From Physcia stellaris (Eukaryota; Ascomycota; Lecanoromycetes; Caliciales; Physciaceae): DNA of 64,000 bases. Location: assembly GCA_018902385.1 (NCBI GenBank), contig JABSSW010000016.1, positions 1 through 64,000 of the forward strand, read 5' to 3'. The position numbers and the translations under genes were made by a program. Positions 1-64,000 of the stretch are shown here, in pieces. The notes under the pieces were generated by a model, which saw nothing but the letters and a program-made list of their open reading frames with translations, was not told the DNA's origin and did not search any database. How positions within the stretch are numbered: position 1 is the stretch's first letter; every line of letters starts with the position of its first letter.

Positions 1-1280
1 TCAGACTAGAAGTTAAATTTTTGTATTCAATTGTTTATCATTTCAAACGAACGACTTGTCGAAACGAATTAATCAAATCGTTGAAATCGTTTTTCGCTTT
101 CTGATTTCTATTCACAAATATTCTGATTTTTGATTTGACGTTCTGTCGCATGCAACGAGATTTGACAATTGAATTAACATTGACAACTTTTCAAATAGGA
201 TCGTCTATGATTTTATTTCAGTTCAAATCATTGATTTGACTAAATTTATCGACGTCGATATCTACTGAGCTCACGTTAAAGGCGATCGTTTTATCACTCG
301 TCAAAATGTAGTGATGTCGTAAACTTTTGATCAAATAAACGCTAAGTTTCATTATGACAGAAAACATCAATCGATGTTTATGAAACAAAAATGTCGCTTG
401 CTCAATGCAAATTACAAAACTATAATATACTTTCGACTATCAGCAAAAAATACGATCAACAATTCGTTGAATTTTTTACTATTATCGAGAAGATTGATCG
501 TCTGATTTTATCGATTGAATATTTTTAGCAACTGATTTATTTCATTCGATTTTCAACGTAATTCAACGAAAAGAAGCCGTCGTCATCTACTCATTTTTCA
601 AGCGTTTTAAATCAAATCATTTTGATTTCGTCTTTGGTGACGATACAATTAACGTCAAATTTTTGAGTTGTCACGCATTATCAACAAGCGCATGATCAAA
701 AAGCGAAACGTTGAATATTTTGTTGAATTTAAAAACTACGAGTCAGAGCTGATGTTTGACGAAATTTTTCGAAATTTGAAAATGTTATGAATTTCGTGAA
801 AAATATGAAACAACTATGAGTCAAAGCATTTTGTCAAATCGATTAGTTTCATTTGATGAGTTTGCGAGTTCGTTTTTCACATCATCGTCAAAACTAGTTA
901 AATCAACTATCAAACGAATCATACTGAAAAGATCTTTCAAACTAGTTTTAATTCGAAAAATTTTCAATTTTCACGACTTTACGAAAGCTTTTCACAGTTT
1001 CATTTGTCGAGATTTTCTCTGAACAAAGATTTGTCGTTATCGTTTAAATTTAAGATTTCGATCATTTGATCTTCTTTTTCGTTCTGATTCGTCGATTCTC
1101 TCGACTCAAATAGCTGTATGATTAGATACGTGATTAATATTGAACATAGCGAAATGATATTGATACGAATAACATCGAGACGAATGCTAGTTTCTTTCTA
1201 TTGAAACAGATTGTTGTGAATTGGCGTGCATTAAATTTGAAAACAAAATAGACAGACTTTCTGTATTTAACGTTCGTCGA
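1..1280 (+). pseudogene. Gypsy integrase C-terminal and chromodomain relic, partial
   Basis: This is the 3' part of the pol gene of a plus-strand Ty3/Gypsy element, cut by the window start. Translating with frame changes shows an integrase-core remnant near 58-130 (S-K-R-I-N-Q-I-V-E-I, matching the usual SERTNQ..E region), then about 300-420 the conserved KFHYDRKHQ block that precedes the integrase C-terminal fold. Around 490-545 lies the remnant of the 'GRLAYRL..P' segment. The rest, to about 1270, would be the linker and chromodomain but is too decayed to read with confidence. In-frame stops and losses of Gly and Pro are frequent. CpC and CpT are reduced but not eliminated here, so this copy is less mutated than the G1 and G2 elements to the right. 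No functional product is possible. Confidence 0.7.
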
Positions 1281-3325
1281 TCAAAATTGTACCTGGGTCG
1301 ATTGGTGAGACTACATATGTAATTACTGATATATATCTGATGGAGTGATTCTAGATAGCTGGCCGAACTTTTTACGTTGTCGTAGGTGGACTAAAAGGCG
1401 AAAAATAATAAAAATCTGTTTCGTAATACATCAATTAAGAAAATTCTATTGCAAAAAAAAATCGCGTTAATACATAAATTCGATTTTAAAAATCGTTATA
1501 ATTTGAAAATATTATTACGTCGATTGAATTTTTCAAAATACGATCAAAATTCAACAAATAAACGTGATAATTTACAAAAAAACGATTTAAATCAATTGTT
1601 TAAAAATAAAACAAAATATTTCAATTCGTAATTTTTGAAAATTTGTTTTTGTTTAAAATCAAAACAAACATTTTTTCAATAACGTGTTCGTAGAAATATC
1701 AAATGAAATAAAAACAATAAATATTAACAATTACGTGTCAAAAAATAAAAACAACGATCGTGAAAATTTATTTGATTTAAATTAATAATCGATATGTAAA
1801 ATTTTTTTTTTAATAATTTTCGTTGTTTGTTTCGTTTTTTCGAATTTGATTTTTAAATTATAAATACAATTTTTATTTCATTTGATATTTCACAAATTTT
1901 CAAAAATCGTTTAAATTTACAAAATTTTGATTTTTCATTTATATTTCACAAATCAATTTTTGAATTTTGTTTGAATTTAAATTTGCAAATTTAAATTTTC
2001 ATTTAATATTTCATATTTAATTTTCAAAATTGCGTAAATTTACAAAATTTTGATTTGTTTATGTTTTATTAAATTAATTTTTAAATCAATAAAATGACAT
2101 TTGTAAAACATTCGTAAATCAATATTCGTAGAAACAATCGAACGTCATCAATATTTTTTGAAATAAATAAATTAACGTTTAACGATTCGATTCAATATTT
2201 TTAATTATATCGACGAATCAAACATTTTTCAAACACAAAACACGCGACATAAATGTTGAAAATTTGATACAGAAATGTTCAAATTTTATTTATGATTTGT
2301 TTACGAAATAAAACGTTTTATAATCGATTTTATCGATTGATAAAAAAATTGACACAATTCGTTTTAAATTAAAAAACGATTGTTCAACGTTAATATAAAA
2401 AAACAACGATTTTTCGTTTGAAAAACGAAAATTTCGAACAAAATAAATTAAAAACAATTTTGAAATTTCGACAACGTGGAAACAAATGATACGTTCGCAC
2501 GTATTTACAAAAATTTTTGAATTTTTAATAATGTCGCAAAAACGTATTCGAATGTCGATTGAATACGTTCCTCAATAATAAAAAAACGCAATAATAAATC
2601 AAATAAATATTTTTAAAAATTCAAAAACGAAAAATTCAAATCGCTTCAATTTCAAAATTTAATATAAATTTTAAATAAAAATTACGACAATGCAACATTT
2701 TTACGACAATTTTTTTGTTAATTGAATTTGATACAGACAAATTACGAATTAAAATATAAATTTAACGATTTTTTTTACAAATCGCGAAACATTGTTCAAT
2801 ATTTTTAACGTTTTTTCGAAATTTTTTACGTTTTATCGAACGTTTCGTTTCGATCGTTTAACGAATCGACAATTTTCAATATTTTTTTCGTTTACAAATC
2901 GCATTTATTAACGTTTTATCGTATATTAAATTTCGATCGATCAACGAATCAACAATTTCAATATTTTTTTCGTTTACATATTTCATATTTCGACGTTTTT
3001 TCGAACATTTCGATTTCATCGATCGAAAAATAAACAATTTCGCGCGAATTTTATTTTTTGAATTTTCGTATTTTCGACTCTTCGTGTTTTCGTATTTTTA
3101 CGATTTTCGTGTTTTTTTTTCAATTTTCGTATTTTTCACGATTTTTCGTGTTTTCGTGTTTTCCGCGACTTTTCGTGTTTTCGTGCTTTTCGTGACTTTT
3201 CGTATTTGTGTTTTTACGATTTTTCGTGTTTTTGTGTTTTTCGCGATTTTAATATTTTCAGCACAAATATCAATAACGAAAAATTGACAGATATCGAAAA
3301 AATTCGATGAGCATTATAAAAACGT
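1281..3325. other. AT-rich stretch without recognisable gene
   Basis: Nothing coding is recognised. About 1281-1400 is noticeably less mutated (it keeps CC, GG and AG) and may be the 3' end of the element at the left edge. From about 1400 the sequence is very AT-rich with almost no CpC or CpT. A loosely repeated block of about 120 bp occurs at about 1870-2060, seen as two similar stretches each ending in 'tttacaaaattttgatt'. It is probably decayed repeat sequence. Confidence 0.5.
3060..3250. repeat. Degenerate T-rich minisatellite (ttttcgtg-type units)
   Basis: The stretch is built from imperfect units of roughly 25-30 bases containing 'tttttcgtgttttcgt'. It produces a spurious Phe/Val-rich open frame on the plus strand. 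It lies just outside the left LTR of the G1 Gypsy element. Confidence 0.6.
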
Positions 3326-3626
3326 AAAACGTCAAATATATAATGTAATAAAAATAATATGTTCTAAAATTAATACCATTGCAAAATTAACTATTTTTCA
3401 CGAAATTTGTTATATACACGTTTTGTTAAATGCAACGTATACATCATTGTCGCATATACGCAAATATCGATACGTTAATCGTTGTTACGTTGATTTTATT
3501 AATATGACGAAATTGTTTGTTTCATTGTATAATCGATTTGATGTTTCGAATTTGTTTGATTTGAAATTTCGACAATCGAGATTCGATTCGTGCTTTTTGC
3601 AAATTTTGAATTTTGAATTTTTTACA
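3326..3626 (-). repeat. G1 left LTR (3' LTR of the minus-strand element)
   Basis: It matches 23418-23714 across its length. Shared blocks include 'tatacacgttttgttaaatg' and the 'cgatacgttaatcgtt' core, and both end in 'tttttaca'. The start is less certain because the first bases have diverged. Confidence 0.7.
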
Positions 3627-4745
3627 CGCGTTTTCTTTTAAACATCGAAATTTCATAAAATAATTAAATTAAATGTTTGAAACATGTTTGACGTATTCGT
3701 ATCGATTTGAAAAAACATTATAATCGTGATTTTCGCATTTGAAAATTTTGAAATTTGAAAAATCATTGTGATCGTGATTTTCGCATTCGAAATTTTTCTT
3801 TTCGATTTTTATTCAATTTGCATTAAAAATTTGAAAAAACATTTTCTTGAACGATTCAAAAAAAACATGATTTGATGAATTCGTTTGTTTGTTGCTTTCA
3901 ATATCGAAAATTTGATTTCGTACAATTTACAATTTTCGATATGATGATTAACAACTAATTGAATAACAATGAGTTTTGAATTCGAATTCTTTTATCATTT
4001 TTATTCTTTTTATTTCGTATATTGAAATCGATGAATTGATTGAAAAAAATTAATTAAACGAAAAACGTCATAATCGCGATCGCATTGAATATATCAAATT
4101 TCGAAAAATTTTCGATTTTTTACATTTCATTTTATTTTCGCATTCACGATATTGACGTTCAATTAAATCGACAACAATTTTGAAAATATTTTTGACACGA
4201 TTCGATTTTTATGCGTCGTAAATTTTGACAATAAACAACACAAAATCATTGATTTGAATGAAAATTTGTTTTTTAATCGATGTTTCATCAAAAAAATTGC
4301 ATTTATTTGACGTCGAATGCGTCGTCGATTTGACAATTTGTTAACGTAGTTTTTTTTTGAATTTTTTATGTGAAATTTTCGTATCAAATTTTTCAAATGT
4401 TTGATGGGTCGATATTGATTTTCAAATGCGTTTTTATAATTTTTTCAACGAATAAAATAGTAAAATTTGATTCGTTGTACGATCTTTTCGAAATTTGATT
4501 TTTTTGAAAATTTTATTATTTTCAATCGTTTTAACGTTATATATTTTTTTTGTGATTTCATTTTTTTCAATATCAATGTTTTCAAACTGATATGTTGATT
4601 TTAACGAAATTTTTTTCTTTTTTAGTTTTAATTTTTCGAAAAACGAAACATGAAAAACATTGTGAATTCGTCATCGTTTGAATATTTCTATACGATAAAT
4701 TTGATTTTTTATAATTTCGAATATTTTGAATGATTCAAAAAATTT

Positions 4746-5314
4746 TCATTTCGAATTTTTATTTCGTTTGATGCGAATATTTTTGACATTGAAATTTACG
4801 AAACTTTTTACTTTGAAATTCTTTTTCGTCAAAGTTTTTGCATTTTTGTATTTAATTTGCAATTTTTGAACATGAATTAAATTGATTTTGAATACGTTTA
4901 GCAATTTTGTCAAATATTTGACATGATCATTGACAAATTTCGATTTAATTTTGAAATTGACAAAATTTTCGAATGACATTTTTGAAATGTATTTTTGCAT
5001 AATTTCGAATGAAAACATTTGAATTGATGCATGTTTATTGTTGTTGTAAACGAATTTCGTCATGAACAATAATTTTATTTAATTGTTTTGTTCGAAATTG
5101 ATAAACGTTTTGAAATATTGTTTCATAATGTTGTTTTGTCGTTTTGTTTGATCATCGATTTGCGAATAATATGTGTAAACAATTTGAATTTGATTTTGAA
5201 TACGTAACACAACGAATCGTGATATTTGAACGTGAAAATAAAATTTCGATCAATCGTTATTGACGACGAAAAATCATGAAATTTTATTATTTCGCGTATC
5301 AGAATTTCAATCAA
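4746..5314 (-). pseudogene. G1 Gypsy integrase core relic
   Basis: Two minus-strand frames (5314-5123 and 5069-4746) give the integrase catalytic-core end. The block F-V-Y-N-N-N-K-H-A-S corresponds to the Gypsy 'EFAYNNSVHSST' signature, and the upstream frame holds the 'KFHDF.SSI..DR...F' region. The same two pieces occur in G2 at 26463-25852, with similar wording, so this is a repeat family. Pro, Gly and Trp positions of the family are replaced, as expected for loss of CC and GG codons. The downstream minus frame at 4396-4163 is probably the C-terminal tail but is not identifiable. Confidence 0.8.
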
Positions 5315-5739
5315 ATTTTTGCGATTATCGTTTTCGTGACGAAAATGTAATGTGTTATTTTCGTTAATTTATTTATACGACGAATATTGAATCGTTGTGT
5401 GATTTCGTTTATGTTTTATTTTTCAAATAATTTTGTCACGAAATTTCTTGTTAAATTCATTGAAATTTTTGAATTATTCGATATAACAAAAAACATTTCA
5501 TAACAAGACAATTTTTCGTATTGATTTGACGATCAATCTCTATATATGTTTTTTTTTTCATTCAATTTGCAATTTTTATTCTAATAACGCTCGTGTTTTC
5601 AATTATTTTTTGATTGAATTTTTCTTTTCGCATGTCACGATTTTGAAACAATTCGAAACGTTGTTTTTATTTCGTTTTGAATTTCAATAACATAATTTTT
5701 TTTATTTTAATTTCAAGATCGAGTTCGCTTTTTCGAAAA

Positions 5740-6395
5740 TTTTGAAAATTGTTCGAACGCTTGTTCGAATTCAACATTTGACAAAATTAACGTTCAATTT
5801 CGTTATTTTATTGACATCGAATATTCAGAACGAAATTCATGATTATTATAATCAAATTTTCTACATATGTTTTGCAAATTTGATTGAGTATTTGTTTCAT
5901 CTCGTGTAATTATGTAAATACAAAATAAATTTCGCGATTTTATCATGATGTTTTGAAATTCAATTTGAATTGAAAACGACAACGCATCGATCGTTTGTTA
6001 AACGTGATTTTTGTTGCAAAAATTTTTGATCAAAAATGTTAACGAATAGAAACATAATATTATTCAATTTGATTTTGAAAATGTTTCAACGAGAATAACG
6101 AAGATAAATCTCGAGTTTGAATTGATAAAAAAAAACAAAAGAAATCGTTATATTGAATCTTAATATTCGTCGAGAATCGAGTCGTTGCGATGTCTGATTC
6201 AATCAACAAACTTAATTCGACGTAAATTCTGTTGAAACTTTGTGATTTGAAAAACGATAAATTAATTTTTTATTGTGTAAAAACATGATTTGTGTATATA
6301 AACATTTATTCACGTAATTTCGTTTGTTATTTCATAAACAAACATTTAAAATTCAATTCAATTTGAATTTTCGATATTGAAAAAAATTTTCAAAA
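5740..6395 (+). mobile_element. Z-family fragment (one LTR plus start of internal region)
   Basis: Compared with G2, the G1 integrase region carries extra sequence between about 5540 and 6395. Bases from 5750 match the Z LTR: the 'cgaattcaacatttgacaaa' block sits 27 bases or so from the LTR start, followed by 'ctacatatgtttt' and 'tcgtgtaattatgtaa'. Bases from about 6043 resemble the first internal bases of Z-A (6843 onward, 'acataat..attcaat.tgattttgaa'). It is therefore a truncated Z insertion or a remnant of a larger one. Precise ends were not found. Confidence 0.55.
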
Positions 6396-8029
6396 ATATA
6401 ATTTGTGACGAAAATTTTTTTTTTTTTTTTGCAAATGACGTATGTTTCGCAATATTTTTGATTTGTCACGTATGTTGAAATTATGTTTGATGTTTTTTTC
6501 GATTATTCGTTTTTAATTCGAAATCAATAATATTTTCGACGTATCAATTTTTAAAATGCGTTTTATATCGAAATTTTCGATTAAAAAATTGTTTGATTTG
6601 TATTTAAATTCAAATCAGAATTTGACAAAATTAATAAATTTTATCGCTCAAAATCGTTAATTCGATAAATTTTTCGAAACAAAATTTTTCAACATATGTT
6701 TTGTCAAATTTTCGACAAATTTTCAATTCATTTCGATATTTTCGTATAATTATGTAATAATACTATATTTTTGCATAATCTGAAATTTTCATTATAAAAA
6801 ACATTCACGTCATGTTCGTTATAAAATACGAAACATTAAATAAACAAAACTTTTTGTCAAATTCAATAAACGAATAAAAACATAATAAATTCAATCTGAT
6901 TTTGAATGAATTCAACGAAAACTCGAAACATAATAAACTCGTTGTGAATTAAAAAAAACGAAACATAATAAATTCGTTTGCTTTGTTTTAAAAAATTTAA
7001 AAAGATTTTCTAACGCGAAAATTTCGATTTACAAACAACAACAATTTTTTTATCATTTTGACAAGCATTCGTTTTTGAAATTCAGAAAATCATCAAATCA
7101 AATTTAAATCATTCAAGAAAACATCGCACAAAAAATATTCGAACAAAATCGAATCAGAAATTTCGTTATTCGCATCAAAAATCTTGACATTACATTCAAA
7201 AATACATTCGATCGAATTTGAAAAAATAAATCTTTGAACGAGTTGAAATCGTTTATTTTTCGAAAAATATCGAAATTCTATTTATTTTCTTAACAAAATG
7301 AAGTCGTTTTCGATTTTAATTCGAAAGTTTCAATATCGAATCAAGATCAAATTTTCAATATTCTATTTGAAAATCATTCGATTTGATAATATAATCATTT
7401 TTTGTTCATAAATGATTTGAAAACGTGTTTGTTGAATTTCTAATGAAACGATTTTTTTTTTTTTTCAATGATAGCGTTAATATTCGAATCAAGAAATCAA
7501 TCAATTTTTCGACAAAATTTTCAATATTGACAATTTCAAATCAATATCTGAATCATTTTTGATTTTTGAAAGTTTTCAAAAATTCATCTGTCGATTTTGC
7601 AAATCAATCTAATTTTTTCGTATCGATGATAAAATTGTTACATTTTGAAATTCAAATTTCGAATCAATTTTTCAGATTTTTCATATTTTCGTTCAATACT
7701 TCGATAAGAAATCAATATTGAAATTATTCGTTTTCATCGAGATCATTTGCGAAATCATATTTGTTTCACTAAAAAAAATTTGTTTTTTTTTTCGTTTCGA
7801 CGTTAAATTCAATATCGTTTTATCAATAACGACAAAAAAAATTTTAGCGAATTTTTACATCAACATTCGACATTGAATTCATTCATTGTGTTTGAAAATT
7901 AATTTGAATTTGCATTCGTTTCATTGATAAAATAAATTCATATTTTTCGTTTTTGCGATGATTTCAATGTTCGATGAATTTGAAATTTTCAATTCGACAT
8001 TTTTTTACAATTGATTTGAAGATGAACTG

Positions 8030-9929
8030 TTCAATCACATCGCAAATTTTTTTCAACATTTTCAACAATGTTTACATTTTTACTGCGAGTCAAAATTGCT
8101 CGATTTATTGATAATCGTTTTTATTGATTTTAAAAATGCATGACTCGACGATCAATTTAAATTTATTTCATTACACGATTTCGATATCGTTTTGACGAAA
8201 ACATTTTTTAAACGAGTTTGCAACGATACAATCAATTTTCGTTTCATCAAAATCGTCTATTTCGCAAAAACAACAGAAATTGAAAATTAAATTCGAAATT
8301 TCGAAATTCAAGAAAATTTCGAAAACAAAACAAACTGTTAAATCAACATTAACGTTTCAGAATATCGATATCTTCGATTCAACAACATGTAATGAATCAA
8401 AATTGAATTGTACAGTGAAATCGCGAATTTTCTGCAATATTTTCAACAATGTCGATATCAATATCGAAAATCAAATTTGCTGAATTTATTGTCGAATTGT
8501 TTATGTGATTTTGCATTTGATTGATTCAAAATTCAATTAAAGTTCATTTTTTTTGAAACGTTTCGATAAGATTTTTACAAAAGCGTTTTCTTTGCAAAAG
8601 TTTTTCAATCTCGACGTATTTTATCGAAAAATTCGCATTTTCAATTAAATCGTTCGATGTTATATCAAAATCGATCGAAATTTATCAAATTTTAAATTTA
8701 CATTTGTTTTAGTGATTTGCAAACTTTGCAAACAGAATTTCAATTTCAATAAAAAATTATACAAAAGCATGTTCGCAATCATGAAGTTTTGAAATTCGTC
8801 AAAATTTTTCATTTTTCGATCAATGCAATCAATTTAATATGCGATATCGAGAAAAAATCATTCGTCACGCACGTATTATTTGTTTCATTTGCGAAATTTC
8901 AAAATTCGATATTCGAATTTGCAACAACATTCAAATCAATCATTTTATTAAAACGTTCGATTTTTTCATCATTGAATTCGAATCTGTATCGAAATCGACA
9001 AAAAACACATCGATTTTGCAATATTTGATCGTTTCATTTTTTTCACGCATGTGTTACAAATTTCTGCTCAAAAACATCAATATATAAATGTTCGAAAACA
9101 TTCAATTATCAATTCATGTTTTTTTATCGATGCAATCAAATCGACGTGCAAAAATGAAAAAAAAATCAACGATCAATGATTCGCTTTTTGCGTTTGCATT
9201 GCAAAAATTTGATATTTCTATTGAAAACATCAAAGCAAATTTTTGAATTAATATTAAAAATACGCATTTTTCAATTTATACATCAAAAACTGTATCAGAA
9301 TCGAAAGAAAATAAATCAATTCAATGTTTTAATTTTCGTCGAAATCATCATTTCGAACGTTCGAATCAAAATTTCAAGAAATTTTTTAAAGAATTTTTAA
9401 ACATTTGTTCATTTCTTTTCAAAAATAATACAGTCAATTCAACGTGCGAAATCAATTCAAAAAAATCAACAATTGTTTTATTTACAAAAAATGCGAAATT
9501 TATCGCAAAATGATTCACAGCATTTCGAATTCAAACTGTTCGCATTCGCGTAAAATTAGAAATGAACGAACAATTTTTCAATTATCAACATTCGAATTTG
9601 CATCAAAATTTTTAAAAAATTTTCGATTCAACAAATCGTTTGCGCTCGAATTTGCAAACGTTGCAAACAAAATTTCAATTTCAATAACAAATTTCACGAG
9701 CATATACGTCAACATCATGCTCGAAAATCGACTAAAAATTTTAATTTTCGAATTTTTACAGAAAAATTTACATGTAAAATCAAGAAAAAATCAGCAATTG
9801 AATGTTCGTTTATTTTTTTGCAACATCACGAAGTCAAATATTTTCGACGAAAATAATTTCGCAATTTTTATTATCGAAATATTCGAATTTCTCGATTGCG
9901 ACATACAAAAATTAATTCAAAATCGATGA
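8030..9929 (+). pseudogene. Z-A Gag-like protein with C2H2 zinc fingers, decayed
   Basis: Successive plus-strand frames show two related Gag-like segments. The first, near 8040-8110, reads F-x-Q-H-F-Q-Q-C-x-H-x-Y-C-E-S-K-L-L-D-L-L. The second, near 8415-8520, reads F-L-Q-Y-F-Q-Q-C...Y-R-K-S-N-L-L, followed by C-L-C-D-F-A-F-D and a TGA where Z-C has Trp. C2H2-type fingers follow at about 8715-8785 (C-K-L-C-K-Q-N-F-N-F) and about 9645-9720 (C-K-R-C-K-Q-N-F-N-F...H-E-H-I-R-Q-H-H). The longest open piece is 9444-9929. The same order occurs in Z-B and, nearly unmutated, in Z-C. It probably encoded the structural protein of a non-autonomous LTR element. It is not functional here. Confidence 0.65.
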
Positions 9930-11741
9930 AGAACGCAATTGTCGTTTGTTTTTTCATTTTTTCATTTATTTCATCGTTTCATTCAATTCGAAAACATCAA
10001 GAATTTCACATTCAGAAATTTTATCTGATTGTGAATGACAAGTCGCATGTTTGTCGAAAAGTTCAAATTATTTGATTTACGTTAACATCAAAAAAATTTT
10101 GTTTTTTCACAAAACGAAAATTCGTTCACATATCAATTTCGCATTATCGTTTATTTTCTGTTTGCAATCAATCAGAAAACATCGATTAGTCAAAATTTGA
10201 AAAATTCAAAATCGAAAAATTTTCAACAATTTACGTTTGCGAAATCGATTTGTTTTGTTCTGTCAAAAATATCGATCTATTTATCATACAAACTGTCAAA
10301 CATTTTTTAAATTTTTCAGAAATGAAATTTTCGAAGTTTCATATGTTCGCGAAAATTTTTCGCGTCAATTTCGTCTTTTTTCGTTTTTTTTTTTGATTTT
10401 TCTCGTTGTTGTCGCATTTGTTTTGATCAATTCGATTTCAATAATGATTTACATAAACATTTACGAATGATTCATAAAAATCATACATTTCGTCAATCAA
10501 TGAGAATGTTAAATTGATCATTTCGAAACGAAATTGAAAAGAGACGAGAAATAAACGTTTATATTAATGTTTTATTATTTCATCGAAATTATCTATAAGA
10601 TTCAAAAATTATCTATTTTTCAAAAAATTTATTACATACACGTTTTGCTAAATGAATTGTATACATCGATTATCGCATGCGTTCAAATATCGACGCGTTA
10701 ATCGTTGTTACGTTAATTTTACTAATGTGATGAAACTGTTTGTCTCGATTGATATAATCGATTTGAAAATTTCGAAAATTCTCAATTGTTTGTTTATTAA
10801 CTGTCGTCGAAACTATTCGCGAAAAATTATATGAATTGATCATTTTTCAAAAAATTCATTACGTCGATATTTTATTAAATGCAATGTACACATCAATTTT
10901 CGCATATGCAAAAATATCAATGCGTTAAAAATTGTTGCGATAATTTTATTAACATAATCAAATTGTTCGTCTCATTGTATAATCGATTTGATGTTGCAAA
11001 AATTCAAAATTTACATTAATGCGAAACGTTTACATTAATGTTTTCATTACATTCAAAAGTTCGAATTTTCAATTTTTTACACTTTAAACTACGTACTAAA
11101 TTTTGAAAAAACAAATTCTCGATCGTTTGTTTATTTCGTCATTTACGTCATCGTTTGCAAATTTCGCGAATTGATTGCAAATCAATTCTTTTATCGATTG
11201 CAATAATTTCGATTTTAAATATTTCGTATAGATTTGCATTCGTCATCAAAACACAGATATTTTTATTTTTATTGAAAGTTTGATAAAAGCGAATCAATAT
11301 TTTGATCAAAAACTCAAAAACATTTTTCGTCTCTATCAATCTGCTTCAAAACTTTGAAATATCGAATATTTTCAATTGACGTATCGATTTATCAAATTGC
11401 AAATATTATAATTCATGTTTAACGATTAAATTTCGAATTAAATTTCGAAAACGTTTTCATTTTTTCTATTTTGTATTTGTATTAATCATTAATGAACATT
11501 GCATGCATGCTTTGAAATTTACAAAAAAAAACGAATTTCTGTTATACAAAAGAACGCGATATTTTTGCATATTTCAAATGTTTTAATAATTTTTTCACAT
11601 TTCGATTCAAAAACGCAAACTTTTTGAAAAATTTTCATGTTTTGAGAAAACGATCGTTTTATCATATTAAACGTCAAATATTTTTGACATTCAACGATTT
11701 TCGCAAATACAAAATCAAATAATTTGCAGAAATTTTGTTCA

Positions 11742-11796
11742 TCGTTTTCGTCGTTTTCGTCGTTTTCGTCGTTTTCGTCGTTTTCGTCGTTTTCGT
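11742..11796. repeat. 9-bp microsatellite (tcgttttcg)n
   Basis: About six head-to-tail copies of a 9-base unit lie inside Z-A. The Z-B equivalent at about 21298-21330 has fewer, less regular copies. It encodes a spurious Phe-Ser-Ser run. Confidence 0.8.
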
Positions 11797-12274
11797 TTCA
11801 AACTTTTGTACGTTTTTACGATTGTCGCGTTCGTTATAAATTCAACGTATTTACGAACAAATCATCGAAATCACGTATTTTGTTGATCGACAAAAAAAAT
11901 CAATTGATCGTTTCGAGACGAAATTGAAAAAAAACGAAAAATAATATGACGAACGTGCATCGAATTCAACATTTGACAAAATTAACATTTTTATTTTATC
12001 ACATCGAATGTTAAAATCGAAATTCGTTTATGATCAAACTTTTTACATATGTTTTGTCAAATTTTCATGTATTTGTTTTTCATTTCGATATTTTCGTGTA
12101 ATTATGTAATAGTACTATATTTTTGCATAACATTTCATATTGTATTAATGATGTTTTTTCAAATTCGACGAAACGTACAAACAGTTTTCGTGTCATAATA
12201 TTTTATTTTCGTAATGTTAATGTCGAAATAATGTATCAAAAATAATTAATTTTTGTTTCATTTGAATTCGTCGC

Positions 12275-13782
12275 AAAAAATATTTTTATTGATTTTTGCG
12301 CTAAAATTCGATTTCGAATCGATTAGTCGATTAGTCAAAAACATTGTTTATTCGTAACATTGAATCAAAAATGACAATATTTAAGTCGATTTTGAATTAT
12401 TTGAGTCAATTGAATCAACTTTAAACAATGAATAGCAAAATTTTAATCAATTAAACAAATTATTCACGTATTTAAGTCATTTAGTCATCAAAAACAAATT
12501 TTTTTATTTAATTGTTATGTAATGATACAAACAGATTCGGAATTTTTTTAAAAAAATTCTCTCCGAAACGATTTCAAAGTTAAAATTGCATTTGATAAAA
12601 TTGCGAAACTCGACATCTCGTCATTGCTTTGCGATTTCACGAATTTCGCATTTTAATAACATTTGCACTCAATAAACAAAATTTACAATGAAAAATTCAT
12701 ATTGAAACACGAAATGAATTTTATTCAAACAATCAAAAATATCGAAAATCGATCGAGTGCGCATTGAGTTGTGACGAAAATCGCATTATTGCATTGCAAA
12801 CATTGCGAGAAAAATTGAGTCGACACGAATTTGACAACGACGCAATCTTTCAAAACTCAAAACTATTGCGATAATGAATCGATTTTCGTTATTTTTGATG
12901 CATTGAAATGCGTTCGTTCTGTTTTACAATCATGACTAGATAAGTGAAAATCATATGTGATTGTTGATTGAAATGCAAAATGCGAAACAATTGTACAAAT
13001 CAAAAACAATTGAGCGAAATCATTTCGCAGACACATCAATTGACGATTTGACACAAATTTAACAACGACGAAATTTTCGAAATCTTATAATTATTGCGAT
13101 AATGAGTCGATTTTTTTTTTTACAGCGTTGAAATGCGCTCATTTTGTTTTACAATTTCGATTAAATATGTGAAAATTATATGTGATTGCTGATTGATGTG
13201 TAACATGTGCAATAATTGCACGTTGTTGAAACGTTTTGAAATGATCTTGACGTATGTCTCGATTGAAAACAAAAATTAAATATTGATTGAATTTATCGAC
13301 TTTAAGCAACGAGATTTTCGTATTGATCAGAATTTTTCTCGATCGATCATTCGCGTCAAGCGAATTTACTGAACATTTTTTTATAGAAAATGTATTATGA
13401 TACACGTAATATATCATAAATTAAATCTTTCTATGTGAAAAATACGTGAATTTTTCAAAACTAAAATTATTTTTTATAGCGTTGATAACGACGTCGTTAC
13501 GCGTTTCTCGTTAGTTTGTTTTGACAACGAACATCAAAAACGCGAAAACGTTAAAATTAATTGAGATTTTTTCAATCAACGTCGAATTTCTACAATTGAT
13601 TTTCGACTTTTGACGTTTTATGTTGATTTAAATACTTGTTATTGTTGATTAAATGACTCGAAATCGATTTAAATATTGCTATTCACTGTTTAATGACTAA
13701 AAAGTCGATTTATAACGTTTATACAATTTGCATAATTCGTTTGTAAACTTTATGTCGATAAACAATGAAACATTTTCTCGAC
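12275..13782. mobile_element. Probable ~1.5-kb TIR element inserted in G1
   Basis: Compared with G2 near 26925, G1 holds about 1508 extra bases, flanked by gtcgc on both sides (12270-12274 and 13783-13787). The two ends are inverted: the left begins aaaaaatatttttattg, and the right end read on the minus strand begins gagaaaatgtttcattg, which becomes the same after G-to-A and C-to-T changes. Inverted similarity continues inward; for example 'acaatgaatagcaaaa' near 12424 pairs with the complement of 'attgctattcactgttt' near 13674. The middle contains a tandem duplication of about 228 bp (about 12800-13020 and 13030-13250). No transposase was recognised, so it may be a non-autonomous DNA transposon. 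The class is unknown. Confidence 0.5.
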
Positions 13783-13787
13783 GTCGC

Positions 13788-16304
13788 GCATGAATTTTTT
13801 TTCAACAATGATTGAATTCGATCGACAATAATGTCAATCGTTTCATTGTCGCATTTATACGTTGTATTATGTTTTCGAATATGTTTTCGCGCAATTATCG
13901 CGAAAATCGATTCGAAAATTATTGCATTATTCAACATAAAAATTTTTCATTCGTCAACGATCACGTTTGATGCATTGTCGATAATAACGAAATCGTCGAT
14001 TTTGCAAATTGTTCGTTCGATAAAATTCGAATTCGCAATTTTGTTTTAAATTGATTTTTGCATTGTTGTTTGAATCGCATCGACGCACGTACGAAATTCG
14101 TTTGAATTCGTTTGCAAAAATTTTCGTAATTGTGTCAATATTTGACGATTATTTTCGATTTCATTTTCATTGATTTTCATATGATCAAATCGTCGAAACA
14201 AATCGTTCGCAAAATTTTGTTGTCAAATCGATAATCGATAACGAAATTATAACGAAACAATTTTTGAATTCATCGCATTTGTCGAAATGTAAATTTTGTA
14301 ATTAACATGAAACGATTGAAATTTCGATGATTCGTCAAAATTAAAATTTGTTTTTTGATTTTTTCAAAATAATGACGTTATTGTTTGAAAACGAAAACAA
14401 TTGTCAAAAACTTTTTATTGTAAATTTCGTAATTGCATTCGATCGAAATCAATTTTCGCGAAAAATAAATTACAAAATGTCAATGATTTTCATGATTTGA
14501 TTGATTGAAAATATTATCGATTGTTTTGTCGAAAACGTCGATTTTTATACGAATAAATTTAATCGAGTCGAAATATCGCAAAATGAAAATTTTTCAAAAC
14601 GTTTTTCGCAAATGTTTGAAAAATTCGTAAATTTCGAAAATCAAAAAATTGTTTGACACACGTTTTTTGTTTCGATTTTTATTTCGATTTTTGTTTGCAA
14701 ATCGTTTACGTTTGACGTTTTTTTTGTGAAATTTTGTTGATTTTTTTAGCATCGAAATTAAAAATAATATCAATTTATTGAAATTTCGAATGAAACGTTT
14801 GTAAAAATTACACAAATTCAAAAAATTTTAAATTTTCGACACGTTTCGCGATGCAAATTAATTTTGTATCGTTTTTATTTTCTTTTTTTGCATTTGCACA
14901 TTTTTCGAAAAAACGACAAAATTCAAAAAATCGATATTGTTTGTGAATCATTTGCATTTTTCGTTGTTGATGAAAAATTTGTTTTTTTTCAAACGTTGTA
15001 AAATTCATTTGACGTTTTCAATATGTTGTTTTCGATTCATAAAATATATGACGATGTCGTTCAAATATATTATAACGCAAAAATCGAATCGTTTTGTCAA
15101 AATTTTATTAACGAATTTTTGAAACGTTGCAAATGCATTAATAAAATTAAAAAATAAAACGATATATTCAAAATGTTTATAACGAATTCGAAACTTTGTT
15201 TTTCATTTATCATTTTTTTTGATACGAAATTTATTGTATGTTGCGATTATATCAAAATTTGTATAAATACAAATTTTGTTCAAACGATTTAAATTTTTAT
15301 CGATCAACGATAAAAAATTTTGTTTTTGATAATTAACAAATTCAAATCTTTGTAATTCACGCACAATCGTAAATTTTCGTTTTTTTTAACGAATAAAATC
15401 GAAATCTCGATTGCGAAAATAAATGATTTGATAAAATCGTTTTTCAAATGTTTGTCAAAATAAATTTTCAATATCGTTAATTCATTTTCAAATAAAAAAT
15501 AAATAAATTCATAAAATGATTTTTTGTTTGATTTCAAATTTATTAAATGATCGTCAAATTCATATGCAAACAATTCGTAAATTTTTTTCGTCAATGATTT
15601 TTGCGAATTTTTTCAAAATATCGAATATAATGATTTTGATATTTGAATTTTTTTTTATTAAAATTGAATTTATTTGAATTCGTCGTTCGATATGTATTTT
15701 ATTCAAATCGATTTTCTTGTTATAAAATATTCGTACGAACATAACGAAAATTTCATTCTTGTTGTCAATCACATCGTTGATTAATTTTTTCGATTCGATT
15801 TTCTCGATACGATTTATGATGAAAAAAAATTTTTCGATCGATAATTGTCAAAATCGAATTTTGTTTGCAATTCAATTCATTTTTGTTTTCGATAATTTGA
15901 ATCATGAAAAATTCAACGATATATTTTAAAATAAATCGATTTTTAGAAAATTCTCGTTGAAAAAACGATTTACATCGTTCTCGTTCGAAATTTTCAATCG
16001 TACGAAATATACATCATAAATTTTAAACTGATTGTTATTTATAATCATAATTTCGCAAAAAAAAAACGTCGAACAAAATTAATTTAAACTTTTTAACAAA
16101 AACGTTATTTATCAAATTAATTTTTGTTTTTGAATTCATGATCGCAAAAATCTCGTTGTCATTAATTTTGATTTTAATTTTATCGTATTTAGTCGTGCGA
16201 AACTTTTTGCGACGTCGTTTGATAATGATATTGTTGAAATTCGTCGATAAAAATTCGTCATCGTTATTATTATTTGTCAAAAGATTTTTCATTATGTCAA
16301 TTTG
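13788..16304 (-). pseudogene. G1 pol relic: protease, reverse transcriptase, RNase H
   Basis: Reading the minus strand from 16304 downward: retropepsin at 16292-16035, where the M-N-S-K-T-K-I-N-L-I-N block replaces the family D-S-G catalytic turn, with Asp changed to Asn and Gly to Lys. RT follows at 15772-15304 with S-E-N-E-L-like, I-L-F-V-K-K and L-R-L-C-V-N-Y-K-D-L-N blocks, then the RT connection (L-C-N-F-Y-K-R-F-I-R-N-F) at 14821-14594. RNase H and the linker to integrase lie at about 14250-13788. Frames are broken by stops. It is joined on the right to 22241 through the Z-B insertion and on the left to 12140 through the TIR element. Confidence 0.8.
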
Positions 16305-16540
16305 TGTGACGAGCGTGTATCGAATTCAACATTTGCAAAATTAACATTTCGAATTCAACATTTGCAAAGTTAACATTTTTATTTTATCACATCGAATGAC
16401 AAAGTCGAAATTCGTCTTGACGCATTCAAAAAATCAAATTTTCTACATATGTTCTCGCAGATTTACTAGATATTTGCTTTTCATTTCGATATTTTCGTGT
16501 AATTATGTATTAGTATCATATCAATGCATGACATCTCACA
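16305..16540 (+). repeat. Z-B 5' LTR
   Basis: It aligns without gaps to 22005-22240 at an offset of 5700. Fourteen differences are listed in the findings. Confidence 0.88.
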
Positions 16541-17795
16541 TTATATCGAAGTCATTTTAATTTCTTCAAGCTGCTCGAAATACGACAGCTTAATCAATAA
16601 ACAAGATCTCAAACAAATGCGAAGATTTAAGACGTCATTCATAAATTCTAAACGTGTTAGCGAGAACGACGTAGTTTTGTTCACGTGAAATCGAAAGTTT
16701 AGACGATTTTTTGAAAGCAACGAAACTCTATTTCACTCAAATCACTTTTCAGAAAACAGCGATTTCGAATGTGAATTTTCACGAAAGAATCATTTCGATG
16801 CTATAACGAGAACGAAATTGTTTTGCTATTGATCGAAACGACGATTGTTTGATATCATCGAACGTGATACGCATTCATTTGATCAACAAATCATGACGAC
16901 GATTGAAATCAATTGTGACATTATTACATATTCATAAATCAGATTTAGATCATCAAGTCAACGAGTTTCTTTACATCACGAAAACATCATATCAGTAATT
17001 CGATCAAAAATCGAATCAGAAATTTCGTTATTCGATCAGAAATCATCGATAGAATTTTCATTTTTTCGGTCGAACTCGAATCATTTATTTTTTTCGAAAA
17101 TTCTTCAAAATTAGATTTATTTTATTAGCAATTCGATCATTCTTTTCTATCTGCTCGATAATTTCAATACTCAATCAAAAAGTTTCGTATTTGATTCAAA
17201 TATCAAGTCAAGAAATTCACATATTTCGATTCAACATTTCGTCAACACATCAACATCGAAATTATTTTTTTTGTTTGAAAATCAATTCGAAAACATATTT
17301 GTTTTTTTATCAATCGATCATATTCTCTGATCTTAGCGATAGTCTCAATATCAATTTTGAAAATTGTTCAAATTTTCATCAACATTTGATATTGCAATCA
17401 TTCTTTTCACTCGAGAGTTTTTCGATTTTTTATTTATTTATTTAGCAAATCAGCATTTGTTTTTTGTTTCGATGTTAAATTCAATATCAGTTTTTCAGAA
17501 TTCTATCTCGAAGATCGTTGTTTCGAAAACATCAAGAATTTTTTTCGAATATCATTCATCAGCATTCAGAATCAAGATCATCTTTTTTGCTTGAAAATAT
17601 TCAAGAATTACATCTATTTTTTTATCAATTATTTTTTTTTCTCTAGTCTCAACGATGATTTTAGAACAATCGAATTTAAAAATCTCAATTTCAAATCGCT
17701 GTCAATGATGTCAATTAGATTACGAGACTTGAAATTTACATAGTTTTCAATATTCTTCATGTGTTGCTCGAAATCAGCAAACATACGAATTCGTT

Positions 17796-20233
17796 TTGCA
17801 ATTTCTCGAAAAACAAACGAGCGAAATCATCGTGAAATTAACAATCGTGAAATCAACAATATTTACTGCGTCTGCTTCGCAGAAACAACAAAAATTGAAC
17901 ATTTCATCTGAAAATTTGAAAACGATTAAAAAGACTAAAACTAATGCTGTCAAGAATGCAAAGCGAATCAAATCAAAAATTTTGAAAATTCAAGAAATTG
18001 CAAAGTCAACATCGAAATTTCAAAATATCGATATTTTCGATTCAATATTCACATACGAGAATCGACGATTCAGCGAAATCGCGAAATTTTTGCAACATTT
18101 TCAGCAATGTCAGCATCTGTATCGAAAGTCAAATTTGTTTATGTTGTTGTTCATTTGTCTTTGAAATTCTGCTTTCGATATTTGATACGATAAACAAAAC
18201 GTCATGAACTCAACATCGTTAAATGAGTGAATTGAAATCTTACGAGTCGATTTCGCGAATATTTCATTTGCAATGATCAAAATTTCAAAAATAATTTGCA
18301 TGCGTTGCGATTCAAATTTCAATTTCAAGAAAAAGTTTCGCGAGCACGTGCGCGAGCAACATGCGAAGAAATCAATCAACAATTCGTCTTTTTCAATCGA
18401 TACAGTCAAATCAATATGCGAAACGATGAAGAAATCAATCGTCATTGATTCGTTTGCTTCGCAGATTTCGCAGAAATTTGATATTTTCACTGCAACATCA
18501 AAGCAGAAATTTGAGTTTGTCATAATTTTCGAAGCAGTCATTTCACGAAAAGATTCTTATTTTTCATTTAGTGCATCAGAAATTGCATCAAAGTCGACGA
18601 AGAATATGTTCACTCAATGTTTTGACATTTCGTCGAAATTATCATTTTCTCAAACGCTCGAATCAAAACACTATGAATTCGTCATACAGAAATTTGAAAA
18701 CGAAAGCTCGCTTTTCAAGATTTCTTCAAACAAATCAGTATGCGAAAGCGAGAAAATTTCAATTGTCACTTGTTCGACTGTTTCGTTTACTTCGTTTTTT
18801 TCAATTTTCAAAAAAAGTTGTTTCATCTGTCGAATCGATGTTTTTTCAATTCAAGAACATTATTTCGAATTTTTTTCATGTCATGAAACATTACGTCGTA
18901 AATTAGAGCAACAATTCGTTCGTCGTGTTCATCAACGAGAGCAAGAAGTTCAAAAACAAGTCGAATTGATCGAGCAAAAATTTCGCAAACAAGATTTTCA
19001 TCTCTCGATCAATGCAATCGATTTAGTATGCGAGATCGAGAAAAAGTCATACATCACGCACGTTGAATCATTGATTTTCGCAACATCAAAAAATCTGACA
19101 TCAAATACAGAAACATTTTTGCAATTTGTTTCGTCAAAATGCTCGAGTTTTCAGTTACGTGCACTCAATTTTGCATCAAAGTCGATGAAAAATGCATCAA
19201 TTCAGCGAATCGTTTGCGATCGAACGACATGTCGACGTTGCAATCAGATGTTCAATTTCAATAACAAGTTTCACGAGCATATACGTCAACATCATGCTTC
19301 AAAGCGTATCAAGAGTTCTAATTTTCGAGTTTCGACACTCGAATCTGTATGCAAAGTCGCAAGAAAATCAGCAATCGCTTGTTCGTTTATTTCGCAATTC
19401 GTTTCGTTTATCTTCTTTGCAACATCACGAAGTCAGAGATTTTACTCAATGTTTTCGCGATTTGTTGCATCAAAAAATTCGCATTTCGCGATTGCGACAT
19501 TCAAAATTACATCAAAATCGATGAAGAAATTATCAGTCAATTGTCAACTTATTTCTTCGTTCTCGTCTTTTCGAATTTCTGTTCGAAAACATCAAGAATC
19601 TCACATGCAGAAAACATATTTTATCATGAATGATTTGAATCGCATGTTCGATAAGAAGACTAAATCATTTGATTTGCAACAGCATCAAAATCGACGTTTT
19701 TTTTCGCAAAATTTTGATTTTCGTCAATTTGATCGATCATGCTCAACTTCTTTCAAAAGTTTTATTTCATTATCGAAAATCTGTTCGAGATGTTCGATGA
19801 AAAATTCAGAAAAAAGAGTCTGTTTCAAAGTCAAAATAACGTTTTTTTTCGAGAATTCTTCTCAAATCAGTCGCGAATTACGATTTATTTCAAATCTACA
19901 CTCAATCAGAAATCGTCAAATTCAAAAAATTCAAAATCGAAAAGTTTGAATCAGCACATGTCTGCGAAATCAATTCGCATCGTTTTCAGCGAGATTTTGT
20001 TTGAAAAATCGATCAAATTATCATACAAATTGTCAGACGTCTTTTGCATCAACTTTGTCGAGATTTCTTTTTTCATTTTTATATTTTTTCGTCTTTTTTC
20101 GACTTTTTTTCCTGTTTTCGCATTCGTTTCGATCATTTTCGCTGCAAGAATAGAATGTATTAACGTTTATCAACAAGTCATTTCGATCATTGATCGTGTC
20201 GATATTGAATTTGTCGTTTCGAGACGAAACTGA
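17796..20233 (+). pseudogene. Z-B Gag-like protein with C2H2 zinc fingers
   Basis: Frames 17796-18164 and 18273-19949 (558 codons) plus 19739-20233 cover a Gag-like protein. A block F-L-Q-H-F-Q-Q-C-Q-H-L-Y-R-K-S-N sits near 18090-18135. In the 558-codon frame a C2H2-type finger occupies residues 9-30 (C9, C12, H25, H30) and a second occupies residues 320-341 (C320, C323, H336, H341). Between them, residues 205-240 are Glu/Gln/Lys/Arg-rich and probably helical. The 558 codons contain no Gly, Pro or Trp. I read this as loss of GG and CC dinucleotides rather than as a real protein composition. The equivalent of Z-C (28319-29116) shows what the less mutated sequence looks like. Confidence 0.7.
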
Positions 20234-22004
20234 AAAGAGACGAGAAATAAATTGCTCGAATATTCAATCACGAAACATTTTCAAAAAAGATTTCTTACAT
20301 ACACGTTTTACTGAATGAATCGTACACATCGATTATCGTATACGCTCAAATATCGATGCGTTAATCGTTGTTACGCGAATTCTGCTAATACAATGAAACT
20401 GTTTGTCTCATGATATAATCGATCTAAGATTTGTTGTTTGCTTACTAATGATCGTCGAAGTTATTCGTAAAAGATTGTATGAATTGATCATTTTTCAAAA
20501 GATTCATTACATTCATGTTTTGTTGATTGCAATGTACAAAAACAATTTTCGCATATGCGTAAATATCAATCGATTAAACGTTGTTGCGAAAATTTTATCA
20601 ACATGACGAAACTGTTCGTTTCATCGTATAATCGATTTGATGTTGCAAGAATTCAACGTTTACATTATTGCGAAGCATTTACATTAATGTTTTCATTACA
20701 TTCAAAAGTTCGAGTTTTCGATTTTTTACACTCTAAATTATCTATTAGACTTTGAAGAAGCAAACTCTCGATCGTTTGTTTATTTCATCATTTACGTCAT
20801 CGTTTGCATTTTTTGCAAGTTGATTGTAAATCAGTTTTTTTATCAATTGCAATGATTTCGATTTCAAATATCTCGTATAGATTTGCATCAGTTATCAAAG
20901 TACAGATATTTCTATTCACATCGAAAGTTTGATAGAAACGAATCGTTATTTTGATCAGAAGATAAAAGCGTTGAACAATCTTTTTGTCTCGATCAGTTTG
21001 CTTCAAAATTTTCGAATGTCAAATATTTTCAAATGATTTGTCATATCATTAAATTGCAGATATCACAGCTCACGTTTAGCGATCAGATTTCGAACAAAAA
21101 TTCGAGAACGTTTTCATCTTTCTGTCTATGTATTAACTACTAATGAATTCTCGCATGCATGCTCAGAAATCTGCAAAAAAAAATGCTTTTTTATCATACG
21201 AAATGACGTGATATTTTCGCTTATTTCATGTTTTAATAATTCTTTCGTTACGATTCAAAAAGTGAATTTTCTAGTCACATAGACATGCAGAAGTCTTCTT
21301 CGTCTTTTTCGTCGTTTTCGTCGATTTCATCTCGAATTTCGATACGTCTTCACGACTGTCGCGTTCGTTGTGAACTTTACACATCTAAAAACAGATTATC
21401 AAGATCACGTATTCTGTCGATCGATGAAAGAAAAAAAAGCAATGATTTAATCGCTTCAAAACGAAATTGAAATGATTTTGATGTTTGAAATCAATCAGAA
21501 GACATCGCATCAATTTCAAATTCGTTACATTTTCATTTTCATGTTGAGCTATAATAGTCTGTTTTTCAATTTTTTATTCGATGTTATCGTTTTTGCGTTA
21601 TTTACAGTCAGAATTTACGACGCATGAAAAACTGAATCGTGTCAAAAACATTCTCAGAGACTGTTGTTCGATCTTATTGAACTATGAAAACGTAATAGAG
21701 TGCTGAAGAATCGATGAGTGCAAATAAACAATAAAGTGTTTGAAATTCGAATGCATACAAATTGATCAACAAGATTTTCAACAAGATTTTTAACTGTTTA
21801 TTAATGATCATCGAGTCAACATTTTCGCATTCAAATCTGATCGTTTTCATCGTTTTCGTGTCTGTTTTGACTCTCGATGCTTCAGCGATCGCTCGTTTCA
21901 ACGTCATTCAACAAGTCATCGAGATCGCACGAGACGTTCATCGATAAAAAGAGAAAAATTCAATTGATCGCTTCGAGACGAAACTGAAAAAAAACGAGAA
22001 ATAA

Positions 22005-22240
22005 TGTGACGAGCGTGCATCGAATTCAACATCTGCAAAATTAACATTTCGAATTCAACATCTGCAAAGCTAACATTTTTATTTTATCACATCGAGTGAC
22101 AAGATCGAAATTCGCTTTGACGCATTCAAAAAATCAAATTTTCTACATATGTTTTCGCAAATTTACTAGATATTTGCTTCTCATTTCGATATTTTCGTGT
22201 AGTTATGTATTAGTATCATATCAATGCATGACATTTCACA
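22005..22240 (+). repeat. Z-B 3' LTR
   Basis: It matches the 5' LTR and is followed directly by atttg, the second copy of the target-site duplication. Confidence 0.88.
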
Positions 22241-23417
22241 ATTTGATCGAAAATAATCAAATCGTTTAGTTTTTTGTTTGTAAATCGAAAATTATTTCTT
22301 TTGAATGTATTTTCGACTTTTTGTTTTTGCAATCGTTGTTAAAATTGCAATTTGATTTGTCGCAATTTCTGTATTTGTTTTTATCGACGATGTTTTTATA
22401 TTCGTTTTTCGTTCAACGTCATAATTTGTTCTTGATTGATTTTTGATTAAAATTATTGAATTTGAATTTTTTATCGTTTTTATTGTTGTTATTGTTGTTT
22501 GCTTTGTTTTTTTTGTTGAATTGTTTTTTATTGTTGATGAAATTTTCGTTATTTTTTTTACGTTTGTTTGAATTATCGTGAATATAATTTTCGAAAAATT
22601 TTTCTTTGTTGTGTAAATTATTTTGATAATTAACGTTTTCGATTTTTTTTAAAACGATTCAAAAATTTTATTTTAATATACATATCGCGTTTTTTTGCAA
22701 AAAAACGTTTATGTTTGAATAATAATTTTTTGACGAAATTTTGTAATTTTTTTTTTGCTATTAAATTTCAAATTCGAAATGAATTGTGTCATTAAAAAAA
22801 TTCGATAAATATTATAATTTATGATTGATTGTTTAACATGCTATTGATAATTCAAATATTTATCATAAATATTTATCATTTTAATGAATGTTTTTGAACG
22901 TTCAATTTCAAAAAATTTTTGTAATTCATTCAAATACGTTTTTTGTTCGAATTCGCAATGATTTTTGCTTTTTATAACATATGTGAATGTGTTTTTTTTA
23001 AAAAATTTCGACATACACGAATTTAACGTCGTTTGAATTCATTGCAAAACGATTGCATTGATTGATTTTGAATTGATTTTTATGAATTTGATGTAAAACA
23101 TTCATTCGACATAAAGTTTTTCAATATAAAACGTAAACGTTTGCTCGATAATTTTAATATAATAAAATTTGTCATTGCGAAAAATTGTTGAAACAAAAAA
23201 AAATTGCATCGTGATTTGAATACGTTTAATGATTAAATTTATTTGTTGTCGATTATAAATTTTTTATTCGATTTGATTTGTTGTTCGATCAAATTTTGAC
23301 AAAACGTTTTCGTTGTCGAACAAAAAAGAAAAAATACGTGAAATTATGAATGATATTTAATTTATACACGAATGATGTTAATCGTAAATTATTGTAATTA
23401 TTAAAATATAAAACGTA
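22241..23417 (-). pseudogene. G1 Gag end and 5' leader relic
   Basis: This continues G1 beyond the Z-B insertion. On the minus strand a Cys-rich zinc-knuckle-like stretch near 22400-22320 (C-D-K-S-N-C-N-F..., final Cys in D-C-K-N) precedes the protease side, and an Asn/Lys-rich stretch lies beyond. The same arrangement occurs in G2 at 32351-32887. The remainder to the LTR at 23418 is too decayed to read. Confidence 0.6.
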
Positions 23418-23714
23418 TGAACATCAAAAATGTATAATATAATGAAAAATAATATTGTTCGTAAATTAATAATTGCAAAATTAATTATTTTACAGAAAAT
23501 TGATTATATACACGTTTTGTTAAATGTAACATATACATTAATTGTTGCATATGCGCAAATATCGATACGTTAATCGTTATTGCGCTAATTTTATTAATAT
23601 AACGAAATTGTTTGTTTCATGATATAATCGATTGAATGTTTCGAATTTGCAAAATTTGAATTTTTAACAATCGAGATGCGATTCGTACTTTTTGCAAATT
23701 TTGAATTTTTTACA
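23418..23714 (-). repeat. G1 right LTR (5' LTR of the minus-strand element)
   Basis: It is the partner of 3326-3626. It ends in 'tttttaca' like its partner. The start is placed by analogy with the G2 LTR (tgacatcaaaaatg). Confidence 0.7.
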
Positions 23715-24445
23715 AACATCGAAAAAAATCATCTTAATCGAAATTTAAAAAATTCAAACGAAATTTCACGTATAAAACGTTTCACAAATTCAACAAAATT
23801 AACATAAAAAAATCAAATTAATTATCAAATTTTTTCACATTGTTCACATCGATTGTAAAATCGAAAAATTTCATTACGAATTCGCGTCGAGAAAAATGTT
23901 CGATTAATTTTAACGTTTGAGATTTGTTTCGAGTCGTTTAATCAAATAGTCAAAATCATTGTTTTTCATTGTTTCAAATCAACAACGTTTCGTCAAGAAC
24001 AAATTTCAAACAATTGAAATTTGTTTTAAATCGTTCATTGTTAATTCAAAATTCACATTTAAAACATTGATTTGTTTCAAAATATTTCAAAACGCATCAA
24101 ATAAATTCATTTTTTTCGCATATTTTTTGATTGATAATTTTTTGTTTTGTTGATTGTTGTTCGTGCACATCATGCATTCAAAAATCATTTTATTTTTTGA
24201 TGATTTTTTCATTCATTTTGTTTTTTTTGTTTTGAATATTCAAATCGTTTTTTACACATCAAAATTATTGATCGTTTGTTTCGTTTTTGTCGTATCAAAT
24301 ATTTTTTATTTTTTTCATTTCGCGTTTGCTTTGAAATTTTTGTTCTAAAATGATCATTAACGTCATTTCTATCATTGAATTTATCGATTCGTGTTAAATT
24401 ATCAATTAAATTTTGATTGATTGTTTTTATGTAAAGTTCAAGAAA
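23715..24445. other. AT-rich spacer between G1 and G2
   Basis: No gene or element is recognised. It shows the same loss of CpC and CpT as its neighbours and is likely older repeat sequence into which the Gypsy copies inserted. Confidence 0.5.
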
Positions 24446-24738
24446 TGTGACATCAAAAATGTATAGCAAAGACGATTGTATGACTAGACTAATAATTGCA
24501 AAATTAATTACTTTACAAATTTCTGTTTATATAGTCAGTCAATTTGCTCAATCGTACACACATTTCGAAATCTATTCGAAAATATGAGTTTGTTGAATTC
24601 AATCGAAAATTTGATGTTGACGTGATCAAACTGATCGTTTTCATGATTTATCGAATTTCGATGATCGAATTGTTTGATATAATTTTATCGAAATTCGATT
24701 CGCAATGTTTTGTTGATTTGAATTCTGAATGTTTTACA
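24446..24738 (-). repeat. G2 left LTR
   Basis: It aligns gap-free with 33524-33816. There are 17 differences, of which 16 are transitions. Confidence 0.85.
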
Positions 24739-25851
24739 TGCGTTCTTTTTTTAGCATCGAAATTTTTTGAAATGATCAATATTTTTCGACATGTTTCGCA
24801 ATAAAAATTCGTTAAACTTGTATAAATATGTTTTTTTTTTTTGAAATTTGAAAAATCGTTGTAATCGCGATTTTCGCATTTGAAATCGTTAAATTGAAAA
24901 ATCATTGTCATCGTGATTTTCGCATTTGAATATTTTTCATTTCGATTTCTAATCAATTTGCGTTAAAAATCTGAAAGTACATTTTTTTGAATGATTCAAA
25001 AAAAGCATGATTTGATGATTTCACTATTTGTTGCTTTCAGAATCGAAAATTTGATTTCGTACAATTCACAACTTTCGATTTGATGATTGACAATTAATTG
25101 ATTGACAATGAATTTTGAATTCGAATCTTTTTTTTTCTTTTTTTTTTTTTCGTATATCGAATTCATGAAAAATTTAGACGCGAAAAACGTCGTTGTCGCG
25201 ATCGCATTCGATATATCAAATTTCGAAAATTTTTTTGATTTTCTTTTTCATTTCACATTTTATTCGTCGTTCAATCAGATCGAACAACAATTTTTGAAAA
25301 TGTTTTTGACACGATTCAACTTTTCATGCGTCGTAAATTCTAGACAATAAATAACATTGAGTTACGTGTAAAGATTGAATGTTTTTGTCAACGATTTCAT
25401 CGTGAAAATTACATTTATTTGACGTCGAACGTGTCGACGATTGATGATTTTGCTGACATCATTTTTTTTCGAATTATTCATGTGAAATTTTCGAAACATA
25501 TTTTTTAAATGTTTAATCATTGCAATTGATTTTCAAATACGTTTTTCGTAATTTTTTCATTGAATCAAATAATAGAATTTTGATTCATTGTATGATTTAT
25601 TCGAAATTTGATTTTTTTTATAAATTTTGCTGTTCAGAATGATTTCAATTCAGAATTTCTCGTTCGTGAATTTTTCGTCATTTTCGATATTCGATTGATA
25701 CGTGAGTTCTAACGAAGTTTTTTTTTTTAAATTTGATTTTTTTCAGCAATAAGACGTGAAAGACGTCATGAATTCGTCAACGTTTGAGTATTTCGAGTTG
25801 ATATGTTTGATTTTTTATTGTTTTAAATATTTTGAATGAATCGAAAAATTT

Positions 25852-26463
25852 TTATTCGAATTTTTTATTGCGTTTGATGCGAATGTTTTTGTCATTGACG
25901 TTGACGTAATCTTTTACGTAAAAACGTTTTTTTTTTGTTTTTGCGTTTTTGTATTTGATTTGTTGTTTCTGTGCGTATGTTAAATTGATTTTCAATATTT
26001 TCATCAGTTTTGTCAACTTTTCGACATGTTTTTTCGCAAATTTTGATTTAATTTTGAAATTTGCAAACTTTTCGAAAAATATTCTCGAAAAATATTTTTG
26101 TATTGTCACAAAAAACGACATTTGCGTTGACGCATGTTTATTGTTGTTGTAAACAAATTCAATCATCGACAATAATTCTATTTAATTATTTTGTTGAAAA
26201 TTGACGTAAATTTTGAAATATTGTTTCATGATTGAATTTTGACGTTTCGTTTGATCATTTGTTTGCGAATGATAAATCGTGAATAATTTAAATTTGATTT
26301 TTAAAACATAACATAAAACGTCGTGATATTTCGAAATAAAAATCGATTTTTTGTTTGTTGTTATCGATGAGAAAAAATCATGAAATTTAATAATTTTTCG
26401 AATCAATATTTCGACGAAATTTTCTGCGATCATTGTTTTTTTGATCGAAATGTAATATGTCAT
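25852..26463 (-). pseudogene. G2 Gypsy integrase core relic
   Basis: Minus frames 26463-26182 and 26172-25852 are contiguous. The first ends at a TAA where the family has Trp (Q-Q-N-N-stop-I-E-L-L), and the second holds the F-V-Y-N-N-N-K-H-A-S-T-Q-M-S signature of the integrase core end. It is the parallel of G1 5314-4746. Confidence 0.85.
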
Positions 26464-26871
26464 TTTCGTTAAACGATTTACGACAACGAATATTGAATTG
26501 TACGTTGTTTCGTTTCATGTTTTGTTTTCAAATAGATTTGTCACGAAATTCATAATAATGTCAATTCATTTGAATTTCGATATAGAAAAAAACGATAACT
26601 TTTCGTATGATTTGTGACGAAATGTTTTGTTTTTTTTGCAAATTGCACATGTTTCGCAATATTTTTTTATTTGTGTTCGCATGTTTGAATCATGTTGAAA
26701 TTTTTTTTTTTCGTTCGATCAATAATATTTTCGTCGTATTAATTTCAAAATGCGTTTTATATCGAAATGATTTGCGAAAAAATTGTCATGATTCGTTTTT
26801 ATGACGTTTTTTTTCAAATTCGATGAAACGTACAGACGATTTTCGTGTCACAATATTTCTTTTTCGTCTAT

Positions 26872-27399
26872 TCAAAGCGAATGTGATTTTTCAAAAATAA
26901 TTAATTTTTGTTTCATTTGAATCGCACAAATTTTTTTTTTTAGCAATGAACGAATCAACTCGACAAAATTGTCAATGATTTTATCGTCGTATGTTGCATC
27001 ATGTTTATGAATATGTTTTCGCGCAATCATTTCGTCGATCGATTCGAAAATCGTTGCATTATTCAATATTAATGTTTTTCATTCGTTGATAATCACGTTT
27101 GATATATTTGAAACGTCAAAAAAATCATTCGAAAAATTGTTTTTTTCATTTTTTTCAAAAAATTCGCACGCGAAATTTTCATTTTCGTTGAGTTTGAACA
27201 TCGTTGTTTTGATTTCGCTCACATAAATTGAAAATTCGTTTAAATTCGTTTGTAAAAATTGTCGCAAACGCGTCAAAATTTGACGATTGTTTTCAATTTT
27301 ATTTTCGATAATCGTCATGTGATCAAATCGTTTTGACAAATCGTTCGCAAAATTTTTATTGTCGAGACGATAATCGATGACAAAATTGTAACGTGACAA
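26872..27399 (-). pseudogene. G2 RNase H end and linker to integrase
   Basis: The frame 27399-27079 begins with Y-N-F-V-I-D-Y-R-L-D-N-K-N-F-A-N-D-L-S-K-R-F-D-H, the classical Gypsy RNase H C-terminal signature in which Pro, Gly and Ala positions have changed to Leu, Asp and Asn. The frame 27066-26872 is the linker region, matched by G1 13937-13788. It is interrupted on its upstream side by Z-C at 27411. Confidence 0.85.
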
Positions 27400-27410
27400 T
27401 TTTTGTGTTC

Positions 27411-27596
27411 TGTGACGAGCGTACTATGTGTTGGGACCCTGGTAGGTGTTTGAATTTTATTTTATCACACCGGGATCCGGGCCCGGATTTGAATGACCAA
27501 ACCACAAAAACATATGGCCTGCCAGGTCCCCATATTTCGCGAATTCTGCAGTCTAGAATCCTGTTGTTAACCCATATCATTGCATGGCACCTTACA
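27411..27596 (+). repeat. Unmutated Z LTR
   Basis: It starts tgtgacgagcg like the Z-B LTRs and shares 'tttattttatcaca', 'acatatg' and the 'tcattgcatggcaccttaca' end. It lacks the 30-bp internal tandem duplication seen in Z-B, hence 186 rather than 236 bp. Confidence 0.8.
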
Positions 27597-28318
27597 TTAT
27601 TCTAGACGTTTACAAACACCCGGGGCATGTTTTTATATGTTTTAACCATAGCCTGTAGCAGGCAGTTGGACCGAGCACTGCGAAATGTTGCAGCAGAGCT
27701 TTTCGACCAGGTTCTAGTTTCTAGACCACCACCAACGAATCTCGATTCCTCGTTCCTACACGCCTTTCAGACCATTACACCTACCTCACCGCTCGTTTGT
27801 GATACGCGAGATTAAAGAAGCATTCACAAAAAAGCCGGTTCCGAAAACCCCAAACCAGACCTCAGAACCGTCACGATAACTCAGCATTTCGAACCACCTA
27901 CCTGTTTTGTATAATTTCAGATTCCTGCCTATTTACCTAGCAAATCAGCATTTTTTGTCCCCTGAAACGATCTCGGTGATAGCTTATTTTAAAAGTCACA
28001 ACTTTTTCGAGTCAAAAAAATCAGTACTTTTAAACGATACATCATTCATTTTATTGGAGAACAATTTCGAAATCCTTACCAAATTTCCTAGCAAATCGGC
28101 CGTATAAATCAACCTTCGCGATACCGACGATGCATTGTCCAGAAGCCCAGAAGCGAGCAAAATAACGAGGTCAAAACGAAAGCCGAATTCCTGAAGGCCA
28201 AGCAACGATTGAACGACCTGCGAGAACGACGAGCTCAAAGAGACAGCTATCGAAGCTGCAAGACCTATACCAACACCCCGTGATATCGGTATATTCGATC
28301 CAACACTCATATGTGATA

Positions 28319-29116
28319 TCCAGGAGTTCAATCTATATAGTCAAGTAACAGGCTTTCTGCAACACCTTGAGCACCAGCAAAGTCAACATCAATATCGGAA
28401 GTCAGATGTGCTCGACCTATTGCCCAAATGCCTTCGAGGCCCTGCGTTCGCCTGGTTCAAAACTCAGTCAGATTTTTCACGAATATTTTGCGAGGATTTA
28501 CGGAATTCAAAGGCCTAAAATGTGCGTTTCCTACTACTTCGCTCGAACCTATCGCAAAAATTTTTATTTTCGCATACCTCACATCCTCCGCCTCAATATC
28601 ACTTTTCGTTGAATTTTCCGTTTCTTTTTTCTCGTTTCCATGACACATTTTCTAGAACATACCAAACAAGCCAGTTGTTCGAAAGTGGCCTGCAAGCATT
28701 GCGAGCAGGGCTTCAACTCAAGAAAAAGCTTCAAAAAGCATATCCGCGAGCAACATACTCAGAAATCGGATACCAACTCAAAAATCTCCGAAACCAGAAT
28801 CCACGTACAAAACAAGGAGAAAAAGCAGTCGTTTGATCCGCCTATTCCAAAATATCCGTCTGCAAACGTTGCAAAACGATCTGCAACACCTACATCGATT
28901 TCTGAACCAGTATCACGTCAGCAAAAAAGTTCGAAAATTTTGCCAAATTTCGAAATCGAAATTACACCAAACAATCGGAGATTTTCATCTTTTTGCATAG
29001 CGATCGACGAGGTTTTCACCAAAGCGCGCCGAAATTTTACGTTATCGAAATTAATAATCGAATCTTGCTCCACCATTTTTTTCGAAAACTTTTTCAGAAT
29101 TTTTATCATGGCCTGA
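28319..29116 (+). pseudogene. Z-C Gag-like/C2H2 protein, partly intact
   Basis: One frame (28319-28519) reads F-L-Q-H-L-E-H-Q-Q...Y-R-K-S-D-V-L-D-L-L-P-K-C-L-R-G-P-A-F-A-W-F-K, a Gag/capsid-like segment with the Pro, Gly and Trp that Z-A and Z-B have lost. It stops at 28517-28519. A second frame (28640-29116) carries a C2H2-type finger C-K-H-C-E-Q-G-F-N-S...H-I-R-E-Q-H near 28690-28755, then Ser/Lys-rich sequence. The two frames are separated by a stop and about 120 bases, so this copy is not intact either. I infer a structural role from position after the LTR and domain type; no database match was possible. Confidence 0.6.
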
Positions 29117-29740
29117 AAATCGATATCTTGAGCGAAAATTGTTTCACCGAAGTCGTTTCGAAATTTTCTCGTTTTTCGACACATAGAACCGACATTCAGA
29201 ATCGATGGAGAAACTACCAAAAATCAAACGTTACACCTTTGGCTTCACGTCTGTTTCGTTTCGAACATTTACAAATCATCGAAACCTTATTTGACCATCG
29301 AACGATTTGATCGCATGTTCGTTGAAAAATCGAATTTATTTGATTTGGCCTCAAAACAAATCGTTGCACCGCAATTTTGACAAATGCAATTTTAAAAGCC
29401 CTGGCATCACGTCATATTTTCAACCGACGATTTTATCTGTTTTCAAATCGATCACAATCACATTTGAATACTTCATGTTTGCAGCCAATCGCGTCATATT
29501 TCGATTTAGTCAGGCGTTCGATTTCATTTATTTATTTTTCTCGATTTGTTTCGAAGCGTTTTCATTTCTCGACAGTTTTCGTTCGTTTTCTGCGCAAACA
29601 TCAAAAACGTTTCGTCATTTATCTGATTTATCGATTGAAATCATGTCAAATGTTTTCGCCAGAATTGAAAACCAGGCATTCAAAAGAATCGCTGCAGTTG
29701 AAGGTTTTTTTTTTCATTTTGTTTTGAGAAAATATTGATT

Positions 29741-31028
29741 CTTTTTCGAAAAAGTCATTACTTTGAAAAAATTAAAACATGTTGTTTGTTTGTTGTTTTG
29801 TTCGCTCGTTTTTTTTATTAATCGTTGAGATCTGAAAAAACATTTGTTGCATGTTTTGTTTTATTGTTTAACGAATATTAAAAACTTATTTTTGCAATGG
29901 ATTTCGTTTTGATTTAACACGACTAATCTCGTTTTTTTTTTACTATTTTGAGACTTAGCCGGCTCGATAAATACGAGAAAAAAAAATAACAATACAGTTC
30001 GAAAAACGTATTGGGAGTTGTTAAAAAAGAAAAAACGAATCAAATAATATCGTTTGAAAAAACGTTTTTGGCAATCATTATCTTATTCGACAATACAGTT
30101 TCGAAAAAGCGTATTGCCCGGATACAACTATGACCAAATCACATAATATCGTTTCGAAAAAGCGTATTCTGCAATCATATTAATATTCGATTTTAACCCA
30201 TAAATTGATCAAAAAAACAAATAATGTTGAAAATATTTGATTTTTCGCATAAATCGATTTGATTTTTTGACAAAATAATCAAAATCGAAAATTCGAATTT
30301 GCACTCTTTAATCGAATTTTTTTTTCGATTTTTCGATTTTTCAAATAATATCGTCAATTTTTTACAATCAAACTATAATCAAAAAATATTCGATCGTGAA
30401 TTTCAAAAATATTTGAAAATTTTTGAAACATAAATTATCATGATGTGATTCGCATTTTCGTTCATCATCGCAAAATTCAAACAATTAATATTTTTTTTTA
30501 TTTTTTTATTTTAAATATCGAATTTTCACATCGATGTTTTATTTCGAATGAAAAATTCAAAACGTAAAAATTTTCAAACGTTTTGCGTAATCGCACGTTT
30601 TACAATTCGATTTTACGTCATATTGAAATCAATAAAATTTCGATTCGTTCGTTTTTGCAATTTTCGCATCGATTTCTATTTCGATTTCGCGTTGAAAAAT
30701 TTGTTCGAAAATTTCAAACAACGCATTTTTGAAAAAAAATCGTCAAAAATTTTAGATATCAGAATTTACATCGTTTTGAAAAATCGTTTATAGAAAACTT
30801 CAAACTGAATTCGAAAAATACAGAAAAAAAACAAAACGATTTTTGAAAAAATGTTGAAAATACAATTTCGCAAATATATTTCGCAAATTTTGCAATTAAA
30901 ATTCATTGATATAAATCGATAAAAATTTAAAATTTAAAAACTCGATTTTTTTTTGAAAAATTTACAATTTTTCAAGAATAACGAAATTCAAAACAATAAT
31001 TTGTAATCATTAAACGATTTTTTCAATA
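29741..31028. other. Unidentified AT-rich insert in G2
   Basis: No domain is recognised. A short motif recurs at about 30040-30180: 'aatatcgtttcgaaaaagcg' with variants, three to four times. Homology with the G1 RT region resumes at about 31029 ('catttgacgttttc'). Confidence 0.45.
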
Positions 31029-32887
31029 CATTTGACGTTTTCGACGTGTTATGTATCGTTTTTAAAATAGATAATTATATCGTTCAAATAGACAATGATC
31101 GACAAATCTAATCGTTCGATCAAAATTTTGTTAACGAAACTTTGAAACGTTGCAAATACATTAATGAAATCGAAAAACATAACGATATATTCAAAATGTT
31201 CGTATCATGTTTTGAACGTTGTTTTTCATTCGTTTTTTTAATACGAAATCGATTGTAAATCGTTATCATGTCAAAATTTGTATATTTGCGAATTTTGTTT
31301 AAACGATTCAGATTTTATCGATTAATAATAGAAAATATTTATTTTTGATCGTTAAAAAATTAAAATTTTGTAATTTACGCACAATCGTAAAGTTTCGTTT
31401 TTTTTTAACGAACAAAATCGAAACGTTTGCAAAAAAAATGAAAAATCGAATAAATTCGTTTTTAAATGTTTATTCAAATATGTTCGCAAAATTTTAAATT
31501 CGTTTTCGAACAATGCGTAAATAAATTCATACGATAATTTTTTTTTGATTTTAAATTTATTGCGTGATCGTCGAATTCATAATCAAATAATTCGTATATT
31601 TTGTTTTCATTTGTCATGTCAGCGAATTTTTCAAGATTTCAAATAAAAAATTTTTGATATTTTTTTTTTCATTTTCGCGAAAACAAAGTCGATTTGCGAT
31701 CGTCGTTCAATGTGTACGTCATTCAAATATTTTATTTCGTCAGAAATCATTTGTACGAACATGACGAAAACGTGTTTTTTTTCATTGAAAATTGCGTTGA
31801 TTAGTTTTTTTGATTCGATTTTTTCGATACGATTCGTGATGAAAAGAAATGATTTTACAATCGATGATCACGATTCGATTTTGTCGATGTTTTAATTTAT
31901 ATCGATTTCAAATAATTGTATTCAAAATAAATTTAAAATCATGTTTCAATTTAGATTCGTTTTTAAAAAATTATCGTTAAAAAAACGATTCACGTCGTTT
32001 TCATTTCTGTATTTCGAATTGTACAAATAGACTTCATAAATTCTTGAATGAATTGTTTTTATGATTATTGTTTCGCAATTCGATACGTTGAACGATTTTA
32101 ATTCGAATCGTTTAACAAATTTCTGATTTATTAAATTGATTTTTGTTTTTGAATTCATAACGATTTCGAATTTCAATTTATTTTTTTCGTCAAATGTTTT
32201 ATTTATTTTGATTTTTGTTTTTTTGCATTTGATCGTGCGAAATTTTTTAAAACGACGTTTTGCGTTTTTGATTTCGACAATGAACGTATTGAATTCGTTC
32301 GAATTTGAATCGATGCGATCATTTGTTATTGAATTTTTTTTCGTATCAATTTGATTGAAAATTATCAAATCGATTATTTTTTTGATTTAAAATTTGAAAA
32401 AATTTTCTCGAAAAAAACGATATTCGATTTGATATTTTTACATTTTTTAATATTGCATTTCGATTTATCGCAATCGATGCATTTATCGTTATTCACGATA
32501 TTTTTGTATTCGATTTTGATTCAACGTCATATTTTTTGAATTTGATTGTTTCGCGATTAAAATTGTCAAATTTGAATTTTTATCGTTTTTTCGATTTTTT
32601 CGTCGATTTTTGTTAAATCGACGATTGTTTTTTTCGTTTTCATCGAAATTATTTTCATTTTTTTTGCGTTTGTTAAAGTCGTTATTAATTTTATTTTGAT
32701 TGACATTGCGTTGTTTTTTGCGTTGAAAATTTTCTGATTGTTTGAAACGTTTCAGAATCACGTTTTTATCGTTTTCAATTTCTTGTTCGATTAGAAAGTT
32801 TTGATTATTTTGAATTAAATTCAATACGAAATTCTGTAATTTTATTGTTGATGAAAATTTCATAATTGAATATAAATTCGAAAACAA
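31029..32887 (-). pseudogene. G2 Gag, protease and RT N-terminal relic
   Basis: From the right on the minus strand: an Asn/Lys/Arg-rich Gag segment (32887-32489), then near 32490-32440 a Cys cluster C-I-D-C-D-K-S-K-C-N-I-K-K-C resembling a zinc knuckle. Next is the protease segment (32368-31946) with M-N-S-K-T-K-I-N-L-I-N, the altered D-S-G turn, and then the RT N-terminal region to 31029, which matches G1 15007-15800 base by base in many stretches. No open frame is long enough to be functional. Confidence 0.75.
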
Positions 32888-33523
32888 AACGATGCGATAT
32901 GCATCGTAATTTCTTATTGATTGATTGATTTTTGTTTGTAATTTTTATATTTTTCGAAATTATTCTTCTTTTTGATGAAAATTTTTTTGAAATTTTTTTG
33001 AAAAAATCGACATATTTTTTTCAAATATAGTTCTTTTTTGAATTGTTTTTGATTTTGACATTTCAAAATAACTGTGCAATTAATTTTTTCTTTAGAAAAA
33101 TAACAACAAAAAAGAATTTGATGTTGTCAAAATTCTTGACGTAATCGTTCATTTGATTCATGTCAAATTGATTTTTTATTTTTCAAACGTATTGAGTTCA
33201 TTTTTTATAATTGTTTTCAAAAAATAATTTTGATTTATCGTTCATTATCTTGATATAAAACGATTTTTTTTTTTAATGACAGAAATTTGAACGACTGAAA
33301 ATGTAAATGTAAATGTATTTTGTAATGTTTTCATTCGAACATGTTGTTGTTAAATGTATGTTCGATATTTTTCATGATGATATTTGATTTTGATAAATTC
33401 AAAATAAATTTATTTTCAAAATTCGTGAAAATATTCATATTAATGAAAAGTGTAAACATGCTGTATACACGAATGATGTTAATTTATGAATTATGATAAT
33501 TATTAGAATGTAAAACTCAAAAA

Positions 33524-33816
33524 TATGACATCAAAAATGTATAACAGAAACGATTGTATGATTAGATTAATAATTGCAAAACTAATTATTTTTCAAATTT
33601 TTGTTTATATAGTCAGTCAATTTGTTCAATCGTACACATATTTCGAAATTTATTCGAAAGTATGAATTTGTTGAATTCAATCGAAAATTTGATGTTGACG
33701 TGATCAAACTGATCGTTTTCGTGATTTATCGAATTTCGATGATCGAATTGTTTGATATAATTTTATCGAAATTCGATTCGCAATGTTTTGTTGATTTGAA
33801 TTTTGAATGTTTTACA
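33524..33816 (-). repeat. G2 right LTR
   Basis: It is the partner of 24446-24738 and has the same 293-bp length. Confidence 0.85.
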
Positions 33817-34640
33817 AAATCGTTATCGTCGAATTTCGATTGAATGTTTCATTAAAATTAAATATTGCACAGCAAATGAATGTTACATAATAATTAAACG
33901 AACGTCATCGAATGATGATGTTATCAATTGTTACAACGAATGTTGAACTGCTTGTGATAAATAAATAATTGTTTGATTTTTTATTTGAATGTGTGCAAAA
34001 AAGATATTTACATGTTCGTTTTGCGACGACGTTAATTCTATTGAAATTGTCACGTAACATTTTTTGAAACAGTTTTTAACATAAATGAACGAAACGAATG
34101 ATCGAATACATGATAAATTCGATCAATACAAATGCATATATCGTTTGAAATCATTATCAATCACAAAAATTTCGATCATCGAAATCGACGTGTATTTATT
34201 CAAAAATTGATTGAAAAATTTTTACGAAATTCAAATATCATTAATCAATCGTCAAAATGTATCAAATCGACGTATTGTAAATAAAATGATTGTTCGATCA
34301 ATTTTCACACGAAATTTCGAAAACGTCAAACATTTATTTTCAAAAATGTCAACATATAACATCGTTCGAATCGTAAAACGTTTGATTATTGTATAACATG
34401 TAAAATGAATTTATGCGTGTCATTTGAATGTTTCAAAATTTATCATGATTCGAAAAAAATGTCATACGAATGTTTTGATCAATAGTGAATTTGAATACGT
34501 TTCGAAACATTTGAAAAAATATCGATGATTTCAAATGAATTTCGAATGTAATCATATTTCAATTATTGAATGTTTATATATTATCGAATTTTTTCACTGA
34601 ATTATACACATATACACGTAAATTTGGTGAAGTAATGGTG
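33817..34640. other. AT-rich edge of the left repeat block
   Basis: This is AT-rich sequence with almost no CpC or CpT and no recognised gene. Composition changes abruptly at about 34620-34640, where GG and AG reappear. Confidence 0.6.
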
Positions 34641-34878
34641 GTTGAAGTGGGGGAGGAAGGATCGCGTGAAAACACGCTAAATTTCACTAATTGGATGCGG
34701 AGGGGATGGGAATCACTCGCAATTCATTGTCATTGGGGTGAAGGTTCTTAATGAAGTTCAGGAAGACCTTCCGGTTTATGCCAGACCAACACCTTCCTGA
34801 CCAGCACTGAAGTCGGCTATTAGCGGAGGCGACATCAGCTCTGCAGTCCCTCCCTAACACTCACAATCGTGCCCCAGG

Positions 34879-36069
34879 ATGTCCGGCTATGCTTTCGAAC
34901 ATCCAGACCGGAGGAGGATGATAGACCGGTCTACAATCGTCGAAATTAGTGGAGGGCGCCCACCACCAGTACCATATGAAAAGCCGGAAAGCCCAAGTCG
35001 GCGCGTCGAGTCGCGAAGTGATAGAAGCGGAAGAAGGGACTCGCGATCTAGGAATGGCAATGGCAGGCATAGAGAATACGGGTCGCCTTTGGCAGGAGGC
35101 ACGAGAAACCGGTCAAGAAGCCCATACCAAACAGGTCATAGATCTGACAGCAGAGATCGAGCTAGAAGCCGGTCGCCCAAGAGGCTGCGGCGGAGATCAC
35201 CTTCCTCTTCTCCAAGTCCCAGAAGGCGTGATTCTTCAGGCGAAGAGAAGCGCATACGGAGGAGATCCAGGTCAGCTCTATCTCCTCGCAGTCATCGAGA
35301 TCATCACTACGATTCCTCTAGACGAAGACGCGAAGCGCTAAAATCTACACACTCCTCATCCCCAGACTCCTACAAACGCTCCAAGCGACGTCACAGCAGA
35401 TCACCTCCACCACAAAACCATCGACATAGGTCGCGAGACAGAGTACATCATTCCAAGCATCGCGCCAAACGAGCTCCTTCTCTCTCCCCTGCTCCACCCA
35501 TGCGCTCTAAAGCACCTCTACCCTCTCAGCAAGATGCTTTCGGTGGTAATACCGCCGTAATCAAACCCGACGACCCTCCACCTGTCGAGAAACAGAAGCC
35601 TAATTATGCTCCCACCGGCGCCCTAGCGCGGGAGACGAACACGGTCTCGGGCACCTCTACAGTGTTGAAATACAACGAGCCACCGGAAGCGCGGCTTCCT
35701 CCTGCGTCGGCAGCGTGGCGAATGTATGTCTTCAAAGGCGAGCAAGAGCTGGAGAAATTGGATCTACATACACGGAGCTGCTGGCTGTTTGGCCGCGAGC
35801 GAGCGGTGGTGGATGTTCCGATTGAGCATCCTAGCTGTAGCAAGCAGCATGCGGTCATCCAATTCCGATTCACGGAGAAGAAAGGCGAATTTGGAGACCG
35901 GAAGGGAGGGGTGAAACCATACATCATTGACCTGGACTCGGCCAACGGCACGATGCTGAACGGTGAGAAAGTGGAGGGCAGGCGATACATGGAGCTTAGG
36001 AGTGGAGATGTGTTGAAGTTTGGGGAGAGTACACGAGATTACGTGCTGCTACTTCCACCCAAGCTGTGA
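34879..36069 (+). CDS. FHA-domain protein, SNIP1/Pml1-like splicing factor
   Basis: This is a single-exon gene of 396 aa. Residues about 40-200 are Arg/Ser-rich with many RS and SP dipeptides, typical of splicing-associated proteins. Residues about 278-396 form an FHA phosphopeptide-binding domain with the signature positions G305-R306, S321-x-x-H324 and N356-G-T followed by N361. This order (basic RS tail, C-terminal FHA ending at the protein end) is that of SNIP1 and the yeast RES-complex subunit Pml1, which act in the nucleus in pre-mRNA retention and splicing. The assignment to that family is from known architecture; the splicing role is inferred. The ATG follows a GC-balanced leader with 'ccaggatg', and an AATAAA lies at about 36273. 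It is the first gene inside the GC-balanced island, about 240 bp from the AT-rich block, and shows no mutation signature. Confidence 0.9.
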   Translation: MSGYAFEHPDRRRMIDRSTIVEISGGRPPPVPYEKPESPSRRVESRSDRSGRRDSRSRNGNGRHREYGSPLAGGTRNRSRSPYQTGHRSDSRDRARSRSPKRLRRRSPSSSPSPRRRDSSGEEKRIRRRSRSALSPRSHRDHHYDSSRRRREALKSTHSSSPDSYKRSKRRHSRSPPPQNHRHRSRDRVHHSKHRAKRAPSLSPAPPMRSKAPLPSQQDAFGGNTAVIKPDDPPPVEKQKPNYAPTGALARETNTVSGTSTVLKYNEPPEARLPPASAAWRMYVFKGEQELEKLDLHTRSCWLFGRERAVVDVPIEHPSCSKQHAVIQFRFTEKKGEFGDRKGGVKPYIIDLDSANGTMLNGEKVEGRRYMELRSGDVLKFGESTRDYVLLLPPKL

Positions 36070-36652
36070 GGTGGAATCTGCAGTAGTCACAGGCGACACG
36101 GAGACATCGCTCTGCCCACCTGCCTTTGCCGTTCCGAGAAAGCAATTCCGACACATGACAGCGCTTACCTTGCTCCAATGCTGTGGTCGTAACACTGGTG
36201 AGATCAGTAGCTTCCTTTTCGTCTCCCAATGTGGTTGTCTTAGGCAAATGGGCTTTCATGCCTACTGTTTTCAATAAATTGGTTCGAGATCGCGTAGAGA
36301 TGACAAGCTACTTCCAGCGGCATCTTGCATATGGTCGTATCTTCTTAGAGACTCGATGTGCTTGAATAATTGGGTTTGTGGTCAGTTGTTGATCGTGGCT
36401 TCCCAATCTGCTGAGGATGACGGGGAGATGCCGGTGCCAAGCGGGTACGAGTATTCGTACCCCTACATTAATCTCTAGCCTGATGTGATTGTGAATTCCC
36501 TTATCACTTTGCCCTGCAGTGTTGAGGTTGTACAACCTCGGGCAGCTGCTGACGTGGGACCATCCTCACATACGAGATAAAGCCTGTTACTGAATTACCC
36601 CTCGGGAAAGGACATATTACTTACCATCACCTCGCCTTCAATCATAATAACA
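36070..36652. other. Intergenic region
   Basis: It lies between the FHA gene and the GT25 gene. It contains a possible polyadenylation signal aataaa at about 36273-36278. No other feature is supported. Confidence 0.5.
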
Positions 36653-37880
36653 ATGTCCTCCTTTCAAGCCAGTGAAGGCATGTTCATCATGCTGCGATCA
36701 CCGCGACTGTTCATACCGCCCCTCGTCCTCCTGACATTGATCTCCTTGTGGTACACCACCCTGCACACTCATGTCTCCACCTTCACTGCTCGACATTTCA
36801 GCGCCCACCAAGACTCTCCTCAGTCCCAAGGTTCAAATCACATACAAAATTCAACCCTTGGCGTGAGGAAAGCCTGAGATAAGTCGAGAATCATGTACTG
36901 ACTTCCACTTCCAGTTCGAGAAGGTCTTCGTCCTAAACCTCCCGGAGCGCACAGATAAATTCGACGCGTTCGCTCTCTCCTCATCTCTACACTCCTTCAA
37001 TTTCGACGTCGTGAAAGGTGTGGACGGCAGCCGCATCCTGAACAAGACACTTCCCACCCTGGATGGCTTACCAGCCAAAGAGAAAGCTCGACAGCATAGC
37101 CTAGGCGCCTGGCGTGCGCACCTCAACGTCGCAACGCGCATGGTCTACGAACGTATATCGACCGCTATTGTCTTCGAAGATGACTCCGATTGGGACATCA
37201 ATCTTCGTGCACAGTTGGAGCAATTTGCCCAAGGGAGTCGGTACATCACTTCCTCGTGGTCTGGATCAAAAGATTTGAGGAGCAAAGCCAGTGGAGGAGA
37301 CGCCTACTCACCATATGGAGAAGACTGGGATTTGTTATGGCTCGGTCACTGCGGAGTTGACATCCACCCCTCTGATTCGCGTCAATTTATAATCTCCAAC
37401 GACGCCACCGTTCCTTCTCCCAAACGTCGAGTTAATTACCAAGACATACCTGACCTATCTGGCTATTCAAATTCCACCCGCCTCGTCTTTCGTGCTGGCA
37501 GTGGCGTCTGCCTCTTCTCCTATGCGTTATCATATCGTGGCGCGCAAAAGATGCTCCTTACACAATCAACGCTTACCAAATTCCGGCCGATAGACATTGG
37601 TATCCGGCATATGTGCGGGGAAGTTGATGGTTTCAAGTGCGTTGCGGTCTTCCCGCAGATCATCGATAGCCACAAAGCAGCCGGACACATCGACCGAGAT
37701 AGCGACATCACCGATTTCGACAAGGACCAATTCAGGGAAAAAGGCTATACCAACAATATTGTCAGGAGCACCAGGCTGAATTGGGGACCTCTTCTGGCCG
37801 GGTCGATGGACCAAATTGAGGTACAATTTCCGGAAGACACGCCTGAGATTGTGGGGGACGTAAGCATGAGGCCTGGGTGA
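36653..37880 (+). CDS. GT25-family glycosyltransferase, type II membrane protein
   Basis: Two exons, 36653-36862 and 36915-37880, are joined in phase 0 over a 52-bp intron (gtgagg...ccag, with a ctgac branch-like site), giving 391 aa. Residues 10-35 form a single hydrophobic segment (R-L-F-I-P-P-L-V-L-L-T-L-I-S-L-W), fitting a Golgi-type signal anchor. The second exon starts with V-F-V-L-N-L-P-E-R-T-D-K, the GT25 N-terminal strand. It continues with the S-L-G-A-W-R-A-H block (about 132-139) and the acidic F-E-D-D motif (E158-D159-D160), which in GT25 enzymes binds the metal and nucleotide sugar. GT25 includes bacterial LPS galactosyltransferases and animal collagen galactosyltransferases; fungal members have unknown acceptors. 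The upstream ORF stops within the intron if unspliced, which supports the splice. Confidence 0.88.
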
Positions 37881-38495
37881 AGGCGAGCTGGTTTATCCGA
37901 CAAGGTCGATCTGACCTTGGTAGGTGTTTTATAACTAATGGTATAACAAGAAAAATGATATCCAGGGCTTCAGGTTCGCTTCGATCTCCTTGTGCTCGCA
38001 GTAATCGCGCGTAAAACACAGTTTCTGTCCCGTTCGCCTGCAAGCTGGTTGTCATGAAGTCCTTCTTTTCAATACTGAGGCAAAGATCAGGGCTTTTCCT
38101 GGATCCTGCGCTAATCTGCGTTTCGTCGATAGCGCCATCTCTTTTGGATTCCTCATATAATAGATGTCAAAGTGCCGAAATGATATCACTCTGTCGAAGG
38201 TAGGGGAGGGATAAATGTCATCTTCTTTCGTAAAAGAACCCAAGCTCTCTTTCAAGATGTAAAATCCTCTACAGTCACTTCCATTCCTAGTTATCATGTC
38301 TCGTTGTAAATCTAGTCCCTTCCCTCGATTGCACGCTGTTGATTGGGACTATATCCTTTAGGCCCTTACTACTCAAACCGCAGAAAGCTCTACCTCCTAT
38401 TCTATATTTCGAGATTATCCTCCGCTTCCGGCCTTAGAGACTAATTCCGTTCGGATTTCCGCACCCTCCAAGCTTCCTCCTGACAACCAGCAAAG
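37881..38495. other. Intergenic region
   Basis: It lies between the GT25 gene and the DUF5872-like pseudogene. Open frames here are short and unsupported. Confidence 0.4.
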
Positions 38496-39340
38496 ATGGC
38501 CCCCAAGAAGAACTATACCCACCCCAAGCTGAGGGATCAAGTTACGCAGAAATTTCAGCGAGGCGACAAAGGTGGCGCGCCAGGTTAATCGTCTGCTCGA
38601 AAGGGACGCTTCTCCCCATCCCAATACTACATAAATGCAACGGCGTTCCTGACCTAGCCCGATCTATATGGCCAGCGAATACAAATAGCGCCGTGGCGGC
38701 TATACCACCGATAAGAAAAACCAAGACGAACCACAGAAACACCTCTCCAAGTGGACCGAAGAAGAGTGGCAGACAAAAGAGGAGATGGGAACGCCAAGCA
38801 AGCTGATGGAACCGAATAGCGCTATCTGCCCAAGAAAGGTATGGGGGACATGAATGAGAAAGAGAAAGACGAAATGGACAAGAAGAAAGTAAAGAGGGAA
38901 AGCAATCCGTGCAGAATATAGAGAGAACGAAATGCGCGCGACAAAAGGCGAATGAGGCGAAAGACGAGGAAGGCGTAGGGCAAAATCGAAGACCAATCGA
39001 AACCGAAGAGCAAGCCTAAGCGAGTTGCCCCAGAGCCTAAAGGAAAGAAGAACCAACAGCAAATCCCAGACAAAACCAGAGAGAACCTCCAATGCACCCA
39101 AAGACAACGCAGCGCAGAAACGCAAAAAGTCGAAACCAAGCAAGAAAAGCAAATCTTCAAACTCCCTTGACTGGGAAAATGACAGCGCCGATCCGCCAGC
39201 TGAGCAAGCTTTCCCGAGAAGGGGCAGACGGTGCACTGGAACGCACTCCCGGGGTGGTGGTGGAGGTCGTGCACGCGGAGGGGGGATCGGTGAAGGCGAA
39301 GAAGGGGGATGAGGAGCGCGAAGGGGAAGATTGCAGCTGA
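38496..39340 (+). pseudogene. DUF5872-like small basic protein gene, decayed
   Basis: The start M-A-P-K-K-N-Y-T-H-P-K-L-R matches my memory of a conserved fungal family (DUF5872-type). The frame then meets TAA at about 38586, where Gln of the 'PGQWSARK' segment would be. It continues past the stop as S-A-R-K, has a TAG in A-S-E-Y-K, recovers T-T-D-K-K-N-Q-D-E and W-T-E-E-E-W-Q-T-K-E, and then shifts frame to R-Y-L-P-K-K (after another TAG) and E-K-E-K-D-E-M-D-K-K-K. The lysine-rich tail continues in changing frames to about 39340. At least two nonsense changes and two frameshifts make function unlikely. The changes are not restricted to CpC and CpT, so this looks like ordinary pseudogene decay. 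The family name is from memory. Confidence 0.65.
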
Positions 39341-40309
39341 TTGTGTATTTCGATTGAGTTTTGTGGGTGTTTTCTTTGGGGGTGATGGAGATTCTTATAG
39401 ATGGAAAGTAGGTGTATTTTCGCATTGGGGTTTCGGGGGGGCTCTGATTTTTTGGGGGCTGAGGAGGGGGTTGGGGTGGTTTGGCTTTGTATACTTTTTC
39501 GGCTTGTTCTTGATTACTTGCTCATTGCATCGATTTAGTTATCATCCTCTATCCCAATCCCCGTGTCATATTGGCAGCGAGTCATCGAACAATACACCCT
39601 TTTAAAAAAGAAGTCAAGTGAGCACCCATATTCCCAGCTACGAAGGAGAGACAGTCAACCCAGCCTTTCAAGAAAATGTCATTCGAGTCCCATATCCCCA
39701 GCCAGCTACGAAGCAGCGCCAATCATCCCGTCACCGCCAAACCAAATCACTTGACCACCCAGTGCCATGGCAGAATAAACGGCACCATAACCTCCTCGTC
39801 CCCAAAGTCCAGACCTATAGCTCCTTCCAATCTCATCCTCCCTTCTTTTGGGGGGGGAATCCGTTTAAGTCAAGCAGGAATCCCTCCACCAGAACGACCA
39901 GACATCTCTTGATCCTCCTTCGTGGCTTCATCATCTGTAGCCATCTCAATTGCATCTTTGACCCTCACTGCGTTCGCAGCCAATGATTTTGGATAGGGAA
40001 AACCTAGCATGCCCCTGCATCCAGGATCATTGCCTTGTCATCCGTGACTTGCTAGCTCATTTCAGAAATGTATAGAACATTTCTCCTGATAGGTTCGCAG
40101 ATACCAGCCAGCATGTTGACATTGTGGGTTAGGCTAATATTGACTTGTTGAGGATCGTCGTTGAAGGGAAGGGGGTGGTTTAGGAAGTTTTATTTAACTG
40201 TTTTGATGAACTTGACGTTCGGTTCAGCTACTATATGGTCAGTTCTTAGGTGGCCAATAATTCGGTATCGGTAGCAGTAATACAGGGGGTTTGTTGGTAC
40301 ACAGAGGGT
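39341..40309. other. Region without a supported gene
   Basis: Short open frames occur on the plus strand (39618-39986) but are not recognised. A minus-strand frame at about 40130-39590 reads smoothly except for TGA codons and is discussed in the findings. Confidence 0.35.
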
Positions 40310-40615
40310 TCAGACTGCATAACGACCTTTTGGATATTTAGACTGATGAGAATTCTTCCTCTTGGTCTCCAGCTCTTTCCTCTTGTCGTCCAGCTCTTCC
40401 CTCTTGTCGTCCAGCTCGTTGTTTAACTTTTGTATCAGCCCGTTGGAACCTTGGACCTCGGTCAGGAGATGTGTGGTGAGATTGGACACTCCGCGGGCAT
40501 TTCCATCCCTTTTTTGCAAAGGCTCTTCGATCACCTTCAGATTAACCGAACTCAGTAGGAAGTCTTTAGCTTTAGCTGTTGTATCTTCCAAGATTTGCTT
40601 GACACGCGTCTCCAT
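40310..40615 (-). CDS. Hypothetical 101-aa coiled-coil protein
   Basis: From an ATG at 40615 the frame encodes 101 residues ending just before 40310. Residues about 62-90 are strongly charged, with two imperfect copies of L-D-D-K-R-E-E-L followed by E-L-E-T-K-R-K, and would form an alpha-helical coiled coil. There is no signal peptide or membrane segment. It could be a real small protein or a fragment of a larger spliced gene. No function is assigned. Confidence 0.4.
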   Translation of the reverse strand: METRVKQILEDTTAKAKDFLLSSVNLKVIEEPLQKRDGNARGVSNLTTHLLTEVQGSNGLIQKLNNELDDKREELDDKRKELETKRKNSHQSKYPKGRYAV

Positions 40616-41263
40616 TGTCGCCAAGCTATTTTCGACATGGAAATGGGAAGACTTAATAGAGCGGGAAGATACTTGAGTTCATGGATTGCGAATGGAAGGG
40701 AAGCGATGCTGCTGTCTTTGTTCTAGCTTCGAATATCGATCAAGATGGAGTAAGGAAAGGGCCTTCGGTCAAGACTATTTTCTGTACTTGTTGAGGAAGT
40801 ACTGGCTAGTGGCTATTGAAGGAAGTTGATGGAGTCTTGCATGGATGTAGTGAGGGGGTGGAGATGCGTCATGCTCGTTTCAATAGCTGATCTTGGAGAC
40901 ATGATATAGATTTTCGGGAAAATTTGGCGTTGGAGGTACACGGGATGATGGGTGAGGGTTGAACGAGAAGTGTTTTGTTGTTGTCCATACAGGAGATGGT
41001 GTCCTAAACACACTCATCGCGCTACCATCTCTTCCGCTATTCGGACAAGCTCTCTCCATCGTTTATCACACGGAGCGGGTCGATGAATTCGCTTTTCGGG
41101 TTTGGCTGATAATTTTTTGGTGAGATGTTCGAAGGGGAATTGAGGGAAGGTTCGAGCGAAGATTATTGATTAGATGGTTGATGTATTTAGAGGTTCGAGA
41201 TAGTTCTGAGTGTTAATGGCCTCTAAATCTGCTGCTGTGGTAAGAACGATAGTCACCTTTTGT

Positions 41264-41878
41264 TCAGTGGGGTTTAGAGATGAGGATACGAGGGGAGCAG
41301 AAGTTGAATTTTTGGATTTTTTGTGTTGAAGGCACATAGCATTTTTTCGAGATCAAATAGATCAAGGTTGAAGGTTGGTTCGGAAACTTCCGTGCTTTAT
41401 AAAAAATCTTTCTTATGAAACCTTCCTGGTATCTCGCCCGCTCTCTACAGTCGGCTGTATTGTGGAGGAGTTGTGCTCTTCCATAGTTGTCTCTCTGGCT
41501 TCTGTGAATAGACACCCTCCTTCGTGTTGGAGCACCGATGGTGTTGGTATCACCAGAAGCGTATTTCATTCCGTCGGTCTTCCTGCAATTGTTGCCCCAT
41601 GGTGAGGAGTCCTCAGGTGAGATTCTTTGGTGGCCGAGATCATTTCCTAAAAGAAGTGAAGTGTTTGTCTTTGAAATCTCAGGAGTCATGAGGTAGGTAA
41701 GGGAACGAACTGTTACGGTAGGCGACTCGGTGGACTTCGCAGGCGTTCCGAACACCGGTGTAGCAGCTGAGATTGGTGTAGATTTTGTAACAAGGCATGT
41801 AGCACCGCATTGAGAATGGCCCACGGTAAAGTCATATGAATGCTCGATATGTGTCTGCGTTTCATCAATCGCGTCCAT
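41264..41878 (-). CDS. Hypothetical 204-aa ORF, doubtful
   Basis: An ATG-initiated open frame with Ser/Thr-rich N-terminal half and basic C-terminal half. It contains no recognised motif and may include an unspliced intron: a possible acceptor 'attgcag' occurs near 41586. It belongs to the gene-poor part of the island where most ORFs are of this kind. Confidence 0.25.
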   Translation of the reverse strand: MDAIDETQTHIEHSYDFTVGHSQCGATCLVTKSTPISAATPVFGTPAKSTESPTVTVRSLTYLMTPEISKTNTSLLLGNDLGHQRISPEDSSPWGNNCRKTDGMKYASGDTNTIGAPTRRRVSIHRSQRDNYGRAQLLHNTADCRERARYQEGFIRKIFYKARKFPNQPSTLIYLISKKCYVPSTQKIQKFNFCSPRILISKPH

Positions 41879-42143
41879 TACTGAAAGCGCTGTGCTACGA
41901 CTTCAAACATGTTAATTTCGACTGGATGTGGCAGCGATGGGTTATCTGCCATGCGCTTTCGAGATTGTGAGAGTCTATTGTATTGACACTTCATGAACCT
42001 GTGATAATGAAGTCGAATTGACTGATTGGACAGGATGATTGAAGCCTCACCAACTTTTCAACTCTGGCTCGCACCTGCCAGATGACCAGAATCTTCCGAA
42101 AGACCTGTTTCGACGTAGCTTCCGACGGACTCATCACAGGTTT

Positions 42144-42560
42144 TCAAGATTCCTTGTCGACAAACTCGATCATGTGAGGATCGCCTACTATCACTAAGCC
42201 GCAGTGAAAGCAATCGATGTCTGCTTTTGGGCAATTATCTTGGTCCAGACACTTGATCCTTACAGCTTTGCTGTTGCTGTTATTGTTTCGCTGACTGGTC
42301 TCGAGGCGGGGATAGTCGTCGCCGCATGAGAGGAAGTCGTGGTATCTGGTGTAATATCGCATCTTTTGATTCTTGAACTTTGACACCCGATGTCCGAGCT
42401 TGCGATGGGCTGAGATGATGTTCTGCTTGGTAATAGCAGCAGGACAGTATAGCTCGATCCATTGCGATGTTGTTGTCAGTTGTTTTTTCACTGCGCATAG
42501 CTCCCCAACATGGTAATCGAATAATTCAACGTGTTTTGGAATGTTGATCGAATCTTGCAA
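42144..42560 (-). CDS. Hypothetical ORF with C-terminal Cys cluster
   Basis: The open frame of 138 codons has no ATG at its upstream end, so its start or an upstream exon is unknown. The C-terminal part has C-L-D-Q-D-N-C and C-F-H-C, a possible metal-binding arrangement. About 115 bases upstream lies a 38-base motif (42677-42714) that is repeated upstream of the next ORF at 44116-44153. Confidence 0.3.
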   Translation of the reverse strand: MQDSINIPKHVELFDYHVGELCAVKKQLTTTSQWIELYCPAAITKQNIISAHRKLGHRVSKFKNQKMRYYTRYHDFLSCGDDYPRLETSQRNNNSNSKAVRIKCLDQDNCPKADIDCFHCGLVIVGDPHMIEFVDKES

Positions 42561-43009
42561 TTATGGAGAAGGTGGGGGCCTAGGTTGAAAAAGTCATCGT
42601 CTCCGGGGTGGTATCTCGAGTTTGAGATATTATTGAACGAGTCGTGTTATTGCTGTAGGTATGTATACATGGAGATAAGCGACTGTCTGCCTAATGAGAT
42701 GGTATGAAAAGTGTGCTTCTGAGAGAGAGATTTTGTGGTTGGCTGGTAGGCTGTACCTGAAGGTCATTTGACCACATGTCAAAGAATCTGTGCATCGGAG
42801 TCCACCGGAGAATGAAGCGGAGGAGCGAGTTCCGGAAGGTACTCGTAGATCAGCCCGTATTCCCGACGCGAACCTGTTAGAGTAGCAACATCACTTACGG
42901 CTTGTCTGATTTCCGCCTGGTACAGAGACGCAGGTTGAGCACTTGCCACCGTGCGACGGGCGCGTGCACTGCGGAGAAGGCCATTCATCACGGAAACGTC
43001 TTAGGGACT

Positions 43010-43992
43010 CTATATTGGAGCAAAAGCCATCCATGCCACGATTTTTCCATTGCTTGGCTCCGTGATGATTCCGCTCATACTGGTTGCTAAGGTAAGGTTA
43101 TGGTCCGCGAGACTCTGTTTTATCAGGTCAATGATGTGACTATCTGGCACTCGGTGTTCTGACGGTAGATATTTGCGACGTATCTTTATTATTCTTTGCT
43201 GAGATGTAATATCGTAGCTATCGATAAAATTGTCAGGGGTCGAGCTGTGTCGTTTTAGATAGACTACGGTATCGAAGGCAGTGGTGCCTATGAACCCAGG
43301 AATGGGGCTAGCCTCGAGACATTGAGTGATTGGTGTAAAATTACTTCGAAGGTAATCGTATACTGCTTTCCTCGTGTGGAAACCATTCCCAACAGAGCAG
43401 CCCATACGATCAATGGAGCATGAGGCACATACCTCGTGAGTAGCATCTTTACACTTGCGTTTCGTGTAACACATACAGCACTCAGGGCAGGGGACGTCCA
43501 AACTCTTGAAGCGCTGAGAATCTCGGTATGATCGTCTTCATAGTGTAAATTCTCAATTTTCATATTGCGGCCGGTGACAATATCGAGGTATGGAGACCTT
43601 GCTGGAGGCGGGTAACCTAGAGGAGCAGGAGCGGGAGATGAGTACACTAGAGGGATGGGTGAAACGGGCAGGCTGCGCACACGCAATGCCTCTGGTCGAA
43701 TCGCTTTGTTTGGAAATGGAATGTCTCGGTATCGGCTTGAGCTCTTGCTTACTTTAAGAAGCATTGAGATGAGAATGACGGGCAGAAGGTGTGTTTGAAA
43801 CCACACCCACTCTCCGACTTCAAGTAATGATGTTTCATGCTCTTCAAGAAGATCTCTGGATAGATGTATAGAAATCTCTGGCAATGCTTTGACGATACTT
43901 TTGCTCACTTGTTTGTCCAGAGACCCATGTTCAAGGTGCCCATAGCCTTTTCGATATCTCGACTGGAGAATCTGGACGTGTTGACTGAACAT
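43010..43992 (-). CDS. Hypothetical membrane/Cys-rich gene in two frames
   Basis: An ATG frame from 43992 carries a hydrophobic segment at residues 61-80 (W-V-W-F-Q-T-H-L-L-P-V-I-L-I-S-M-L-L), then Pro-rich sequence. Near residue 160 (about 43515) coding appears to pass to a second frame that runs to 43010 and starts with V-P-C-P-E-C-C-M-C, C-K-D and C-A-S-C, a Cys-rich block. A possible acceptor 'ttctcag' lies exactly where the second frame begins, but no convincing donor was found. It may be one spliced gene or a frameshifted pseudogene. No family was recognised. Confidence 0.35.
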
Positions 43993-44858
43993 ATGATTTC
44001 AAGGTGATGTTCCAACATTTACACTGATAGTTGAGCCCGGTGAGGCCTGCTCAAAATGTCATTATGAGAATCATGGCGGAGTCATTTTCTTCGCGCTTCA
44101 TATATAATTAAAAACAAGCGACTGTCTGCGCAGTGCGATGGTATGGAGGTTGTGGGTTTTAGGAGCTGCGTATGAGGTATCGAGGTTGTATGTCGTTTTC
44201 AATAATGATATCATCCAGCATTTGAAAATGCCAAAAAAGAAAAAGATAGGCAAATTATCAGTATAGTATATTCTGGAGATCTCTGATTAGATGATCGGCG
44301 TACTTGAAGAATTTCAGCTCAATAAGAATTGAGATAACGATGAGAATGCAGCCTGCTAATCAACCACCAAACTTTCGACTGGTACCTTAGACTTAAACTT
44401 TCTATATTCGTAGAATGCAAGGGTAGGTCAAAATCTGCTCACATCTTCTCTTCTCTGTCATAACTTCGATGCCTTTCTGGGCGATCTATTTGGTGGATGT
44501 AATGTGAAGAGTTGTAGTGAATTACTTGAGTGTAGCTGGTAAATGATTGTATGCAGCTGTCGGTTGCAAGTTGAGAATCAAAATACTGGAAGAGCCTTAT
44601 AATCCCTGTCCTCTTTCCTTAGGTCAGCGCCAGTCACGCAGTTGGGTTGATTTAGCTTCCTCAATTCTTTTTCATCCCTAGAAGGAGGTTGCTTCTCTTA
44701 ACGGGATCTGTACGGGATCAACACGATGGCTGTAGTATCGGTATTCTCTCTCGTCATCTCTCATTCAAGTATTTGTCTTAGATACTCTACCCCTGCATAA
44801 CATTCTTGCCTCTTCAGTGTAGCCAATGTTCACATCCGAACAGACTTGCGATGAATTC

Positions 44859-45254
44859 TCAGGGTGAACAATCACGTTTGATTGCTCCGTGAGATGGACA
44901 GTTTGGGGCAGTTGAACTTTCTATCAGGTCAAACTTTGTTAGCTGAGAAATTGCTGAATCCTGAAGTGTTTTCTGTTCCGAAGGATTTTGTAACGACGAC
45001 GAATAGATCGAAATAAATCGGTAATGTGTTGCAAAGTTCCTTCTTGGAACTGCTGATACGAATGTCACATTGATTAGGACAGACAACAAACTGCTCGGTT
45101 TTCGGAAGTTCTTCACGGAATTTACGGAGAATACCTTCTCCAGCATCTCCCGAAACTCCCTACGATTGACAGTTCGTTTTCTCCTTTTAGGAGATGGCAT
45201 GGGCGTAAAGAATCGTGGCCTTCGTAGTCTAAGGACAACCAAAGTTCTGCCCAT
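44859..45254 (-). CDS. Hypothetical 131-aa basic ORF, doubtful
   Basis: An ATG frame starts with a short hydrophobic stretch, then P-S-P-K-R-R-K-R-T, a nuclear-localisation-like basic patch. Nothing else is recognised. The region from 43993 to 44858 holds no supported gene. Confidence 0.22.
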   Translation of the reverse strand: MGRTLVVLRLRRPRFFTPMPSPKRRKRTVNRREFREMLEKVFSVNSVKNFRKPSSLLSVLINVTFVSAVPRRNFATHYRFISIYSSSLQNPSEQKTLQDSAISQLTKFDLIESSTAPNCPSHGAIKRDCSP

Positions 45255-45522
45255 GTGGATACTGAAAATCCACGCTGTACTGTGCTGATCCTTCGTGGAT
45301 AACGTGTTTTATATGTTCATCAATGAATTAGCCACATAGACCTGCGAGGATGATAAAGAATGAATGAGTCAAATCGTCGTAGCGTGACATAGTACAGGCA
45401 CTGTTGATGATCTTCGAATGATTGAGAATTGAAGAAGGAAATTGCCGAGTAGTACATCAAGTCTCGATCCACGATTTACTCACACGTAGCATCGCACTAT
45501 TCTTTCTGATGGTAAGATTGTA

Positions 45523-45771
45523 TTAAGACAATGCTAATTCAGAGTTAACTCGATTGAGGTGGCTGCCTTGAATTGATATGATCGATACGATTATCAAGAA
45601 CAAACGTATCTCTACGACGAAAAACGCAACAACAACAAACTCAATCAACACTAGTAGTTTACCATCCTTCGCCTCATCCCATGCTTCCAGTACGCGACCT
45701 ATGTAATCCAGTTTAAAGCTGGTGGCGAGTATTTCCTTGATATGAGAATACAGCGGGCAATCCGAAACCAT
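45523..45771 (-). CDS. Hypothetical 82-aa single-pass membrane ORF
   Basis: From an ATG at 45771, the N-terminal half is soluble-looking with an acidic/basic mix. Residues about 41-70 are strongly hydrophobic (L-V-L-I-E-F-V-V-V-A-F-F-V-V) and would span a membrane. It could be the last exon of a larger gene. No family is recognised. Confidence 0.3.
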   Translation of the reverse strand: MVSDCPLYSHIKEILATSFKLDYIGRVLEAWDEAKDGKLLVLIEFVVVAFFVVEIRLFLIIVSIISIQGSHLNRVNSELALS

Positions 45772-47070
45772 TTTGCTATCTTTAATCCATTTTTTTCATA
45801 TCTGCAGATGTCATTTGGTGTTGCAAGTTGGCCGAATTGGACGCAACAGATTTCTCAAAGAAGAATTCTGTTGTGTGAATCCGTTCGATGCATCCCGCGT
45901 CGATATGACTGATGTCTAGGTAGACGTGGAAGCCTTGCGAGGCATCGAGCGCGACCTTGTCATTGGGATTCCCTAATTCGATCCTTGAGACGAAGTCGTT
46001 TCAGCTCGTTGCTCTGAGGTCTTGGGAAAACTCTCAAGTGGTTTTCACTTTATTTGAAGTCTCAGTCCACAGCTGTCTGACACCGAATATGTCCGGACGT
46101 GAAAAGCAAAGCAGCTTCGTTATCAGATCTGCAAACAATATCTCTTTGAAGTTTTTGGAGTCAGCATTACACTACCGAGCGAGTGCCAAAGACAACTTCC
46201 TCTCCCGTGCGTTTGGCGGCTTCTCTCGCACTGTGGACACGGAAGCAATGTAAGAGTATGTAATCGAAGACTTTCCATCCTGCTGCTAATGTCAGAAGAC
46301 GGAGGTCTTCTGCCATTGCTTCTTTCCACATGTTGTAGAAGGTGATTACGGATCTTCTCTCCACAAAGATCGTCCAGCTTGGGTGAGGGTAATGCTCAGA
46401 GTAGCCACCACCACCTAAAAGGGGCCGCCTTAGGAGCAACATTGTTCTCAATTATCTTGTTTTCGGGAGTTTCCTCCTTCTCGCTGAAACACTCGCCAAA
46501 GTCCATGGCGGCCATTTATTCACTGGCACGATAGCTGTCCAGAAGAAGACGCAGGTCTTAGTTGTCGTATATTGATTATCGTCGAAATCAAGAAACTCAT
46601 TGATCTCTGGCAGCAAAGCGTCTCAGGAGGGCTGTGCCAGCATGTCAGTCAACATCAAGCGTTTGAGTATTGTTTACTTACCGCATATGCTTCTAGACAT
46701 ACTTCCTCTGCGTATATCGCTGAACAGTAATGCTCGTCGTGTTGAAAACATGTTTCATCGTCTTGGTGTTCTTGATCGCAGAAATTACACGTTATTTTAG
46801 GCTTGCGAGAAGCTCTATAGTCTCAGTTGATGATGTTCATCAGGCGAGAGTACCATCTGGTCGATAGATTCTCAGTCGAGCTATGATTACTTCCCTTCTT
46901 GTGCTCCGTCAATGATTGCTAGATTCTGCCATTGGTCTTAGACATGAGATGCTGCGCAATGGGATGAGATGCTCCTTTATGGCTTCCACGCAGCTGAGAT
47001 ACAGTATATTGAGATCTGCGGTTAGTTCGGCTCGCTGATAAAAGTCTGATCCTTCAGTGTGGTCTTCTTG
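45772..47070. other. Region without a supported gene
   Basis: Overlapping short frames on both strands (46123-46451 and 45957-46253) could be exons or decay products. I recognise nothing in them. Confidence 0.3.
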
Positions 47071-47250
47071 TGACTTGTAGCTTGCTCCGTGGTTTTCTCG
47101 AGCTTTCGCTTCGGTTCAATGTCTCCCACACCATAAGTCATCAACAAATCTCGGGTGACTTGTAGATTGTTCTCTGTCTTTCACGAGCTTTCGCTTCGGC
47201 TCGATTTTTCCCATAACTTATGTCTTCAATAACTCTCTGATGACTTACAT
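47071..47250. repeat. 85-bp tandem repeat, two copies plus start of a third
   Basis: 'tgacttgtag' starts at 47071 and 47156, and 'tgacttac' starts at 47241, a constant 85-base step. Both full units contain 'cgagctttcgcttcgg'. On the minus strand the units read as basic peptide I-E-P-K-R-K-L, so a coding repeat is possible. Confidence 0.7.
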
Positions 47251-47465
47251 CGTGAGCTGAGGACGAAGAGAAGATAATCAGCAGACATAGAGACCATTGT
47301 GAAAGCAGCTAGGATTTGAACCACTGTTGGCTGGGAATGGTAACGCAGAGGTATTGAGTCGACAAATCTATTCAATCGCTGATATGAATCGATAAGATAT
47401 TTTAGAGTTACCGAAATCTCTTTGACATGAGAAGCTTTCGTTCTGAGATACTTTTGAGTAAACAT
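47226..47465 (-). CDS. Hypothetical ORF with membrane segment
   Basis: The ATG frame from 47465 encodes 79 residues. Residues about 50-70 (V-V-Q-I-L-A-A-F-T-M-V-S-M-S-A-D-Y-L-L-F-V) are hydrophobic. A canonical donor-like gtaagt lies near its end (about 47248), directly at the 85-bp repeat, so the gene may be spliced into the repeat. No family is recognised. Confidence 0.3.
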   Translation of the reverse strand: MFTQKYLRTKASHVKEISVTLKYLIDSYQRLNRFVDSIPLRYHSQPTVVQILAAFTMVSMSADYLLFVLSSRCKSSESY

Positions 47466-48001
47466 GATAAGTTGTAATCAGAACTACTGTAAAAGGTGGC
47501 ATGATGATCCTCTGATGGAATTCGAAAAGTGAGAAATGATACCTCGAGAAATTAAAAAGTTGTTATTTAAGCTGAAGTATTTACCGGCTAAATCCGTTGA
47601 TCTCTCAACCAAAGCCAGCTGTGGGAAACTCGTTACTCTGTATGACCATCACTCTGAATCGGATCGAACATTTCTTCCGACCAATATCCGTATTCACAGC
47701 TGTTTTGTTAGTGATATATATTTTCGTTGATGTGTTTTTTGGATCGAAGTGCGTCGGAATCTCATATGCTCTCGATAAGACCATCAACCTGCTCTGGTCA
47801 TGAATGACATCAATCTCCGTTAGTTGAGTATCAGTCAATGAGTTTTAAGTTCTTATGTCAATATATAGCTCTCGAAACCGAAAGATTACCTGACCCTAGA
47901 ACGTATCAAAGTATTCAACTTTTCAGCATTTCAGAGCGATCAGATAATAGTATATTATTCCCGTGATTTGCTCAATATCGAGCCTGTTTATGGTAATGCA
48001 A

Positions 48002-48596
48002 TCAATTTGCCATCTTCTCCATGTCCTCTAGGAGCGAGATAAACGTCGCTAACTGAGAGACTTGAGGTTGCTGTTGGGCGTGTGAATTCTGAAGATCTTC
48101 ATAGTGAGCGACTCTCGAATTCGATGAAAACGGGGAGATCGCTGATACTTCGTCTGAACCTGGAAAACTAGGCAATGATCAGTTACAAAGCTCTAGAGCA
48201 TGAAAAATAGATTACAAACCTTGTCTGCTGGTAATGACCCTTTAATGAGTGACCGTAGTATGAAGAATTGCATACTTAGAAGAATCTTTAAGATCTCATC
48301 CAGAGCTTGTTCAAGATCCATGTCGACAAGTGAATCGGCTCTTGCTCTCGAAATCCTCTGTGCTACAATTTCTCTGGCTAAGTGCGTGACTCTTTAACTA
48401 CTGTGGGTCACATAGAATTGTCGATCGTCGAAATTTAAAGGCATTCTGTCAATGGTTGCTATTGAACGTGTATTGGAAATCTCGATGTCCAAGACGGGAT
48501 CGATCTGGTCACTTGCAAGCTCTGATTCCCCCTGGTGATTGTAGCCTGCAATAACTCATACAAGCTCGAGCTCGAGGTCTTGGCCTTTGGTGGCAT
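48002..48596 (-). CDS. Possible two-exon hypothetical gene or pseudogene
   Basis: The minus strand offers an ATG at 48596 (M-P-P-K-A-K-T-S-S-S-S). A helical stretch R-A-D-S-L-V-D-M-D-L-E-Q-A-L-D-E-I-L-K-I-L-L near 48350-48270 follows, then a donor-like gtttgt at 48219 and acceptors at 48168 or 48160. A final frame ends E-D-M-E-K-M-A-N at 48002. A TAA in the first part and an unresolved phase across the intron mean that the model is not complete. It may be a decayed regulator-like gene; no family is claimed. Confidence 0.3.
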
Positions 48597-50146
48597 GGCC
48601 GTTTACAGGAGGTGAACGGTCGTTGCTCGAAAACGGTGACCTCATGCAAAGGTCTCAAACGTCTCGGGCTGCAGAGTCTCATGTATCTGAAAGAAAGCGT
48701 CCTTCAGCAGTTTACTGATATCGCTGGCTCAGAAAACCACGTTACCGGCTTTAAAGTGGGGCGAAGCCGTCTCTGTCTGTACGCTGTCGCCCTTGATGTG
48801 CCATACCGTATAGCTTAAATTGGGGGCCGCGGAGTCGAGACTTAACATCGAAGGGAAAATTCTGATTCCATAGCCCAAAGGAAAGAGTTGTTGAACTATT
48901 GATTGATGTTTGGGGATTCAGTATATTGATAGCACTAGGTTCGGTGTCCGGAATCCCAATTCTAAGTGAAACCGTGAGGTTGAGAATACCTAGACCGCTC
49001 ATAGCTTCGAGAACGGGTTCGAGGCCAGTAAGAAGTCCAGAGCAAACATAGATGTGAGACCATCGACGCTGTAGCTTGCGCCTTGAGAAATAAGCGGCTT
49101 CGCAACATGCTTGGCCTCGCAGAAGGAGTCGCCAAAAGCTGGCTCCTCAGTCAGGCTGGCTAGAAAGCCATGCTTCATGAATATCTCAAAGCCATCCCAT
49201 GCCCTTTTCCTCACAGAAAGGACACCTTTTTCCGTGCGTTGTCTGAATTTCTCTCAACAGGAAATAATATGCTGTCATTGCGCAACATAAAGTAATATAT
49301 TCGCCGATGAGGTCTGATCGTTATACGCCTTGAGGTAGCCATTGAGTATCTATTTTATATAAAGACCTATCGAATGAAGTCAGCCTCTTTGTTTCTAATA
49401 ACGAACTCAATACTTGAAACTCACCCCACTGCTTCCTTCTAATTTCACCCCTATTTGCTTTCTGGTATCGCTAGTTCAATGGTTGCTATTGCCGTTGACT
49501 CCATTGAAGTCAATATTCTCTGTATATTCGATATCGCTTCCGTGGTTTTCACTTCAGAGCGCCGAATGAGTTGGATAGGAGTGGTAGAAGACATAGTAGA
49601 TTACAATGTGCGTTTTCTCGATATATGTATATTTATATATTGCACATGTCTGTCTGCTCGCGGCACGGTCTCTACGCTCTATCAACATGTGAGCTGATGA
49701 AGACCAAGAGTTTTGATCTTGTGAGAATGTCGAGGTCGGCTGCAGCTATAAGAACAACTTTGAGACTTGTGGTAACGTCGAAATTGATCATGAGTATCAT
49801 CATCATCATCATCATGAGAAGTCCTAGACTAGAAGATTCTTTGGAATTGATCATAGCTACAAGAGAAAATACGAATTCTGTGACAGTGCTGAGATTGGTC
49901 ATAGTTTGGAGAAAAGGTTTGGGACCACTAAACCAAGAGGGTCGAGACCGGCCATGAGCACCGGTCAGACGATCCGGAATTCAAATAATTTAAATCAAAA
50001 GTCAAAAGGGCTAAAATGATCAGGGAGAGTAGCTTGCGTGAAGCTTTTCGTGGTAGATCCTTGATTCAAAGAGTTGTCATAACAGAATACTGTTGTAGAT
50101 CGAATTTCTTGAGAGCAAGTGTAACAAAGATACCGGAGGAAGCAAT
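48597..50146. other. Region without a supported gene
   Basis: It contains overlapping minus frames at 49214-48751 with no recognisable domain and a short (atc)n run at about 49797-49816. No gene model is supported. Confidence 0.3.
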
Positions 50147-50461
50147 TCATTGCCTCTCAATAGCAACGCCCAGGCATAGAACACAAGTGAGAAGCAAAAA
50201 TAAGAGCACAATCATGTCTGACAGTCTCCCCGTATCAGCCTCTCTTGAAAATTCCATCAGTCTCGCCAAAGTGATCCCTAGACAGTACGACGTTCTGGTG
50301 CGTGTAAATTTGTGTCTACTTAGGAATTTGTACTGGATTGTAAGCTGTAACTTCACTCGCTTCAACGACATTGGAAGTACAGAGTCTGAAATCCTTTTTC
50401 CCGTCCTCGAAGTACTGAATTTTTGTGCTTTGATAGCGCGCTGTTCTGCGAGTATCCTCAT
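50147..50461 (-). CDS. Hypothetical 104-aa ORF with C-terminal membrane segment
   Basis: An ATG frame whose last 25 residues (M-I-V-L-L-F-L-L-L-T-C-V-L-C-L-G) are hydrophobic, fitting a tail anchor. A plus-strand frame (50016-50648) covers the same bases and cannot be excluded. No family is recognised for either. Confidence 0.25.
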   Translation of the reverse strand: MRILAEQRAIKAQKFSTSRTGKRISDSVLPMSLKRVKLQLTIQYKFLSRHKFTRTRTSYCLGITLARLMEFSREADTGRLSDMIVLLFLLLTCVLCLGVAIERQ

Positions 50462-51155
50462 GTTTCGTGTGTCTTACCATTATATCAAAACGGCTGGGTG
50501 GTTCGCAAAATATTTTCAACTCCAAGATGAGTCTGGGACTCAGGGAATAGACTGCGGCAAATGCATTAGCCATAGCTTCCAGGAAAACGTACGACTCGAG
50601 CTAAGTCTCACTACCTTACAAGTAAAAGTAATCGATAATTATACATGACAATGAGACTACTGACTTTGTAGAAAATTGCCATAGCTCATTCCTCGAACGT
50701 CCCTCGAATCATATCAAGCAATTATTCACATGACATGACGTTATCTCAGGTTCAATTACTGCTTCTCAAAAGCTTCGAAAGAGCTTAGATTTCTGAGGCT
50801 CATCCGATTTGAACAGCATTTGAAAAAGCCAAATGTCAAATATCAAGATGGACGGGACTAGCGCGTCGGACATGAGTCGACTGAAGGTGTGAGCGCGAAG
50901 TTAAGATAAAGCACACAGAGGTCTAATGTCAGAAGCAGTCTAATCTAAAATGAACAATAACGCTAAGAGCAATAGATGATACGTCTACCTACAGCATCAC
51001 CGATACGGCAACTGTTCATGACATGTGTGCCTTCTCCTTTCCCACTTCCCACAATCTACCCGAAGGAAAACCCGAAAAGCGATATGTGTGTCCTTTGCTG
51101 CACTTAGCAAGCTGCTCAAATTCCAGCTACCGTTAGGTCTCTTGAGAGACAAGGT
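50462..51155. other. Intergenic region
   Basis: It lies downstream of the large Cys-rich minus gene. Nothing is recognised. Confidence 0.35.
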
Positions 51156-52646
51156 TTACTGCCGACGTAAAGACCCTGGCTCACTTGTATCGCGCATACG
51201 TTCATCGCTGCCTTCACGCTTTTGTGGATATCGACTTTCATTGGTGCCGACGAGCGGGTCATAATCTGAAAACTCAATGGATGGTAAATTTGATTCGTCA
51301 TTTATTCCGCGCTCCATGTTTATAGAGGGAAATTGCCGCTGTTGAGTAATCATTGAACGTGCGTGGTGACCCCTGTGTGTAGACTGACCCGACGGGTGAC
51401 CATATCCTTCTGGACTATAATATTCCGATGATGTGGGATAGTGGTTAGTGGGCTGGGTATATTGCAGCGGCCCGACGTGTGTATGGTGATGTAAACCTCG
51501 TCCGGCGTCCTGTGTGTAAGAGTACTCTGTAGGGCTGAAGTACTGACGTGAGCTCAGGGCAGGCTGCAGTGATCTTTCATCTGTGTGCTGACCTGACAAA
51601 GTCGATGGTCTTAACCTGGCGGGTTGGATAAAGTCTCCAGAAGGATGGGGAGGTCCAGATTGCTCAACGCTCGGTAGCGGTGCAAGCTCGCGCTCTTCAC
51701 CTCTATTGGCTACTCTGATTGAAGAGGATCTGGAAGCACGCTTTTTATCTTGTGTGTAAAGAGTCGCTGGCTCTACCCTGCCATTTATGCTGTAGATGTC
51801 CTGATCACTCCTAGAGCCTCGGAGGTTGGGTGAGCTCCTTCTCTGCGGGCCTCTGATCGAGCGCGTTTCTGGATGGTTGGGTTCGTTGAGGAATATCGTA
51901 GGATATTCAGTATCTTTAGCAGACTTGGCTCCAGTCATTGGAGTCTTCTCGTTTGTTGCTGGCTGTGCTTTTGGATTGGTAGATTCCGTGATCTGGAGGG
52001 CTGCTGGCTCTGAATCCTGGATGAGAGGTTCGGAACCGGAGCTAGGAGCGATGTCCGTGACACCTGTGGAAGTCGCTGGTCGATTTTGGTCACGGTGAGG
52101 TGACGGACGTCTTTCAGATCTCGTCTCCTGAGCCCAGATAAGTCTGTGCTGACTACGTTCAGATTTTACCCCACGCCCATAGATGGCTCCATCTTCAGTA
52201 CGCATGCGACGCTCGGTCTTCTCAGGCTTGCAAGCGTCCAGATACAAGCGGCAACCGCAGCTGATTTTGATTCGAGGATACTCTGGCTCAAACGTGTACG
52301 GGATACTCGCTGAGCATGGCCAGTACGAAAGACAACAGAGACAGTCAGCGCTGCGGATATGTATCTCTGTTTGTGGAGGGCCTCTTACACGGCCAGTAAG
52401 CTCCAAAGTATGTGCTGCGGAAGGGTCCAATTCGTGACGAGCGGAGTTCTTTCGTTCTCTGACGTAGTTGGTGGTCCCACATAAGAAGCCAATCTCGCAG
52501 CCACAATCGGGAAACAGATACTCGCCGCCATCACGGCTATCTTGGCCGTATGTGACTTTCCGAGTCGAAAAAGTTCTGTGTCCTGTACATTGTACCCATG
52601 TAAAAACACATTGACAGCCGGGGGCGCGGGCGGATATAAGACTCAT
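51156..52646 (-). CDS. Cys-rich two-module protein with long disordered tail (paralogue 1)
   Basis: The open frame extends upstream to 52886, but the start at 52646 is preferred because it places the first Cys module 10 residues from the start, as in the paralogue at 53402. The protein is then 496 aa. Module 1 has C11-x-C13-x6-C20-x2-H23 then C48-G-C50; module 2 has C102-x-C104-x6-C111 then C130-G-C132. Spacing within module 1 is identical to the paralogue. After about residue 140 the sequence is Ser/Pro/Gln/His-rich and likely disordered. There is no clear signal peptide at this start; an alternative upstream Met (52748) begins a moderately hydrophobic stretch that could act as one. The modules look metal-binding, but I recognise no described family. 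It is transcribed divergently from its paralogue. Confidence 0.7.
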   Translation of the reverse strand: MSLISARAPGCQCVFTWVQCTGHRTFSTRKVTYGQDSRDGGEYLFPDCGCEIGFLCGTTNYVRERKNSARHELDPSAAHTLELTGRVRGPPQTEIHIRSADCLCCLSYWPCSASIPYTFEPEYPRIKISCGCRLYLDACKPEKTERRMRTEDGAIYGRGVKSERSQHRLIWAQETRSERRPSPHRDQNRPATSTGVTDIAPSSGSEPLIQDSEPAALQITESTNPKAQPATNEKTPMTGAKSAKDTEYPTIFLNEPNHPETRSIRGPQRRSSPNLRGSRSDQDIYSINGRVEPATLYTQDKKRASRSSSIRVANRGEERELAPLPSVEQSGPPHPSGDFIQPARLRPSTLSGQHTDERSLQPALSSRQYFSPTEYSYTQDAGRGLHHHTHVGPLQYTQPTNHYPTSSEYYSPEGYGHPSGQSTHRGHHARSMITQQRQFPSINMERGINDESNLPSIEFSDYDPLVGTNESRYPQKREGSDERMRDTSEPGSLRRQ

Positions 52647-53401
52647 GTTGCTAAAAGTCCAAGTGTGCAGATGCTGCTGGCTGGAAGCTGTGTGGCAGAC
52701 TCCTAATGTAAGTATTGTTATAGAGGTAGCTTGAGCGAGTTTGCTCATGTCTTTGATTGGAATTGGTGGAAAAGTTAGAGCATTCCATGACTGGATTCTT
52801 CCATGCAGGTAAACATTCTGAGATTTGCTACCATCCACTTTCCTTTGTGTATGTGAATCTTCTGGGTACCGACAGTTGAACTCCAAGACGCTACACTCTC
52901 ATTATCTTAAGATACGTCCAAGAATCAGGTACAATATTTAATATTGCCTTTGTAAGATTATTCACTGACACCGCCCCAGTGGGATGACGAGTCTTTGTTA
53001 CGGATACTGGGGCAGTGAGCGTGCTACGTCGTCAAAGTAAGCTAAGACAACAGAATTGGTGGTTAGCAGAGAAAGTGGACAGGAAAGCGCGACGCAACAC
53101 GGGGCAATTCATGAATCGGCTGAGCTACTATCCTCTCCAAAATGGTTTCGGGGAAAGAGCCTTTGACGAAATTTTCCAAAGTCTCAGCCGACGGCAGGAA
53201 CGAACGTGCCTCCGACCAGTATGTCAGATCAAAGAACAAGCAAAGTGCAGGAAGAGACTGGGAAATTCAAGAATCATTATTGTAAGCAGGGCATATGGAT
53301 TAAGAGAAGACAAAAAGAGAAGCAGACTCACTCATTTTTGAAGCAAGATAGATTGATTGGACTAGAGGCATCCAGCAGCACATCTCAAGTCCTTCGGCAC
53401 C
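52647..53401. promoter_or_regulatory. Shared upstream region of the divergent Cys-rich pair
   Basis: It is a 755-bp region between the proposed starts of two head-to-head paralogues. It probably holds both promoters. Short plus-strand frames inside it (53015-53341) are not supported as genes. No specific binding site is claimed. Confidence 0.4.
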
Positions 53402-54391
53402 ATGCCTATTCCTTATCCCATCAGTATCCCAACTCCTACGCGCGGTTGCTGGTGTACACTGAACTACAACCGATGCGAAAAGCACCAGTACTACTGTATT
53501 CGTGTAAGCCGATCAACAACTGTACCCCAAAACAGCTACCTAAAGTTCATTCATAAATGTGGCTGTAAGATCGAGTTGGAAGTAGAGAACATGCATCCGA
53601 CCATGGCGTCCGATCAAGTCGACCGTTACCGAGATGTTGGCGAAGGCCACCCTCGATACAATGACCATTCGTCTACGAAAGCCGTGACAGAATTCCACAT
53701 TATTGGTCGTGACTGTGGCTGCTCTCTTGCTGTGCGACCATGCTCACCGGATACTCGACTAAGCAATGAAGGTTCTAAGATATTTATAGACTGTGGCTGT
53801 AATGTTGAGTTGGTTCTCTGGGGCAGGATTGCACCTGCAGACCCGCGCTTACGAAAGCGGTATGATTCACTATTCGACCGCCTCATTTTACAACATCAGA
53901 GGCACTCCCGGGACGTGACAGACGCAAAACAAAGAACTGTTCCTACCTTGGGTGGAAGTGATGGCGCCGGCGGAGCGACTTCGCAAAAGCCAGCGCCCGT
54001 ACGGCGGCTTCACGGATATCAACTTCACTTATTGAATGTTCCAGAATCTCAACGTCCTGCTTCGCTTGTCCTGGCATTTCGACTTCCTACTTTGCAGACT
54101 TCGGAATCCCAACATTGTACTTCACGTGTCCCAGATGATCCAGTACCCGATGCTTCCGACAGACTCCAAGGCAGTCGCGGCCAGGACATCATTTCTAGAG
54201 GCAGTGATCAGCCGTGGTCCTCGAATAAGAAGAGGAAGTGGAAGAGTGACTCCCAGCTAGCCACAAAGAGCCCTCGTACTGCTCCAAATGCCCTCACTAC
54301 GCCGGTTGCCCCGACGGATACGCAAAGTACTCCTTCATCGAGCGTCGAGAGCCAAGAGCGCTCGAGAAGTACCCGATGCTTCCAGCAGTAG
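53402..54391 (+). CDS. Cys-rich two-module protein (paralogue 2)
   Basis: This is a single open frame of 329 aa. Module 1 has C16-x-C18-x6-C25-x2-H28 then C53-G-C55, and the H28 to C53 gap is 24 residues as in paralogue 1. Module 2 has C105-x-C107-x6-C114 then C131-G-C133. Other shared residues include T-E-x-H before module 2, D-C before its first Cys and P-C-S around its third. The tail (from about residue 170) is Ser/Thr/Pro-rich with a basic patch K-K-R-K-W-K near 276-281 that could be a nuclear localisation signal. No signal peptide is evident. The function is unknown; zinc binding or disulfide knots are both possible. Sequence identity to paralogue 1 outside the Cys framework is low, so the duplication is old. 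Confidence 0.75.
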   Translation: MPIPYPISIPTPTRGCWCTLNYNRCEKHQYYCIRVSRSTTVPQNSYLKFIHKCGCKIELEVENMHPTMASDQVDRYRDVGEGHPRYNDHSSTKAVTEFHIIGRDCGCSLAVRPCSPDTRLSNEGSKIFIDCGCNVELVLWGRIAPADPRLRKRYDSLFDRLILQHQRHSRDVTDAKQRTVPTLGGSDGAGGATSQKPAPVRRLHGYQLHLLNVPESQRPASLVLAFRLPTLQTSESQHCTSRVPDDPVPDASDRLQGSRGQDIISRGSDQPWSSNKKRKWKSDSQLATKSPRTAPNALTTPVAPTDTQSTPSSSVESQERSRSTRCFQQ

Positions 54392-55722
54392 CCCCTCAAA
54401 AGTCACTACTGGAATGCTGGCCTAATCTACCGGCGACAGCCAAGAGCACCGAAATACTCCGGACCTTCGCGGAATTGTTAGCATCATTCTTTTTCCCCTG
54501 CATCGATCTTTCTCGGCCGACTGGTGCCAAATGAAGCTGCGAGGATGCACAAAGTAGTGCGTGGCACGGAAAATGATCCGGAGTGGCAGCTGCAAGGCGA
54601 TAGGGTCAAGGTAGATTTCTGCTGCGCGTGTTGTGCTGACTCTTGTTCGGATTGACTGCAGTACTTAGTAGTGTTATTAGAATTCTATGACTAATGGTAT
54701 CCTTTCAAAGTCATGTGGTTAATGGGCTTTTCTTGTTGAGCGTACTATTGCCCTCCTCTTTTCGAGCTTTTGCCATGCGTATCATTCATTTTGGCAAGAT
54801 ATCTTGTAGGGCAAGAGCACACCGATTCAGGTATCGATGGATTAACGACTAGCTAGATATCCACGTCAATATGCGACATATGTGATGTGCGATATTGATG
54901 ATTGAAATCTTGAAAATTTGATACCCAAAATGATCTGATCGTCTGGACTCTGAATATCACGTGCTATCGGATTCTGAATGCCCTGATATTGCCTCATTGC
55001 GTACGAGGTTTATCGTACTCTGGGATTTTGATATCTTCGTGCAACCGCAATTCCACGAATTAGCTAAGTGTAAACGGTCGTTCTGCGGTTTAAGATATCT
55101 TGAACGTTTTAAATCCCGTAGTCCGGGACTTACCGTCCGAAGCGCCACGCAAGGCCCTACTAAGTAGATATCGCTGCTTCCAGGACTTACAAGGGAACGA
55201 TGAAACAATGCCTCAGTTCTTTCTGCCTCTTCTCGTCTTTGTTTGGTTCTTTACTCCCAAGCGGTAATCGCGATAGTGTTCACTATTGAGAGTATGAGAA
55301 GGATGTTCGAAGCCTTCCACATTCAGGCTCTACGCCTTACCAGATCATCGGACAGATTGGCGACGTTATTGATATGTGCAGACTGTGGGGGCAAATCCTG
55401 CAGAGCTAGTACGAAGTGGACCTGTTGACTCGATCCTTGTCCTGAAGAGCGGTAAGTCTGCTCAGGTTTCCTGGACTCGCTGGGGAAAAGAGGATATCCA
55501 GGCTAGTCTTGAGTGTTTCTAGGGACTCGTCTATGAGTAGAATCATTTTCCAATTTAATGTAGTACACGATCTCATTACCAATTGGTATGCTGATCGTGG
55601 ATGCCAGTTACTGTACAGACAATCGCGCTTCCTTGCATCTGAATTCACGTCATACTATATCAAGTGCTCGGTTCAATTAAGCCCAATGCTGGCACGTTCT
55701 GACCATCTATCACGCCTTCTTC
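54392..55722. other. Intergenic region without supported gene
   Basis: Short frames only. A short hydrophobic frame starts at about 55210 on the plus strand but ends after fewer than 25 codons. Confidence 0.4.
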
Positions 55723-57127
<1,405 letters not shown>

Positions 57128-57738
57128 ATTCCAGAAACAACGTTAATGTCTTTCGAGACACCTAACGAAAAAGAATGGGACACCTCAATGGGCCGAGGCG
57201 ACAGCGATATAAGAAAATGGAGATAGGGAATTTGACAGAGATGACGGAGGGCCCGACCCTTTGTACCTTAGTTGAGTAGAAAGGCTGACTGCGAGATTTG
57301 AGAAGAAAGGAAGAAAAGCTGAATGGAGAGATGGAGAGATGGAGAGTGTTTATTCGCTGTCAGTAATTGAGGACCCGACCCATCGTACCTTAATTTGGGT
57401 TGAAAAGCCGATTGCGAGTTTTGTGAAAAAGCAAAAAAAAGTTGAAGGGAGAGATGGAGGGTGTTTATTCGCTATCAGTAATCGACTTGAAGCACGAAAC
57501 TTTGTCATGCTTACGTGCATGGGAACGCTCAGCATATGAGAGTAATCGAGGCGATGACCAAGCTTGACGCAATAAGTCCTCTCGAAGGTTCAGAGTTAAG
57601 AGGGTCTCAAGGAAGTGGTTTTTAAGTGAAAGCAATACAAGAGATGTTGCAGTATACGATTCACGGGTTGGTGCTGTTATACGGAGGTGTATTAAGCCGA
57701 GTCACGTGATACGTTTAGCCCTACATAAACAGGTTTTC
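57128..57738. promoter_or_regulatory. Upstream region of the terpene synthase
   Basis: It is the 611-bp stretch between the terpene synthase start and the LINE target-site duplication. It is GC-balanced and not mutated. It contains a 122-bp tandem duplication (57247-57485). Confidence 0.5.
57247..57485. repeat. 122-bp tandem duplication upstream of the terpene synthase
   Basis: Unit 1 starts 'gagggcccgaccc' at 57247 and unit 2 'gaggacccgaccc' at 57369. Both contain 'gtacctta', 'gagagatgga' and 'gtgtttattcgct.tcagtaat'. The copies differ at perhaps a fifth of positions. Confidence 0.8.
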
Positions 57739-57749
57739 TGTACATAGAA
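57739..57749. repeat. Left target-site duplication of the LINE
   Basis: tgtacatagaa here is repeated exactly at 63627-63637, directly after the LINE tail. Confidence 0.9.
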
Positions 57750-58708
57750 CCGGAGAAACACAATTTATGTTACAAATCCAATTTTTGAAATAACTCAACA
57801 ACGAAACGTGATATTGATCTGATTAACGCGTCATTCGAATCGCCGAATTTTTGCGCATCGATCAGTGAGCAATTGATGATGATGAGAAAAATAACATGAT
57901 CGTTGTTAAATCAAACGAACGAAAACGTTCACGAGCAAAAAACAATGTTGCTGAAAAACATCAAAAAATGTCGAGAATTCGTTCGAGCAAAAGAAAAATC
58001 ATCATCAAAAATCATTGAGAGTTGATTTACAATCGTCGTGACATATTTTGAAAACACGCAATTTGCATTCATTCAAAAAAACATGATGAACGCAATGAAC
58101 AAAATGATTGTTCAATTCAACAAAAAGCACGCGAAAATGAAAAAAAACAATGTCATGATTCGTCATGAAATTACAGAAATAATCATTTTTTTCAAATTTT
58201 TTTTTTTTTTCACGATCAAAACGAATTCACGCAATTGAACAGTCGTCGTTGCGATTTTTTCAACGTTCAAAATCATCGCAAACAAAAACATCGAAATCAT
58301 AATACGTTTAAACGACAACGAGAAAAAGCAACAATTGAATCAATACGAAATCAAACGTATCGTCAATGAAATCAACACGTGCATTACGAAAAAAAACATA
58401 CAAATCAAAAATATTCGAGCGATCAAAAAATTTTCGAATGATGATTTCGCGATACACGCGATAAACGCAAAAAAAGCAAAAAAATTGCGAAACAACAATG
58501 CATGAACGACGATACTCGATAGAAAAACGAAAACGATCGTTTCGATTTACGCGATCATGATCAACGAAATAGAAATCAAGAAATTCGACTTAACAACGAC
58601 AAAAGATAGAGAAACGACGATGCGTAAAATCAGAAAAAAAAACGAAAACGTGAAAAAATTAAAAAAATGAAAATTTTGTACGTGTTTTGAAGAAACAAGT
58701 TCACGACA

Positions 58709-59030
58709 ATGCAACAATATCATTTTCTGATTATTGAAATCACTATTTCAAAAATGAATAACAGTATGTTGAACAACAGCATCATGATCGAAAAAAAATT
58801 GAAAATTTGTTCAATGTTCAACAAAACATGCAAAACTATTCAATGTTATAAATGTCATCATCACGAACACAATACAATTCAATGCACAAAAAAAAAACGA
58901 TACGATTATTGCGCAAAAGCGCATGTTACAAAAAAAAAAAAAAAATGTGCAAAAAATTACAAAATCAAATGTTGTGTATGTGAAAAAGCACATAATTCAT
59001 GAAGAAAAAATGCAAAAAAAAAAAAAAAAT
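58709..59030 (+). pseudogene. LINE ORF1 zinc-knuckle region, broken
   Basis: The open part (58709-59002) carries a CCHC knuckle C-Y-K-C-x4-H-x4-C, a second cluster Y-C-A-K-A-H...C and the start of a third, C-C-V-C-E-K-A-H-N-S. The third is ended by TGA at 59000-59002, at the position where Trp is usual in this type of Gag-like protein. Upstream parts of ORF1 (58038-58238 and neighbours) are too decayed to describe. The segment has no Gly, Pro or Trp. Confidence 0.75.
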
Positions 59031-59539
59031 CGAAAAATCATGTATTAACGCTCGATTACGTCAACGAGATTCGAAATTCAAAGACAGCAATACATCGTCG
59101 TCAACAAAATGATAACGATTTCGAAATCGATGAATACAATTCACGAAAATTCAAAAACGACAATCGCTGCGAAAAAATTCAATCAATTAAAAAAATACAA
59201 CGACGAAACATCGAAAAGTCACAAAAAAAAAAAATTTATTTAAACGAAATCAACAAACGCAAAAAGACGAACGCGCATGAATTTCACGTGAAAATGATTT
59301 TGTCGATCGAAACAATGATGTCATCGCAATTGTTTTCAAATTCACAAAAATTTCGAAACAGAAAAAACGATAAATCGACGTCATCGATCAAAAATAAAAA
59401 AACATCAATGATCAAAAAAAAATATGAGAAATTTGAAAAAAAAAAAGTTTTTCGTTCACGATCATCAAAACATTTTTATTTGACGTCACGAATCGAAATA
59501 CGAAATTCAAAATAATGAAAAAATGTTAAAAAACGACAC

Positions 59540-62500
59540 ATTATTTATATTACAATACAACGTCAACAATTCGAGAATTCAGATCATGATATCGCTGTTC
59601 GAAACAAAAAACATAAAAAAATTCGATATATTGATCATGCAAAAATCGTGAAAAAATTCATTTCAATTCACGACAAACAACAGATTTTCGCAACAATTCG
59701 AATTATTATACATGTTTGATGCAATCACGAGAATGTGCATGTTCGTCAACAAAAAAATAACGAAAATCGTGTATTTTCACACGTTTCACAACAGAAATTT
59801 GATTTCATTAAAAATGCAAATCGTGAACGACAAAATTATCAACATTCACAACATGTATAATTCATGCAAGAGCAGCGAGAATCTCAACGCGATATTCAAT
59901 TTCAAAAATGCAATGCAAGAGAAAATTAACGAAAAATACGTCGTTGTAAAAGATTTTAATTTGCATCATTTCAATTGAAAAAAATCACATGTGAAAGCAA
60001 ACGCGAACGCATACGAATTCATAATCACGATGAAAAAATATAAATTGAAAAAAATCACATCAATCGAATTAATTACATGAAATAGACACACGAGCGAGAG
60101 CACAATCGATTTCACATACGCAACATCGTTGTTTCGAGACAGCATGATCGAAATCGACATCGACGAAAACATGAACAATCACTCGAATCATCGCTCAATT
60201 AAAACGATATTCAATTTGCGAACGAAAGCGATCGAGTCGAAAATCACAAAAATTTGAACGAAAACAAATATCGATATATTACGCGAGAAATTGCAAACGA
60301 AAATCACGAATAATGAAACGTTCATTTTCAACAACGACACGTACAACAATCAAACAAAAAAAATCGACGATCAAGTTAAAAAATTGATAAAAATCATTCA
60401 AACAATCATCGAAACAATCATTTCGATCAGCAAATCGAATGTTTACGCGAAATCAAAATTCATCGAAAAATGCAAACAAACATCGAGAACGATCAAATCG
60501 ATCAAAAAAAAATATCAAAACAACGACAAAATCGAGAATCTGTGAAAATCGTACAAGAAAGTGAGAAATCGTTTGAGTCACGTAATTTCTAAAATCATGA
60601 AAACACAATACAAAAAAAAAATCGAAGAAAAATGTGATACATCAAACAACATGTGAAAAACATGCAAATGAACAAAAAATCGTATTTCAAAAAAAATTTG
60701 TCTGTCGATTTTACACGATCATTCATTCATGTTGTTCGAAATTGATTCAATCAAAAAAGCATTCATATTGCTGAAAAAATTTTTTTTTTCGTCGTTTACG
60801 ATTGTTTTAATCGACATACAAAAAGTCACATACAATCAGAATTTGAAGTTGAAAAACATACAATTTCACGAAATGACGAAAGTCATAATCAAACAAAACT
60901 CGAACAAAATTTCAAACGACGACGACATAATCAATAAAATATGAAAATGAATAAATGACATAATCGCATCACATTTGCAACGTATATACAACGTCAATTT
61001 GAACGAGAGTTATTATTCGAAACATTTTCGAAAATCGATCACGATCGCATTACGTAAATCAAATAAGAATATTTATTCAATGACGATCTCGTACAAATCA
61101 ATAATTTTACTCAATATTATAAGCAAACTCATGAAATTCATATTGATCAAACGAATCAACTTTTTGACGAAAAACACGATTTGTTGTCACGCACACATTT
61201 CGAAGTCAAAAAATTCGTGTTTACGAAACACGCATTACATTACATGATGAAACGAATACATTCGACATGAAACAAAAAATTGATAATCGTGATCATGTTT
61301 TTCGACGTGATGAGCGTTTTCGACAATATAGCGCGTTTAAAATTGTTACACAATTTCAGAATGAAACGTTTAGACGAAAAATTGATACGATATATTGATT
61401 TTTTTGTTCAATAAAATGACGATATTGAAAACGAGCGAATACGATATCGAATGATTTGAAATATTCATAGAAATTTCACAAAACTCATTTATGTCATCGA
61501 TTTTTTTTCTTTTACAACGCATTTCTATTGAAAACTTTGAAAAAAAAAATATTTCAGCGAACGAATTCGTCGACGATGTAAAAATGCTGACGAAAAATCA
61601 CATTTTCGAAAAATGTAACGATATCATAATCAAAACACACGAAAAAGTTTGCGTATCGTGAACATTGAAACATGAAATGAAATTTGCATTTTTCAAATAT
61701 CAATTCATTTATTTCAATCGAAAAAAAAAACAAACGTCATCGAATCGATATTATTTTTTGAATTCAATCAAAAAATCAAAACAAACAAAAAAATGAAATA
61801 TTTGAACGTCATAATGAACGAAAAACTCAATTGAAAAACACAAATCAATCAAAACAAAACGAAAACATTGAAATTTATAAAAGCATTACGCAATCTCGAC
61901 GACATTACATGAAATATTAAATTTTCGAAAATGAAACAAATGATGCAAACGATTTTCATTTCACAATTCACATACGCATGTTCGATGTGATACACGTCGA
62001 CAAAAAAAAAAAATCACAACAAAAAAATAACGAAAAAATTAGCGAGCGTTCAATATCAAATCGAAAAAATCATAACGAAAACATACAAAACGATTTCGAA
62101 AAAAACGTTCAATATCGAAATCAATTCAATGTTCATGCATTTACGTTTAAACAAATTCATCAATGCGTTCGCAATGAAATTGATAACAAACTCAACATAC
62201 GACACGATTATACGCGATCGTTTTATCAAAAAATCGAAAAACGTCAATTCATTGAAAAAGTTAATGAATAAATTCGAAAAAAGACGAACATCAAAGCACA
62301 CGATATAAAAAAAAATTCTATTTTTTGTCGCATCGTCATGATGAACATCGTCAATTGCACGTATCATGAAAAACAAAAAGAAAGCAAAAAAATATCACAA
62401 AATACAATTAGCAACGAATTCGATCAATTACATATACACAAATAAAAGCGACATTAACGACAAAATGAATGCAACAGCGATATTTTCAAAAACGAAATTT

Positions 62501-63360
62501 ATTACAACGAGAGCGTATTTGAAATTCATTACGTCATACACGATTTATTTTGTTGAATTATATGACATCGTTTTAGCATTGAATATGCGATTGCATTCGT
62601 TTTTGAAATTTGCAAAAAAATCGAAATTCGTCATATCATCGACAATCAGACAGCAATTCAAGCGATATACAATTCGAAAATCAATTTCGATCAATATTTG
62701 ATGAAATGAATAGTTTGATTGATCAACGAATTGCGAAGCAAATATATTGAAATAAAATTGCATTGAATTTCGATTCACATCGATATCGTGAACAACGAGC
62801 AAACAGACGTTGCGATCAAACAAATCACGAAATGAAAATTGAAAAAACGAAATAGAAGAAAGAAAAAAATGAACATCGATCACAAAACACAACAAACGAA
62901 CGTGCAAATGCTGAAAAGCGTCGTCAAAATCGTGATGAATAAATCGATAAAATAACAATGAAATCAAGAATGAAAAAATTGCAACAAAAAAAAAAATTTG
63001 TACAAAATTACATCGAAATTCAATAAAACAATATTGCGATTACACGAAAAATTCACAAAAAAATTCAACGTCATAGCAATACAACTTCGCACGATCAAAA
63101 TAAATTTACGAACGTTTTTATACAACAAAAAACAAATCGAAAATTTCATGTGTTCATGCATATGTAACAAACAAACGATCAAGCACGTGCTTTTCGAATG
63201 CAAAAAACTGAAAAAATTTCGCAAAAATTTATGAATTGACGAAATTAAAAAAACGAAATGAAAAAAAATGAAATTGATGAACGTATTGATCAATTCGATC
63301 AATTTGACGAAAACGACAAAACTCATCGAAAAATTCGAATTTATTGACTATTTACGAGTT
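59540..63360 (+). pseudogene. LINE ORF2: endonuclease, RT, RNase H, C-terminal knuckle
   Basis: Endonuclease: 59712-60170 with M-C-M-F-V-N-K-K, I-N-I-H-N-M-Y-N and V-V-V-K-D-F-N-L-H-H, the last ending in TGA where Trp is expected; the S-T-I-D-F segment near 60100 and N-H-S-N-H-R at 60178-60195 follow. RT: N-K-I-S-N-D-D-D near 60910, I-I-L-L-N-I-I-S-K-L near 61105, M-F-F-D-V near 61295 and F-V-D-D at 61566-61577. RNase H: D-N-Q-T-A-I-Q-A-I near 62640 and L-H-(stop)-I-S-I-H near 62760, then N-N-E-Q-T-D. C-terminal knuckle: C-S-C-I-C-N...H-V-L-F-E-C near 63150-63200. Order and spacing are those of Tad/I-group LINEs. Many TGA codons interrupt it. Confidence 0.85.
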
Positions 63361-63606
63361 TCAGTAACGAACGACGAGAAATAGAGATTGCAAAAAAGTC
63401 GCATTGAATTAGAAATTTTCGTACAAAATGAAAATGAAAAAAAATCATGAAAATAAAGATGTTTGAAGTGGTTTGTTCGAATAGAAAAACAAAACATCAA
63501 GAACAAATAATTTTGTATAGAGTCAAGAACTTTCTAGAAGGTGATTGACTCGATTGTTTTTAGTCGCATAACGGATTCTTAAGGTCGATTTCGAGTGCTT
63601 AATAAA

Positions 63607-63637
63607 TCAATCAATCAATCAATCAATGTACATAGAA
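63607..63637. repeat. LINE (tcaa)5 tail and right target-site duplication
   Basis: (tcaa)5 at 63607-63626 is followed at once by tgtacatagaa (63627-63637), the copy of 57739-57749. Confidence 0.9.
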
Positions 63638-63735
63638 TCGTCATTCTTACACATTACAATTGATCTGGTTTTGATCTGGTTTCTATCAAATACTTCAACA
63701 GATTATGAGTCTGGGCTATTCGCTCGTTATATACG

Positions 63736-64000
63736 CAGTAGCAGTCATGCGACGCTCTATTACAAAGAGGACAGTCAATTCGGCGCTTTACTACATATCG
63801 CGTTGTTGGTTTTACTACATATCACGCTGCTTAGTGGCTTTATTACATATCACATTTCTGTGGCGAGGGCAGTCAATTCGGCGCTCTATTGCAAAGAGAA
63901 CAGTCAATTCGGCGCTTTATTACATATCACGTTGTTGTGGCTTTACATATCACGTTGTCGTGACTCTACTACATATCACGTTGTTGTGGCGAGGTCACCA
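63736..64000. repeat. Minisatellite-like array, cut by window end
   Basis: 'tacatatc.c' occurs six times (about 63792, 63816, 63844, 63921, 63944 and 63970), mostly followed by gttgttgtgg. 'cagtcaattcggcgct' occurs three times (about 63772, 63880, 63901) with a variant at about 63741. The two unit types alternate irregularly. The array is not CpY-depleted. Confidence 0.75.

Follow-up and report, generated by a model that had tools for sequence, protein, structure and literature searches.

What process could empty a repeat-rich stretch of lichen DNA of nearly every cytosine standing before another pyrimidine? The question is raised by the window, a stretch of 64,000 nucleotides from Physcia stellaris (contig JABSSW010000016.1). 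At 5101-5400, the plus strand has 32 C, by direct count 22 in CpG, 10 in CpA and none in CpC or CpT, and the base 5' of G is T or C 48 times, A once and G never. At 58021-58260, 38 C are followed by A (25) or G (13), never by C or T, and a single line of the gene island (35341-35400) has a pyrimidine 3' of 12 of its 24 C. All three counts agree exactly with those of an earlier note, which attributed them to a repeat-directed cytosine mutator with a 3'-pyrimidine context (CpY). Very probably, a RIP-like defence against repeated DNA operates in P. stellaris, or did so until recently; it recognises such DNA and changes C to T on both strands, CpC first and CpT second, with CpA and CpG nearly spared. 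The window is laid out as follows.

1..27410, unstranded: mosaic of old repeats depleted in CpC and CpT, the first ~2 kb only partly (per-kb counts, repeat matches)
3900..6300, plus strand: repeat copy containing the 5101-5400 example, with many matches elsewhere at 75-92%
27411..30328, unstranded: younger, partly mutated insertion inside an older mutated repeat (interrupted repeat matches, CC and GG density)
30329..34625, unstranded: mutated block (CC and GG zero between 30198 and 34626)
34083..34708, plus strand: end of a many-copy element (stretch common to its copies; 20 more copies examined)
34709..57755, unstranded: gene island of normal composition, used as control (per-kb counts)
57756..63469, unstranded: mutated block containing the 58021-58260 example; a many-copy element starts at about 57756

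The depletion is close to complete in the older blocks. CC and GG are both zero in 19 of the 22 bins starting 5001 to 26001, and in the right-hand block they are lost past 57843 (checked to 59000) and stand at 0 per kb to 63000. The insertion carries 50-54 CC and 19-20 GG per kb at 27001-29000; flanking repeat matches stop at 27410, and some start again at 30329. The span of 1400..63500 claimed earlier thus holds for the AT-rich blocks, but it takes in this partly mutated insertion (27,411-30,328) and the unaffected island (34,709-57,755). For the repeat at 3900..6300, of which 40 of 695 candidates were scored, an unmutated copy was sought among six copies (L072-L077) and none was found.

Across the AT-rich blocks of the window (~37.5 kb) only 23 CC and 36 GG remain, with observed/expected values of 0.03 and 0.06; the values are 0.28 for CT and 0.35 for AG, 1.34 for CA, 3.18 for CG and 0.44 for TA, and CpA and CpG per kb are close to those of gene DNA. 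We extended the composition survey to 264 1-kb bins, 64 from the window and 200 from 20 other 10-kb stretches. In the 205 bins with GC of at least 0.42, CC+GG averages 119.8, and in the 51 bins with GC below 0.35 it averages 2.3 (range 0 to 31), only 8 of the 264 falling between the two classes. CA+TG per bin is 135.6 in the first class vs 121.5 in the second, and CG is 54.4 vs 55.4. The earlier note had predicted just this difference between AT-rich DNA and the island, with CpC and CpT depleted and CpA and CpG not. The note had also named CpC/CpT depletion in single-copy intergenic DNA of the island as contrary evidence; no bin among the 205, coding and intergenic DNA pooled, has CC+GG below 60. 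In the 20 sampled stretches, CC+GG is 11 or less in 13 of 200 bins, with two further bins at 34 and 50; with one site per contig, taken from the larger contigs, this gives no more than a rough idea of how much of the genome is affected. Finally, 54 stretches with at most 3% of their CpC left retain on average 21% of their CpT (range 3-60%), so CpC is more strongly targeted than CpT.

Both strands of the AT-rich blocks are affected alike, and a search within the window for an effect of the 5' base on C loss gave no clear effect. These observations bear on a possible cytidine deaminase with single-stranded DNA or retrotransposon cDNA as its substrate, since in APOBEC-type enzymes it is the 5' base that defines the context, and their action on cDNA is strand-biased. 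Dense C-to-T change would suit such an enzyme, and the genome has eight PF00383 deaminase matches as candidates (a PF08210 profile search gave no match, and its control likewise matched nowhere), but with the strands alike and no 5' context we regard it as very improbable.

The direction of change was read from four element families by taking a younger copy as reference and scoring the older copy by 3' base. For L026>L036, 100 of 102 differences are C-to-T, leaving 2 others in 699 aligned bases, and the changed sites are CpC 48/51 (94%), CpT 51/77, CpA 1/93 and CpG 0/78. The corresponding counts are CpC 45/47, CpT 60/75, CpA 9/92 and CpG 2/76 for L026>L038; CpC 76/81, CpT 55/74, CpA 5/91 and CpG 10/96 for L025>L034; CpC 47/48, CpT 50/57, CpA 6/65 and CpG 3/58 for L033>L044; and CpC 162/173, CpT 179/224, CpA 12/280 and CpG 13/264 for L069 against the right-hand element of the window. 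Fisher tests of CpY vs CpR give 3e-51 for L026>L036 and 2e-160 for L069 vs the window element. The changed sites are therefore CpC and CpT, as the note's proposed family alignments were meant to reveal, and CpA to TpA, which it had named as the contrary outcome, is nowhere the commonest change in the polarised pairs. The CpY specificity that it proposed stands as to targets and the near sparing of CpA and CpG, but it is not even, CpC ranking above CpT, and part-mutated copies reveal the order of loss. Neither the CpA preference of RIP nor the CpG change of methylation-deamination is present, minor change at both apart (for example CpG 10/96 and CpA 9/92 above). In old-vs-old pairs CpA and CpG differ at 5-35%; these pairs are poorly polarised, were set aside and count neither for nor against.

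The ratio of CpC change to other differences in L026>L036 is far above the general expectation for 5mC deamination. For this reason, and because CpG is spared, we find it improbable that silenced repeats simply lost methylated C at CpC and CpT by slow, spontaneous deamination, with no dedicated mutator, even though the pattern is limited to repeats, a DIM-2-like gene is present and a CpT preference is described for Neurospora DIM-2 methylation (PMC13297926).

Comparison of the edges of element copies, including both borders of the gene island, reveals that mutation ends near repeat ends, which supports a process that tracks repeats. At 34083..34708 there is no CpC up to 34625, and CpC is back in the final ~80 bp; more generally, the loss fades over the last ~100 bp of the repeat. 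In the pooled profile, the density is already normal in the first 20 bp of unique flanks, and no spread of mutation into them was seen. Change continues past a repeat end only where the flank is also mutated, and one exception (L062) lacks CpC for ~100 bp past the assumed repeat end. Repeat-edge searches for other copies of the gene-island edges matched none. Repeated DNA is thus the target and single-copy DNA is spared, while some repeats escape without CpY bias (L028/L029/L030, 96-98% identical over 2.8 kb; L031/L032, 95% over 3 kb). Together with the polarised pairs, the stops at repeat edges support the repeat-directed mutator originally proposed. They also weigh against miscalling of modified cytosines: Nanopore and Illumina reads, at ~31x and 30x, were combined in the assembly (PMC7513301) and repeats are difficult to polish, but across tens of kb the loss is near-complete on both strands, the sister copies L036 and L038 differ at CpT, and gap columns number 0 in three of the four polarised alignments and 16/2053 in the fourth, so that an artefact is scarcely credible.

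How does this pattern compare with known systems? It shares with RIP in Neurospora crassa and other Pezizomycotina the C-to-T change on both strands, the restriction to repeats, the AT-rich relics beside normal gene DNA, and a genome that carries RID-family and DIM-2-like genes. Unlike P. stellaris, N. crassa ranks its targets CpA>CpT>CpG>CpC, and Trichoderma reesei also puts CpC last (PMC5496416). The earlier note knew of no description of a CpY context. CpT is in fact reported beside CpA in Magnaporthe, Botrytis and Sclerotinia (PMC4352252, whose account of this signature does not name CpC) and in Anisogramma (PMC10998396), although CpA is a target in all four as well; for the order CpC > CpT >> CpA, CpG, a search of the open-licence literature gave no match. 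Basidiomycete repeats and Tuber have a CpG-biased mutation (PMC4352252, PMC4014442), likewise repeat-linked, C-to-T and non-CpA, whereas P. stellaris spares CpG. Among lichen-forming ascomycetes with mutated repeats, Endocarpon pusillum has classic indices of 1.47 and 0.70 (PMC3897900), and Cladonia rangiformis, called from GC, has homologues of RID and DIM-2 and sharply bounded mutated repeats, but a repeat peak near 16% GC (PMC12542154) vs 26% in P. stellaris, a hint that its context may be a different or broader one. One transposon protein piece, compared with viral contigs for the same signature outside P. stellaris, found no relative.

The homologues that the note suggested seeking are present as candidate enzymes: two RID-family methyltransferases in separate clades (A and B) and one DIM-2-like protein with an open reading frame. 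In a RID-family tree built by a quick method with long-branch warnings, which does not point to the mutator, the two clades separate and clade A groups with Aspergillus and Talaromyces at SH-aLRT 83. Among the matches listed, the clade-A paralogue has a single named lichen relative, from Heterodermia, which belongs to the same family as Physcia. The published strain is described as an ascospore culture from a thallus rich in apothecia, which makes P. stellaris a sexual species. Repeated DNA would be recognised through homology, and the mutator would act in the sexual cycle; it may be one of the two RID-family paralogues with a shifted target preference, a candidacy that we judge evenly balanced. 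A DIM-2-like or other enzyme acting in an otherwise identical defence appears unlikely: the DIM-2-like frame is open and a CpT preference is reported for DIM-2 methylation (PMC13297926), but the Neurospora DIM-2 branch is reported to mutate single-copy DNA beside repeats (PMC12543289), unlike the normal flanks seen here.

A 2025 kingdom-wide screen describes RIP-like defences as sharing a CpA preference (PMC12543289), a rule that P. stellaris reverses. Somewhat more tentatively, this lichen lineage may have seen a full turnover of the RIP target dinucleotide, with an enzyme of the RID family, possibly the clade-A paralogue, attacking CpC/CpT and refusing CpA/CpG. If so, the dinucleotide that RIP attacks would depend on one enzyme and be open to evolution, and lineages with such forms will have escaped index-based surveys. 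Enzymes with opposite 3' preferences would open the recognition step to domain swaps in laboratory Neurospora; to our knowledge, the route from C to T under RID is unsolved.

A simulated CpY mutator, its rates picked from the copy-pair counts, reproduces the observed dinucleotides (partly mutated stretches excluded) at a distance of 0.018. Classic CpA RIP at two strengths, CpG decay, and change of CpC only, of non-CpG C or of any C fit worse, within a range of 0.20-0.33. By the standard RIP thresholds (TpA/ApT of at least 0.89; (CpA+TpG)/(ApC+GpT) of at most 1.03) the AT-rich blocks, at 0.46 and 1.39, are RIP-negative (0.69 and 1.24 in the gene island), and surveys based on these indices would therefore miss such forms. 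Within 287 reverse-transcriptase matches, stops are TGA 651 times, TAA 134 times and TAG 6 times, an excess of TGA that TGG-to-TGA change predicts. Since CAA, CAG and CGA codons are spared and stops are mostly TGA, the relics retain long open frames that can be mistaken for genes.

P. stellaris carries a real, strong and repeat-limited C-to-T mutation process whose 3' context is opposite to that of RIP. A search for reverse transcriptase domains yielded two kinds of copy, some of normal composition with long open frames and others with in-frame stops. Five younger-to-older comparisons, covering four element families, could be made. The earlier note had proposed a RIP-like mutator specific for CpC and CpT that spares CpA and CpG, and this pattern was recovered in all five comparisons, with CpA and CpG nearly spared.

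Changed sites by 3' context in five polarised comparisons (younger > older copy; the younger references L026 and L069 were already partly mutated, with 68% and 71% of CpC left, respectively)
Comparison; CpC; CpT; CpA; CpG; reverse-direction C>T sites
L025>L034; 76/81; 55/74; 5/91; 10/96; 10
L026>L036; 48/51; 51/77; 1/93; 0/78; 2
L026>L038; 45/47; 60/75; 9/92; 2/76; 6
L033>L044; 47/48; 50/57; 6/65; 3/58; 5
L069>window 57756-59800; 162/173; 179/224; 12/280; 13/264; 33

A partly mutated copy set against a fully mutated one (L027>L037) gave CpC 3/3, CpT 32/38, CpA 5/86 and CpG 1/74. With four pairs pooled, C-to-T change affected both strands, and the 5' base had no clear effect (CpC changed at 93-100% and CpT at 72-79% for any 5' base). 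In pairs of two old copies, CpA and CpG sites differ as well, in up to roughly a third of cases and along with A/T changes; we read these differences as old subfamily divergence, which neither supports nor refutes the context.

The local base counts first noted at 5101-5400, 58021-58260 and 35341-35400 proved exact on recount. Dinucleotide counts in the AT-rich blocks of the window gave 23 CC and 36 GG in ~37.5 kb. Neither occurs in any of the five 1-kb bins of 58001-63000, or in 19 of the 22 whose start positions run from 5001 to 26001. Among twenty 10-kb stretches from 20 contigs, the same loss occurs in parts of L018 and L021, and the rest are normal. Of 264 1-kb bins, the 205 with a GC of at least 0.42 never drop below 60 CC+GG per kb, and the 51 with a GC below 0.35 have a mean of 2.3. 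The genome version searched comprises 43.97 Mb in 147 contigs; the published assembly of this species (order Caliciales, class Lecanoromycetes) has 46.57 Mb in 184 scaffolds, with a scaffold N50 of 594.86 kb and a contig N50 of 586.07 kb (PMC7513301). A word search of that paper found none of "RIP", "repeat-induced" or "transposable".

Stretches at an intermediate stage retain more CpT than CpC (0.57 vs. 0.12 in L027, 0.85 vs. 0.16 in L040, 0.72 vs. 0.09 in L043), and a few have less CpT than this trend, such as the window bin at 27001 (CpC 0.58, CpT 0.48). A simulation seeded with the gene island (34709-57755) and four element stretches free of mutation, in which CpC mutated at 2.8 times the CpT rate and CpA and CpG were nearly spared, reproduced the 16 observed dinucleotides at a distance of 0.018 (r 0.998). 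Six alternative mutation models fitted worse (distance 0.20 to 0.33). At 27001-29000 of the window, the partly mutated insertion shows strong strand asymmetry, with GG at 19-20 and CC at 50-54 per kb.

For the element ending at ~34708, the genome contains at least 40 other matches (scoring covered 40 of 112 candidates). Twenty of these copies were examined along with the one in the window; the left flank is mutated in all 21, so the boundary could be tested at the right end only. There, flanking CC+GG is 55 to 150 per kb in 19 of the 21 copies. With these 19 copies pooled in 20-bp bins, CC+GG is 0-3 per kb from -400 to -100 inside the element, 18, 47, 116, 3 and 229 per kb in its last five bins, and 79 to 134 per kb outside; we attribute the value of 3 to the element's own end sequence, which is poor in CC/GG around -40. 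As an exception, L062 lacks CC/GG in the first ~100 bp beyond the element end. To the right of L050 lies L069, a partly mutated element; in L052 and L057 the right flank is mutated, and the element is mutated up to its very end. On the right side of the island, where copies start at ~57756, the only CC/GG up to 59000 is at 57778 and 57843. Given the profiles at both island-side repeat ends, the boundary tracks the repeat with a margin of ~100 bp. The RID branch of RIP is described as acting in repeats and the DIM-2 branch as acting on single-copy DNA beside repeats (PMC12543289); the boundary seen here is closer to the former. At C30:448194-451353 (L050, L069), the fully mutated end of one element directly adjoins an element from a different family that is hardly mutated.

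If CpA is spared, CAA and CAG should not be turned into TAA and TAG, but TGG should still give TGA. Matches to two reverse transcriptase families (287 in all, 14 of them stop-free; scoring covered 150 out of 527 candidates for one family and 150 out of 165 for the other) contain 651 TGA, 134 TAA and 6 TAG, which are not independent events, as related copies share stops. In any frame, the AT-rich blocks contain 2281 TGA, 1774 TAA and 233 TAG; composition alone would yield a smaller TGA excess.

Published rankings of targets place CpC at the end (PMC5496416), and published signatures name CpA, CpT and CpG without the word CpC (PMC4352252). Stagonospora repeats also lose CpC, but CpA is dominant and only TpA is raised (PMC2621366). 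The target is CpA in Monilinia, with additional CpC to TpT double changes (PMC8959702), CpA in Mycosphaerella graminicola (PMC4522978), CpA and CpT in Anisogramma (PMC10998396), and CpA in rDNA pseudogenes, among which those of N. crassa show more CpT (PMC5555474). In RIP-capable controls of a further study, the form that dominated by alignment was CpT to TpT (PMC7882544). In the open-licence literature searched, no description of mutation that favours CpC and spares CpA was found. The P. stellaris process works like RIP, but RIP's canonical CpA preference was tested and is absent, hence the label "RIP-like"; RID dependence and sexual timing are putative features.

Two sets of reverse-transcriptase stretches have long open frames, are nearly identical within each set and lack CpY mutation (L028, L029 and L030 on C8, C42 and C7; L031 and L032 on C5 and C12), and their escape does not fit repeat-directed mutation. 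Differences within the sets fall at third codon positions in 31/52, 59/90 and 120/141 cases, an excess indicating divergence under constraint. They may have arrived recently, or they may be host genes exempt from the process. In DNA of normal composition, L009:8888-9424 contains an inverted self-match of ~550 bp at 73% identity.

Homologues of RID and DIM-2, for which the earlier note advised a search, are present: PF00145 matches at four places represent three loci, two of the places being one gene. The C3 locus encodes a DIM-2-like methyltransferase, and those on C6 (A, in L001) and C5 (B, in L003) fall in two separate clades of RID-family proteins. The methyltransferase frame on C5 shares 99% identity with a protein annotated in Physcia stellaris. 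The SPPCQ motif is conserved in both A and B, and at the position of ENV in DIM-2-like proteins they carry EET or EQT, a difference we take to mark the RID/Masc1 group. Two TGA inside the A match appear to be intronic by our reading of the frames. Heterodermia, also of Physciaceae, is the sole named lichen among 74 matches to A, in a search that finds only relatives sharing short words; searches with B and the DIM-2-like protein each list named Teloschistales and others among the best 120 matches. For deaminases, a genome profile search with PF08210 gave no match, its control being equally without signal, and PF00383 has eight matches. The best of these, C64:178666-179121, contains four in-frame TGA; these may lie in introns, or the mutator may have reached this gene.
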